This document shows, piece by piece, positions 1 to 44,331 of a stretch of DNA of 44,331 bases. How positions within the stretch are numbered: the first letter of the stretch is position 1; every line of letters begins with the position of its first letter. The notes under the pieces are model-generated. The model ran no database searches, had not been told where the DNA came from, and saw nothing but the letters and a program-made list of their open reading frames with translations. The position numbers were made by a program, and so were the translations under genes. Origin of the DNA: Ilumatobacteraceae bacterium (lineage in GTDB: Bacteria > Actinomycetota > Acidimicrobiia > Acidimicrobiales > Ilumatobacteraceae); contig SHUT01000013.1 of NCBI GenBank assembly GCA_009691255.1, forward strand, positions 1 to 44,331, read 5' to 3'.

Positions 1-2
1 TT

Positions 3-602
3 TTTGAACGCATCACACGATGTGCAGCGGGCTTGGCCTTCTTTGGAACCGGAATCGCCTGTTTTGTAGATGGAGGGCTCGGGCTTGCCCCGTGGGACAT
101 GTTGCATCAGGGCATCTCCGAGCACACCGGGATTGAACTCGGAACCATCATCATTCTTCTCGGGTTCAGTCTCTTGGTGCTATGGATTCCACTTCGCCAA
201 CGACCAGGCATCGGCACAGTCATGAATGCATTCGAGATTGGTCTCGTTGAAAATATTGCCCAAGATCTGTTGCCAGACACCCGTGTTCTAGCAATCCGAA
301 TCTCCTATGTCATTATCGGAATTGTTCTAGTGTCCATCGGAAGTGGATTGTATATTGGCGCTGAATTAGGCACTGGTCCACGCGACGGTCTGATGGTTGG
401 CCTGCATCGACGATTCGGAATCAGCGTACGTCTAGCGCGCACGCTTGTAGAAATAACCGTGATGGTGGTTGGTTTATTTCTTGGCGGCCAAATTGGCGTT
501 GGCACATTTATGTTCGCCTTCGGAATCGGCCCAATGGTTAATGTCACACTCAGATGGTTCCGAATGCAAGAGACATCTAGTAGCGGTAGTGCTCAGCCTT
601 AA
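3..602 (+). CDS. YczE/YitT-like multi-pass membrane protein (5' partial)
   Basis: The reading frame is open to the left edge of the window, so the N-terminus is missing; a TTG at 33 is only an internal codon. The visible part has about four to five hydrophobic segments. It carries a twice-repeated glycine-rich motif, [10 protein letters not shown] and [13 protein letters not shown], which is the internal duplication typical of YczE/YyaS/YitT-like integral membrane proteins. The role of this family is unclear; some members sit near regulators or transporters. The last 26 bases overlap the 3' end of the convergent ahcY gene, which is unusual. The family call is from recalled motif pattern; no substrate can be inferred. 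Confidence 0.7.
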
Positions 603-2025
603 ATGGACCAGTCGGATTCATGTCCATATAGTCAGCTTGCTCATCAGTGAGCTTGGTTAACTTGACGCCAAGTGCTTCGAGATGCGCCATCGCAACTTTT
701 TCATCAAGATGCTTTGGCAAAACATAGACACCTAGCGGGTAATTCTTGGTGTTTTTGAACAACTCAATCTGGGCAATAACTTGATTGCTAAACGAACAAC
801 TCATCACAAAACTTGGATGCCCAGTTGCACATCCCAGATTTACGAGACGTCCCTCTGCCAACACAATGACGGCATGCCCATCTGGGAATGTCCACAAGTC
901 AGTACCAGGTTTGAGTTCGTCGCGAGTTGCTCCACTGCGCGCCAGACCTGCCATGTCGATTTCGTTGTCGAAGTGGCCGATATTGCACACGATTGCATTG
1001 TGTTTCATCTTGCCCATGTGCTCAGCGGTGATGATGGCCTGATTGCCAGTAGCCGTTACAAAAATATCAATGTCGCTAATAACGTCTTCGAGTGTGCTGA
1101 CTTGGTAGCCCTCCATCGCCGCCTGCAATGCGTTGATTGGGTCGATCTCGGTTACAACAACACGTGCTCCTTGACCGCGCAAACTCTGAGCACAGCCTTT
1201 ACCCACGTCTCCGTAGCCACAGACCACGGCAGATTTACCAGCAATCATGACGTCTGTCGCGCGATTTATAGCGTCGATCAATGAGTGTCGGCATCCGTAG
1301 AGATTGTCAAACTTACTCTTGGTCACACTGTCGTTGACATTGATTGCCGGAAACAAGAGTTCGCCTTTTTCAGCCATCTTGTAGAGACGCTTTACTCCAG
1401 TTGTGGTCTCTTCGGTGACTCCCTTGATTCCTGCCGCCATTGTGGTCCACTTCTTGGGATCTTGTTTGAGCGAACGCTGCAAAAGGCCAAGCACAATTGC
1501 GAATTCGGGGTTAGATGCAGTTGTCGGATCTGGAACCTCTCCAGCTTTTTCAAACTCAACTCCCTTGTGTACCAGCATCGTTGCATCGCCGCCGTCATCA
1601 AGAATCATGTTTGGTCCATCGCCATCTGGCCATGTCATCATCTGGTCAGTACACCACCAATACTCTTCTAGTGTTTCACCTTTCCAGGCGAATACTGGAA
1701 CACCGTTGGGCTCTTCCATGGTTCCTTCTGGACCAACAACAATTGCCGCAGCAGCGTGGTCTTGCGTAGAAAAAATATTGCAACTTGCCCAACGGACTTC
1801 TGCTCCGAGTTCGACAAGGGTTTCAATCAGTACTGCAGTCTGAATCGTCATGTGCAACGAACCAGAAATGCGCGTACCAGTAAGCGGCTTGATTGTGCCG
1901 TACTCTTTGCGCAACGATCTAAGACCTGGCATCTCGTGCTCTGCAAGATGGATTTCTTTGCGACCAAATGGGGCAAGACTGAGATCGGCGACGCGATAAT
2001 CACGACGGGTGGCGAATGTTGACAT
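577..2025 (-). CDS. ahcY: Adenosylhomocysteinase (S-adenosyl-L-homocysteine hydrolase)
   Basis: Hydrolyses S-adenosylhomocysteine to adenosine and homocysteine in the cytoplasm, clearing the product inhibitor of SAM-dependent methylation. The 482-residue protein has the family's features: an N-terminal substrate domain ([24 protein letters not shown]), the NAD-binding glycine motif [10 protein letters not shown] in the centre, and the C-terminal HYRY end that contributes to the cofactor site. The length fits the long actinobacterial form with the extra insert. I chose the ATG at 2025 because AAAGGAG lies 5 nt upstream; an in-frame ATG at 2076 would lengthen it into the structured leader. It is last in the minus-strand run from DUF3499 but appears to have its own promoter and leader. 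Its 3' end overlaps the convergent membrane gene by 26 bp. Confidence 0.97.
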
Positions 2026-2141
2026 TTGAACTCCTTTGACGTACATGGAATTGAGGCGCAATAAAAGACACCTCAACCGTGAGACGTCGGGCTGGGGCCT
2101 ACTGGCTCCAATCGAGTCAGCCCGAACAATGCTTAATCATA
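2026..2141 (-). promoter_or_regulatory. ahcY promoter and structured 5' leader (riboswitch-like)
   Basis: A perfect -10 hexamer TATGAT lies at 2136-2141, which places transcription start near 2129-2130. The RNA would then begin just before hairpin 1: TCGGGCTG (2118-2125) pairs with CAGCCCGA (2087-2094), enclosing about 23 nt that can form a further small stem. Hairpin 2 pairs TTGAGGTG (2069-2076) with CGCCTCAA (2051-2058). CTCA-N4-TGAG inside the leader can compete with hairpin 2. The SD AAAGGAG follows at 2031-2037. Neither hairpin has a U-tract, so they are not simple terminators. I do not see the SAH or SAM riboswitch consensus that I remember. Confidence 0.5.
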
Positions 2142-2150
2142 ACTGACGAA

Positions 2151-2384
2151 TCAGCCAAAGGTGGGTTTTAGCCCGCCCGATACAACAAGACCCATAATGC
2201 GGTCATTTTCGTCATTGGTAACGGTCTCTGCTTCGTTGATCAGCATCACCGGGATTCCGTCGCGCACGGAATACTTGATGTGTAGTCGCGGATTGTACAA
2301 AAATGATTCGGCCTCAATATAAAACAACGCGCCTTTGTCCTGAGGGCAAGCAAGGATGTCTAATAGTGCGCGGTCAATACTCAT
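2151..2384 (-). CDS. Trm112 family protein
   Basis: A 77-residue protein of the Trm112/UPF0434 family. It shows the N-terminal LLDILACP block and the central VRDGIPVMLINEAE block that define the family. In other organisms such proteins act as small zinc-binding or structural partners and activators of methyltransferases. Here the usual CPxC knuckle reads CPQDKG, so the second cysteine is absent. I believe this is common in actinobacterial members, which suggests a non-zinc form. It lies 9 bp downstream of the phosphomannomutase gene, in an operon with it, and is followed by ahcY. A link to methylation through ahcY is appealing but only contextual. Confidence 0.85.
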   Translation of the reverse strand: MSIDRALLDILACPQDKGALFYIEAESFLYNPRLHIKYSVRDGIPVMLINEAETVTNDENDRIMGLVVSGGLKPTFG

Positions 2385-2393
2385 ATCTTTATC

Positions 2394-3761
2394 TTAGGCG
2401 GTAATAAGAGCGAGTACCTCTGCCACACGCTCATCGCACATATCTCGCGTCGGGGCTTCAAGATTGAGGCGCAAGAGGGGTTCTGTATTAGAGGGCCTCA
2501 GATTGAACCACCAATCCCCACCGTCCACGGTCAGTCCGTCAAGGGTGTCTTGAGGAAGTGAACTATAACTCTTTGCTATGCGACCGATGACTTCGGTTGT
2601 GTCGTTGACACTTGTATTGATCTCTCCGCTTGCTTCGTACCGCTCGAAGGGCTGGCGCACTACTGACAATGGTTGCCCTGATCTACTGATCTCGGCGAGC
2701 ACCAGCATTGCCGCAATGATGCCGCTGTCCGCCCGAAAGTTATCCAAGAAGTAATAGTGCGCTGAGTGCTCGCCGCCAAACACTGCACCCGTCTCGGCCA
2801 TAACTTGCTTGACGTTGCTATGACCCACTTTGGTACGCACAGGCACGCCACCATGTTCGCGGATGATCTCTGGAACCGCGCGTGAGCAAATAATATTGTG
2901 CAAGATTGTTGCGCCTGGATTAGTTCGTAACATTGCAGCCGCCAACATTGCTGTCGTTGTACTTCCGGAGATGCCCTTACCAAGTTCATCTACAACAAAA
3001 ACCCTGTCAGCATCGCCGTCAAAGGCAAGACCAATATCAAATCCACCAGCAGTGACGCGCGCCATCAGATCTTTTTGGTTTGCAGTTTGTATTGGGTCTG
3101 CAGGATGATTTGGGAATGATCCGTCAAGTTCTGGATACATCACTTCAATTTCCATCATTGGCAAACGCTCAAATACGACTGGAACAATAAGTCCACCCAT
3201 CCCATTTGCGGTATCGGCGACAACACGCATCGGACGCAATGCATCCGTATCGACAAAAGACACCACATGATCGGCAAATGCCGGTAACAGATCTTGTGAG
3301 CTGGCAGAACCTGGTGTTATCGCATTGCGCGGCGCATGACCAGTCATCACGGCACGTGCTATTTCTTTGATCTCTGCAAGTCCAGTATCTGTTCCTACGG
3401 GTCGAGCACCAGACAAACAGAATTTGATTCCGTTGTATTCGGCCGGATTATGGGATGCAGTAAACATTGCACCTGGCGCATTTAGTCGACCGGCAGCAAA
3501 ATACAACAAGTCAGTACTGGCAAGACCAAGATGCATAATGTCGAGACCACACGACATCACTCCTTCAGAAAAAGCGTGTGCGAGGGATTCTCCGGTAGCG
3601 CGCATATCGCGCGCCACGAGCACCGTACTGGCCTGCGTGAAGGTTGCAAAACCCACCCCAAGAGCAAACGCTACTTCTTCATTAAATTGATGAGGCGTGG
3701 TTCCGCGAATGTCGTACGCCTTAATGATCTCATCAAGAACGCTTGGGTCTGTTTGTGACAT
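2394..3761 (-). CDS. manB: Phosphomannomutase/phosphoglucomutase
   Basis: Interconverts hexose-6-phosphate and hexose-1-phosphate, most likely mannose-6-P to mannose-1-P for GDP-mannose synthesis. The alpha-D-phosphohexomutase layout is complete: an N-terminal DEIIKAYDIRG substrate loop, the phosphoserine loop TASHNPAEYNG, the metal loop FDGDADR, the sugar-binding loop GGEHSAH, and the C-terminal phosphate loop RPSNTEPLLR. The 455-residue length is normal. The ATG at 3761 gives a standard N-terminus; a GTG at 3773 would overlap the stop of the upstream membrane gene. It shares the operon with the PF10131-like protein and Trm112. The nucleotidyltransferase, Gmd and Fcl elsewhere in the window would carry its product to GDP-L-fucose. 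Mannose over glucose specificity is inferred from that context. Confidence 0.93.
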   Translation of the reverse strand: MSQTDPSVLDEIIKAYDIRGTTPHQFNEEVAFALGVGFATFTQASTVLVARDMRATGESLAHAFSEGVMSCGLDIMHLGLASTDLLYFAAGRLNAPGAMFTASHNPAEYNGIKFCLSGARPVGTDTGLAEIKEIARAVMTGHAPRNAITPGSASSQDLLPAFADHVVSFVDTDALRPMRVVADTANGMGGLIVPVVFERLPMMEIEVMYPELDGSFPNHPADPIQTANQKDLMARVTAGGFDIGLAFDGDADRVFVVDELGKGISGSTTTAMLAAAMLRTNPGATILHNIICSRAVPEIIREHGGVPVRTKVGHSNVKQVMAETGAVFGGEHSAHYYFLDNFRADSGIIAAMLVLAEISRSGQPLSVVRQPFERYEASGEINTSVNDTTEVIGRIAKSYSSLPQDTLDGLTVDGGDWWFNLRPSNTEPLLRLNLEAPTRDMCDERVAEVLALITA

Positions 3762-3772
3762 CCCAAACAACA

Positions 3773-6250
3773 CTAGTCGCGAGGAGGCATCGCCACCCCG
3801 TAGCGAAGCGGTCGGCGAATAAAAAAGACCACGACTCCGATTCCGATAAATGTCAGTAAATACGCCAATTTGTCGGTTCTCGATGAGCCATACGTGAGTC
3901 GAACATTATTTTTTGTTGGGATGACGACCATCATGTTGGGTGCCGCACGCACTGGAGCTGATGCACCATGCGACTTCCAGTTGGGATAGTAACTCACCCG
4001 CACCAACACTGGTACTCCAATTTTGTCAACATGAAACGAAATCGCTTCGTTATCTATTTTTACTTCTGTCACAATTGCTGGCTCAACAGATACAGGGGCA
4101 ATCTTGGTATCGGCGCTAGGCACAACTATGTCAACGCGACGACTGGGTTCGCCTGTCTCGCCTTGACGGCGTTCAATATCTGCCTCAACCTCGATATGTT
4201 GCCAAGACTTTGGACCATTCGCCACTGGCAGGGCATCCCACTCATCGGTGTGCTGAAAATACGACATACCAAGTTCAAGCCAACGTTCTCGTTGGTCTCC
4301 TGCACGCTTAGCAACTACAACTGGTTGTGTTGTCAGGGGCACCACAAGTTGCGTGTTGGCAACTTCATAAACATGCCATGGTCCAGACACGCCAACTTCT
4401 GAGAGCGCTTCCTGCGTCTTTGCTTGGGCTATCGCTTGAGGAGTAAATACCATGAGATACCGCACGCCAAGTTGCTGCAAATACGGAACTCCTTTGGCTG
4501 CATTATTGTCGTCATAGCGCAGTTCACGCACTGGATTGCTGCTTTGTTTTGATACTGCTGCGGCAGTGACGAAATGATACGGGGTGGTTCCGGCAGCTTC
4601 GAAAAATAATCCCTCCATCGAAGCGATGCACCCTTTTGTCCAAAATGGCAACAACATCAGACCCATCGTGGTTCCGTATTTATTGAGTTCTCCATTGTTC
4701 TCCCACACGGCACGCCCACAACCGTGTGCAGAATCATCACCGAGCTTTTGCATCGTTTGCACAATGCCGTGATATTCACCATACGAGGCTTTGCCTTCGT
4801 ACCCTTCAAAGTTCCAGCGCGCCCATCCATCCGAAAATCCGCGAGATGCCGGCATCTGAATAGGTCCCCACGCGTATTTCGTCTTGGAGCCCGACGTCAC
4901 GAATCGTCCACCCGGAAGTTGTTGATATCTAAATCCCAGCACGATGAGCGCGAAGAGCGTCACCATCCACAACACTCGCGTTGACGAATTGATACTCATC
5001 GCCAGAGATGGCCGCGTAAGTTGCGATAATTCTTCGCCACCGCTATCGACTTGAGGGTGAGCGATAACCGAACGTGCATACCGCTGAAGCCGCACAAATC
5101 TAACTATAAATGCAAGCACCTCATAAGCGCCAATGACGGCCAGCATGTATCTCAAGACATAGACAAACGGCAACAATCGTGGATTCCATAAAAGGCCAAT
5201 GATGGGCAAACTATTTTGTGCAACCTTGACACCGATCATCAAAATGATGCTGTACAAGCCCATCCATATGCCCATGAACCGCCGATGCTTGACAGACGCC
5301 ACGAACGCCACAACAGAGAGGCAGACGAGCAACATGTTCCATGCTGGCGCAAGTGGAAAAAGCATCTTCCATAAAGAATCATTGCCGCCACTTGGTCTTG
5401 GTTCATATTTCATGTCAGTCATAACCGAATGTCCGCCCAAAAACGGCACAACCCAAAATGCCGACAACAGCAACGCGGTTCCGATTGTTGTGACTCCGTA
5501 CCGCAACCTTTGTCGATCTAGGCGTAGCAAAAGCATTAGCCCGACTCCACAAAATACAAAGATGAGGACAATGCCATGACTCAGTGCACTCAAAGCAATG
5601 GCCAATGCCGCTAAACCTCGATACTTACCGTCATGGAGTCCTCGTGCAAAGAGACCAAGAGCCAAGAACGCAATAGCAAAAGCAATCGAGAAAGAAAATT
5701 CTCCAGCCATCGTGGATGCGATGTTGCCGCCGTAGATCGTGAAACTTTCGTCGTATAAAAACAAGACTGCCGCCACAGCAAGAAGTTCTGGAATCGGATA
5801 CACCAGACGAGCGAGCTTGCCCATTGCCCACATGCAGATCGGAAGAGTGACAATGCCAAGAACAACAATAATTTTAAATGCGATGCCGTATGGGAGGACG
5901 ACATCGAGCAACACCATCATCAATGCTGGGACAACCATATAAAAGCGATACGTCGGTAGTCCGGCATACCAATCCATGCTCCATCCAGTGACGCGCCAGT
6001 GCGGGATCAGTACGTCGCGCAAATACGCAGGGCCCCACACATGCGCCCCCATGTCGCCACCAGTCGGCGTGTTGTTGCGCAAAATAAGTTCGGGATGAAC
6101 TGTTGAAAGCAGCATCAAAACAGCACCGACAATGATGGCGGTTGTGGTGACTGACTTCAACGTCAGTGCGAACTCATTTTTGTTCAGATCGACGGCATCA
6201 ATATCATCGTGAGACATTTTTATTGATCTGTCAATGCCTTGAGAATTCAT
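3773..6250 (-). CDS. Large polytopic membrane protein, PF10131 (PTPS_related)-like
   Basis: An 825-residue protein with a cytoplasmic N-terminus, about ten transmembrane helices over residues 32-450, a large soluble region from about 460 to 780, and a final helix near the C-terminus. After the first helix comes a GGDMGAH loop (residues 64-70) followed by WSMDWYAGLPTYRFY. That acidic first-loop arrangement and the overall layout resemble GT-C-fold polyprenyl-phosphate-sugar glycosyltransferases and the membrane family named after pyruvoyltetrahydropterin synthase. It begins with an ATG behind AAGGAA. It sits directly upstream of the phosphomannomutase gene, so I infer mannose-related envelope glycosylation. 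The donor and acceptor are unknown. Confidence 0.7.
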   Translation of the reverse strand: MNSQGIDRSIKMSHDDIDAVDLNKNEFALTLKSVTTTAIIVGAVLMLLSTVHPELILRNNTPTGGDMGAHVWGPAYLRDVLIPHWRVTGWSMDWYAGLPTYRFYMVVPALMMVLLDVVLPYGIAFKIIVVLGIVTLPICMWAMGKLARLVYPIPELLAVAAVLFLYDESFTIYGGNIASTMAGEFSFSIAFAIAFLALGLFARGLHDGKYRGLAALAIALSALSHGIVLIFVFCGVGLMLLLRLDRQRLRYGVTTIGTALLLSAFWVVPFLGGHSVMTDMKYEPRPSGGNDSLWKMLFPLAPAWNMLLVCLSVVAFVASVKHRRFMGIWMGLYSIILMIGVKVAQNSLPIIGLLWNPRLLPFVYVLRYMLAVIGAYEVLAFIVRFVRLQRYARSVIAHPQVDSGGEELSQLTRPSLAMSINSSTRVLWMVTLFALIVLGFRYQQLPGGRFVTSGSKTKYAWGPIQMPASRGFSDGWARWNFEGYEGKASYGEYHGIVQTMQKLGDDSAHGCGRAVWENNGELNKYGTTMGLMLLPFWTKGCIASMEGLFFEAAGTTPYHFVTAAAVSKQSSNPVRELRYDDNNAAKGVPYLQQLGVRYLMVFTPQAIAQAKTQEALSEVGVSGPWHVYEVANTQLVVPLTTQPVVVAKRAGDQRERWLELGMSYFQHTDEWDALPVANGPKSWQHIEVEADIERRQGETGEPSRRVDIVVPSADTKIAPVSVEPAIVTEVKIDNEAISFHVDKIGVPVLVRVSYYPNWKSHGASAPVRAAPNMMVVIPTKNNVRLTYGSSRTDKLAYLLTFIGIGVVVFFIRRPLRYGVAMPPRD

Positions 6251-6257
6251 TGGTTCC

Positions 6258-6953
6258 TTAAGTCAATGCCAATAAGACTAGCCCAGTGGCATTAAATGCC
6301 GCATGAGTAACCATACACAGTCCTAATGCGCCAGTCCGCTCACGCATCAACCCCAACACAATCGCAAACACAAATAAACCAGGTATCTCTACGACAGATA
6401 GATGTATAACGGCAAAAAATGCAGCGATGATTACCAACGCGATTCGCGGTGAAATTAGTCGCGCCAGGCTTCCTTGTAAAAGACCGCGATATGTAAGTTC
6501 TTCGACAAAGGGCGCACCGATTATCACAATGAGTGCCAAAACTATGATCCAACCTCCGTGAGCAACGTCAATTAAATCGCGAGCCCGCTGCTCTATTTTG
6601 TCACTTGAAAATTGATCCGGAAACCATTGCGTGAACGGCCATGTCACTGCTGTCACAAGAAGCAACTGACTCGCCACCCCGGCAGGAACTCCCCATGCAT
6701 CGCGCCACGAAAAAATAATGCCAAAATCGTGTCGAATATTGCCGAGACCAAAACGATTGCCCAAAAACTGCACGCCAGCGACGATGGGAACCCACAGCGC
6801 TAGAGATGTTGCAGCCACTAACCAAATAGGAGTGGGTTCACCCTTGCTGAGCCCAGATATCGAAAACAAAAGTAGGGCCAAGATGTTTGAAACAATGTAA
6901 CTAGCCCCCCACACCACGACGGCACGAGAAAAAGGAATTCGGGGATGCTCCAT
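6258..6953 (-). CDS. CPBP family intramembrane glutamic endopeptidase
   Basis: A 231-residue polytopic membrane protein of the CPBP/Abi (Rce1-like) family. The catalytic signature is present: EELTYRG with the glutamate pair at residues 151-152 and the arginine at 156, a histidine at 184 in the following helix (AVIHLSV), and a terminal HAAFN motif at 217-221. In bacteria these proteins process prenylated or bacteriocin-like peptides or have regulatory roles; the substrate here is not indicated. It lies 6 bp downstream of DUF3499 and 7 bp upstream of the PF10131-like gene, so it is co-transcribed with envelope genes. Confidence 0.88.
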   Translation of the reverse strand: MEHPRIPFSRAVVVWGASYIVSNILALLLFSISGLSKGEPTPIWLVAATSLALWVPIVAGVQFLGNRFGLGNIRHDFGIIFSWRDAWGVPAGVASQLLLVTAVTWPFTQWFPDQFSSDKIEQRARDLIDVAHGGWIIVLALIVIIGAPFVEELTYRGLLQGSLARLISPRIALVIIAAFFAVIHLSVVEIPGLFVFAIVLGLMRERTGALGLCMVTHAAFNATGLVLLALT

Positions 6954-6959
6954 AGAGCG

Positions 6960-7190
6960 TTACCCCGCGAGGCGATTTGTTTCTTGCATATTTACTCGAT
7001 GGCGTCGATCCTGGAGACGCCAGCCAGAAGGCGGTGTCGTGCGTGCGGCATGCTGGTCACACATGTCATAGGAGTGCGGATCTCGTTCGGGACTCAGATC
7101 ATCAAGCCATACCAATGATCTGGCGTATTGGTACGAAAGAGTGACGTGGGCGGTACCTGCGCATCCACTGCGAGAACATTGACGAGCCAT
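6960..7190 (-). CDS. DUF3499 family protein
   Basis: A 76-residue actinobacterial marker protein of unknown function. The family pattern is visible: N-terminal CSRSGC, then HVTLSYQYARSLVWL, and a central HSYDMCDQHAART block whose CxxH spacing suggests a small zinc-binding fold with the N-terminal cysteines. In mycobacteria a DUF3499 gene lies in the same neighbourhood as the phosphomannomutase and whiB2 genes, which matches its place here at the head of the manB-Trm112-ahcY run. The ATG sits 7 nt after a TACCGT -10 element, so the mRNA is probably leaderless. It is divergent from ftsH. Confidence 0.85.
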   Translation of the reverse strand: MARQCSRSGCAGTAHVTLSYQYARSLVWLDDLSPERDPHSYDMCDQHAARTTPPSGWRLQDRRHRVNMQETNRLAG

Positions 7191-7197
7191 TCTGACA

Positions 7198-7203
7198 ACG
7201 GTA
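7198..7203 (-). promoter_or_regulatory. -10 element of DUF3499 operon, leaderless type
   Basis: Read on the minus strand, TACCGT is followed by 7 nt and then the ATG of the DUF3499 gene, so transcription should begin at or next to the start codon. No Shine-Dalgarno sequence fits in this space. Confidence 0.55.
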
Positions 7204-7248
7204 ATGCCTTAGATGGTGCCACACGGGGACAAGCGGTCACCTCTGCCA

Positions 7249-7254
7249 TAGAAT
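7249..7254 (+). promoter_or_regulatory. -10 element of ftsH, leaderless type
   Basis: TAGAAT is followed by GCGAGC and then ATG of ftsH at 7261, placing +1 at the start codon. No convincing -35 is visible, and there is no SD. The element shares the 7191-7260 divergent promoter region with the DUF3499 operon. Confidence 0.6.
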
Positions 7255-7260
7255 GCGAGC

Positions 7261-9219
7261 ATGAGCAATCTACCCCCACCACCCCCACCTCCGTCGCCAA
7301 CGCCTCGGGGTTCGGGTAGCCCATTTTCGCGCTTCACTGGCTCCAAGAAATCTAGTGGTCCAAAATCGGACAAATCAGATAAGCCGCCCGTTCCGCGATG
7401 GTCACTCTGGGTCGTACTTGGAGTTGTACTGGTGCTGGCATTTGGCTCCCGCTTCATGTCCTCATCAGCTGGCACCAAAGTCACATATACAGAATTTCTT
7501 GTTCTCGTAGACAAAGGCGACGTCAAGCGTGTCTCAATCAACAACACATCAAATGTGATCAGCGGAACATTGACCAACGGGACAAAATTCTCAACAACTG
7601 GCGCGATGTCGCTAAGTGATGGTGACGAACAATTGCTTAAAGCGCGCGGGGTTGACTACGACTATAAAACCCCTCAAGCAAATTGGCTCACAAGCCTTAT
7701 TCCAATTTTCCTTCCGTTTATTTTCATCGTCGGCATCTTTATGTGGATGCAAAAACGTGCCATGGGTCAAGCCGGAAGCATCATGTCAGTCGGACGTAGT
7801 CGTGCCAAGCCATATCAGGCTGACAAACCAGGCACTACATTTGCCGATGTCGCCGGATACGAGGGGGTCAAACTCGAGATCAAAGAAGTCGTTGACTTTC
7901 TGCGCATGCCAGAGCGCTTCAAAGAAATCGGTGCTCGTGTGCCCAAGGGAATTCTCCTCATAGGCCCTCCCGGAACTGGCAAGACGCTGTTTGCACGCGC
8001 TGTTGCCGGCGAAGCTGGAGTCGGCTTTTTGTCAGTGACAGGTTCTGACTTCATGGAGATGTTCGTCGGAGTCGGCGCAAGTCGTGTTCGTGATCTTTTT
8101 GCCCAAGCACGCAAAATGGGTCGAGCAATTATTTTTGTTGACGAGATCGATTCGATCGGTCGCAAGCGTGGCGCAGGTTTGGGTGGCGGTCACGACGAAC
8201 GCGAACAAACACTTAACCAAATGCTCGCCGAGATGGATGGTTTTGAAACCACAGAGGGCGTTGTTGTGCTTGCCGCGACGAACCGACCTGATATTCTTGA
8301 TCCGGCGTTACTTCGTCCTGGTCGATTCGATCGCCAAATCATCGTCCCCCTTCCAGAAAGTGACGAACGTCTAGCAATTTTGAAAGTACATTCCCGCGAC
8401 AAGCGGATGAGTGCTAATTCTGATCTAGAAATGATGGCAAAAGCCACACCTGGGATGAGCGGCGCCGATCTTGCCAACTTGGTCAACGAAGCAGCCCTAT
8501 TTGCTGTTCGACGCGGATCAAAAGAAATAGAACACATCGACTTCGAAAATGCCCGTGATCGGGTTGTGATGGGTGCTCGCCGCGAAAGCCTCGTGCTCAA
8601 TGCAGAAGAACGTCGGGCCACTGCATTTCACGAAGGTGGACATGCCGTGCTCGCAACAGTTTTGCCACACAGCGATCCGCTGCACAAGGTCACCATCTTG
8701 CCCCGCGGTGTGGCTCTTGGCATCACATGGTCTCTGCCCGAAGAACGCCACACATACTCACGCGAGTACTTTGAAGATGTGATCTGTAAAGCAATGGGTG
8801 GTCGCGTCGCTGAAAAGATTGTTTTTGGCAATCTCAACAGCGGAGCTGCCAACGATCTTGAGCAAGCCACGTCAATCGCGCGTCGCATGGTGCGCGAGTG
8901 GGGAATGTCAGACCAGATCGGCCCGATGGCATGGAACGGTCAGCAGCAAGTATTCATGGGTGAAGACTTACTGACGAGTGGTCGCGAATACAGCGACAAC
9001 ACGGCTCGACTCGTAGACGACGAAATCGCTCGAATCTTGCGCCAACAAGAACAACGTGCTCACGAGGTTCTGACAAAACATCGCAAAGGACTCATGCTTG
9101 TTGCCGAGGCACTACTTGAGCACGAAACAATCGACGGAGCGACTGTCGCTCGTCTCATTCAGACAGCACTCGATGACGCCGTTGTATCCACTGATACTCC
9201 AGCAACATTCGGAGACTAA
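7261..9219 (+). CDS. ftsH: ATP-dependent zinc metalloprotease FtsH
   Basis: Membrane-bound AAA+ protease that degrades misfolded membrane proteins and selected regulators. The 652-residue protein has two transmembrane helices (about 48-63 and 145-163) flanking a periplasmic domain, then Walker A GPPGTGKT (235-242), Walker B with FVDEID (292-297), the pore-loop region MFVGVGASR, arginine fingers in PGRFDR (353-358), and the zinc motif HEGGH (457-461) with the third ligand aspartate in AANDLE (532). The usual FtsH motif is HEAGH, so a glycine replaces the alanine. The N-terminus carries seven consecutive prolines at residues 5-11, a stretch expected to need EF-P. It is a single-gene unit with a predicted leaderless start. 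Its stop overlaps the convergent thioredoxin gene by 4 bp. Confidence 0.97.
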
Positions 9220-9668
9220 TTTAAAAGTTTTCCCAATTCAGGCTCCGGAGAAGAACCAGGTTGTCGACATTCAGCAATTGCTGCCCACAAATCTTGAGCC
9301 TTCACTGGTCCCAAAAAGCCAGCACGAACCACACCACCTTTATCTGCCACGACTAAAGCCGGAACACCGTCAATCTTGTAGCGCTTATGCATTGCCTCAT
9401 CAGTCGGGAATTCAACATGAACAACATCTACATCAGCACACTTGACAACAACGGCCTTTGACAAAACATCGGCACACGTGTTACATGTTGCCGATGTGAA
9501 CACCACAACAATCCAGGGTGCTCTGTGCTGTGAAAAATCTGCCCGATCAAGTTGAGTGGGCAACCGATGTGCACCTTGCGTGGGCGCATCAGGTTGTCTG
9601 TGGCGAATAATAGCCGCAATGATGAATGCGGCACCTCCGACAAGTGCTGCTAAAAGAACTCGAATCAT
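9216..9668 (-). CDS. Membrane-anchored thioredoxin-like protein
   Basis: A 150-residue protein with an N-terminal signal anchor (residues 2-21) and a thioredoxin fold. It has the active-site motif CNTC at 62-65 within FTSATCNTC, the cis-proline at 103 in DGVPALVV, and a third cysteine at 77. The anchor predicts that the redox domain faces outside the membrane. It is the last gene of an operon with a DUF5719 protein and a large glycosyltransferase, overlapping DUF5719 by 4 bp, so it may maintain disulfides in that envelope system. Reductase versus oxidase direction cannot be read from the sequence; the non-CGPC motif argues against a general cytoplasmic thioredoxin. Confidence 0.8.
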   Translation of the reverse strand: MIRVLLAALVGGAAFIIAAIIRHRQPDAPTQGAHRLPTQLDRADFSQHRAPWIVVVFTSATCNTCADVLSKAVVVKCADVDVVHVEFPTDEAMHKRYKIDGVPALVVADKGGVVRAGFLGPVKAQDLWAAIAECRQPGSSPEPELGKLLN

Positions 9669-11152
9669 CGCGTTCCGCGTTGCGGCAATGCCAAGACAGA
9701 ACTAAATCCAACGAGACCATGTCCGCGATTGAGTTGCCGACGAACTACGACAGGTTCTGTGCTGCGCACAATGAGTTGACCATCCGTCACATCTGCAGGG
9801 AACGACACGTTGATCACACCCGCAGGAGGCAATGCAACATCTGACAATCCGGTTAACGGAAACTCTCCACCAGGTCCGATGGCAACAACACTGAAGAATG
9901 CTGGTTCGCTGCTGGTGTTAAGAATTGATAATGCGTCACGCGAATCTGGAGTAACTCCAGTTGGAATCCACCACACACGTGAAGTCAGGCCATCGGGCGT
10001 TCCTTGAGTTAGTGCGGTAAATGCGCTTGATTTTGTTTGTTTGCTAAATGCATGCTCGGCCACAAAGCCAGCGCCGTTGGATGTTGAGAGCACTATTCCG
10101 TGAGCGCCTTTTGGTAGTGAAGCAGCTGACTCGGTATTTAGCGATACGACTTCGCCAGCAGGCACTGCGATGGAGGTTGCTCCAAGCGGCGGAACTGGAC
10201 CAGAAGAATCAGCCGTTGCATTTAATTCTTGATTCAAAAAGACTGCGTCGACCACAATGTCTTCTTCGCCAGGGTTGTAGAGCACAAGTTTCTCGATCGC
10301 ATTTGTGGCAGTTTGTCCGCCGGCAAACCACCATTTGCTGCTCGCTAGTGGAATACCTAAGGTTGTGCTGTAACCGAGTCGGCCTCCACCCAAATAATGC
10401 TGGGCTCGTGAAGCGATGATTTTACCTGTAGTCGCACGCACCTCGATTGCCAAAAGTTGTTCTTCGTTCGCACCCTCTTTGGTCATGTCAAAACTTTTTA
10501 CAGAGCGCGCTGGCATGATGAATCCCTGTAATGCCGTTGGTCGTCTTTGTCCATCAACGGTAGAAAACGACATATTTACAACGGCACTTTCCGGAAATGG
10601 GTTTGCCAATATCAGTCGCTCCCGTGATCCTTCTAGCGTGAAACCGTCTGCAAAAAACCATGACGACGACGTAGCAGTTACACAGAGAGACGTCGTGTCG
10701 CCTGCTGCAAATTCAAGTTGTTGTTCGACGACACCCTGCGACCCGATGACTTCGACAACCGGCACGACGACGCCCTTTGAGCGACCGCGCAACAGATCGA
10801 CACTCTCTCTAGAACGTGGCGGAATAATCACAACCTGTTGCTCTGGATTGCCGTCACTCAACAGTGTGACTGCCGCAGTGATGTCAATATCCGTGGGATT
10901 AGCAATCACCACGTGGCCATTGCTAACGCCATCGCCTGCTGCTACGCCTGGGCAAAACCATGAGGTGCTAATTCGAGACTTAGTCGGCACCTGAGCAAAA
11001 ACATCAAGATCAGAGCGAGCCGCCGATGCCCCCTCGGGTGTAACGGGACGCTTCGACTCAACGTATACCAACGCAACAATCAATACCAGTACAAGGCTTG
11101 CCACAAAAATTCTGCGCAACCTGTGCGCACGTGGGGCTGCAGTCATATTCAT
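9665..11152 (-). CDS. DUF5719 family secreted/anchored protein
   Basis: A 495-residue protein with a positively charged N-terminus, one transmembrane or signal helix at about 14-32, and a long extracellular part. That part is built from repeated beta-sandwich-like modules: aromatic starts such as SWFCPG, SWFFADG, KWWFAGG and RVWWIPTG are each followed within about 20 residues by a LxLxNP- or LSILNT-like strand, giving four modules of roughly 100 residues. This fits the actinobacterial DUF5719 family as I recall it. Start and stop overlap the neighbouring genes by 4 bp each, so translation is coupled. Linkage to the GT2/membrane protein suggests a shared envelope role. No enzymatic motif is visible. 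Confidence 0.75.
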   Translation of the reverse strand: MNMTAAPRAHRLRRIFVASLVLVLIVALVYVESKRPVTPEGASAARSDLDVFAQVPTKSRISTSWFCPGVAAGDGVSNGHVVIANPTDIDITAAVTLLSDGNPEQQVVIIPPRSRESVDLLRGRSKGVVVPVVEVIGSQGVVEQQLEFAAGDTTSLCVTATSSSWFFADGFTLEGSRERLILANPFPESAVVNMSFSTVDGQRRPTALQGFIMPARSVKSFDMTKEGANEEQLLAIEVRATTGKIIASRAQHYLGGGRLGYSTTLGIPLASSKWWFAGGQTATNAIEKLVLYNPGEEDIVVDAVFLNQELNATADSSGPVPPLGATSIAVPAGEVVSLNTESAASLPKGAHGIVLSTSNGAGFVAEHAFSKQTKSSAFTALTQGTPDGLTSRVWWIPTGVTPDSRDALSILNTSSEPAFFSVVAIGPGGEFPLTGLSDVALPPAGVINVSFPADVTDGQLIVRSTEPVVVRRQLNRGHGLVGFSSVLALPQRGTR

Positions 11153-14100
11153 TTTGAATCAGCCCCAAATGAAAGCACGGGCGAATCAAACTGCGTCTGT
11201 ATCTGCGCAGTAGAATTTTTTTCTTTCTTGCGGGAACGCACGAGCATTAAGAACACTGTTGCCGCCCAAAAACCTGCCTCAGCTAAAATTGCAAGTAGTC
11301 GCACAATAGAAGTTGAGTACGACAATTTAGCATTACCAGCACTTGGTACATCAAAGGCAGTAGTTGTTCCAAAGGCCGTGCGCGAAGTTATCGGTCTTGC
11401 ATCAACTTTGAGTTTCCATCTGGGCGAAAACGGAACAGCCAAGTGCAGAGTACCTTCTTCGAGTTTCGCTGATGCTCCAAAATCTGGACGTGTCGACGAC
11501 AGAACAGGAGTTGCTCCTGCTAAATCAGCAGCAATTGTCGATGCTGCACCAGCCAACTTGCTCGCCTCTGCGCCAATTGTCGACAACGTAGAACGAACCG
11601 GCACCCACGCTGAGTTTTCAAAGATCACAAGATCGGGCGATGAATACCTCCTGCGCAGATCCAGCTGATCGCCAAGCGCCGCAATTAATCCCTGCGGTAC
11701 TGGTAACTGTCGACTGCGAGTAGATGCAGCTTGATCAATAATGGGAACAACAATGAAGCGCACAGCGAGTGGGGCAATCAGTCGACCAGCGCGTGCGGTA
11801 TTGCCCCTGACGATGCCTCGTACCGCTTGAGCCATTTCATCCGTGGCTCGTGATCGTGGTGGCTCCCAAAGATCAACAGTCGATATGTGCGCTCCCGTAA
11901 TCACTGAATACGCCACTCCCCATCCAATGCTGATTGGAGCACCAGGAAGCGTGCGAGCGTCTCCCAAAAAAATAGTTCGATACGAGCCTGCCTCAGACTC
12001 AGCAGGGAGTTGTTCTAATAAATCCATAACCGACGTGGTGGTCTGGTTCCATCGGCCATCAATAAAACTCAAGGTGCTGGGCAACATTCCGATTACAAAA
12101 GCAAGACTTGCCAATGCGCTCAAGGGTTGGCGCCAACCGAATTTTGCATGTCGAACATCAACGGTCATTGACGCACCGAGTGCCCCCACTGCCACACTCA
12201 ACCCAAATGCCACAGGAACCAACATGATGGCTGGCTCTGCAAAGTGGATCGGCAAAATTGCGCGATCATCTAAGAGCGCGACAAGGAGCGCGGCGGCGGC
12301 GAGCAGAGAGCCTCGCAACGCCCACGGCGCACGACTCCCCCGCACAATAAATATCGAGGCAAAAGCCGGGATAAAAAGTAGCACTGCAACTCTGGTAATC
12401 GGCAAGATTCCGATGTCAAATGAAGCAAGCCCTAATAGACCAATGTTTCTGCCACCCTCAATGGGTGCGCGCGACACTCTTGACCACCATGCAGTTGTCG
12501 CAAACCACTCCAGCCAGGGAGCATGCAACACGAGAGCACCGAGTCCTGCCATCGCAAACATCAAAGGCCACATCAGCGCATCTCTAAGTCTTGCACCATG
12601 AATCCATGTCACCAAAAACCATACGATTACAAGTTCTGCTACGACAATCAATACAGCTACTTCAAATGCCGTTACGACTGCAAGAATCAGCGTCAAAGTC
12701 GCAACTCGTTTTGTAAATACTCGTTGATCGCGATGCATAAAGTAGTCCATTGCGTCTTCCCGAGATGATGCCACCACTGGTCGATGTGCCACCAATAGAC
12801 GAGCAATGTGGGCAAACCACGGGAAAGCGGCGTACACAAGTAGTCCACCCCAGCGCCCAATCGATATACACGCATACGGAAGCGGAACTGCCGCATACGT
12901 CAATGCAGTAATAATTCGTGCTCGGCGGGTGGCGTATACGGATGCAAATTGCCATGCACCGATGTACCCAATAAAAGGCAGAGCCACGACCGCCAATGTC
13001 TGCAATAACCCAACCCGACCGAACGAGACGGCGGCGGCAAACGCACTCAGTGACATTCCGGTTGGTGCGCTAACTGCTTTGCCAAATGCGCCTGGCCACC
13101 ACCCCGATGAGTACAGACTCATCATCTCGCGTCCATTGCCAATAAACGGCACAAACTGACCAACGCGCGTAACTCCGGACACGAGTAGCGAACGTGATCC
13201 GATGAGTGTCAAAATAAATAAAGTCAGCCAGAACGCAACGGTTCCGCGTTGTCGAACTGCGACATCTCCTACTGAAGCACTGTTCTCAGCCTCTGCTTTT
13301 CCGGTAACGCGTGCTCGTTTACGCAAATAGGCCGAGAACCGTGCACTCCCGCGACTCTGCAATGCATGGATTTCTCTATCGTCCACGACGCGCGAGTGAA
13401 GCACTCTTTTTCGGCGTGCTCTCAATGCTGAAAGATGAAACGGACTAGTAACCAATGAACGAACAGAGCCCCACGCACGCGATGGGCTTCCGGAAAATAC
13501 CCCAACAACGAGTTGAGCAATAGATATAACCAACAACTGCAAAATAACAAGCGGCAAATAGGCTGCCTGAGTCAGTGCAAGCGTCGTGTGAATTCGCTCT
13601 TTTTCAGCGTTTGATACCAGCATTCGTATTTGTTCTGGCGAATTGCTGTCAATACTGCGGTGAAGATGTTTGACAACTGCAGCTGGCACGACGACGACGC
13701 GTGCCCCCGTCGTGTGAGCGCGCCAGCACAGATCGAGGTCTGCACTTTCGCTGCTAAGAGATGGTTCGAACCCACCAAGTGCCCTAAAGAGATCGGCACG
13801 AATCAGCATGCACGTTGACGGCAATACAAATGTGTCTCGAACGGCATCGTGCTGTTCTTGGTCAATTTCTCCAGCATCCACCACTGAATCGCGTTCTCCA
13901 AAACGGTCAACAGCAATACCAACGCTCTCCAGTTGACGGGCATCGTTCCATGACACAACTTTTGGTCCGACGATTCCGGCATTTGATCGATACAACTCTT
14001 CAATCAAACGCGAAACTGCGTCTGTGGCAAGCGCGGCATCATCGTGAATAAACAAATAAAAGCCGCTCTCTCCGTCAACCATGACCAACACGTTGTTGCA

Positions 14101-14382
14101 GGCCGCGCCAAAACCAGGATTGGCGCCCATAAAACGCAGAACGCTCTTGGGGGCATTGTTGGCAACCATGTCAAGAGTGGCGGTTGCCGCTTCGTGCGTC
14201 TCGCTGCTTGTCGATAGGACCAAAATCTGAAGGTTCGGATAATCCTGCGAGCCCAAAGCGTCCAAACACTCTGCAGTGCAATCAGCTAACTCATGCACCA
14301 CCACCACTGCCACCACTGGTGGTGCCAAAACTGGCTCTGTCTCAGCAGATGCGTCGGGGGCAATATCGGAAAACTCAGTCAC
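11149..14382 (-). CDS. GT2 glycosyltransferase fused to a large membrane domain
   Basis: A 1077-residue bifunctional-looking protein. Residues about 20-290 form a GT-A family 2 glycosyltransferase, with the VAVVVVHEL strand, the nucleotide-binding loop, HDDAAL in the DxD position and the acceptor-site region GGFEPSLSSESADLDLCWR. The rest has about a dozen transmembrane helices and a soluble segment at about 850-1030, before a last helix and a basic RSRKKEK tail. Actinobacteria commonly place such proteins next to DUF5719. A plausible role is adding sugars to a lipid-linked or cell-wall glycan; donor and acceptor are unknown. Start is GTG at 14382. A TAGCCT -10-like hexamer lies 9 nt before it, and a CCTTGCAAGG palindrome (14385-14394) covers the start region. 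Confidence 0.85.
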   Translation of the reverse strand: MTEFSDIAPDASAETEPVLAPPVVAVVVVHELADCTAECLDALGSQDYPNLQILVLSTSSETHEAATATLDMVANNAPKSVLRFMGANPGFGAACNNVLVMVDGESGFYLFIHDDAALATDAVSRLIEELYRSNAGIVGPKVVSWNDARQLESVGIAVDRFGERDSVVDAGEIDQEQHDAVRDTFVLPSTCMLIRADLFRALGGFEPSLSSESADLDLCWRAHTTGARVVVVPAAVVKHLHRSIDSNSPEQIRMLVSNAEKERIHTTLALTQAAYLPLVILQLLVISIAQLVVGVFSGSPSRAWGSVRSLVTSPFHLSALRARRKRVLHSRVVDDREIHALQSRGSARFSAYLRKRARVTGKAEAENSASVGDVAVRQRGTVAFWLTLFILTLIGSRSLLVSGVTRVGQFVPFIGNGREMMSLYSSGWWPGAFGKAVSAPTGMSLSAFAAAVSFGRVGLLQTLAVVALPFIGYIGAWQFASVYATRRARIITALTYAAVPLPYACISIGRWGGLLVYAAFPWFAHIARLLVAHRPVVASSREDAMDYFMHRDQRVFTKRVATLTLILAVVTAFEVAVLIVVAELVIVWFLVTWIHGARLRDALMWPLMFAMAGLGALVLHAPWLEWFATTAWWSRVSRAPIEGGRNIGLLGLASFDIGILPITRVAVLLFIPAFASIFIVRGSRAPWALRGSLLAAAALLVALLDDRAILPIHFAEPAIMLVPVAFGLSVAVGALGASMTVDVRHAKFGWRQPLSALASLAFVIGMLPSTLSFIDGRWNQTTTSVMDLLEQLPAESEAGSYRTIFLGDARTLPGAPISIGWGVAYSVITGAHISTVDLWEPPRSRATDEMAQAVRGIVRGNTARAGRLIAPLAVRFIVVPIIDQAASTRSRQLPVPQGLIAALGDQLDLRRRYSSPDLVIFENSAWVPVRSTLSTIGAEASKLAGAASTIAADLAGATPVLSSTRPDFGASAKLEEGTLHLAVPFSPRWKLKVDARPITSRTAFGTTTAFDVPSAGNAKLSYSTSIVRLLAILAEAGFWAATVFLMLVRSRKKEKNSTAQIQTQFDSPVLSFGADSK

Positions 14383-14460
14383 GCCCTTGCAAGGCTAGTG
14401 GCAGAGCCAGAAATACCCGAAACAGCAAGAAACATCAAGCATCTAAAGGCTGTCCACTGC

Positions 14461-14489
14461 TTGCTAAAATTGGTATGCAAACATAGACT
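14461..14489 (+). promoter_or_regulatory. Promoter with -35 and -10, leaderless type
   Basis: TTGCTA (14461-14466), a 17-bp spacer, TAGACT (14484-14489), then 7 nt to the ATG at 14497. This is the most complete housekeeping-type promoter in the window, and it fixes the start of the small downstream gene. Confidence 0.6.
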
Positions 14490-14496
14490 CCAAGAG

Positions 14497-14718
14497 ATGA
14501 GCTGTTCATTTTTATCGCAACTCCAAAAAATTGATCTTTCGAAGATCACGTGTACCGACATTGATCTACAAGCAGTCCTTGACTCAGACGCCGTAAAACA
14601 AGCCAAAGAGGCAGGTTACACAGCGGTCGGATTTGGTGTTCTTGCGTTTCAAAGGATCCAGGTTCTGCGCCAAGAAATGGCAACTGCTCACAAAGCACGC
14701 TCGAACACCGCTCAATAA
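14497..14718 (+). CDS. Small conserved hypothetical protein (73 aa)
   Basis: The N-terminal part has a repeated aspartate pattern (KIDLSKI, TDIDLQAVLD). This is followed by a helix with a glycine-rich hydrophobic stretch (AGYTAVGFGVLAFQRIQVLRQE, residues 39-60) that ends in charged residues. I recall similar short proteins with a 'VGFGVLxxQKxQV' segment in Acidimicrobiia, but no function. The start is set by the promoter, whose -10 lies 7 nt upstream. A longer frame starting at 14293 would overlap the divergent glycosyltransferase and begin with an implausible His-rich run, so I rejected it. It lies 27 bp upstream of the flippase gene. Membrane association through the hydrophobic helix is inference. 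Confidence 0.6.
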   Translation: MSCSFLSQLQKIDLSKITCTDIDLQAVLDSDAVKQAKEAGYTAVGFGVLAFQRIQVLRQEMATAHKARSNTAQ

Positions 14719-14732
14719 CGTCTGCGCTCCAC

Positions 14733-14738
14733 TAACCT
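14733..14738 (+). promoter_or_regulatory. -10 element of flippase gene, leaderless type
   Basis: TAACCT, 7 nt, then GTG at 14746. No SD precedes the GTG. The flippase may be made from its own leaderless mRNA as well as by read-through from the small upstream gene. Confidence 0.5.
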
Positions 14739-14745
14739 CAACTAG

Positions 14746-16083
14746 GTGTCAGACGAGCAAGTGTCAGAACAAAATCGTGTAGATAATTCTCGAACTCCGT
14801 TGCCAGAAGGAACCCTTCCCGTCGGCATTGGTTTACTGATTGCTGGATTATCAAGTTACGCTTTTTTTAAAGTAGGTCAGCAAGCGCTCGGCAAAGAAGA
14901 CTTCAAACCAATCGTCGCATTATGGTTCGCCACTTTTGCTTTGGCTCCTGGTTTTTTTATGCCAGTCGAACAAGAAGTTGGACGCGCACTCGCTCATCGC
15001 CGTGCACTTGGTCAAGGCGGCAGACCAGTGGTTCGACGCATCATTCCACTGGTCCTTGGGCTGCTCACCATTGTTAGCGTGCTTGTGCTTATAGCTGGGC
15101 CTTGGTTGACAGATGATTTGTTTGAAGGGCACAACCTGATCATGTTCACGCTGATCTTGGCTTTTATTAGTTATGCGCCCGTTCATTTGGCGCGCGGAAT
15201 TTGCTCTGGCTCTGGTCGTTTTACGGCTTACGGAATCATCATGGGAGCAGATGGTCTGGTGCGCATTTTAGGTTGCATTGCACTGTGGCAACTCGGAGTC
15301 AAAGCTATTGGGGCATACGCACTCGTCGTCGCTCTCTCTCCTTCTGTGGGAGTTCTTATTGTGTGGTTACGCGGAGATCTTGCGACTGACGACGGGCCGC
15401 CTGCTGATTACGCAGAGATCACCCCGAACCTGGGTTGGTTGCTTGGCGGTTCCATTCTTGGTGCTGCCCTCGTTAATGCCGGACCACTGGGAATAGACAT
15501 GTTGGCTCATGCTGATCAAGCAGAACAAGTGACTGCTTTTGCCAACGGAGTCTTGTTATCGCGCGTGCCGCTATTTTTATTTCAAGCCGTGCAAGCAGCT
15601 TTGTTGCCAAGACTTGCAAGGCTCGCGGCTCGCGGAGACCTCGCAGAATTTCTTAAAGCTTTTCGACAACTACTCATCGTTGTTGTTGGCGTCGGTGTCA
15701 TTGGTACCGCAAGTTCATTTGCACTTGGACCATACATTCTTGACAAGGTGTACGACGGTGGCCTTGATCGGCGCACGCTGACTCTATTGGCCCTGGCGAG
15801 CGCGTTGTACATGATTGCGCTTGCCACAGCACAAGCCGTTATTGCCCTGCACGGGCATGCCTTCGTCACACTTGGGTGGGCTGCCGGCATGGTCACATTC
15901 CTATTGGTAACTGCGTTTTCAAGTGACGACTTATATCTGCGCGTCGAACTTGGCCTCGTTAGTGCATCGATCGCGTCATTGCTGTTGTTCATCTATGCGC
16001 TGCGTCAGCGAGTGCAGGCTGGATTACTGCCAGATATCGATTCGATTATTGACAGCGCCCTTGACCACCCGCTTGAAGGCTGA
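14746..16083 (+). CDS. Polysaccharide flippase (Wzx/MOP superfamily)-like membrane protein
   Basis: A 445-residue protein with about twelve transmembrane helices and no catalytic motif, with the size and layout of MOP-superfamily lipid-linked oligosaccharide flippases (Wzx, MurJ). Segments such as GLLIAGLSSYAFFKVGQ near the N-terminus, PGFFMPVEQEVGRALAHRRA after helix 2, and the ARGICSGSGRFTAYG loop fit this family. A GTG at 14746 follows a TAACCT -10 element by 7 nt. The stop codon abuts the stop of the convergent gmd gene with no spacer. Among genes for fucose-type nucleotide sugars and glycosyltransferases, the natural inference is export of undecaprenyl-linked repeat units. A lipid II role is less likely by context but not excluded. 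Confidence 0.75.
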   Translation: MSDEQVSEQNRVDNSRTPLPEGTLPVGIGLLIAGLSSYAFFKVGQQALGKEDFKPIVALWFATFALAPGFFMPVEQEVGRALAHRRALGQGGRPVVRRIIPLVLGLLTIVSVLVLIAGPWLTDDLFEGHNLIMFTLILAFISYAPVHLARGICSGSGRFTAYGIIMGADGLVRILGCIALWQLGVKAIGAYALVVALSPSVGVLIVWLRGDLATDDGPPADYAEITPNLGWLLGGSILGAALVNAGPLGIDMLAHADQAEQVTAFANGVLLSRVPLFLFQAVQAALLPRLARLAARGDLAEFLKAFRQLLIVVVGVGVIGTASSFALGPYILDKVYDGGLDRRTLTLLALASALYMIALATAQAVIALHGHAFVTLGWAAGMVTFLLVTAFSSDDLYLRVELGLVSASIASLLLFIYALRQRVQAGLLPDIDSIIDSALDHPLEG

Positions 16084-17070
16084 TTATCTGCCAAGTTTGG
16101 CAGTTTCAATCGCCAAATCATGTTCTACCATCATCGTGACAAGTGAGGGGAAATCAATCTCTGGTTTCCATCCGAGATTCTTGTGAGCTTTAGAAGAATC
16201 ACCAATCAACACATCAACCTCTGCAGGGCGAAAGAATCGCGGGTCTTGTCGCACGAACTGATGCCAATCGGGCAAGCCAGCCTCATCAAATGCTCGTGTC
16301 AAAAATTCTTCAATTGAATGGGTCACGCCTGTCGAAATAACATAATCATCAGGCGAATCTTGCTGCAACATCATCCACATAGCTCGCACATAGTCGCCGG
16401 CATAGCCCCAGTCTCGCTTGGCATCTAGATTTCCCATCACGATTTCTTGCTGCACTCCTAATTTGATCTTGGCAACTGAGTTACTGATTTTACGAGTTAC
16501 AAATTCAAGGCCGCGGCGCGGGCCCTCGTGATTAAATAAAATTCCGGAACAAGCGAAAATGCCGTAACTCTCGCGATAGTTCACCGTGATGTTGTGGCCA
16601 AATACTTTGGCACATCCGTATGGAGAGCGCGGATGAAAGGGCGTGAGCTCAGTCTGTGGCGTCTCGCGCACTTGGCCAAACATTTCTGATGATGATGCCT
16701 GATAGAACCTGATCGAATTATTTTGCACACCGCCCACCATGCGGATGGCTTCCAGCATGCGCAAAACACCCAGCCCAGTGATATTGCTGGTCAGTTCTGC
16801 TTGATTAAAAGAAATCGCCACAAATGAAATAGCACCAAGGTTGTAGACCTCATCTGGCTGGGCATATTCCAGGGCAGATATAAGGCTCGTAAGATCGGCA
16901 AGATCTCCGGGGACAAGTTCAACATAGGGAAACTCTTCGGCCAACTGAATGGCTCGCGGATTGTTTTGGCCCTTGATCATGCCAAAAACTTCGTAACCCT
17001 TGCCATGCAAGAACTCAGCTAAGTGTTGACCATCTTGGCCGGTGATTCCGGTGATAAAAGCTCTTGGCAT
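16084..17070 (-). CDS. gmd: GDP-mannose 4,6-dehydratase
   Basis: Converts GDP-D-mannose to GDP-4-keto-6-deoxy-D-mannose. The 328-residue extended SDR has the family-specific nucleotide motif [14 protein letters not shown] at residues 8-21, the active-site SSSEMFG (127-133) with the paired Ser/Glu seen in this family, and the YxxxK pair at Y151/K155 in [15 protein letters not shown] and [11 protein letters not shown] are also typical. I chose the ATG at 17070 because the glycine motif begins at residue 8. The frame stays open upstream, but that part lies over fbiA in antisense and has no family similarity. A TAGCGT hexamer lies 8 nt before the ATG. With fcl at 25104 it completes GDP-L-fucose synthesis. 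Confidence 0.95.
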
Positions 17071-17112
17071 AGCGCCCAACGCTAGCACCGAGGCAGGAGT
17101 TTGATCGGCAAG

Positions 17113-17118
17113 TACCAT
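17113..17118 (+). promoter_or_regulatory. -10 element of fbiA, decides the start
   Basis: TACCAT is followed by 7 nt and then the ATG at 17126. The alternative ATG at 17117 lies inside this hexamer, so the promoter supports the downstream start. Confidence 0.55.
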
Positions 17119-17125
17119 GCCTCTC

Positions 17126-18109
17126 ATGATTAGCGTGCTTGCAGGTGGTGTTGGAGCCGCCAGATTCTTGTCTGGGCTTACCCGTGTCGTAGATCCCCAA
17201 TCAGTGACGGCGATCGTCAACACGGCAGACGACACTATTTTGCACGGTCTTAATATTTCGCCAGACATTGACACCGTTACATACACGCTTTCTAACGCCA
17301 TCGACACTGAGCGTGGATGGGGATTGCGAGACGAGACATGGCGAGCAATGAAGTCTCTTGCTCGATTTGAAACAGTACGGCCAATTGGTTCGTTGGCTGC
17401 TCCTACCTGGTTCAATTTGGGAGATGCAGATCTAGCAACTCACTTTTATCGCACCGTACGTCTGCAAGAAGGCGCCACGCTAACCCAAGTAACTGATGAA
17501 ATTAGGCGTGCATTTAATCTACAGGTTCGAATTATTCCGATGTCTGATGAAATTGTAAGTACCGAAGTCACTGTTGCCAATTGTGATTCAGTGGTCAGCG
17601 GAAAAACGATTTCTTTTCAAGAATACTTTGTCCGCTATCAACATTCAGTCCCTGTGCAATCTGTCCATTTTCGCGGAGCAGACACCGCAATATTTAGTGC
17701 GCTTGATGAATTGCGTACAAGTGATGTAATTGTGATCGCGCCCTCAAACCCCATTGTGTCCATCGGGCCATTGCGCGCACTAGCAGGCGTTGACAACGTC
17801 TTGGCTGCGCGTCGCGACAGCGTGATTGCCATCTCCCCCATCATTGCTGGCGCCGCGCTTAAAGGACCAGCCGATCGTATGTTGGTAGAACTTGGCCACG
17901 AGGCTTCTGTAGTTGGAGTGGCGCGTCTGTATAGTCCCATCTGCGCAACATTGGTGATAGATAATGCCGACCAAGATCGAGTTGCAGAAATAGAAGCCAC
18001 CGGAATGCGCTGTATTGTCACCAACACAGTTATGTCAGACCCAACTATCGCTAATAATTTGGCTCGTGTCACCATTGAGTCGGTCATGTCACGAAAGGAA
18101 CAAAGATGA
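17126..18109 (+). CDS. fbiA: 2-phospho-L-lactate/phosphoenolpyruvyl transferase (CofD/FbiA)
   Basis: Transfers the phospholactyl or enolpyruvyl moiety from its GDP-activated donor to the deazaflavin Fo, giving (dehydro)F420-0. The protein (327 residues) starts with the nucleotide-binding loop [16 protein letters not shown]. It continues with the family motifs [29 protein letters not shown] and [11 protein letters not shown], and the substrate region [13 protein letters not shown]. The start at 17126 follows TACCAT by 7 nt; a 3-residue longer start at 17117 is less likely. fbiB overlaps its stop by 4 bp (ATGA), so the two are translationally coupled. Whether the donor is the PEP- or lactate-derived compound cannot be told; actinobacteria are known to use PEP. 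Confidence 0.95.
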
Positions 18110-18816
18110 AAATTACTGCATGGGGTGTCAGTGGAATCGGCGAAATCGTGTCAGGGCAACAACTCGGTGACATCATTTTTCAAGCATGCAGCACCGAACC
18201 AAATGGACCACTACAAGACAATGACGTTTTGGTTGTCACACAAAAAATTGTGTCCAAAGCAGAGGGACGTTTAGTAGAAATCAACCCAGATGACCCGCTT
18301 TCACACAAGGTCCTTGTTGAGCAAGAAGCTGTGCGTATTGTTCGGCGCCGCGGAGATTTGATTATCACCGAGACAAAGCACGGGTTTGTTTGTGCCAACA
18401 GTGGTATTGACTTGTCCAATGTAGAGCGCGGATACGCAGCGCTCTTGCCCATCGATAGTGACCGTTCGGCACGACGCATTCGAGACATTGTTCGCGCTAA
18501 ATCAGGCGTCAATGTCGGGGTCATTATTAGTGACACGTTTGGGCGTCCATGGCGCAAGGGGTTAACAGATGTTGCCATTGGTGTTGCTGGCATTGCGGCT
18601 GTTGTCGACCTCCGCGGCACAGAAGATGCACTCGGTCGCATGATGCAGGTGACAGAAGTCTGCATTGCAGACGAACTTGCTTGCGCCGCAGAACTTGTCA
18701 TGGGTAAGTCCTCAGGAGTTCCTGTAGCAGTCATACGAGGCGCTGACCCCGAATGGTTTCGTGATTCTTCAATGGATGAAATCGTGCGACCTCCGCAAGA
18801 AGACTTGTTTCGCTAG
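18106..18816 (+). CDS. fbiB: F420-0:L-glutamate ligase, single-domain FbiB/CofE
   Basis: Adds gamma-linked glutamates to F420-0. The 236-residue protein matches only the CofE ligase domain: VVTQKIVSKAEGRLVE, the ETKHGFVCANSGID segment, SDTFGRPWRKGLTDVAIG and the C-terminal EWFRD. The two-domain mycobacterial FbiB is about 450 residues, with a C-terminal FMN-binding nitroreductase-like domain that reduces dehydro-F420-0; that domain is absent here. The gene ends cleanly with a stop, followed by a convergent SDR gene 15 bp away, so this is not a visible truncation. Either a separate reductase exists elsewhere or the pathway variant differs. Coupled to fbiA by an ATGA overlap. Confidence 0.93.
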   Translation: MKITAWGVSGIGEIVSGQQLGDIIFQACSTEPNGPLQDNDVLVVTQKIVSKAEGRLVEINPDDPLSHKVLVEQEAVRIVRRRGDLIITETKHGFVCANSGIDLSNVERGYAALLPIDSDRSARRIRDIVRAKSGVNVGVIISDTFGRPWRKGLTDVAIGVAGIAAVVDLRGTEDALGRMMQVTEVCIADELACAAELVMGKSSGVPVAVIRGADPEWFRDSSMDEIVRPPQEDLFR

Positions 18817-18831
18817 TTCACCTCGATTGAT

Positions 18832-19761
18832 TTATTCTGGAGATGTCCACGCCCCTCGTGTTGTAGCAAGACCATCCTCGAACGATGTAAACGGTGACCA
18901 CCCCAACTGAATACGCGCCCGAACCGGTGATACGGCCAGACGAACGATGTCGCTTGGGCGCGCGGCGCTGCTACGCGGAGTTAACCCGGTGGTGCCAGCG
19001 ATTGCCTTCCAGACATCCCGAACGGTGAGTTGTTCACCGGTGCCAACATTGACCACCAGTCCCCCAGCACGGTCGATGGCTCGCACCAATGCATCAACAA
19101 CATCGTCAATAAAAATAAAATCACGACTTTGTTTTCCGGATCCGTGCAATACAGGAGCATGGCCATTCATATGCGCATCAATAAAAGCCGCGACGACTCC
19201 ATCTTTTGCTCGTTGGCGCGGACCATACACATGGCCAGTGGCTAACACCGTGTATTCAACGGCAGAAAGATCCCGATAAACGCTGTGCGCATCCGCAATT
19301 GAGCGAGCGACAATCTCTGGAATAGACCGCGACTCAGACATATGACCTTCTTTGATTGGCAGGTCACGCACTGCTACTTCACCGTATAAAAGTTTGGCCG
19401 GAAGCGTGGTGATTACTTTTGACACTCCTGCTATGCGTGCTGCCTCCAGTACAGCAATTGCACTTGCCATTGCTGCTATTGCTCCGTTCGTTTGCGAGTT
19501 TGATGGAGCAAACATATTCAACAAAAAAATCACATCAGGTCGCCGCAAAGTAACTAGTTCTGCGAATGAATCACCCAAAATATCGACATGTTGGAATTTA
19601 AGTTTTCCGCCTGCTTGCCGAGCATTAGCCAAATTGCCAAGTGATCCAGACGAGAGATTGTCGACAACATCAATTTCACTACCTTGCGCAAGAAGGCGAT
19701 CAACAAGGTGTGAGCCAACAAAGCCTGCGCCACCGCACACCATGATGCGAGATTGAGTCAT
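18832..19761 (-). CDS. NAD-dependent epimerase/dehydratase-like SDR with degenerate active site
   Basis: A 309-residue extended short-chain dehydrogenase. It has an intact cofactor loop GGAGFVGSH (residues 10-18), DNLSSG after strand 2, VYGPRQR in the substrate region and DFIFIDDVVDAL, all typical of nucleotide-sugar epimerases. The catalytic positions look wrong. Where family members have SPYGxSK, this protein reads SIPEIVAR (146-153), and the preceding Ser/Thr-containing strand reads TTLPAKLLYG. So the usual Tyr and Lys appear to be lost. It may bind a nucleotide sugar without the normal chemistry, or use other residues. The ATG at 19761 starts just before the cofactor loop. It lies 10 bp downstream of the nucleotidyltransferase in an envelope operon. 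Confidence 0.82.
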   Translation of the reverse strand: MTQSRIMVCGGAGFVGSHLVDRLLAQGSEIDVVDNLSSGSLGNLANARQAGGKLKFQHVDILGDSFAELVTLRRPDVIFLLNMFAPSNSQTNGAIAAMASAIAVLEAARIAGVSKVITTLPAKLLYGEVAVRDLPIKEGHMSESRSIPEIVARSIADAHSVYRDLSAVEYTVLATGHVYGPRQRAKDGVVAAFIDAHMNGHAPVLHGSGKQSRDFIFIDDVVDALVRAIDRAGGLVVNVGTGEQLTVRDVWKAIAGTTGLTPRSSAARPSDIVRLAVSPVRARIQLGWSPFTSFEDGLATTRGAWTSPE

Positions 19762-19771
19762 GTAACTATTC

Positions 19772-20773
19772 TCACAGAGTCGCAGGGTCCGGAATCTTCT
19801 CTGCAACATGTGTAGTGCCAAAGTCAACTCGTCCGTCAACCCCAATGACACAATCTGTCACGGTGGCTCGCTCTCCAATATGACCCATCACAATGCTGGC
19901 CTCGACGCGTGCGCCATCGTCAACTACAGCACCAGGCAGCAAAACCGAGTTGGAGATTATTGCTCCGGCTCCGATTCGACAACCATCGCCCACCACTGAG
20001 CGCGTGATCACCGCGGTGCCAGCAATGTGTGCTTGAGCCGCAATTGAGGCAAGTATGCGAGAACGACTTCCGTCAATCAGGTCTAAATTGGCCGACAAAT
20101 AGTTCTCGGGTCTGCCAGTGTCGATCCAGTAATCATCTGTCGACATGGCGTATAGCGCACCCTTGGCCACCAACGTCGGAAACACGACGCGTTCAACTGA
20201 GAGCGGCTGGTCAAGGGGAATATAATCAAGGATGGACGGCTCAAGAACATAGGTTCCGGCATTGACTGCACGACTTGTTGTCTCATGAGGTTGGGGCTTT
20301 TCAACAAAACGCTGTACGACTCCGTGGTCGTTTGTTTCAACAACTCCATATTGCGATGGATCGTCAACAGAAGTTAGATGCAGTGTTGCGACTGCGCCGT
20401 GTTGCCGATGAAAGTCCACTAACGCCGAGACATCTAGATCAGTGAGAATGTCTCCGTTAACGACAATAAAAGTTTCGTTGATCTGAGCAAAGCGTGCAGC
20501 AAATCCGATTGCACCGGCTGTGTCCATGGGCTGTGGTTCTACGGCATAACGAAGCGACACACCGGCACACACGCCGTCTGGAAACGCTGTCAGAAACGGC
20601 TCAGGTTTGAATCCCAGTGCTAAAACAACTTCTGTCACTCCAGCCATACTCAGTGCAGCGATTACATGCTCAAGCAATGACACATTTGCCACAGGCAATA
20701 GCGACTTTGGTATTGTGAATGTCAGCGGCCTCAGCCGGGTTCCAAAACCTCCGACCAGAATAACCGCGCGCAT
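19772..20773 (-). CDS. Sugar-1-phosphate nucleotidyltransferase (mannose-1-phosphate guanylyltransferase-like)
   Basis: Activates a hexose-1-phosphate with NTP. The 333-residue protein begins with the pyrophosphorylase signature GGFGTRLRPLT and PKSLLPVAN. It continues with VVNGDILTDLD (metal-binding aspartate), VEKP and DYWIDTGRPENYL, and ends in a left-handed beta-helix of hexapeptide repeats from about residue 245 (AHIAGTAVI, CRIGAGAIIS, AVVDDGARVE). This resembles the actinobacterial enzyme that supplies GDP-mannose and lies near fbiAB in mycobacteria. Together with the phosphomannomutase at 2394 it would feed Gmd. Sugar and nucleotide specificity are inferred from context; a glucose-1-phosphate enzyme is possible. 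Its ATG overlaps the stop of the upstream gene as TAATG. Confidence 0.88.
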   Translation of the reverse strand: MRAVILVGGFGTRLRPLTFTIPKSLLPVANVSLLEHVIAALSMAGVTEVVLALGFKPEPFLTAFPDGVCAGVSLRYAVEPQPMDTAGAIGFAARFAQINETFIVVNGDILTDLDVSALVDFHRQHGAVATLHLTSVDDPSQYGVVETNDHGVVQRFVEKPQPHETTSRAVNAGTYVLEPSILDYIPLDQPLSVERVVFPTLVAKGALYAMSTDDYWIDTGRPENYLSANLDLIDGSRSRILASIAAQAHIAGTAVITRSVVGDGCRIGAGAIISNSVLLPGAVVDDGARVEASIVMGHIGERATVTDCVIGVDGRVDFGTTHVAEKIPDPATL

Positions 20774-21612
20774 TATCCGCTCGTAGTTGAAGTGACGCCG
20801 GCGACTGTTGTCTGTGTAGCTTCGGCGACTGTTGTCTGTGTAGCTTCGGCGACTGTTGTCTGTGTAGCTTCGGCGACTGTTGTTGTAGTAATGCCTCCCG
20901 TGTCTTTGGCACCAAGTTCAGGCAAATTAACGGCAGTCTCAGGAATCGGCACATCGGCGTCAGCGGCGACATAGGCAATAGTGATAGCCATTCCATCTTT
21001 TTTAATCCGAATATTGTCAAAGTCGGTGATGAAAAGTTTCTTCTGTGCAGGATCGTCGTATTGATCCCAGACAACAACTTTGACTACAGCATCAACGGTT
21101 TTTCCCTTGGCATCTTTGCACTTATCAACTTTGACGTCATACGTGACACCGTCATTTTGATCGGCAGGAAAAACGATTTTGTTTTTCGTTACTGATAGTC
21201 CATACACGTCAAAGAACACACTAAGTTTGGCGCGGTTTCCCGAGGCCAAGGCAGATGGATGCCAGTGAAGCACGCCGTCGTCGTGGCTATGAATTCCGTA
21301 CTTGACGAAGTTCGGATCAAGTGGCTCTTCTCTGTTGCCCGCTAGTTTTTCAAGAAATTTTCCGTCGTTGGTGCTTTGAGATGGATCTGCACACTTGTAT
21401 AAACCATATGCGACATGCCAGTGGTCGTTGGCCGTTGGTGGCGTGTTCTTGCTTGGCGCAGACTGCCGTGAATAGGCAATTAACACAAACCCCACCACCA
21501 AAATGACAGCCATGACAGCAGGAAACAATGTTCCACCCTGAAACCGAACTTTTTTGCCCTTGCCCTTTTGCGCTAGCCGAGCCACACGTTTTGCAGATGA
21601 TCCATTAGCCAT
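20773..21612 (-). CDS. Membrane-anchored His-rich conserved hypothetical protein with variable C-terminal tail
   Basis: A 279-residue protein with a basic N-terminus (KKVRF), one transmembrane helix at about 30-47, and an extracytoplasmic domain. That domain carries conserved-looking histidines and a cysteine: HWH (64-66), C74, GIHSH (106-110) and LHWH (115-118). The spacing suggests a metal site, but this is inference. I recall related DHWHxAYGxYxC...GIHTHGDGxIHxHP proteins in actinobacteria without an assigned function. The C-terminus holds three exact copies of EATQTTVA, encoded by a 24-bp tandem repeat. The gene sits between the WbuB-like glycosyltransferase (8-bp overlap) and the nucleotidyltransferase (1-bp overlap), so it is tightly built into a glycan operon. 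Confidence 0.6.
   Translation of the reverse strand: MANGSSAKRVARLAQKGKGKKVRFQGGTLFPAVMAVILVVGFVLIAYSRQSAPSKNTPPTANDHWHVAYGLYKCADPSQSTNDGKFLEKLAGNREEPLDPNFVKYGIHSHDDGVLHWHPSALASGNRAKLSVFFDVYGLSVTKNKIVFPADQNDGVTYDVKVDKCKDAKGKTVDAVVKVVVWDQYDDPAQKKLFITDFDNIRIKKDGMAITIAYVAADADVPIPETAVNLPELGAKDTGGITTTTVAEATQTTVAEATQTTVAEATQTTVAGVTSTTSG
20799..20890. repeat. 24-bp coding tandem repeat, three perfect copies plus partial fourth
   Basis: Perfect units at 20799-20822, 20823-20846 and 20847-20870, with a partial unit to 20890. Each encodes eight residues (EATQTTVA) of the Thr-rich tail. Exact identity at the DNA level, including third positions, points to recent slippage or recombination and likely copy-number variation. 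Confidence 0.9.
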
Positions 21613-22879
21613 GAAGGAAAGAGGCTACAAGGCGATTCGTCACCATACTGAGCAATTCAACATACATCTTTGCCACAGCCTCGGCAGAGACATGCGATTC
21701 CGCCCACTCACGACCTGATTTACCCATACTTTGTGCCACTGCAGGGTCGTCTACTAAACGCGTCAGAGCACCGATAAAGGCTGGTGCATCATCTGGGGCA
21801 ACACAGAGTCCGCCACCGCTGTCTGCCAAAATTCGCGGTACTTCTGTGTCTAGATCAATCGCAGCGACGATGGCACGACCTGCAGCCAAGATGCTGTATG
21901 TCTTGGAAGGAACACTGACCGCACCGAGCCCTGCATGAAGTGGGACCACATGAATATCGGCACTAGCCAAGACTTCAGGTAGTCGCTGATGCGGTTGGTA
22001 TTGACCGAAGCGAATATTTGATAGTCCGATTGCCTGCACCTGCAATGCGTCTTTGGCGCTTCCGCCTCCGTTGATGACAAAAGTGACATGCGGCATCTGA
22101 CGCGCTGCTTCAATCAAAAGTTCGAGTGACTGTGAAAAACCGACGTTGCCGGCATACATCACTACTGGCTCGGCACCGATAGATAGTTCTTTGCGATAGG
22201 CGGTCATGCGATCAAGCGGACGAATGGCATCGGCATCGACAAAATTTGGAATCACCACTACTCGGTTGCGTGCTGCGATTTTCATCTTTGCTTGAACATT
22301 GCGTTGCAAGTCCTGTGACAACACAACAACCTTGCGTGCACGGTGATAGCTCACTGTCTCTAATTTTTTGGCGAACGCGATGACGACGGGGTTTGTAATC
22401 GCACCAGTCGCGACTGCGGCATCCGGAAAAACATCCTGAATATTAAAAATAAGCGGAGCCCGACGAATAACACTTGCACACCAACCAGTCAGTCCAAGCG
22501 TAAGTGGTGGAGACATTGCAAACACGGCATGAACGCGGCGGTGAATACCCCCAGCAAACAATGCACTGATCCCGGCGAGCATACTGAAGGCGATAAAACC
22601 AAATGCGCGGCGTAACAGGCCCTGTTTGTTTTTTCCCGGAAACGGATGCACGTGGGTAATCGACCCCCACGGGGTGCGTTCACGCCGAATAAGCCGACCA
22701 GTCCAGCCAGATTCAATCTCATGGTTTCGATACCACGGGAGCGCAGTAACAACATGAACTTCAATATTAAATTTTACGAGTTCAGCCACGATTTGGGTCA
22801 TGACGTCTCCAGTCGGTGCAGTGTCTGGCGCAAAGTGCGGACACAGAACAACAAGTCGCATCGTTGGTGCAGTCTTCAT
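21605..22879 (-). CDS. GT4 glycosyltransferase, WbuB-like
   Basis: A 424-residue GT-B fold retaining glycosyltransferase. The N-terminal domain starts VVLCPHFAPDTAPTGDVM and has TALPWYRNHEI, a pattern I associate with WbuB-type enzymes that transfer N-acetyl-fucosamine-like sugars. A hydrophobic stretch near residues 93-113 suggests membrane association. The C-terminal domain has the NVGFSQSLELLIEA donor-site strand and VPSKTYSILAAGRAIVA in the nucleotide-sugar-binding region. The ATG at 22879 overlaps the upstream GT gene stop by 4 bp. It is the third of three consecutive GT4 genes. Sugar specificity is not proven; the nearby gmd and fcl make a fucose-type donor plausible. Confidence 0.85.
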   Translation of the reverse strand: MKTAPTMRLVVLCPHFAPDTAPTGDVMTQIVAELVKFNIEVHVVTALPWYRNHEIESGWTGRLIRRERTPWGSITHVHPFPGKNKQGLLRRAFGFIAFSMLAGISALFAGGIHRRVHAVFAMSPPLTLGLTGWCASVIRRAPLIFNIQDVFPDAAVATGAITNPVVIAFAKKLETVSYHRARKVVVLSQDLQRNVQAKMKIAARNRVVVIPNFVDADAIRPLDRMTAYRKELSIGAEPVVMYAGNVGFSQSLELLIEAARQMPHVTFVINGGGSAKDALQVQAIGLSNIRFGQYQPHQRLPEVLASADIHVVPLHAGLGAVSVPSKTYSILAAGRAIVAAIDLDTEVPRILADSGGGLCVAPDDAPAFIGALTRLVDDPAVAQSMGKSGREWAESHVSAEAVAKMYVELLSMVTNRLVASFLHG

Positions 22880-23997
22880 GTCAGGGCCTCGCGATACACC
22901 TGCACGAGTGCGGCTGCTGAACGTTGAGCCGTAAACCATGCCGCGCGAGTTTGACCCGCCGACGATAATTCATCGCGTCTTGCCCGCACCGCAACCAAAG
23001 CATCCGCCCATGATTGGATATCAAGGGGCAACACGATTCCGGCGTCGCCAACTACTTCGGGGAGGCTCGTTCGATTGCTGCACACAACGGGTACTCCAAG
23101 AGTCATCGCTTCAACCACGGGTGCGCCAAAGCCTTCATACTCAGATGGAAACACAACAGCGTCTGCCATCGCAATCAGGCCATCACGCTCACTAGACAAG
23201 ATGTAACCCGTGCGCACTACTCGTTGCTCAAGTCCCAGTGCTGACACCATCTGCATCACATCAGCCTCGGCATGGCCTTGAGAACCTGTTAGCACTAGTC
23301 GCAGTGTCGGGTCAGACCACACCGCATAATCAGAAGCCAGTAACTGCAATAAAAACCGATGGTTCTTGTGTGGGTGTGTGATGGCGGGATACACGATAAC
23401 TGGACCGGTGCCGAGTGAATACTTGCGCCGCAATGTATCTGGTGATGCCGCGTTGACTCCGAGTTGTTTTTCCATCCCGTGTGGAACAACATGAATTTTA
23501 TTGGACTCAACACCCAAATGCTGGACCAAACTGTTGGCCACAAATTGGGAAGGGACTGCGATTCGTGTCGCTCGTTTTGCTGACGATGGAACGACCGTAC
23601 GCAAATACCGCAATTTGAACGATTTGACATAATGCGGGTACTCCGCCCACTGAATATCGTGCACGGTCAATACGGACGGTTTGCCTTGGGCGCGAGGCAA
23701 TGTGCCGCCGCCATGATGCATCAACTCAACAGAGCGCGACACTATTGGCAACCACGAGTGCTCGAGTGCAACTCGCACTGCTCGAGTTACGCACTCTGAT
23801 GGGGCTTCAATAACTGGAAATTCTTTTGCGATGTGCTTGTGTCGCTCGCTAAATCCCTGAGGAGCAAAGACTCGCAATTCAAACTCGTGATCATTATCAC
23901 TAAGCCCTAACAACTGCCGTACAAGATAGTCCTCACTACCTCCCACCCCTGGCCTGCACCACAACAGGTTCATTCCCACTTCTACACGACGCGTCAT
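22876..23997 (-). CDS. GT4 family glycosyltransferase
   Basis: A 373-residue GT-B glycosyltransferase. The N-terminal acceptor domain has the glycine-rich loop PGVGGSEDYL (16-25) and LTVHDIQWAEYP. The C-terminal donor domain has YPAITHPHKNH, the GYILSSERDGLIAMADAVV region and the EX7E motif in EGFGAPVVEAM, which contacts the nucleotide sugar in this family. The length is normal. It overlaps both neighbours by 4 bp, in an operon that also encodes two more GT4 enzymes. The PAITHPHKN pattern is frequent in mannosyltransferases and rhamnosyltransferases of O-antigen-like glycans, so I can only say a hexose is likely. Confidence 0.9.
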   Translation of the reverse strand: MTRRVEVGMNLLWCRPGVGGSEDYLVRQLLGLSDNDHEFELRVFAPQGFSERHKHIAKEFPVIEAPSECVTRAVRVALEHSWLPIVSRSVELMHHGGGTLPRAQGKPSVLTVHDIQWAEYPHYVKSFKLRYLRTVVPSSAKRATRIAVPSQFVANSLVQHLGVESNKIHVVPHGMEKQLGVNAASPDTLRRKYSLGTGPVIVYPAITHPHKNHRFLLQLLASDYAVWSDPTLRLVLTGSQGHAEADVMQMVSALGLEQRVVRTGYILSSERDGLIAMADAVVFPSEYEGFGAPVVEAMTLGVPVVCSNRTSLPEVVGDAGIVLPLDIQSWADALVAVRARRDELSSAGQTRAAWFTAQRSAAALVQVYREALT

Positions 23998-25073
23998 AGC
24001 GCCAACACCTGGGAATACACGTCATGAGTAAGTGCAGCGGTTTGTTGCCATGACATTGTTGCTGCATGCACGCGACCAAGATGACTAAGTTCATCGTGAC
24101 GCGCAAGCACCTGACGCAAACCGTTGGCAATTGATTCGATATCTAACGGATCAACCAAGACTGCCGCAGTACCAGCGACTTCTTCTGTGCTTGTACCACG
24201 AGATGTCAATACCGGAGTTCCGTGCATCATCGCCTCAAGAATTGGAAGACCAAACCCTTCCATAATTGACGGATAGCACAGTGCTTGTGCTCCTGCATAC
24301 AGAGCCACTAGATCAGCCGCTGGTATGTGACCCAGAAAAATAATCTTTTCTGATGCAACTGGTGTCACATCACCCCAACCAGGCGCACCCACAATGACGA
24401 GTGGTGGTGGATCTGTCATCAATGCATGAGCCTGAACCAGCCTCGTAAGATTTTTACGAGGCTCAAGAGTGCCAACAAATAATAAATAGTCAGTGGGCAA
24501 CGAGTATGCAGTGCGCACTTGCTGTACATCAGATGGTCTCACTTGAACTTCGCGCACTCCGAGCGGAACATGATGAAGTAATGATGCCGAAAATCCAGCG
24601 TCAATACAATCAGCCATGGTTGCACGCGACGAACAAAGCACCGCCACGGCATTTTTTTTGAGAATGTTAAGACTTCGTCGAAATACCTTGTTTCCTCGCG
24701 CCGTAAAAAACTCAGGGTGATGCAAGAAGGCAAGGTCGTGCAGTGTCACTACGAGTGGTCGTGTTGTTGCTGGCGCAATGATTGTCGTGGCATGCACCAG
24801 ATCGATCGCGTCTACTACCGACTCCACTTTTGGCCATGACAATCGCAGCCATGACTCATAGAGGAGCGGTCCACCACACGGCAGATACTGCATCTTGATC
24901 GGTGGTTCGAACCCGTCCGTTGCACCACCTCGATGGCGCCCTGCAACCCCAATCAATTCAAGATCTGGCAACTCCTGTAGGGCCCGCGCAGCCTCCAGGG
25001 CAGCCACCGCAGTCCCCCCAGGCACACGGTGCCAACATTGCTCAAGGGTATAGGCGACACGCACGGCTCTCAT
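23994..25073 (-). CDS. GT4 family glycosyltransferase (mannosyltransferase-like)
   Basis: A 359-residue GT-B glycosyltransferase and the first gene of the minus-strand envelope operon ending at 18832. The N-terminal loop reads VPGGTAVAALE, with TLHDLAFLHHPEFF in the acceptor domain. The donor domain has FVGTLEPRKNL, GHIPAADLVALY and the EX7E motif in EGFGLPILEAM. The TLEPRKN pattern is common in mannosyltransferases acting on lipid-linked glycans, which would suit GDP-mannose made by neighbours; this is inference. It starts 30 bp from the divergent fcl gene. Unlike most lead genes in the window, it shows no TANNNT at the leaderless spacing, so its promoter is unclear. Confidence 0.9.
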   Translation of the reverse strand: MRAVRVAYTLEQCWHRVPGGTAVAALEAARALQELPDLELIGVAGRHRGGATDGFEPPIKMQYLPCGGPLLYESWLRLSWPKVESVVDAIDLVHATTIIAPATTRPLVVTLHDLAFLHHPEFFTARGNKVFRRSLNILKKNAVAVLCSSRATMADCIDAGFSASLLHHVPLGVREVQVRPSDVQQVRTAYSLPTDYLLFVGTLEPRKNLTRLVQAHALMTDPPPLVIVGAPGWGDVTPVASEKIIFLGHIPAADLVALYAGAQALCYPSIMEGFGLPILEAMMHGTPVLTSRGTSTEEVAGTAAVLVDPLDIESIANGLRQVLARHDELSHLGRVHAATMSWQQTAALTHDVYSQVLAL

Positions 25074-25090
25074 TCTGACCGCTCCCGCTC

Positions 25091-25096
25091 TACGCT
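25091..25096 (+). promoter_or_regulatory. -10 element of fcl, leaderless type
   Basis: TACGCT, 7 nt, then ATG at 25104. It lies in the 30-bp gap between the divergent GT4 gene and fcl, so both promoters must overlap the other gene's 5' end. Confidence 0.5.
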
Positions 25097-25103
25097 TGCA
25101 CTC

Positions 25104-26063
25104 ATGTCGTCATTCTGGACCAATCGCCCTGTTCTTGTTACTGGTGGCCATGGGTTCCTGGGCCGTGTGGTCGTGCATCTTTTAGAGTCGGCCGGAGCCG
25201 TCGTTGCTGCACCCACACATCAAGCCTATGACCTCACCGTGCCAGGTGTCTCAGAAAAGATGCTGGCTCACTACGCGCCAACGCATGTAATTCATCTTGC
25301 TGCCCGCGTGGGTGGTATCGGATACAACCAGGTCGCACCTGCGCCTTTGTATCTCGACAACTTGATGATGGGCACTCATGTTATTGAGGCCGCTCGCACG
25401 TTTGGCGTAGAAAAAACTGTCTTGCTCGGAACAGTCTGCAGTTATCCCAAATTCACTCCAGTGCCCTTTGCTGAAGCATCCCTCTGGGACGGTTATCCAG
25501 AAGAAACAAATGCGCCATACGGAATCGCCAAAAAAGCACATCTGATTCATGCTCAAGTAAACGCTGCTCAGTACGGACAAAAGTTTGCTTACTTGATTCC
25601 GACGAATCTTTACGGACCAGGTGACAAGTTTCATCCATCGGTATCACATGTCATTCCGGCACTGATTAAAAAATGTGTTGAAGCTCGCGAATCTGGTGCC
25701 GACACAATTGATGTCTGGGGTACTGGTGCTGCAAGTCGTGAATATCTTTATGTCGCCGACGCAGCAGCAGCAATTCTTTTGGCTGCTGAACTTTATGATG
25801 GAACAGATCCCATCAATCTCGGAACCGACCAAGAAATAACAATTCGTCAAACAGTCGAGGCGATTGCCACAATAACTAATTTTGCAGGCGATGTCGTGTG
25901 GGATGCGAGCAAACCTGACGGCCAACCTCGGCGCCGCATCGACCCAACTCGCGCCCACAACACACTTGGGTGGCGAGCCAACATGGACTTTCAACAAGGC
26001 TTGCGCAACACCGTGGACTGGTATCTTGCGCATCGGCAGATAGCTGAAGCGGAACCGACCTAG
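25104..26063 (+). CDS. fcl: GDP-L-fucose synthase
   Basis: Epimerises and reduces GDP-4-keto-6-deoxy-mannose, the Gmd product, to GDP-L-fucose using NADPH. The 319-residue SDR has the cofactor loop GGHGFLGR (14-21), VGGIGYN (69-75), the family-specific GTVCSYP with S113, and EETNAPYGIAKK with the Y139/K143 pair. PTNLYGPGDKFHP is also diagnostic of the Fcl/WcaG family. The start at 25104 gives the expected distance to the cofactor loop and lies 7 nt after TACGCT. A longer frame from 25029 would run into the divergent glycosyltransferase. It is a single gene, followed by 63 bp of spacer and the rhomboid promoter. Confidence 0.95.
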   Translation: MSSFWTNRPVLVTGGHGFLGRVVVHLLESAGAVVAAPTHQAYDLTVPGVSEKMLAHYAPTHVIHLAARVGGIGYNQVAPAPLYLDNLMMGTHVIEAARTFGVEKTVLLGTVCSYPKFTPVPFAEASLWDGYPEETNAPYGIAKKAHLIHAQVNAAQYGQKFAYLIPTNLYGPGDKFHPSVSHVIPALIKKCVEARESGADTIDVWGTGAASREYLYVADAAAAILLAAELYDGTDPINLGTDQEITIRQTVEAIATITNFAGDVVWDASKPDGQPRRRIDPTRAHNTLGWRANMDFQQGLRNTVDWYLAHRQIAEAEPT

Positions 26064-26114
26064 ATCGTCTTGACTTTTGCAGACATGTCACAGTCGTGCG
26101 AGTTGCGCGCGTCC

Positions 26115-26120
26115 TACACT
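26115..26120 (+). promoter_or_regulatory. -10 element of rhomboid gene, leaderless type
   Basis: TACACT, 6 nt, then GTG at 26127. The spacer from fcl (26064-26126) shows no terminator hairpin that I can support. Confidence 0.55.
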
Positions 26121-26126
26121 TGAGTC

Positions 26127-26966
26127 GTGTCGCTCCCCCCACCCACACTGCCTAGTTGCTATCGACACCCAAGTCGTTTTACGGGCAGACATTGCACTCG
26201 CTGCGGTCGGCCTGCCTGTGTCGACTGTTTGGTGCAAGCCGACATCGGTTCTCGGTGCGTTGGGTGCGTGCGTGAGTTGCAACCAAGTTTACGAACTCGT
26301 GCCCAGTTCTGGAACGCCGGACAGCAAGGTGTAATCACTCGCATTTTGATCAGTATCAATGCACTGGTATTTATGTGGATCATCGCCGGCGGATCACAAG
26401 GTTCACTGATGGGTGGATCAATCAATCAACACCACTTTGATTTGGGACTAGCACAAGATTTTTTGCGCCAAGGCGAGTGGTACCGCATGGTGACAGCAGG
26501 GTTTTTGCATTTTGGCCTTTTTCACATTGGCATGAACATGCTGCTGTTGTATCAACTCGGAAACCTCCTTGAACCAATTTTGGGTCGCGGTAAATTCACA
26601 TTGCTGTATTTTGCGGCATTGGTAGGTGGTTCTGCGGGAGCAATTATCTCAAGCCCAAATGGCCTAACAGGTGGTGCTTCAGGAGCAGTCTTTGGATTAA
26701 TGACCGCTGCTGCCGTTGTTTTGCATCAGCGCGGAATCAATCCGATGCAAACAGGTCTTGGTGCCACACTGGTGCTTAACTTGGTGATCACGTTTGCGAT
26801 TCCGGGTATTTCTGTTGGTGGCCATGTTGGTGGTGCACTCGTTGGAGCGGGTGTTAGTTGGGTGATGGTTGAACCAAATTGGAAACGCTCAATGCCGTGG
26901 CTGTCTTGGGCTGCTCCGGTGGTTGCCATTGTCGGCGCATTTCTTGTCGCCAACATGACGTTGTAG
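26127..26966 (+). CDS. Rhomboid intramembrane serine protease with N-terminal zinc finger
   Basis: A 279-residue integral membrane protease that should cleave transmembrane helices. Residues about 11-48 form a B-box-like zinc-binding segment with CYRHP, CTRC, CVDC and CVGC cysteines. Then come six helices, with the rhomboid landmarks GEWYRMVTAGFLHFGLFHIGMNM, the catalytic serine in GGASGAVFG and the histidine in GGHVGGALVG. An N-terminal zinc finger is common in actinobacterial rhomboids. The GTG start is supported by TACACT 6 nt upstream, with no SD. It is convergent with the FmdB-like gene 11 bp away. The substrate is unknown. Confidence 0.95.
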   Translation: MSLPPPTLPSCYRHPSRFTGRHCTRCGRPACVDCLVQADIGSRCVGCVRELQPSLRTRAQFWNAGQQGVITRILISINALVFMWIIAGGSQGSLMGGSINQHHFDLGLAQDFLRQGEWYRMVTAGFLHFGLFHIGMNMLLLYQLGNLLEPILGRGKFTLLYFAALVGGSAGAIISSPNGLTGGASGAVFGLMTAAAVVLHQRGINPMQTGLGATLVLNLVITFAIPGISVGGHVGGALVGAGVSWVMVEPNWKRSMPWLSWAAPVVAIVGAFLVANMTL

Positions 26967-26977
26967 TGCCGTCTTGT

Positions 26978-27202
26978 TTAGGAGTGACAGGCTCCACCAC
27001 AACAACCACCGCCACTTGAAGGCATTGGCGCTGGGATTGATGCCGTGGACGGCGAAGCTCCGACTGAAGCAAACACGCTCAGTAGTCGCACAGCGTTGTC
27101 ATGACCACTAGGACAAGTGGCTGAACTATTAGCTTGCGCCATCGGTCGACGTTCTTCAAAAGTCATGTCACAAGTACGGCAGCGGAACTCATATAAAGGC
27201 AT
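26978..27202 (-). CDS. FmdB family zinc-ribbon protein
   Basis: A 74-residue protein starting MPLYEFRCRTC, the classic FmdB/CxxC zinc-ribbon opening. The second half of the ribbon reads CPSGH rather than CPxC, so ligation may be Cys3His. After a flexible Ser/Pro stretch it ends in GGGCCGGACHS, a cysteine-rich tail seen in many family members. FmdB-type proteins are regarded as putative regulators; the biochemical role is unclear. The ATG at 27202 lies 6 nt after TACACT on the minus strand, so a leaderless mRNA is likely. It is divergent from DUF3039, and the -10 elements of the two genes overlap. Confidence 0.85.
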   Translation of the reverse strand: MPLYEFRCRTCDMTFEERRPMAQANSSATCPSGHDNAVRLLSVFASVGASPSTASIPAPMPSSGGGCCGGACHS

Positions 27203-27207
27203 GTCAA

Positions 27208-27214
27208 TAGTGTA
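27208..27214. promoter_or_regulatory. Overlapping divergent -10 elements (FmdB / DUF3039)
   Basis: TAGTGT on the plus strand (27208-27213) and TACACT on the minus strand (27209-27214) share five positions, giving a near-symmetric bidirectional promoter. The minus one is 6 nt from the FmdB ATG. The plus one would give a roughly 30-nt leader for DUF3039. Confidence 0.5.
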
Positions 27215-27244
27215 GAGCAGATTCGGGGCTGGTTGACTAACTCT

Positions 27245-27547
27245 ATGTCCCCACGCTTGTCGACTCCCCTGCAGACCAGACCAGCACAGGTAGTACCAGA
27301 GACAGAACTGACTCCCCAAACAGGCGAACCGATCGTTGCCCACATCGTCAAAACAGAGCCAGGTGAATCGGCTGCTGCAAAAGTGCTCGAAGCGCGAGTG
27401 TATGGCACGCCACTTGAAGCGGTATGCGGACACGTGTGGGTGCCGTCACGTGATCCCAAACAATTGCCGATGTGTCAAAAATGCAAAGAGATTTACGACA
27501 CATACCGCATGTTCAATGAGCACTTAGGTGACTCGCCCTCAGAATAA
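27245..27547 (+). CDS. DUF3039 family protein
   Basis: A 100-residue actinobacterial protein of unknown function. The family core is plain: VVPETELTPQTGEPIVAHIV, then AAAKVLEARVYGTPLEAVCGHVWVPSRDP, and a C-terminal CQKCKEIY. Cysteines in AVCGH and CQKC suggest a single zinc site. The ATG at 27245 gives the expected family start; a TTG four codons upstream is possible. No SD is obvious, and a TTGACT six nt before the ATG is a poor -10. The stop is 3 bp from the convergent dnaE2 stop. Confidence 0.88.
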   Translation: MSPRLSTPLQTRPAQVVPETELTPQTGEPIVAHIVKTEPGESAAAKVLEARVYGTPLEAVCGHVWVPSRDPKQLPMCQKCKEIYDTYRMFNEHLGDSPSE

Positions 27548-27550
27548 ATA

Positions 27551-30500
27551 TCACCGAAAATCACGACTACCTGTCGAAGCCACGGCATACAACGGAGACA
27601 GAACTTCGGCAACAATGTTGATTGCGCCATCAACATTTTCTATTCGTCCGCGCACCAACAACGCTGGTGCATTGCGAGCCACACTGCGATATCGGGCCCA
27701 ACATCCGATTGAACACACCACGTTAATGAGTCCTGTTTCGTCTTCAAGATTGATGAATATTGTACCGTTGGCTGTCATTGGTCGCTGACGATGCGTAACG
27801 ACGCCGGCAACCAACACCCGTTGTGTGCTGGCAATATGGGCGAGCGCATCGGCGCACACCACTCCAAGCGCACAAAGTTGTTCGCGCACAAACTTTGTGG
27901 GGTGTCCGTTGGGGGATATTCCTGTTGCCCATAAATCTGCAATAGCTTCTTCGATGGGTTCCATGCCTGGTAGATGTGGTGCCGTCTGCACTGCAGTCAC
28001 TCCTTCTAATCGTTCTACGCTTTTGGATACATGCGAACCTGCGTTCCAAAGTGCGCTACGGCGGCTGAGTCCAAAACTGTTCTGAAATACACCAGCGGTG
28101 GCCATCGCTTCTACATGAGAACGCGATAACCCACTTACTCGGCGACTGAGATCGTCAATACTGACATAGGGCCTGCCCGAGGCGATGCGAGCGGCCAACT
28201 CAGCACCAACTCCGCGCACCGAGCCGACACCCATTCGCACGGCTAGCTGACCATTTGATTCAGCACATGGCTCTAACGTTGCGTTGTTTGATGACTCATT
28301 GATGTCGGGTGAGCGCACCACCACCCCGTGGCGTCGTGCATCTTGGGCCAATGTATGTGGCGACCAAAATCCCATCGGTTGAGCATTTAATAATGCCGCA
28401 CAAAATACTGCTGGCTCATGGAGCTTTATCCACGACGACGAATACACCAAATACGCAAAACTTACTGCGTGACTTTCGGGGAATCCATAATCAGCAAACG
28501 CCTGCATCTTGTCAAAAATTTCATCAGCGATTGCCCCCTTGACGCCACGCTCTGCCATGCCGATATACAAACGCTCTCGCAACTGTTGCATGCGTGCTCG
28601 AGATCGCTTTGAGCCCATTGCTTGGCGTAATTGATCTGCTTCGGATGGCGTAAATCCGGCAACATCAATTGCCATTTGCATCAACTGCTCTTGAAACAAC
28701 GGCACACCAAGTGTTTTTCCCAGACTGTTCTCAAGCAATGGATGTAAATACGTCACAGGCTCTTTGCCATTGCGTCGCCGAATATAGGGATGAACAGAAC
28801 CGCCTTGAATGGGTCCTGGTCGAATGAGAGCGATTTCGACCACTAAATCATAAAATCGTCTGGGCTTGAGTCGAGGCAATGTTGCCATTTGCGCTCGTGA
28901 CTCAATCTGAAACACACCCACAGTGTCGGCACGACACAACATCGCGTATACGTCATCTTCTTGGGGCAATGTTGCCAGGTCGAGTTCGTATCCGCGGTGC
29001 TGCAAAATAAAGTCTGTGGCGTTATGCAGCGCCGACAGCATTCCGAGCCCTAGAAGATCGAACTTTACGAGCCCAGCAGCAGCACAGTCATCTTTGTCCC
29101 ACTGCAACACACTTCGATTGTGCATCCGACCCCATTCGACTGGACACACTTCAATGACGGGTCGATCACACATCACCATTCCGCCGGAGTGGATGCCTAA
29201 ATGACGAGGCATGTCTTGAATAAGAGTCGCCAGCTCTTGAACTTGTGGATCTGTGTTTTCTTGGTCGTGAGCAATGCCAAATGCTCGCTCCATGTCACGC
29301 ACTGCTGATTTGGTACGGTACGTAATCACATTTGCAACTTGTGCAGCGTGGTGTCGTCCGTGTCGTTGATAGACGTACTGAATGACTTCTTCGCGACGGC
29401 CACTTTCGATGTCAATGTCGATGTCGGGTGGACCATCGCGCTCTGGAGATAAGAATCTCTCAAACAACAAACCCAACGACACGGCATCTGCCTTGGTGAT
29501 GCCGATGGCATAACACACAGCACTATTTGCCGCGCTGCCACGTCCTTGACACAAAATATTCGAGCGTCGGCAAAACTCAACAATGTCCCACACCACCAAG
29601 AAATATCCGGCGAACCCAAGCGCTTCGATGACTTCGAGCTCGTGGTTAATGACTCGCCAGGCCCTGGCGCGAAGCGATAAATCTTCTTCGCTATTTATGG
29701 GTCGCAAACCGTAGCGATGCGTTGCACCTTGCTCTGTTAAATATCGTAAGTAGGAGATCTCTGACATGTTGTCTGGGCATGGAAACGGTGGGAGTCGTGG
29801 TGCTACGAGCGACAGATCAAATGCAGCAGTAGCGCCAATGTTGCCAGCTGCTTCAACAACACCTGGATAGCGCGCAAACCGACGATGTTGTTCTGCGGTG
29901 CTACGCAAATACGCAGTAGCGGCGGGAGCCAAAAGGTAATCAACCGTATTCAATGCAGAACGTTTGTGGATGGCAGAAAAAGCCGTCGCTACACGATGAT
30001 GTGCCGGTACTGCGTATGACACATCATTGGTAGCAAGGCACAACAAGTCGCGTCGTGCAGCAAGTTGCACAAGCGCATCATTGCGTGCAACATCTAATGG
30101 GTTGCCGTGATCCCACAATTCAACAAGAACATTATGCGCTCCGAATAACTCGCATAATTGTGCCAACACTCGATCTGCCGCGGCTGGCCCGTGTTGCATT
30201 AGCGCACGCACCACTGCCCCGCTTGATGAACCCGTCAGCACCCAGCAATGATTAATGACGTGCGCCGCAAACATTCGCACATCTGTGAGCGGTGCGTTCT
30301 TGGCACCCGCTAGTTGGGCTTCACTAATTGCTCGGCATAACTTCGCGTAACCAGCTACCCCCTTGGCCAAAAACACCACATCACCTGCACCGACTGCTCC
30401 GCTAAAACCGCTGCACCACATCTCGGCACCAAAGACAGTCGGCAAACCCACTGCTCGTGCTGCTTGAGCAAACCGCACGACACCATAAAACCCATTGCGA

Positions 30501-30622
30501 TCAGTGAGCGCAAGTGCCCCTAGTTCAAGTTGGGCTGCACATTCAGCAAGCTGCTCGGGATGCGATGCGCCAGTTAAAAATGAGAAATTCGAGCGACAAT
30601 GCAGCTCTGCGTACGCGACCAT
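27551..30622 (-). CDS. dnaE2: Error-prone DNA polymerase DnaE2 (ImuC)
   Basis: A C-family polymerase that, with ImuA' and ImuB, performs damage-induced mutagenic translesion synthesis. The 1023-residue protein starts with a PHP domain (ELHCRSNFSFLTGAS), then the polymerase palm with the catalytic aspartates in PDIDID (399-404) and the third in VKFDLLG. The fingers follow (FAGYFLVVWDIVEF, GRGSAANSAVCY), then the tandem HhH region, and an OB fold near the C-terminus (TQRVLVAGVVTHRQRP). The length matches DnaE2 rather than replicative DnaE1 (about 1150). Its own LexA box and TACGAT -10 lie directly upstream, with the ATG 6 nt after the -10. The Nudix gene ends 30 bp before its start. Confidence 0.95.
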   Translation of the reverse strand: MVAYAELHCRSNFSFLTGASHPEQLAECAAQLELGALALTDRNGFYGVVRFAQAARAVGLPTVFGAEMWCSGFSGAVGAGDVVFLAKGVAGYAKLCRAISEAQLAGAKNAPLTDVRMFAAHVINHCWVLTGSSSGAVVRALMQHGPAAADRVLAQLCELFGAHNVLVELWDHGNPLDVARNDALVQLAARRDLLCLATNDVSYAVPAHHRVATAFSAIHKRSALNTVDYLLAPAATAYLRSTAEQHRRFARYPGVVEAAGNIGATAAFDLSLVAPRLPPFPCPDNMSEISYLRYLTEQGATHRYGLRPINSEEDLSLRARAWRVINHELEVIEALGFAGYFLVVWDIVEFCRRSNILCQGRGSAANSAVCYAIGITKADAVSLGLLFERFLSPERDGPPDIDIDIESGRREEVIQYVYQRHGRHHAAQVANVITYRTKSAVRDMERAFGIAHDQENTDPQVQELATLIQDMPRHLGIHSGGMVMCDRPVIEVCPVEWGRMHNRSVLQWDKDDCAAAGLVKFDLLGLGMLSALHNATDFILQHRGYELDLATLPQEDDVYAMLCRADTVGVFQIESRAQMATLPRLKPRRFYDLVVEIALIRPGPIQGGSVHPYIRRRNGKEPVTYLHPLLENSLGKTLGVPLFQEQLMQMAIDVAGFTPSEADQLRQAMGSKRSRARMQQLRERLYIGMAERGVKGAIADEIFDKMQAFADYGFPESHAVSFAYLVYSSSWIKLHEPAVFCAALLNAQPMGFWSPHTLAQDARRHGVVVRSPDINESSNNATLEPCAESNGQLAVRMGVGSVRGVGAELAARIASGRPYVSIDDLSRRVSGLSRSHVEAMATAGVFQNSFGLSRRSALWNAGSHVSKSVERLEGVTAVQTAPHLPGMEPIEEAIADLWATGISPNGHPTKFVREQLCALGVVCADALAHIASTQRVLVAGVVTHRQRPMTANGTIFINLEDETGLINVVCSIGCWARYRSVARNAPALLVRGRIENVDGAINIVAEVLSPLYAVASTGSRDFR

Positions 30623-30628
30623 TTGGAC

Positions 30629-30649
30629 ATCGTAGCGAACATATGTTCG
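30629..30649 (-). promoter_or_regulatory. LexA SOS box and leaderless promoter of dnaE2
   Basis: A perfect 14-bp palindrome CGAACATATGTTCG at 30636-30649 matches the actinobacterial LexA operator. One base downstream is the -10 TACGAT (30629-30634), then 6 nt and the ATG at 30622. The operator covers the -35/-10 spacer, so bound LexA would block polymerase. The same arrangement recurs before imuA'. Confidence 0.92.
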
Positions 30650-30652
30650 TGT

Positions 30653-31189
30653 TTAACCACCGCCTGATGCCTGGCAGACCAACAGGGCACCCCGTAATCC
30701 GTCATCAGCGATTGCCAAGGCTTGCTCCCATGCGAACCACTCCACAACTTGGCTTTCTTCTGGTCCGGGTTTTGGTGTTTCGTACGGTGCAATCACGACA
30801 TAGCGCAAATCGAAATGCGTATGGCCGCGCGGTCCGGGATGCACATCAATATGAATAAAGCGCGCCCCCTCGATGGGGTGTGCCACCACGAGGCCAGTTT
30901 CTTCATGGGCTTCTCGAAGTGCGGCATCAGCAGGAGTTTCTCCGACTTCAATATGCCCGCCTGGTTGCAACCAAAGATTAAGGCGTTTGTGTAAATGCAG
31001 AACAGTTGCTGTCGGGTTAATAAAGGAATCGACAACGATTGCCGAAGCAGTGACATGCAGTGGCCCTGCGTCTTCATCACATGGGCGCAACAAAGTGGGA
31101 ACCACGTCTAAAAAGTGCTGTATTGAATCGCGTTCTCGTTGATCGATTGCAGGATGTGTGTGCAACACGCTAATGAGTTGTTGCATCAT
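30653..31189 (-). CDS. Nudix hydrolase within the SOS mutasome operon
   Basis: A 178-residue Nudix protein with a complete Nudix box: GHIEVGETPADAALREAHEETGL fits GX5EX7REUXEEXGU. The N-terminal part (THPAIDQRERDSIQHFL) and the H-rich strand FIHIDVHPGPRGHTHFDLRYVV resemble the NADH-pyrophosphatase/MutT-like group. The likely start is ATG 31189 or the adjacent ATG 31186, after AAGAGA, inside a 10-bp gap from the imuB stop, so it should be co-expressed with imuA'-imuB under LexA control. A role in clearing damaged nucleotides during SOS is a reasonable inference; the substrate is not visible. It ends 4 bp from the dnaE2 LexA box. Confidence 0.88.
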   Translation of the reverse strand: MMQQLISVLHTHPAIDQRERDSIQHFLDVVPTLLRPCDEDAGPLHVTASAIVVDSFINPTATVLHLHKRLNLWLQPGGHIEVGETPADAALREAHEETGLVVAHPIEGARFIHIDVHPGPRGHTHFDLRYVVIAPYETPKPGPEESQVVEWFAWEQALAIADDGLRGALLVCQASGGG

Positions 31190-31199
31190 GTCTCTTACG

Positions 31200-32705
31200 C
31201 TAGTCGTATACAGCGCTGACATACCATTGGCGATTTTCGATTGTCAGTAGCACCAGATATTCCGCTTGAGTATGGGGGTGCTGAACCAGTAGTTGTAATC
31301 GAGCCAATCGACGTCGACGCACCGGATCCCACCATCGTTCTTCTACGGGCCACGGACCAGCAAATTGTTGTACTGCATAATTAACTACGTCTGCCAAAGG
31401 TGCATTGTGGTCAAGCAACGAACCCTGAACGCAAAGGACACTTGGCGCCTGCAATAGTTCGTGACGTCCGGTGATCACTACAATTGACCCATCCTTGTCT
31501 TGTAATTGCACTACTTGTGGTTGTGAAAAAACAATCGCTGGCCAAGGTGTAGGCACCGAACCTGTCCAGTGTTGCTCGGCTCCGCGTCCGGTGCTCACGC
31601 GTTCAGCGCAGGCCACGTGATCTCGGATATCTACGCTGCCCACCGGAACTTGTAAAAAAACATGTGCAACATCGCGCCCTCCTTGCCATTCTGGAACAGT
31701 GATGTCAATATCTGCGTGCACAGAAATTGCAAGAGCAATGCTTCGCATCACACGTTCGACATGCTCTTGACGACCACCCCACAGACTCTGCTGTTGGGTA
31801 TCAACGGGGCGCACGTCCATGGGAGAAAGTTGTACCCGTACGATGCCAGCCGTTGCTGCTGTATCGGCATCAGCGCCAAGCCAGCCATCTAGTTGCCACC
31901 GAATGCGTTCTAGGATCGCTCTCTCGCTGAATCCGCGCGGCTGATGCCACATCCGTTCACTGCGCTCGCCGTGGTCTGTCTCAAAAAGCATATGCAACCG
32001 AATGCACTGCACGGCACGACGCTCAAGCGCTGTGACGAGATCATGCGATGGTTCGTTCATCGCAGCCACTACTACTCCACTGACCAAGACTGGGTCTTCA
32101 AAGACGTGCTGAACAACATCATCTATCGGCACCACGTCAGGAACCAACATGCTGATATCAAAGCCGTGAACAATGTGATGCAGACGTTCGCCAAGTAATC
32201 CGAACCTGTCAATTAATTCACGTTCTGTTAGTCCAGCAACTGCCCCTATTGTCGTGAGGCCGAGTCGTCGTAATAAATCAACCGTGTCAGCGTCTATGTC
32301 TGCGCATCCGCCTAGTGCGTCTGTGGGTAATAGACCCAGAAAATCTTCAGACATGCCAACCGAGACAATGCAAGGTGAGTCAGCAAAACACGATTGATAC
32401 GCCGCTGCCAAGGCGGCTACTCGACCGTCAGCAATACCCACACCGTGGGACACTGGAAATGCTTGCTCTGCGCACAACCCATACAACAGATTGCCAACTG
32501 CAACATCGCCGCCGAAATATCGTGAAGGGCCCCTTGTTGCCAGAAGTGCAACGCCAGCAGTGTCTACTTCAATCAGCGGAGCAATACCAGACAATGCACG
32601 CACGACAGACTCAAAAGCGCGGTGCGCTGTATCTGAGTCGTCATGTCCAGGCATGTTGTCCCAGTTCGGAAAAATAATTGCTGCAGTGCGTGTAGTGCTC
32701 AACAT
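31200..32705 (-). CDS. imuB: Y-family polymerase-like mutasome protein ImuB
   Basis: The adaptor of the ImuA'/ImuB/DnaE2 mutasome. The 501-residue protein keeps the Y-family layout, with palm/fingers at 1-130, an HhH-like thumb (LRRLGLTTIGAVAGLTERELIDRFG) and a little-finger region. The metal-binding acidic motifs are gone: the N-terminal strand reads AAIIFPNWD rather than DxDxFY, and the second motif reads VDTAGVALLATRG. This is expected for catalytically dead ImuB. A beta-clamp-binding motif QQSLWG sits at 305-310, close to the QLPLWG motif of mycobacterial ImuB. It overlaps imuA' by 7 bp and shares its SOS promoter. Confidence 0.92.
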   Translation of the reverse strand: MLSTTRTAAIIFPNWDNMPGHDDSDTAHRAFESVVRALSGIAPLIEVDTAGVALLATRGPSRYFGGDVAVGNLLYGLCAEQAFPVSHGVGIADGRVAALAAAYQSCFADSPCIVSVGMSEDFLGLLPTDALGGCADIDADTVDLLRRLGLTTIGAVAGLTERELIDRFGLLGERLHHIVHGFDISMLVPDVVPIDDVVQHVFEDPVLVSGVVVAAMNEPSHDLVTALERRAVQCIRLHMLFETDHGERSERMWHQPRGFSERAILERIRWQLDGWLGADADTAATAGIVRVQLSPMDVRPVDTQQQSLWGGRQEHVERVMRSIALAISVHADIDITVPEWQGGRDVAHVFLQVPVGSVDIRDHVACAERVSTGRGAEQHWTGSVPTPWPAIVFSQPQVVQLQDKDGSIVVITGRHELLQAPSVLCVQGSLLDHNAPLADVVNYAVQQFAGPWPVEERWWDPVRRRRLARLQLLVQHPHTQAEYLVLLTIENRQWYVSAVYD

Positions 32706-33349
32706 GACACTTGTAAAAAGTGCTCAGATAGCTGTGGTAGCAGCATTTTTTGTGGCTGCATACCATACACGCGACGGCCTTCTGTGGCGACAGTGACTTC
32801 GCGTTGGCGTGCATGTCCGCTAAACATCCATCGCGATGATGCAATGCGCAAAGTGATGTCAACTGGAAAATCACGTGTGTCACCGATCACGAACAGAACT
32901 GCAGACTGCGCTTTGATGCGTGTTACAAGTTTGCGCGCATCTGCGGCACTGCATCGCGGCGAGGCAGTCACGACAACGTCAATGCCGTCAACTAAGGCCC
33001 CCATCATGCGCAACCAATGTGTAGCAACGCGACTGGTGTCAACGCATAACAGTCTTTCAAGCGCTATTCCGTACTCACGCGCTGACAACAAACCTGCGTG
33101 TGGCAGATCGACGAGAGCCAACCATGATCCGTCAGATACTGCGCGCGCGACAAGTAACCACACAAGTGATGAAGCACCAGACCCAGTGCACTGATACACA
33201 CAACCTCGCTCAAGCGCACCTCTTGGCAAGACTGAACACGCCTCGTCAGCAACTGAGATGAGCCCGTGTTGGGTCTTGCGTTGCGCCAAATCTTGGCCCG
33301 ACATGAGATGAGAGCTTGTGAGTATGTCTGTCACACCAGGACGAATCAT
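32699..33349 (-). CDS. imuA': ImuA'-like RecA-related mutasome protein
   Basis: A 216-residue protein at the head of the SOS operon, in the position of mycobacterial imuA'. It has a RecA-like core (GCVYQCTGSGASSLVWLL, SWLALVDLPHAGLLS, GIDVVVTAS), but the P-loop is degenerate, TGSGASSL at 55-62, lacking the Walker lysine, so ATP hydrolysis is unlikely. The C-terminal GRRVYGMQPQ segment would be where ImuA' contacts ImuB, by analogy. The ATG lies 6 nt after TACGAT and just downstream of a perfect LexA box. Its end overlaps imuB by 7 bp. Identification rests on gene order, length and fold features, as this family diverges quickly. Confidence 0.85.
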   Translation of the reverse strand: MIRPGVTDILTSSHLMSGQDLAQRKTQHGLISVADEACSVLPRGALERGCVYQCTGSGASSLVWLLVARAVSDGSWLALVDLPHAGLLSAREYGIALERLLCVDTSRVATHWLRMMGALVDGIDVVVTASPRCSAADARKLVTRIKAQSAVLFVIGDTRDFPVDITLRIASSRWMFSGHARQREVTVATEGRRVYGMQPQKMLLPQLSEHFLQVSC

Positions 33350-33355
33350 GCCGCT

Positions 33356-33376
33356 ATCGTAGCGAACATATGTTCG
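33356..33376 (-). promoter_or_regulatory. LexA SOS box and leaderless promoter of imuA'-imuB-nudix
   Basis: The same 14-bp palindrome CGAACATATGTTCG lies at 33363-33376, followed by -10 TACGAT (33356-33361), 6 nt and the ATG at 33349. Box, -10 and spacing are identical to those of dnaE2, while the 6-nt spacers differ. The box ends 3 bp from the 3' end of the B12-binding regulator gene. Confidence 0.92.
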
Positions 33377-33379
33377 TAT

Positions 33380-34294
33380 TTAGGAGGTTGATCCCTGTTT
33401 TCTGATTGCTTTGTTGCTGGTTACTTTGTTTCTGGTCTGGACGATTAGATCTAACGATGCCACAAACGAACGTGCGTCCAGAGCCCACTCATCTGCTCCG
33501 AGATCATGAGCATCAGATTGGCGAGCGATTGCTCTACCGCCGACAAATACCCACACATCCTCGTTGATCACATCTCGCAACTTCTTAATCAAATTGCTCA
33601 CTATTGGACGCGACTCCACAGAATTCACGCTTATTCCCACCGCCAAAATCTCGTCGTAATGACGAACGGCTGACAAGAATGACTCACTCGGTAGGTCTGC
33701 TCCTAAGTCGTGTACTTCAAATCTTGCCAAACGGACAACATCTGCCAAGATTGAAATCGCCAGCGAATGTAGCTCTCCGGATAGGGCGCCAAGCAACACT
33801 GTTCCGCGTGAACGTCCACGATGAGCACTCTTGGCACCCAAGCGAGCCACAAGTCGAGTGGCAATTACTGTTGCTCGATGCTCGAGATAAACGTCAAGTT
33901 TGCCAGCATGCCAACGCTCACCAATTGTCACCATTGCTGGTGACAAGACATCGAGATACACCTCTTCAAACTCTCTTCCAGAATCAATGGCTGCCTCCAG
34001 CACCGACCATGCTCCAGCAGCATCACCCACTAGCAAGCATGCCTCAAGACGATTGCACCACGGAGCCGCTCTGCCTATTTGTCTTTTTCTCACTAAATGC
34101 GTTGGAGGTTCTTTGCTGTCGCTCCGCTCGTCTTGAAATCGTTGGAGTTCTTCTGCTGCGACTTTCCAGATACCGCCTTCTTTGTGAGCCACCAATCGAC
34201 CGTGACGCATATACCGATAGGCGGTCATGTAGTGGACACCCAAGGTGTCGGCGGCATCCTGCAGCGAAACAAACCGTTGACTGGACGACTTCAT
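33380..34294 (-). CDS. B12-binding transcriptional regulator, CarH-like candidate photoreceptor
   Basis: A 304-residue protein with three parts. Residues 8-57 are an excisionase/MerR-type helix-turn-helix (SLQDAADTLGVHYMTAYRYMRHG). Residues about 80-155 form a helical cap containing GERWHAGKLDVYLEH, which is the exact Wx9EH motif (W128, E138, H139) of CarH/LitR light sensors. Residues 164-285 form a Rossmann B12-binding fold with GELHSLA (E174, H176 as candidate lower axial ligand) and HDLGADLP. In CarH, adenosylcobalamin bound here holds a repressor tetramer that light breaks. The usual G after H-x-L is an A here. It has a single-gene leaderless promoter, TAATCT with 6 nt to ATG. A purely metabolic B12 sensor is the alternative. 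Confidence 0.82.
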   Translation of the reverse strand: MKSSSQRFVSLQDAADTLGVHYMTAYRYMRHGRLVAHKEGGIWKVAAEELQRFQDERSDSKEPPTHLVRKRQIGRAAPWCNRLEACLLVGDAAGAWSVLEAAIDSGREFEEVYLDVLSPAMVTIGERWHAGKLDVYLEHRATVIATRLVARLGAKSAHRGRSRGTVLLGALSGELHSLAISILADVVRLARFEVHDLGADLPSESFLSAVRHYDEILAVGISVNSVESRPIVSNLIKKLRDVINEDVWVFVGGRAIARQSDAHDLGADEWALDARSFVASLDLIVQTRNKVTSNKAIRKQGSTS

Positions 34295-34300
34295 AGAATC

Positions 34301-34306
34301 AGATTA
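34301..34306 (-). promoter_or_regulatory. -10 element of B12-binding regulator gene, leaderless type
   Basis: On the minus strand TAATCT, 6 nt, ATG at 34294. The 98-bp gap to the Nfu-like gene shows no clear operator dyad that could serve for autoregulation. Confidence 0.5.
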
Positions 34307-34392
34307 GGCGTGAAGAGACTTGCAAGCATGACTATGCCCAAAATGTTAATCGGACCGTCGAAACAATCTCAAACTATTGTGATGACTTCTAT

Positions 34393-34842
34393 TTACGACC
34401 CTGTCAGACGAGCGCGGGCATCTTTGCTGCGCTGAAAAAGATGCGATGGCACGCGAGGGTCAAGAACCTCGCCGTCTGCCGCCACTGTTGATGTGGCTTC
34501 AATTGTTGGCGCTTCTACTTGAGCCATCAATGATTCGATGCTCGGTGGCTCCATGCCGGGTTTCCAGTATTGATACAGGTCCCGCACGATGTCCGTCAAG
34601 CCTGCTTGAGTTGCTCCTGGCGCAAGTTGTGCCGTAACGATATTGCTAAAGACATGCACCGAAATCACTTGCCCAGATTCTAAAAACCTTCTCGAAATTA
34701 CCGCTGACGGTCTGGTTCCCTTGCAACTCTCAAGGGTGGCGAAGTTCTCGTGGCCTTGTCCAGTGAGGGATCGATTGGTCTCAAATCGGACCATCCGTCC
34801 TGATGTGCTGGTTTTTTCTTCGACGGCTACTGGCTGACCCAT
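34393..34842 (-). CDS. Conserved hypothetical protein, Nfu N-terminal-domain-like
   Basis: A 149-residue soluble protein. The segment VRFETNRSLTGQGHENF, then a short loop, ISRRFLESGQVISVHVFSNIVTAQLAPGATQAGLTDIVRDLY, resembles the Nfu_N/scaffold fold (strand, 'LxxRLFexxGVxxVxxxxNxVTV', helix). The CxxC iron-sulfur motif of true Nfu proteins is missing, so cluster scaffolding is doubtful. The C-terminal third is low-complexity, acidic then basic. The ATG at 34842 lies 7 nt after TATCGT; an upstream in-frame ATG at 34860 falls outside the predicted transcript. It is divergent from an acyl-CoA dehydrogenase. I do not recognise a firm family, and the Nfu_N resemblance is tentative. Confidence 0.5.
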   Translation of the reverse strand: MGQPVAVEEKTSTSGRMVRFETNRSLTGQGHENFATLESCKGTRPSAVISRRFLESGQVISVHVFSNIVTAQLAPGATQAGLTDIVRDLYQYWKPGMEPPSIESLMAQVEAPTIEATSTVAADGEVLDPRVPSHLFQRSKDARARLTGS

Positions 34843-34849
34843 TATTGAG

Positions 34850-34855
34850 ACGATA
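34850..34855 (-). promoter_or_regulatory. -10 element of Nfu-like gene, leaderless type
   Basis: On the minus strand TATCGT, 7 nt, ATG at 34842. It fixes the shorter start of the gene. Confidence 0.45.
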
Positions 34856-34923
34856 GTCAATAACTACCCGAGAGCACGGCTTCACAGGGCAGATTGGCAA
34901 GGAGTACGATACAAAGTGCACAG

Positions 34924-34941
34924 AACGAGATTTGCCTCGTT
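34924..34941 (+). promoter_or_regulatory. Hairpin in the acyl-CoA dehydrogenase leader
   Basis: AACGAG (34924-34929) pairs perfectly with CTCGTT (34936-34941) around a 6-nt loop, placed just before the Shine-Dalgarno AAAGGGG and the ATG at 34958. It shows that this mRNA has a real leader, unlike most in the window. It could tune stability or initiation. Confidence 0.4.
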
Positions 34942-34957
34942 GAGATAAAGGGGTTTT

Positions 34958-36229
34958 ATGGCCGACATTACGCTTGAAGATTTTGAAAAAGAAGCACGCA
35001 CTTTCTTGGACGCAAACGCCGAACGTCGCGAAGCAGAAAAAGCCTTCGTTTGGGGCGAAGGTGCCGACATGATGGGCGCCTTTGAAGAACGCTCCCGCGA
35101 ATCCGAAGAGCGCATCGTTGTTGATGCCAAGAAATGGCGTGGCAAAAAGTTTGCTGCGGGGTTTGGCTGGATAACTGGTCCAAAAAAGTTCGGAGGACGC
35201 GAACTACCTGGATCATTCGAGAAGGCCTATGCCCGTCTTGAGACTGAGTACCGCACACCCAATGAGGGAATTTTGGGAATCGGACTCGGAATGGTTGCTC
35301 CTACAATTTTGGCCCACGCCACAGAAGAAGCAAAGGAGCAATATCTCACTGCGATGTGGAGTGCTGACATTGTGGGTTGCCAATTGTTTAGCGAACCAGG
35401 CGCCGGCAGTGACCTTGCATCGCTGAGCACAAAAGCGATTCGCGATGGTGAAGAGTGGATCATCACGGGGCAAAAAGTCTGGACATCAGGAGCACAATAT
35501 TCAGACATTGGAGAAATCATTTGTCGAACCAATCCTGACTTACCAAAACATAAAGGCTTGACTGGATTCATTGTTGACATGCACGCTCCAGGCATTGAGA
35601 TTCGACCACTTCGTCAGATGACAGGTGGTGCAAGCTTCAACGAAGTTTTCTTCAACGAAGTTCGCGTGCCAGATAGTCATCGACTAGGTGACGAAAACAA
35701 TGGATGGAACGTTGCACTTACAACGCTGATGAACGAACGCGCGTCTATTGGTGGTGGTGGCAGCACCGGAACAAGTGCCGACAATCCACTCATCGTGCGC
35801 ATGATTGCAATGGTTCAGCATTTTGGACTGAACAACGATCCACTCGTGCGAGATGAACTTGCTGCTCTTGTCACGGGCTATCGCGTAGCGAGCTATAACA
35901 ACCAGCGAGCCATGGCCAAAATTCGCTCGGGGCAAACTCCTGGGCCAGAAATGTCTATCGCCAAGATGGCTCTCACGATGAACCAAACAAAACTCGGCAA
36001 CTTTGCTGCTCGAGTATTGGGCGCAAAAATTCAAGCAGACACCGGCGAGTGGGGAACCTACTCATGGGGATCTCTTTTGCTCGGAACACCAGGATTAAGA
36101 ATCGCTGGTGGTTCAGACGAAGTCATGCGCAACATTGTTGGAGAGCGTGTTCTTGGTTTGCCCAAAGAACCAGGCATCGACTCGGTGTCTCCATTCCGTG
36201 ATCTGAAAATTTCAGTTACCCAGAAATAG
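34958..36229 (+). CDS. Acyl-CoA dehydrogenase
   Basis: An FAD-dependent acyl-CoA dehydrogenase of 423 residues. It has the N-terminal helical domain, the FAD/substrate signature LFSEPGAGSDLASLSTKA, ITGQKVWTSGAQYSDIG in the beta domain, and NNGWNVALTTLMNERASI opening the C-terminal domain. The C-terminal IAGGSDEVMRNIVGERVLGLP is the conserved FAD-binding end. The substrate is unclear; the group resembles the FadE-type enzymes that act on bulky or sterol-derived acyl-CoAs in actinobacteria. It stands alone, with an AAAGGGG ribosome site and a small leader hairpin. The glutamate usually serving as catalytic base cannot be placed with certainty by eye. Confidence 0.92.
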   Translation: MADITLEDFEKEARTFLDANAERREAEKAFVWGEGADMMGAFEERSRESEERIVVDAKKWRGKKFAAGFGWITGPKKFGGRELPGSFEKAYARLETEYRTPNEGILGIGLGMVAPTILAHATEEAKEQYLTAMWSADIVGCQLFSEPGAGSDLASLSTKAIRDGEEWIITGQKVWTSGAQYSDIGEIICRTNPDLPKHKGLTGFIVDMHAPGIEIRPLRQMTGGASFNEVFFNEVRVPDSHRLGDENNGWNVALTTLMNERASIGGGGSTGTSADNPLIVRMIAMVQHFGLNNDPLVRDELAALVTGYRVASYNNQRAMAKIRSGQTPGPEMSIAKMALTMNQTKLGNFAARVLGAKIQADTGEWGTYSWGSLLLGTPGLRIAGGSDEVMRNIVGERVLGLPKEPGIDSVSPFRDLKISVTQK

Positions 36230-36246
36230 ATCTGCTTCTAAACGCA

Positions 36247-36924
36247 CTACCGATCGGATTTTCCGGTTAAGTTCCACGAGATACGGTGATGACGCGTTGG
36301 TCCATGTTCGTTAATTGCGTCCATATGAACACGAGCGCCGTATCCCTTATTTGAGGCCCATTCAAACACCGGATGCTCCGCATGCAACGCGCGCATCATC
36401 GCATCGCGTTCAACCTTGGCAATCACACTTGCTGCAGCCACCGAAGAACAATCACGGTCTGCTTTTTTTTGCACAATAATACGAGACGTACAAACTAATC
36501 CGTCTGCGACCGATGGACGTTGCGGTCTTATAAGCCAATTGTAATTCCCGTCCAAAATCACAACATCTGGCACCACGCCCAATGCTGCCAATGCTCGCTC
36601 TCCGGCCAAGCGCAATCCAACAAGAATTCCGTACTCATCAATCTCTTGTGGAGTTCCGATTCCGGTTGCCCACGCCATTGCCCATTGCCGAGCAGGCTCA
36701 ACGAGCGCCTCGCGTTGGTGTGCCGTCAACAACTTGCTGTCTGCGAGTCCGCTTGGTGGTTCTGCACACGTGCGCATCATCGCCACGATGCCCACCATTA
36801 CCGGACCAGCAAGTGCGCCACGCCCTACTTCGTCGACACCAGCCACCACAGTTCGGTCTGTCGTGCACAGAGATCGCTCAAGATCACACGTTGGATAGAT
36901 ACGTGCCGACGAAGACTTGGGCAC
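36247..36924 (-). CDS. rnhB: Ribonuclease HII
   Basis: Cleaves the RNA strand of RNA/DNA hybrids and removes misincorporated ribonucleotides. The 225-residue protein has VAGVDEVGRGALAGPV with D31 and E32, ILDGNYNW with D125, and KKADRDCSSVAAASVIAKVERD with the fourth acidic residue at about 156. All four DEDD catalytic positions are present. It is the last gene of a minus-strand unit with gpsA and an unknown gene, its start adjoining the stop of the unknown gene. It is convergent with the acyl-CoA dehydrogenase, with 17 bp between stops. Confidence 0.95.
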   Translation of the reverse strand: MPKSSSARIYPTCDLERSLCTTDRTVVAGVDEVGRGALAGPVMVGIVAMMRTCAEPPSGLADSKLLTAHQREALVEPARQWAMAWATGIGTPQEIDEYGILVGLRLAGERALAALGVVPDVVILDGNYNWLIRPQRPSVADGLVCTSRIIVQKKADRDCSSVAAASVIAKVERDAMMRALHAEHPVFEWASNKGYGARVHMDAINEHGPTRHHRISWNLTGKSDR

Positions 36925-38120
36925 TAGACAGCACCAATTGGCGCCTCAAAAAGTGCCTCTCCTGACGCTTCAGTCGACGACCACGACGAGTCAGCATGTC
37001 CACCAGTGAGAAGCAGGCCTGGTTGCCCATGGACTTCCCACAACACTGCTGGCCGCGCACCATGCCATCTGACGGCATACGACACTTGTCGGCGTGGATC
37101 AGCCACTAATCGATGACACTCGAAGTTTTGTCCCCACCATGGTTCTGGAACTCCTCTTGGCAACAGGTTGACTACTCCGCCACTTGCTGATGGCTGTGCC
37201 AATAAAGACTCCAACCACGCAACTAGTAAATGATCTTCGGGTGCTTCATCTGGAATCGGTTCAACAGGATGATCGACTAAACGCAACCATGCACGCGCAA
37301 TATCATCAACTGCTGCGTCTTCATTGTGTTGTGCGCACACACTCGCTGCAGTTGCGAGCAGATGTGCCGTGTCCCATGCCAACCAAGATGATTTTCGTTC
37401 GTGCTTTATGCGACGGTCCACGACACGAACAACATCCAAAATACTGTCAGAGCTAAAGTCTCCGAGTCGAATGCGCTCAATAACGGCGTGCTCTGCTCCC
37501 ACATCTAGATCAGCCACATCCAACAACAACCGACTTCGTACCGCGATGAGTCGGGAGCACAATGACTGGTCAGGCAGCACCATTCGTGATGTCACTTCGC
37601 ACGCTGCCGCCCAGCCATTCAAGACTTGCATGTATCCCGCTATCGCAGTCGGAAGTAGCCCAGCATGAGGCTTGTTGTGCAGCAATCCAATCCGCATTGT
37701 TGATTGATGCCCCAGTGGCAACACGAGACTATTGCTCGGCATCTCAATGCCTTGGGGCACAACATCACTGGGTGGATGCGTAGTTAATACATCATCACGG
37801 CTAATGGCAATGACGACCGGCAAAGTTGACTCATTGACAAACTCCATCACGGTCATGCCACCCATGTCAGCAACGCAGAAAATGCGTTGCACAATGTCAC
37901 CTCCTGGCACATGGAGGCGAGTCTCCGCAACAGGCGTTCCGGCTAACCACTTCTGTCGCAGTGTCGGCTCGTTTTCTGGCACGTACCAACGATCGTCAGC
38001 AGCAACGCGCCACAACATCGGGGTCGAACCATCACACGGAATCAGCATCCCGCTATTGGTGACCTGAGTTCTCCACCTGTGTCCGCGCACACCAATCGTA
38101 TTGTGAGAATGACCGCTCAT
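36924..38120 (-). CDS. Hypothetical protein of unknown function (398 aa)
   Basis: I do not recognise this protein. It has no signal peptide, no clear transmembrane helix and no P-loop. The first 160 residues look beta-rich (SGMLIPCDGSTPMLWRVAADD, VMEFVNESTLPVVIAIS, SNSLVLPLGHQSTMRIG). A helical middle section of about 180-300 follows (SRLIAVRSRLLLDVADL, SSWLAWDTAHLLATAASVCA). A C-terminal beta-rich part has several tryptophans (WWGQNF, VLWEVHGQPGLLLTGG). A beta-sandwich followed by helices recalls glycosidase-associated layouts, but there is no recognisable catalytic pair. It overlaps gpsA by 4 bp upstream and rnhB by 1 bp downstream, so it is certainly expressed with them. Confidence 0.7.
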   Translation of the reverse strand: MSGHSHNTIGVRGHRWRTQVTNSGMLIPCDGSTPMLWRVAADDRWYVPENEPTLRQKWLAGTPVAETRLHVPGGDIVQRIFCVADMGGMTVMEFVNESTLPVVIAISRDDVLTTHPPSDVVPQGIEMPSNSLVLPLGHQSTMRIGLLHNKPHAGLLPTAIAGYMQVLNGWAAACEVTSRMVLPDQSLCSRLIAVRSRLLLDVADLDVGAEHAVIERIRLGDFSSDSILDVVRVVDRRIKHERKSSWLAWDTAHLLATAASVCAQHNEDAAVDDIARAWLRLVDHPVEPIPDEAPEDHLLVAWLESLLAQPSASGGVVNLLPRGVPEPWWGQNFECHRLVADPRRQVSYAVRWHGARPAVLWEVHGQPGLLLTGGHADSSWSSTEASGEALFEAPIGAV

Positions 38121-39124
38121 AGTATTTCCGATTTTGATGTTCGTGACATCAGCGCCGTCAGCGCCTCATTAGCAGTTGCGCCATCGCGACACACTGCAAC
38201 AACTTGTTCGGTAATTGGCATGTCTACGCCGTTGCGCTTGGCGAGTTCAAGAACTGATGGCGAACTCTTCACTCCTTCGGCAACCATTGACATTGAGGAC
38301 AAAATATCATCAAGTGATTCTCCGTGCCCCAATCGCACTCCGACGGTGGTGTTGCGGCTTTTCATTGATGAACATGTTGCAATCAAATCACCCATGCCGG
38401 CAAGCCCAGACAGCGTGAGAGCCTCGCCACCCATCGCCATGGCTAGCCGTGTCATTTCGGCTAATCCACGGGTAATCAAGGCTGCTCTTGAGTTATCACC
38501 GAACCCCATCCCAGAAGCCATGCCAGCTGCAATCGCAATCACATTTTTTACAGCGCCAGCGATTTCGCATCCGACAACATCAGAGTTGGTATAAACGCGC
38601 AATGTCGCCGAAGCAAGAACCTCTTTCAATTGAGCAGCGATGTCTGAACCATCAATCGCTACCACGCATGCTGCCGGTTGACCAACAGCAATTTCTGCGG
38701 CCAAGTTAGGGCCTGTTATTACTGCAACTGGGTGACCTGGCGCAACTTCACGAATGACCTCGCTCATTCGTAGCAATGTCTTGCGCTCTAGACCTTTAGC
38801 CAAACTAACGATTGGCACTCCTGCTCCAAGAAACGGAGTAGCTTGTTGCAGCACATCACGGAATCCGTGCGACGGCACTGCCATCAACACCAGGTCTGCT
38901 CCCCCGACAACCTCTGCTAGGTCTGCAGATGCACGCAATGTCTGATGCAACACAATTTCAGGCAGATAAAACTGATTGCGATGACTCTGATTGATACTCC
39001 CTGCTAAATCAGGTTGTCTGGCCCACAACATGGTCGAAGTATTCGTCGCGCACAACGAAGCAACTGTTGTTCCCCATGATCCTGCTCCCACCACTGCGAC
39101 ACGAATACCAGTGGTGATTGTCAT
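38117..39124 (-). CDS. gpsA: Glycerol-3-phosphate dehydrogenase [NAD(P)+]
   Basis: Reduces dihydroxyacetone phosphate to sn-glycerol-3-phosphate for phospholipid synthesis. The 335-residue protein has the N-terminal cofactor loop VVGAGSWGTTVASL (10-23), the VSLAKGLERKTLLRMSEV and VITGPNLAAEIAVGQPAA motifs, the catalytic lysine in EIAGAVKNVIAIAAGMASG, and SLAGMGDLIATCSS, which together define GpsA. It heads a three-gene minus-strand unit (gpsA, hypothetical, rnhB). The ATG lies 6 nt after TATCCT, predicting a leaderless mRNA. It is divergent from fbiD with a 53-bp gap that holds both promoters. Confidence 0.97.
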   Translation of the reverse strand: MTITTGIRVAVVGAGSWGTTVASLCATNTSTMLWARQPDLAGSINQSHRNQFYLPEIVLHQTLRASADLAEVVGGADLVLMAVPSHGFRDVLQQATPFLGAGVPIVSLAKGLERKTLLRMSEVIREVAPGHPVAVITGPNLAAEIAVGQPAACVVAIDGSDIAAQLKEVLASATLRVYTNSDVVGCEIAGAVKNVIAIAAGMASGMGFGDNSRAALITRGLAEMTRLAMAMGGEALTLSGLAGMGDLIATCSSMKSRNTTVGVRLGHGESLDDILSSMSMVAEGVKSSPSVLELAKRNGVDMPITEQVVAVCRDGATANEALTALMSRTSKSEIL

Positions 39125-39130
39125 GGCATC

Positions 39131-39171
39131 AGGATAACTGTCGGAGTACTCCTACTGCCTCCCCCTAGGCT
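39131..39171. promoter_or_regulatory. Divergent gpsA / fbiD promoters, both leaderless type
   Basis: Minus-strand TATCCT (39131-39136) with 6 nt to the gpsA ATG, and plus-strand TAGGCT (39166-39171) with 6 nt to the fbiD GTG. Neither gene has an SD. The -35 regions must overlap between the two elements. Confidence 0.55.
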
Positions 39172-39177
39172 GATGGG

Positions 39178-39741
39178 GTGCGAGTGGCGCTTATTGTTCC
39201 TATGAAATCATTCAGCATCGCCAAAGGACGTCTTGCCGATGTACTTAATGCCCACGAACGCCAACAACTTGCCCGTGATTGTGCGCGATCTGTGATCAGC
39301 GCGGGCGGCAACTGGGCCTCCTACGTTGTCTGCGACGCCACTGATGTTGCAAGTTGGGCGAAAGAAATGGGTGCGCATGTAGTGCCGTGCCCAACACCTG
39401 GACTTGATGTCGCCGTTGCTACTGGAGTAAGTGCAGCGATAACAGATGGTGCCCAACATATTGTGGTGGCGCACGCAGATCTTCCGCTAGCTACCACTTT
39501 TCAACATCTTGTCCTTGATGGACAAGTCGCATTGGTGCCAGATCGCCATATGGACGGTACAAACGTCTTAAGTTTTCCGGCCGAGATGCGCTTTGCGACT
39601 GCATACGGCGCACAGAGTTTTACTCGCCACCAAGAGATCCTTGTAACGCTGGGATATAAATATGTTGTCGTCAACGATGACAACCTCTCGCTTGATCTCG
39701 ATACAGCCGATGATCTCACCGAACTGGAGAAACGAACATGA
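39178..39741 (+). CDS. fbiD: 2-phospho-L-lactate/phosphoenolpyruvate guanylyltransferase (CofC/FbiD)
   Basis: Activates 2-phospholactate or phosphoenolpyruvate with GTP to make the donor used by FbiA in F420 synthesis. The 187-residue protein has the CofC start ALIVPMKSFSIAKGRL, the VVAHADLPLA metal-binding strand, LVPDRHMDGTNVLSFP and the C-terminal SLDLDTADDLTEL. All fit the MobA-like family. The GTG start lies 6 nt after TAGGCT. The stop overlaps the PIG-L gene as ATGA. In this window it is 21 kb from fbiA-fbiB, a dispersed arrangement also seen in mycobacteria. fbiC, for Fo synthesis, is not in the window. Confidence 0.93.
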   Translation: MRVALIVPMKSFSIAKGRLADVLNAHERQQLARDCARSVISAGGNWASYVVCDATDVASWAKEMGAHVVPCPTPGLDVAVATGVSAAITDGAQHIVVAHADLPLATTFQHLVLDGQVALVPDRHMDGTNVLSFPAEMRFATAYGAQSFTRHQEILVTLGYKYVVVNDDNLSLDLDTADDLTELEKRT

Positions 39742-40514
39742 GCGCCAACGACCCAGGGCAGACACCATTGCACTCCACCGATGCATGGACAACCAACATC
39801 TCAGTACCAAAAATAGTGCTAGCAATCGGAGCACACCCAGACGATGTTGAATTTGGATGCGGCGGAACACTCGCAAAATGGTCTTCTGCAGGAGCCATCG
39901 TGCATCACCTCGTGCTTACGGACGGCTCTAAGGGCACATGGAACCCCGATGCTGACATCGTTGCACTTATCGCACAACGACAAATCGAACAAACCAGCGC
40001 AGCACGTGCACTTGGCACGACAGGTTCAGTCGTGTTCCTGGGCCACACTGACGGCGAACTCGTGCATTCGCCCACTGTTGTTGAACAGATTTGTCTACAT
40101 ATCCGACAAATCAGACCAAATGTTGTTCTCACCCATGATCCCTGGAAGCGCTACCGATTGCATCCAGATCATCGCAATGCCGGCATGAATACCTGTGATG
40201 CAATTGTTGCTGCTCGTGATCCACATTTCTTGCGCCACCAAATTTTAGAACTTGGTTTACAGCATCATCGCCCAGATGCATTGTTGTTATGGGAAGCAGA
40301 CCAAGCTAATCACGCCGAAGACGTGTCGACATTTGTAGACATCAAACTTGATGCGTTGCTCAAACATGCCAGCCAATTTGAGAGCACGATGAAAGCAGTC
40401 GATACTTCTGGAATAGAACAATTTCGCCAACGCATCAAGCAGCGTATGACCGAACTAGGCGCACCTCATTCATTTGCCGCTGCTGAAATTTTTCATCATA
40501 TGAACCGTCTCTAG
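39738..40514 (+). CDS. PIG-L family deacetylase (MshB/GlcNAc deacetylase-like)
   Basis: A zinc-dependent N-acetylglucosaminide deacetylase-like protein of 258 residues. It has the metal and base motif AHPDDVEFG (H33, D35, D36) and the second metal motif RLHPDHRNAG (H142-H145). In actinobacteria this family includes MshB of mycothiol synthesis and Mca, as well as deacetylases of antibiotics and lipids. It is translationally coupled to fbiD by a 4-bp overlap, which might point to a role near F420 or mycothiol metabolism, but the pairing could be chance. The N-terminal 20 residues before the core are poorly conserved-looking. Its stop overlaps the convergent TIGR03084 gene by 4 bp. Confidence 0.9.
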   Translation: MSANDPGQTPLHSTDAWTTNISVPKIVLAIGAHPDDVEFGCGGTLAKWSSAGAIVHHLVLTDGSKGTWNPDADIVALIAQRQIEQTSAARALGTTGSVVFLGHTDGELVHSPTVVEQICLHIRQIRPNVVLTHDPWKRYRLHPDHRNAGMNTCDAIVAARDPHFLRHQILELGLQHHRPDALLLWEADQANHAEDVSTFVDIKLDALLKHASQFESTMKAVDTSGIEQFRQRIKQRMTELGAPHSFAAAEIFHHMNRL

Positions 40515-41293
40515 ACGACAAACTGCCCAGGTTGCCGTCCTTCTCCGGGCGGACCAGCAAAAGCTTGGGCAATACTCATCCAGTCATGCGCTAACTCACC
40601 TTTAATTTCAAGGTTTGCGTCACTCACATGTCGACGGTGAGTCACCACTTGACAAAAGTCAAGTGCATCTCCGGTGACGCTATTTGATGCGTCATCACCC
40701 CATCGCCATATTGTCCAGTCAGACGCGTTCAGCCGCACGCTCACCTCTCCGACGGGCAATTCACGCCGATGTGCGGCATACGAAAATGGACGTGCCCGCA
40801 CTCCAATGTGAGCGATATGGCGCAAGCGCAAAGTTGGATGCACTGCGGCGTGAAGTGCATCCGCAATATCGTGTGCGTGGGCCCAAGTCTCCATAATGCG
40901 CGCTGTCACCATTGATGCAACTGACATCGACGGCCCATACCACTGACAGCGAGTGTCTGGTGACAACAACTGCACTGATGCGCATAACGAATCATTTCCG
41001 TCTACCCACCACTGCAACAAATTTGGGTGAGTACGCACACGCTCTTGTTGATGAATATCTGTCCGTGATGACATCAGATTCTCAAGATCGTCAGCAAAGC
41101 GCTCGACGTCGGTCATTGACCAGAGAGCTCTCTGATCAAACAACCCAAGATGTATGACCTGGTCGGCAATAGACCAGCCAGGGGCGGGTGTCGGCGTTAG
41201 CCAGTCAGCGTCTGCCAATGGCTCCACAAGAAGACGCAAGACCTCGGCCTCAGCTCGAAGATCCCGCACCAGTTCAACAATTTCAACACCCAT
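40511..41293 (-). CDS. TIGR03084 family / mycothiol-dependent maleylpyruvate isomerase N-terminal-domain protein
   Basis: A 260-residue DinB-like four-helix metal-binding protein. The family motif TPAPGWSIADQVIHLGLFDQ near residue 35 supplies one histidine. METWAHAHDIADAL near 135 supplies more metal ligands, and RPFSYAAHRRELP in the C-terminal domain is typical. These proteins use thiol cofactors such as mycothiol in related enzymes, and the convergent PIG-L deacetylase family includes a mycothiol enzyme, so a thiol link is suggestive only. The gene is its own unit downstream of a terminator. CACACT six nt before its ATG is a weak match to the leaderless -10 pattern. Confidence 0.88.
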   Translation of the reverse strand: MGVEIVELVRDLRAEAEVLRLLVEPLADADWLTPTPAPGWSIADQVIHLGLFDQRALWSMTDVERFADDLENLMSSRTDIHQQERVRTHPNLLQWWVDGNDSLCASVQLLSPDTRCQWYGPSMSVASMVTARIMETWAHAHDIADALHAAVHPTLRLRHIAHIGVRARPFSYAAHRRELPVGEVSVRLNASDWTIWRWGDDASNSVTGDALDFCQVVTHRRHVSDANLEIKGELAHDWMSIAQAFAGPPGEGRQPGQFVV

Positions 41294-41329
41294 CTCTTGA
41301 GTGTGTCAAAGATGTTCAGGAAAAGCAGA

Positions 41330-41353
41330 AACGGGGGGCTTTCGCCCCCCGTT
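41330..41353 (-). terminator. Rho-independent terminator of the HU/histone-like unit
   Basis: AACGGGGGGC (41330-41339) pairs perfectly with GCCCCCCGTT (41344-41353) around a 4-nt loop, giving a 10-bp GC-rich stem. On the minus strand it is followed by TTTCTGCTTTT, a T-rich tail, about 50 bp after the stop of the histone-like gene. It is the only strong intrinsic terminator I see in the window. Confidence 0.88.
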
Positions 41354-41403
41354 CCTTGACACTCTGAACCGATTGGTTCTGTGATGAAAACAGTAGAGAA
41401 GGA

Positions 41404-41622
41404 CTAAGCCTTCTTGGCTGCTTTCTTCTTGCGCTTTGCAGGAGCCTTCTTGGCTGCTTTCTTCTTGCGCTTTGCAGGAGCCTTCTTCGCTGCTGCTTTC
41501 TTCTTGCGCTTTGCAGGAGCCTTCTTCGCTGCTGCTTTCTTCTTGCGCTTTGCAGGAGCCTTCTTCGCTGCTGCTTTCTTCTTTGCTGGGGCCTTCTTAC
41601 GGGCCTTCTTTTTTGCTGCCAC
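41404..41622 (-). CDS. Histone H1-like Lys/Ala/Pro-rich protein (PAKK tail protein)
   Basis: A 72-residue, extremely basic protein made almost only of Lys, Ala, Pro and Arg, with repeated KKAPAKRKKKAA units. It resembles the C-terminal tail of actinobacterial HupB and bacterial histone H1-like proteins, which bind DNA non-specifically and compact the nucleoid. It starts with GTG behind GAGAGGAAA, 28 bp after the stop of the HU gene and in a different frame (+1), so it is a separate protein rather than the tail of HU. No globular domain is present. It is followed by a strong terminator. In mycobacteria this tail and the HU domain are one polypeptide. Confidence 0.88.
   Translation of the reverse strand: MAAKKKARKKAPAKKKAAAKKAPAKRKKKAAAKKAPAKRKKKAAAKKAPAKRKKKAAKKAPAKRKKKAAKKA
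41409..41558. repeat. 36/39-bp tandem repeats encoding PAKRKKK units
   Basis: Two 36-bp units (41409-41444 and 41445-41480) and two 39-bp units (41481-41519 and 41520-41558) are nearly identical; the longer units add one alanine codon. A diverged partial unit follows. Copy number is likely to vary between strains. Confidence 0.85.
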
Positions 41623-41641
41623 TTGAGTTTCCTCTCGTTGT

Positions 41642-41658
41642 GTAAGTGATTTACTTAC
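41642..41658 (-). promoter_or_regulatory. Intercistronic hairpin between HU and tail gene
   Basis: GTAAGT and ACTTAC form a perfect 6-bp stem with a 5-nt loop. The stem includes the TAA stop of HU. It lies upstream of the SD of the tail gene and may set the ratio of the two proteins by RNA stability or reinitiation. Confidence 0.45.
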
Positions 41659-41935
41659 GGTTTGGGTTTAGCTCAGCCTTGAGCGTTGAGCTCGCTGAGA
41701 ACTTCATCGCAGTTGAAGCAGGAACATTGACCGTGGCACCCGTTTGTGGGTTACGACCTGTCCGTGCCTTGCGTTGGGTTGCGCTGAACGAGCCAAAGCC
41801 CGGCCATGCAACCTTTCCGCCATTCTTAGTAGAAGCAACCACCAGTCCAAAGAAAGCCGCAATCGTTCGTTCGGCGTCTGCCTTAGAACAATCCGCTAAC
41901 TTTGCAACTTCTTCGATGAGCTCTGCTTTTGTCAT
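41651..41935 (-). CDS. hup: HU family DNA-binding protein
   Basis: A 94-residue nucleoid-associated protein of standard HU size. It has the N-terminal helices MTKAELIEEVAKLADCSKADAE, the beta-arm region GKVAWPGFGSFSATQRKARTGRNPQTGATVNVPAS with the minor-groove-intercalating proline region RNPQTG, and the C-terminal MKFSASSTLKAELN. I chose the ATG at 41935 because GAGGAGG lies about 10 nt upstream; the ATG at 41944 would be only two bases from that SD. It is co-transcribed with the basic tail gene. Unlike mycobacterial HupB, it has no PAKK extension. Two dyad symmetries lie 59-93 bp upstream of the start and could be operators. Confidence 0.96.
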   Translation of the reverse strand: MTKAELIEEVAKLADCSKADAERTIAAFFGLVVASTKNGGKVAWPGFGSFSATQRKARTGRNPQTGATVNVPASTAMKFSASSTLKAELNPNRK

Positions 41936-42555
41936 TTTTTCCATTCCTCCTCGGATCGGAGTGTCGGGAGTATCTGAATAGCTTTGTCAGAGGAATGCAA
42001 GCATTGAAATAGTTGCATTTGCAACTATGCCCATTTGGAAGATCTCTCGCACCTTGATGCAGTAAGGAAATCAGAGGTAGCAATCGACCATCTGGGGTAC
42101 CAAAATACTTTCGCGACGCATCTGATAATAAGTGTTCAAAGCATTTCTGGCGCCAACTAATTGTCCTCGCAATGTGTATTTTCTCTATATTTCATAAGGG
42201 TTTTAGTGACTTTGCCAGCGCTGGCACAGACACGCACAATCCACAACAGTCGAGCAAATAATGCCCCAATCTGGCGCCTTGCCAAGGGGTATTACTGGCG
42301 GGTGAGGCGGACGTAATCTTCATCCGTAAACCCCGTCTAGTTGCAAAAATATTTTTTAAAAAATTTTCAAAAATTGCTCATTTTTGGCTACTGCCGACTA
42401 AATCTAGAACTTTTTTTGATTTTTTTTGTAGTCAAATATTCATCTGTGTATCCACCACTTGAGACATCGCAGCGATAAATATGACCCTGTTGGACATGTC
42501 TCGTACTTCTCGGCAACACTCGGTAATTCGCCGGTGAGATTGAATTGGTTTGCTC
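41936..42555. other. Longest non-coding stretch, divergent HU / PhoH regulatory region
   Basis: No convincing gene is seen in about 620 bp. From left to right it holds the HU ribosome site, two dyads at 41994-42028, a CTGGCGCC at 42147-42154 repeated at 42271-42278, a perfect 14-bp palindrome TGCCAGCGCTGGCA (42213-42226), and then an A/T-rich block at 42345-42430. The A/T block contains the palindrome ATTTTTTAAAAAAT (42351-42364), T7 and T8 runs, and A-tracts expected to bend DNA. A regulatory RNA is possible but not demonstrable. Confidence 0.5.
41994..42028. promoter_or_regulatory. Tandem dyads upstream of HU, operator-like
   Basis: AATGC-AA-GCATT (41994-42005) and ATAGTTGCA-TT-TGCAACTAT (42009-42028; 9-bp perfect arms) lie side by side on the promoter-proximal side of HU. 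The size and symmetry suit a dimeric winged-helix repressor, but no known operator is matched. Confidence 0.5.
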
Positions 42556-43953
42556 GTGACTGATGTTCTTGGAGTGGACCACACTGGTGCTCCTGTCCCC
42601 GATCATCCACCTATTTCTCCGGGTACTGGACAAAGAACTCGCGTCGTATTAGACACGTCGGTGCTTGTTGCTGATCCGTCAAGCCTTCGGGCGTTTCCTG
42701 GTTGCGAAGTAGTAATCCCACTCACCGTCGTGGAAGAACTTGACGGACTGAAATCTCGCATGGACGACGTTGGGCGTGCTGCACGAACTGCACTACGGAC
42801 CATCGAAGACATGCGTCGGCGTGCTGGAGGATCAATTCATCTTCCAGTTCCAGTTGAGTCAGATGCCTTAGGCGGAACCGTCCACATCGAGGTCAACGGC
42901 ATTCAGCGCCATCGACTTGTCGAGTTTGGTCTTGATCCTGAGATTCCTGATAACCGAATTATCGGCGCAGCCCTTGGTCAAGCAGATCATGCACCAACAC
43001 GCCTTATATCCAATGATGCTGGCCTGCGAATCAAAGCGGCACACTTGGGACTAACTGCCGAAGAGCACTTGCCAACTGGTCGCAGTATGTCTACTCGTCC
43101 CGTCGGTTGGGTCACGATTGAAACGACTGCGGAGTGCATCGATCGGTTGTACTCCGACGGATCAATTCCGGCTGACATCGTGTCTGGCGCAAGTAATCTT
43201 TTCCAAAATGAGTTCGCTGTTGTGCGCGCTGGCTCGCAATCTGCTCTCACGCGACGCACCAATGAAGACCTCACTGTGCTCTCTGCATCTTCGGTAGAAC
43301 CGTGGGGATTGCGCGCACGATCTAAAGAGCAGCGTTTTGCACTTGATCTCTTGATGGACCCAGAAGTCAGCGTGTTGGCCCTTGACGGACGCGCAGGCAC
43401 CGGAAAAACCGTGATGGCGATTGCCGCAGGCTTAGAACAAGTTGTCGAACACAGGCGCTACGAAAAACTTGCCGTATATCGACCGCTCGTGCCCGTTGGT
43501 CGAGCTGACGTTGGTTTCTTGCCAGGTGGTTTAGACGAAAAACTTGATCCATGGATGTCTGCTATCCATGATGCAATCGTGGCATTGACTGATCAAAGAT
43601 CTAGCAATGATGCTCGACGACTGATCGAAGATCTCACAACACGAAATCAGTTATCACTCGAGTCAGTAACTTTTCTGCGCGGACGATCGTTGCACAGACA
43701 AATAGTGGTCGTTGACGAAGCACAAAATCTTGAGCCCACAACTCTGAAAACAATTCTGACTCGAATAGGTGAAGGAACAAAAGTCATCTTTACGGGCGAT
43801 ACCAGTCAAATAGACGTGCCATATATGGGTGAGTCCAATAACGCACTTGCCGTTTTAATCCACGCCTTTGCCGACCAACGATGCTTTGGCCATATCACCC
43901 TCACCGCTTGTGAGCGCAGCGAAGTCGCCAGCCTGGCTGCTGAACTGCTCTAG
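42556..43953 (+). CDS. phoH2: PIN-PhoH fusion protein (PhoH2-type RNA helicase/RNase)
   Basis: A 465-residue two-domain protein. The N-terminal PIN ribonuclease domain has VVLDTSVLVADPSSL (first acidic residue near 33), VVEELD, and later acidic residues in DPEIPDNRI and SNDAGLR. The C-terminal PhoH NTPase domain has ALDGRAGTGKTVMA (Walker A at 278-285), VYRPLVPVGRADVGFLPG, VVDEAQNLEP (Walker B) and FTGDTSQID. In mycobacteria PhoH2 unwinds and cleaves RNA. The start is most likely GTG at 42556; a TTG two codons upstream is possible, and no SD or leaderless -10 is obvious. It is divergent from HU across about 620 bp of regulatory DNA. Confidence 0.93.
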   Translation: MTDVLGVDHTGAPVPDHPPISPGTGQRTRVVLDTSVLVADPSSLRAFPGCEVVIPLTVVEELDGLKSRMDDVGRAARTALRTIEDMRRRAGGSIHLPVPVESDALGGTVHIEVNGIQRHRLVEFGLDPEIPDNRIIGAALGQADHAPTRLISNDAGLRIKAAHLGLTAEEHLPTGRSMSTRPVGWVTIETTAECIDRLYSDGSIPADIVSGASNLFQNEFAVVRAGSQSALTRRTNEDLTVLSASSVEPWGLRARSKEQRFALDLLMDPEVSVLALDGRAGTGKTVMAIAAGLEQVVEHRRYEKLAVYRPLVPVGRADVGFLPGGLDEKLDPWMSAIHDAIVALTDQRSSNDARRLIEDLTTRNQLSLESVTFLRGRSLHRQIVVVDEAQNLEPTTLKTILTRIGEGTKVIFTGDTSQIDVPYMGESNNALAVLIHAFADQRCFGHITLTACERSEVASLAAELL

Positions 43954-44048
43954 TTTTCCATCCGGTCGCCTCTTGACTGGTGCGTAATTCCAAACTCCAA
44001 TGTTGATGGCCGTACGCCAAGAATAAGCACCATCTCTGGCATCTGGTC

Positions 44049-44075
44049 TTGCGGGGGGGGTCGTAGTGCTAACAT
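44049..44075 (+). promoter_or_regulatory. Promoter with G8 homopolymer in the spacer
   Basis: TTGCGG (44049-44054) could be a -35, and TAACAT (44070-44075) is a -10 placed 6 nt before GTG 44082. The 15-bp spacer is dominated by the end of a G8 run (44053-44060). Gain or loss of a G would change the spacing. The 43954-44048 part shows no feature that I can support. Confidence 0.4.
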
Positions 44076-44081
44076 GTGGAC

Positions 44082-44331
44082 GTGTTCAAAACTCAGAAAC
44101 CTCAAGGTCGTATTCGGTCGACTCATATTGGGGCATTGACGCTTGCTGCAGGAGTCATTGTCGGTATTGCAATTGGTGGCATCGGAGGTGTCATTGCAGC
44201 ATCATCAAAATCTTCCAAGATTGTGGCGTGTGCTGACAAAAGAACTGGAGTAATGAGATATTCCAGTTCTGGAAAATGCACTAAGACCGAGTCAACGGTG
44301 TCATGGAATCTTGACGGTACGAACGGCACTG
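44082..44331 (+). CDS. Membrane-anchored or secreted protein (3' partial)
   Basis: The frame is open to the right edge, with 83 residues visible. A short basic N-terminus (FKTQKPQGRIR) precedes a glycine-rich hydrophobic helix (IGALTLAAGVIVGIAIGG). An extracellular part beginning IVACADKRTGVMRYSSSGKCTKTESTVSWNLDG follows. The pattern C-x-k-x-tG-x-r....C-x3-E-x2-xSWN is one I associate with actinobacterial surface proteins that continue into collagen-like Gly-Pro repeats; that continuation lies outside the window. The GTG at 44082 fits a TAACAT -10 by 6 nt; an in-frame GTG at 44076 is the alternative. The only other frame over this stretch, on the opposite strand, is a shadow. Confidence 0.6.
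   Translation, partial: MFKTQKPQGRIRSTHIGALTLAAGVIVGIAIGGIGGVIAASSKSSKIVACADKRTGVMRYSSSGKCTKTESTVSWNLDGTNGT

Follow-up and report, generated by a model that had tools for sequence, protein, structure and literature searches.

Putative leaderless promoters with TANNNT boxes 6 or 7 nt before start codons in an Ilumatobacteraceae genome

As fifteen genes in a 44,331-nt stretch of an Ilumatobacteraceae genome (the window, meaning the whole stretch analysed) had been described in a first-pass annotation as carrying a TANNNT hexamer that ends 6 or 7 nt before the start codon, we asked whether these boxes mark leaderless transcription, and whether this is the default for lead genes, as had been proposed. 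We found all 15 hexamers in the sequence exactly as claimed, each separated by 6 or 7 nt from its start codon (Table 1). The 3% chance level per gene that had been quoted is correct for one fixed start; free choice among start codons lifts it to a measured background of ~8% (8.7/108), at which 15/24 window lead genes with a box gives P ~2e-11. Lead genes were defined as divergent genes, or same-strand genes with a gap of at least 25 nt, and the nine without a box at 6 or 7 nt are ahcY, GT2, gmd, GT1c, acyl-CoA dehydrogenase, MDMPI, the lysine-rich gene, HU and PhoH. When 41 window genes were surveyed by hand, 17 had TANNNT at these distances, namely the listed 15 plus the Trm112-like and NUDIX genes, whose boxes may be internal promoters or chance matches. 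These two are closely spaced same-strand genes. The -10 of fbiA overlaps a possible gmd start codon.

Table 1. Candidate -10 boxes, related hexamers and LexA-type operators in the window, with retention of each box among the relatives listed.
Element	Positions	Strand	Placement	Gene	Box kept in relatives listed
-10 TACCGT	7198..7203	-	7 nt from ATG 7190	DUF3499 (PF12005)	2/2
-10 TAGAAT	7249..7254	+	6 nt from ATG 7261	ftsH (Pfam FtsH domains)	0/5 alignable at N-terminus
-10 TAGACT	14484..14489	+	7 nt from ATG 14497	73-aa gene	1/2
-10 TAACCT	14733..14738	+	7 nt from GTG 14746	flippase-like (MurJ match under the Pfam cut-off)	1/2
-10 TACCAT	17113..17118	+	7 nt from ATG 17126	fbiA/CofD	2/2
-10 TACGCT	25091..25096	+	7 nt from ATG 25104	fcl-like epimerase	2/3
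-10 TACACT	26115..26120	+	6 nt from GTG 26127	rhomboid	4/4
-10 TACACT	27209..27214	-	6 nt from ATG 27202	FmdB-type zinc ribbon	9/9
-10 TACGAT	30629..30634	-	6 nt from ATG 30622	dnaE2	2/8 at aligned start
-10 TACGAT	33356..33361	-	6 nt from ATG 33349	imuA'	3/5
-10 TAATCT	34301..34306	-	6 nt from ATG 34294	B12-binding regulator	4/4
-10 TATCGT	34850..34855	-	7 nt from ATG 34842	Nfu-like gene of the first-pass annotation	7/9 at 6/7 nt, 2/9 at 8 nt
-10 TATCCT	39131..39136	-	6 nt from ATG 39124	gpsA	4/9, one further at 8 nt
-10 TAGGCT	39166..39171	+	6 nt from GTG 39178	fbiD/CofC	9/9
-10 TAACAT	44070..44075	+	6 nt from GTG 44082	last gene	1/1
TAGCGT	31197..31202	-	7 nt from ATG 31189, within cluster; absent from earlier list	NUDIX	
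TAAGAT	2391..2396	-	6 nt from ATG 2384, within cluster; absent from earlier list	Trm112-like	
TAGCCT	14392..14397	-	9 nt from GTG 14382; near-leaderless candidate	GT2	
LexA-type operator CGAACATATGTTCG	30636..30649		1 nt upstream of -10	dnaE2	
LexA-type operator CGAACATATGTTCG	33363..33376		1 nt upstream of -10	imuA'	

The list of 15 sites had been compiled by eye, with some starts picked using the motif, and we therefore re-tested it with starts assigned without reference to the motif. In the window, the box was then found in 5/21 lead genes against a shuffle mean of 0.3, in 3/4 genes with gaps of 25-39 nt against 0.1 and in 2/13 shorter-gap genes against 0.2. The caller, which was purpose-made, picked the same start for the 73-aa gene; as it missed DUF3499 and FmdB and took a later start for ftsH (7456), figures based on called starts are probably low.

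Motif-blind starts were also called on 20 stretches of the genome, leaving out genes cut at a stretch end or with <100 nt upstream; for this genome (G000), the spacing-profile, divergent and all-gene counts exclude the window except where it is named, while those on Shine-Dalgarno (SD) matches, start codons, -35 elements, box letters and 74/203 lead genes include it. Counted by distance to the start, TANNNT shows in these sampled stretches the sharp peak at 6-7 nt anticipated by the first-pass annotation, which is absent in shuffled upstream sequences. Of 187 lead genes, 25 have the hexamer with a 6-nt spacing and 16 with a 7-nt spacing, and no other spacing between 0 and 30 nt accounts for more than 6; the resulting 41/187 compares with a mean of 4.8 and a maximum of 10 in 100 shuffles. 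In divergent genes, TANNNT precedes the called start by 6-7 nt in 27/108 cases against a background of 2.8, rising to 49/108 against 8.7 when any nearby in-frame start is allowed. The frequency is 14/79 in same-strand genes with gaps of at least 40 nt and 11/134 at gaps <25 nt, where the mean at other spacings is 1.4 and shuffles give a mean of 3.2 and a maximum of 11; either the box is not limited to lead genes or the closely spaced cases are partly chance. A word search across the whole genome (73 contigs, both strands) returned 233 matches to TASNST plus 6/7 nt plus ATG, compared with 82 and 113 in the same phase at 12/13 and 18/19 nt. The pattern read backwards gave 318, 297 and 300 matches, above the forward counts, so that raw counts alone prove little; being a different word, it was left out as a null.

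These counts uphold the leaderless grammar as a genome-wide feature, through the peak, the enrichment in lead genes, the conservation and the adjoining LexA-type operators described below, but not its status as the default for lead genes, which was overstated. With any nearby start allowed, 74/203 sampled lead genes have the box, or ~30% after background; the share is ~40% for divergent genes, leaving ~60% of these without a box, and among all sampled genes 91/346 raw with a background of 20.9 leaves ~22%. The window, at 15/24 with hand-picked starts, is richer in boxes than the sampled genome (Fisher p 0.016) and thus overstates it. Leaderless initiation would be the commonest recognisable start mode of lead genes here, though a minority one.

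The claim that the remaining genes have clear SD sites was borne out for ahcY, HU and acyl-CoA dehydrogenase, which have a match of at least 5 nt at or near the start, but fails as a rule. The lysine-rich gene and GT1c have matches of only 4 nt, no match was found at the chosen starts of GT2, gmd, MDMPI and PhoH, and among divergent genes matches of at least 5 nt are about as frequent (30/122) as in a reversed-sequence control (27/122). As the assembly contains no rRNA, we assume that the anti-SD of this genome is the usual one; tRNA and Rfam matches were absent from the window. The starts of box genes comprise 51 ATG, 15 GTG and no TTG (n=66), and ATG or GTG accounts for 66/66 box genes in G000, 67/68 in G022 and 79/79 in G001, which is a weak test, TTG being rare elsewhere too (7/318 in G000).

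The box letters show a preference of their own. The form TASNST occurs in 28/53 boxes compared with 29/138 background boxes, so that G/C is favoured in mid-box in a genome of 51% GC, and the third base is T in 2/53 compared with 41/138, so that a TAtaaT-type middle (T-A-A) is not favoured. Among the 15 window sites, six are TASNST and two have T as third base. A -35 element at 4/6 matches shows no excess (12/66, or 18%, vs 15.5% shuffled), which rules out a general -35 element, and there is perhaps a slight excess at 5/6 matches (4/66 vs 1.6%).

Orthologues were compared using the first box candidate per gene, dropping genes with an unmappable start. The box is kept in 16/16, 9/15 and 16/24 orthologues, compared with 14/25, 1/13 and 0/11 for background boxes, the last pair being orthologues whose remaining upstream sequence is near random. 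For the window genes, up to nine relatives each were tabulated whose N-termini align within 12 residues, and 51 of the 69 rows listed have the box at 6/7 nt; these rows are not independent, as they include overlapping fetches of one contig (L052/L193, L023/L192 and L031/L133). Conservation fails at distance for some genes, such as dnaE2 and gpsA among the rows listed (Table 1). The suggestion that the pattern fixes start codons is supported by relatives for fbiA and the Nfu-like gene, and less so for the 73-aa gene, whose start is also the choice of the motif-blind caller.

Two genomes of the genus show the same peak (42/102 vs 6.4 and 55/124 vs 4.7), and two other families of the order a weaker one (20/98 vs 1.0 and 19/114 vs 2.8), whereas there is no peak at 6/7 nt in E. 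coli (5/56 vs 6.7) or in G111, a genome of the same phylum with 46% GC that was chosen for the lowest-GC gpsA locus among 30 loci (7/48 vs 7.0). A pure GC-content effect is ruled out, as G111 is peakless at 46% GC and the weaker peak belongs to two families of the order with high GC.

At dnaE2 and imuA', the box adjoins CGAACATATGTTCG, which we take to be a LexA-type operator (Table 1). An operator of this type likewise precedes the box by 1 nt in G022, at both dnaE2 and imuA', and in G001 at a probable imuA'. Further LexA-type boxes occur at other loci, e.g. L215, L220 and L228.

From the boxes, their spacing peak, lead-gene enrichment and conservation, we infer where the transcripts begin, which sigma factor is used and how the mRNAs are translated. 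The boxes are very probably the -10 elements of housekeeping-type (SigA) promoters yielding leaderless mRNAs, whose start codon would be read without SD contact. RNA polymerase would start at the A or G of the ATG or GTG, or within ~1-3 nt, and the ribosome would take the 5′-terminal start codon with no need of a Shine-Dalgarno match. Alternatively, the boxes could be promoters of short-leader mRNAs, or be secondary to an upstream promoter making the main leadered mRNA. TANNNT is indeed also somewhat raised at 8 and 9 nt, in 5 and 4 of the 187 lead genes and in 6 and 5 of 124 divergent genes of G001, and GT2 has its box at 9 nt. However, the maximum, at 6-7 nt, matches the usual distance between a -10 and the transcription start, with a drop at 5 and 8 nt. 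Furthermore, in divergent genes SD matches of at least 5 nt near a start are rarer with the box (8/49) than without it (22/73), and we consider this alternative improbable.

It is hardly credible that the pattern reflects chance combined with free choice among start codons: such choice does raise the background as given above, but the peak persists with motif-blind starts, it is absent from E. coli and G111, at other spacings and in shuffled sequences, and distant orthologues retain the box, all of which contradict a chance origin. A TA box acting in translation, through weak structure or ribosome contact and with no promoter, would explain why its position is fixed relative to the codon. This reading has an equally slight claim, since lead genes are enriched in the box, LexA-type operators adjoin it at dnaE2 and imuA', its letters are specific (T, A and T are set by the search, with G/C favoured between), and divergent gene pairs have it in a symmetric, shared form.

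In this genus, ANNNTANNNT appears to form an overlapping -10 between divergent starts 22-24 nt apart, and it is present in 7/7 such pairs of the samples; at this spacing there are 59 sites in 26 genomes, compared with 12 at shifted spacing, and the orthologous families span up to 16 genomes. No divergent pair of the window has a shared ANNNTANNNT box. A shared box is found at the rnhB pair in 16/23 rnhB-bearing genomes. In the thioesterase/nitroreductase pair, with a 22-nt gap, the 14-nt core is identical in 12/12 orthologues (at least 70% identity) among 30 cut-out loci examined, which are a subset of all matches. Given this retention at both pairs, the shared core and spacing appear from sequence comparison to be under selection. 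It is likely that in this genus a single symmetric -10, ANNNTANNNT, with a central TA common to both strands, drives some divergent pairs, and that the two mRNAs lack leaders. The entire shared promoter core would then be the 22-24 nt from one start codon to the other, with the upstream promoter DNA of each gene inside the coding sequence of its partner, and one polymerase at a time would occupy the shared box. Bidirectional promoters with one symmetric -10 region serving both strands and mutually exclusive polymerases have been described, with start-to-start distances most commonly of 18 bp and also often of 10 and 23 bp (PMC12825309, PMC10268837). The present sites resemble these accounts in the overlap of key -10 bases of both strands, and differ in that both products would be leaderless; literature searches found no report combining leaderless transcripts with a shared bidirectional -10.

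Leaderless starts are already known in the phylum Actinomycetota. In Actinobacteria, leaderless (TA-led) genes are reported to have TANNNT ~12 bp upstream, to make up ~20% of genes and to be linked to first operon genes (Zheng et al. 2011, PMC3160421), and the present genome is alike in TANNNT position, share (~22% of genes) and first-gene bias. The generalisation in that paper that medium-GC groups show TAtaaT boxes differs from this 51% GC genome, which favours G/C in mid-box and in which TAtaaT was not seen; the string 'acidimicrobi' is absent from its main text. Mycobacterium tuberculosis (PMC3898074) and Corynebacterium glutamicum (PMC3890552) are described as using a TANNNT -10, with 26% and 33% leaderless transcripts, respectively, and both ATG and GTG starts. 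The start codons of box genes here are close to the 79% AUG and 21% GUG of leaderless mRNAs in C. glutamicum (PMC3890552). Those two studies rest on mapped 5′ ends, and ours on sequence.

Literature searches found no leaderless study of freshwater acIV-type Acidimicrobiia. The present analysis would thus extend leaderless expression, with numbers, to this lineage and provide a rule for setting start codons in acIV-type metagenome-assembled genomes, while calling into question the view that leaderless boxes in medium-GC genomes are TATAAT-like. Finally, if the proposal for the shared boxes is true, they would be among the smallest possible divergent promoters, and the mutual exclusion of two polymerases would be directly testable on a core of ~22 bp.

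Every one of the 15 window sites listed in the first-pass annotation, at which a TANNNT hexamer (a putative -10, hereafter the box) ends 6 or 7 nt before ATG or GTG and predicts a leaderless start, was found letter for letter. The box precedes 17 of the 41 hand-delimited window genes and 15/24 lead genes, defined in this census as divergent or with a same-strand gap of at least 25 nt. The source genome (G000; metagenome-assembled, 1,762,442 bases, 73 contigs, 84.6% complete, GC ~51%), of which the window is contig C38, was sampled in 20 stretches totalling 382,072 bases, the opening 16-20 kb of each of contigs C1-C20, with genes and starts called by a coding model blind to upstream motifs. Among 346 genes with usable upstream sequence there were 187 lead genes (divergent, or same-strand gap of at least 40 nt), 16 with a 25-39 nt gap, 134 close same-strand genes and nine at edges. 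At the called starts, the box was present in 41/187 lead genes (at most 10, mean 4.8, in shuffled upstream sequence), 4/16 genes with a 25-39 nt gap (shuffled mean 0.3) and 11/134 close same-strand genes (at most 11, mean 3.2, when shuffled). When the start could be any in-frame one lying no more than 60 codons upstream or 40 codons downstream of the call, with other spacings as background, the box was found in 49/108 divergent genes (background mean 8.7, maximum 19), 21/79 with a same-strand gap of at least 40 nt (background 5.3), 4/16 with a 25-39 nt gap (0.7), 17/134 close same-strand genes (5.7) and 91/346 overall (20.9), an excess of ~22%. Whole-genome word counts agree with these figures: TASNST followed by ATG occurs 233 times at 6/7 nt, 82 at 12/13 nt and 113 at 18/19 nt, compared with 318, 297 and 300 for the reversed word.

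The proposal that leaderless mRNA is the default for lead genes is too strong, as after background the box accounts for ~40% of divergent and ~30% of all sampled lead genes. Its counterpart, that the other genes carry SD sites instead, holds for ahcY and HU, is less clear for acyl-CoA dehydrogenase and has little support genome-wide, where SD matches of divergent genes (30/122) barely exceed the reversed control (27/122). Neither the box nor a 5-nt SD match was found at 51/122 divergent genes, and many lead genes are therefore explained by neither signal.

The same pipeline was applied to comparison genomes (divergent genes, any start; background in brackets). The box was found in 42/102 genes (6.4) of G022 and 55/124 (4.7) of G001, both of the same genus, and in 20/98 (1.0) of G026 (74% GC) and 19/114 (2.8) of G034 (66% GC), from other families of the order. 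There was no excess in G111, of the same phylum with 46% GC (7/48; 7.0), or in four 50-kb stretches of E. coli (5/56; 6.7). Across these six genomes, the peak cannot be put down to GC content or method, and the source genus shows the habit more strongly than either of the other families of the order. The box also has preferred letters: G/C stands at positions 3 and 5 in 28/53 boxes of G000 versus 29/138 upstream background boxes (p 4e-5; 26/45 versus 28/129 without the window, whose own 15 sites are unremarkable at 6/15), and T at position 3 in 2/53 versus 41/138. The same preference is seen in G022 (p 0.002) and G001 (p 0.003), with no clear excess in the two high-GC genomes (p 1 and 0.06). 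Zheng et al. (PMC3160421) report TAtaaT as the leaderless box of medium-GC groups, a generalisation from which the source genome, favouring G/C, departs. No general excess of a -35 element was found upstream of the boxes in G000.

Conservation was assessed for boxed lead genes whose orthologue could be mapped, with background TANNNT further upstream as control. The box was kept in 16/16 orthologues from G000 to G022 (background 14/25), 9/15 from G000 to G001 (1/13) and 16/24 from G022 to G001 (0/11), while mean identity at -60 to -25 was near random (0.26-0.33) in both comparisons with G001. For window genes, the box was at 6/7 nt in 51 of the 69 relative rows listed, not all of them independent; among these relatives it was kept in 9/9 rows for FmdB, 9/9 for fbiD and only 2/8 for dnaE2. 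At both dnaE2 and imuA', CGAACATATGTTCG, which we take to be a LexA-type operator, ends 1 nt before the box, an adjacency that, without reference to the start codon, puts the box at the position expected of a promoter -10. The LexA-type pattern occurs as eight words in the genome versus three of the reversed word. The operator has the same 1-nt spacing at both genes in G022 and, in G001, at a probable imuA' encoding 222 aa, judging by position and N-terminus. In the dnaE2 relatives L043 and L026, read by eye, operator and box lie upstream of a GTG that would add six codons, the box again at 6 nt, and the start seems to have moved together with the promoter. Other LexA-type boxes lie closely 5' of TATGGT, TATAGT or TACGGT (L215, L228, L220), with an apparently longer leader and, in L220, an SD-like AAAGGA; these are perhaps a leadered form of the same layout.

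A Pfam scan of 40 window proteins, those of the lysine-rich gene and the last gene not among them, backs most gene names used. The flippase match is under its cut-off, and the imuB-like, imuA', Nfu-like and 73-aa proteins, which had no Pfam match, retain their earlier names. Environmental Acidimicrobiia-type bins are among the nearest named relatives of the gpsA protein, one labelled acIV (L052, 84% identity). The gene itself and fbiD are divergent and predicted leaderless; their starts are separated by 53 nt, and a GGAGTACTCC palindrome lying between their boxes is not kept in L053.

Divergent pairs with a box on both sides are not commoner than chance pairing predicts (14 versus 9.8 in G000, 9 versus 8.2 in G022 and 12 versus 12.2 in G001), but the distance between their starts is short (medians of 64, 53 and 47.5 nt, respectively). 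Starts lie 22-24 nt apart in seven sampled pairs, one from G000, three from G022, two from G001 and one from G034. All seven show the two hexamers overlapping as ANNNTANNNT, with a central TA that forms the first two bases of both. Given one box and such a gap, a single additional fixed base suffices for the second, and individual cases may therefore be chance. The word CAT-N6/7-ANNNTANNNT-N6/7-ATG occurs 59 times in 26 genomes of the genus, compared with 12 occurrences of the same letters at an outer spacing of 9/10; the reversed-word control is 29 in both searches.

Locations of operators, shared boxes and neighbouring features
Feature	Location	Genome	Remark
LexA-type operator, dnaE2	window 30636-30649	G000	identical to imuA' operator; 1 nt upstream of -10
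LexA-type operator, imuA'	window 33363-33376	G000	identical to dnaE2 operator; 1 nt upstream of -10
Shared box ANNNTANNNT	L020:11569-11596	G000	starts 22-24 nt apart
Shared box ANNNTANNNT	L132:12975-13003; L136	G001	starts 22-24 nt apart
Shared box ANNNTANNNT	L201, L208, L210	G022	starts 22-24 nt apart
Shared box ANNNTANNNT	L187	G034	starts 22-24 nt apart
Tighter overlap	L003:3142-3161	G000	divergent pair
PhyH-pair promoter words	C58:2442-2469; C62:2688-2715	G000	near-identical
gpsA/fbiD	window 39125-39177	G000	between starts
GTGGCAGACTGCC-like block	L314-L319, L321-L323, L327, L329-L331		upstream of nitroreductase paralogue

Grouped by core and spacing, recurrent families comprise the rnhB pair (16 genomes), thioesterase/nitroreductase (12), the presumed Nfu-like/47-aa pair (six), PhyH (three) and four more in two genomes each, with 13 singletons. 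Pfam names the partners of five pairs (one genome of each), that of rnhB having a MOSC domain. Flanks were read at 18 sites, of which four, bordered on one side by a frame of <40 codons, are probably chance occurrences. By coordinates, the shared box lies beside rnhB in 16 of the 23 genomes (of 26) in which rnhB was found; the window's own rnhB is inside an operon, and none of the window's divergent pairs is of this kind. The thioesterase/nitroreductase pair has the 22-nt gap and an identical CCATAGTAGGGTCG, with varying outer bases, in 12/12 orthologues of at least 70% identity, an arrangement not seen in 18 more distant relatives (<50% identity). G011 has the word yet no close nitroreductase match, and in G017 the pair is present but uses a GTG start. 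In the short-chain dehydrogenase pair (G022 versus G007) and the inositol-phosphatase pair (G022 versus G001), the geometry is kept while core letters and spacing differ, pointing to the geometry as the conserved feature.

Several related arrangements were observed. In a divergent pair separated by just 18 nt, the two boxes overlap more tightly, in the symmetric form TANNNTA; for one of the two genes this start differs from the called one. The twin PhyH-pair words in one assembly would reflect either a duplication or a bin that mixes strains. Among the shifted-spacing controls, ACCGTAGCCT-like symmetric cores recur with an ATG 9-10 nt away on either side (G002/G013/G023 and G001/G003/G024), perhaps as bidirectional promoters with ~3-nt leaders. 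In distant nitroreductase relatives, a GTGGCAGACTGCC-like block immediately precedes the aligned start; it may be an operator, a different start signal or part of a longer N-terminus.

Symmetric -10 elements have been described in bidirectional promoters, for which PMC12825309 and PMC10268837 give 18 bp as the commonest start distance, with 10 and 23 also common; a 22-nt gap between predicted leaderless starts equals the 23-bp distance. Among the papers listed by searches on leaderless genes and bidirectional, divergent or overlapping promoters, in a collection that covers few subscription papers, none was found to describe a symmetric -10 shared by two leaderless genes, these two and PMC4633059 included. 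No earlier description of leaderless starts in the source lineage was found in the literature searched either. In summary, the predicted leaderless start grammar is real, conserved and genome-wide, and Actinobacteria were already known to have this kind of grammar; less expected among these findings are the shared bidirectional boxes.
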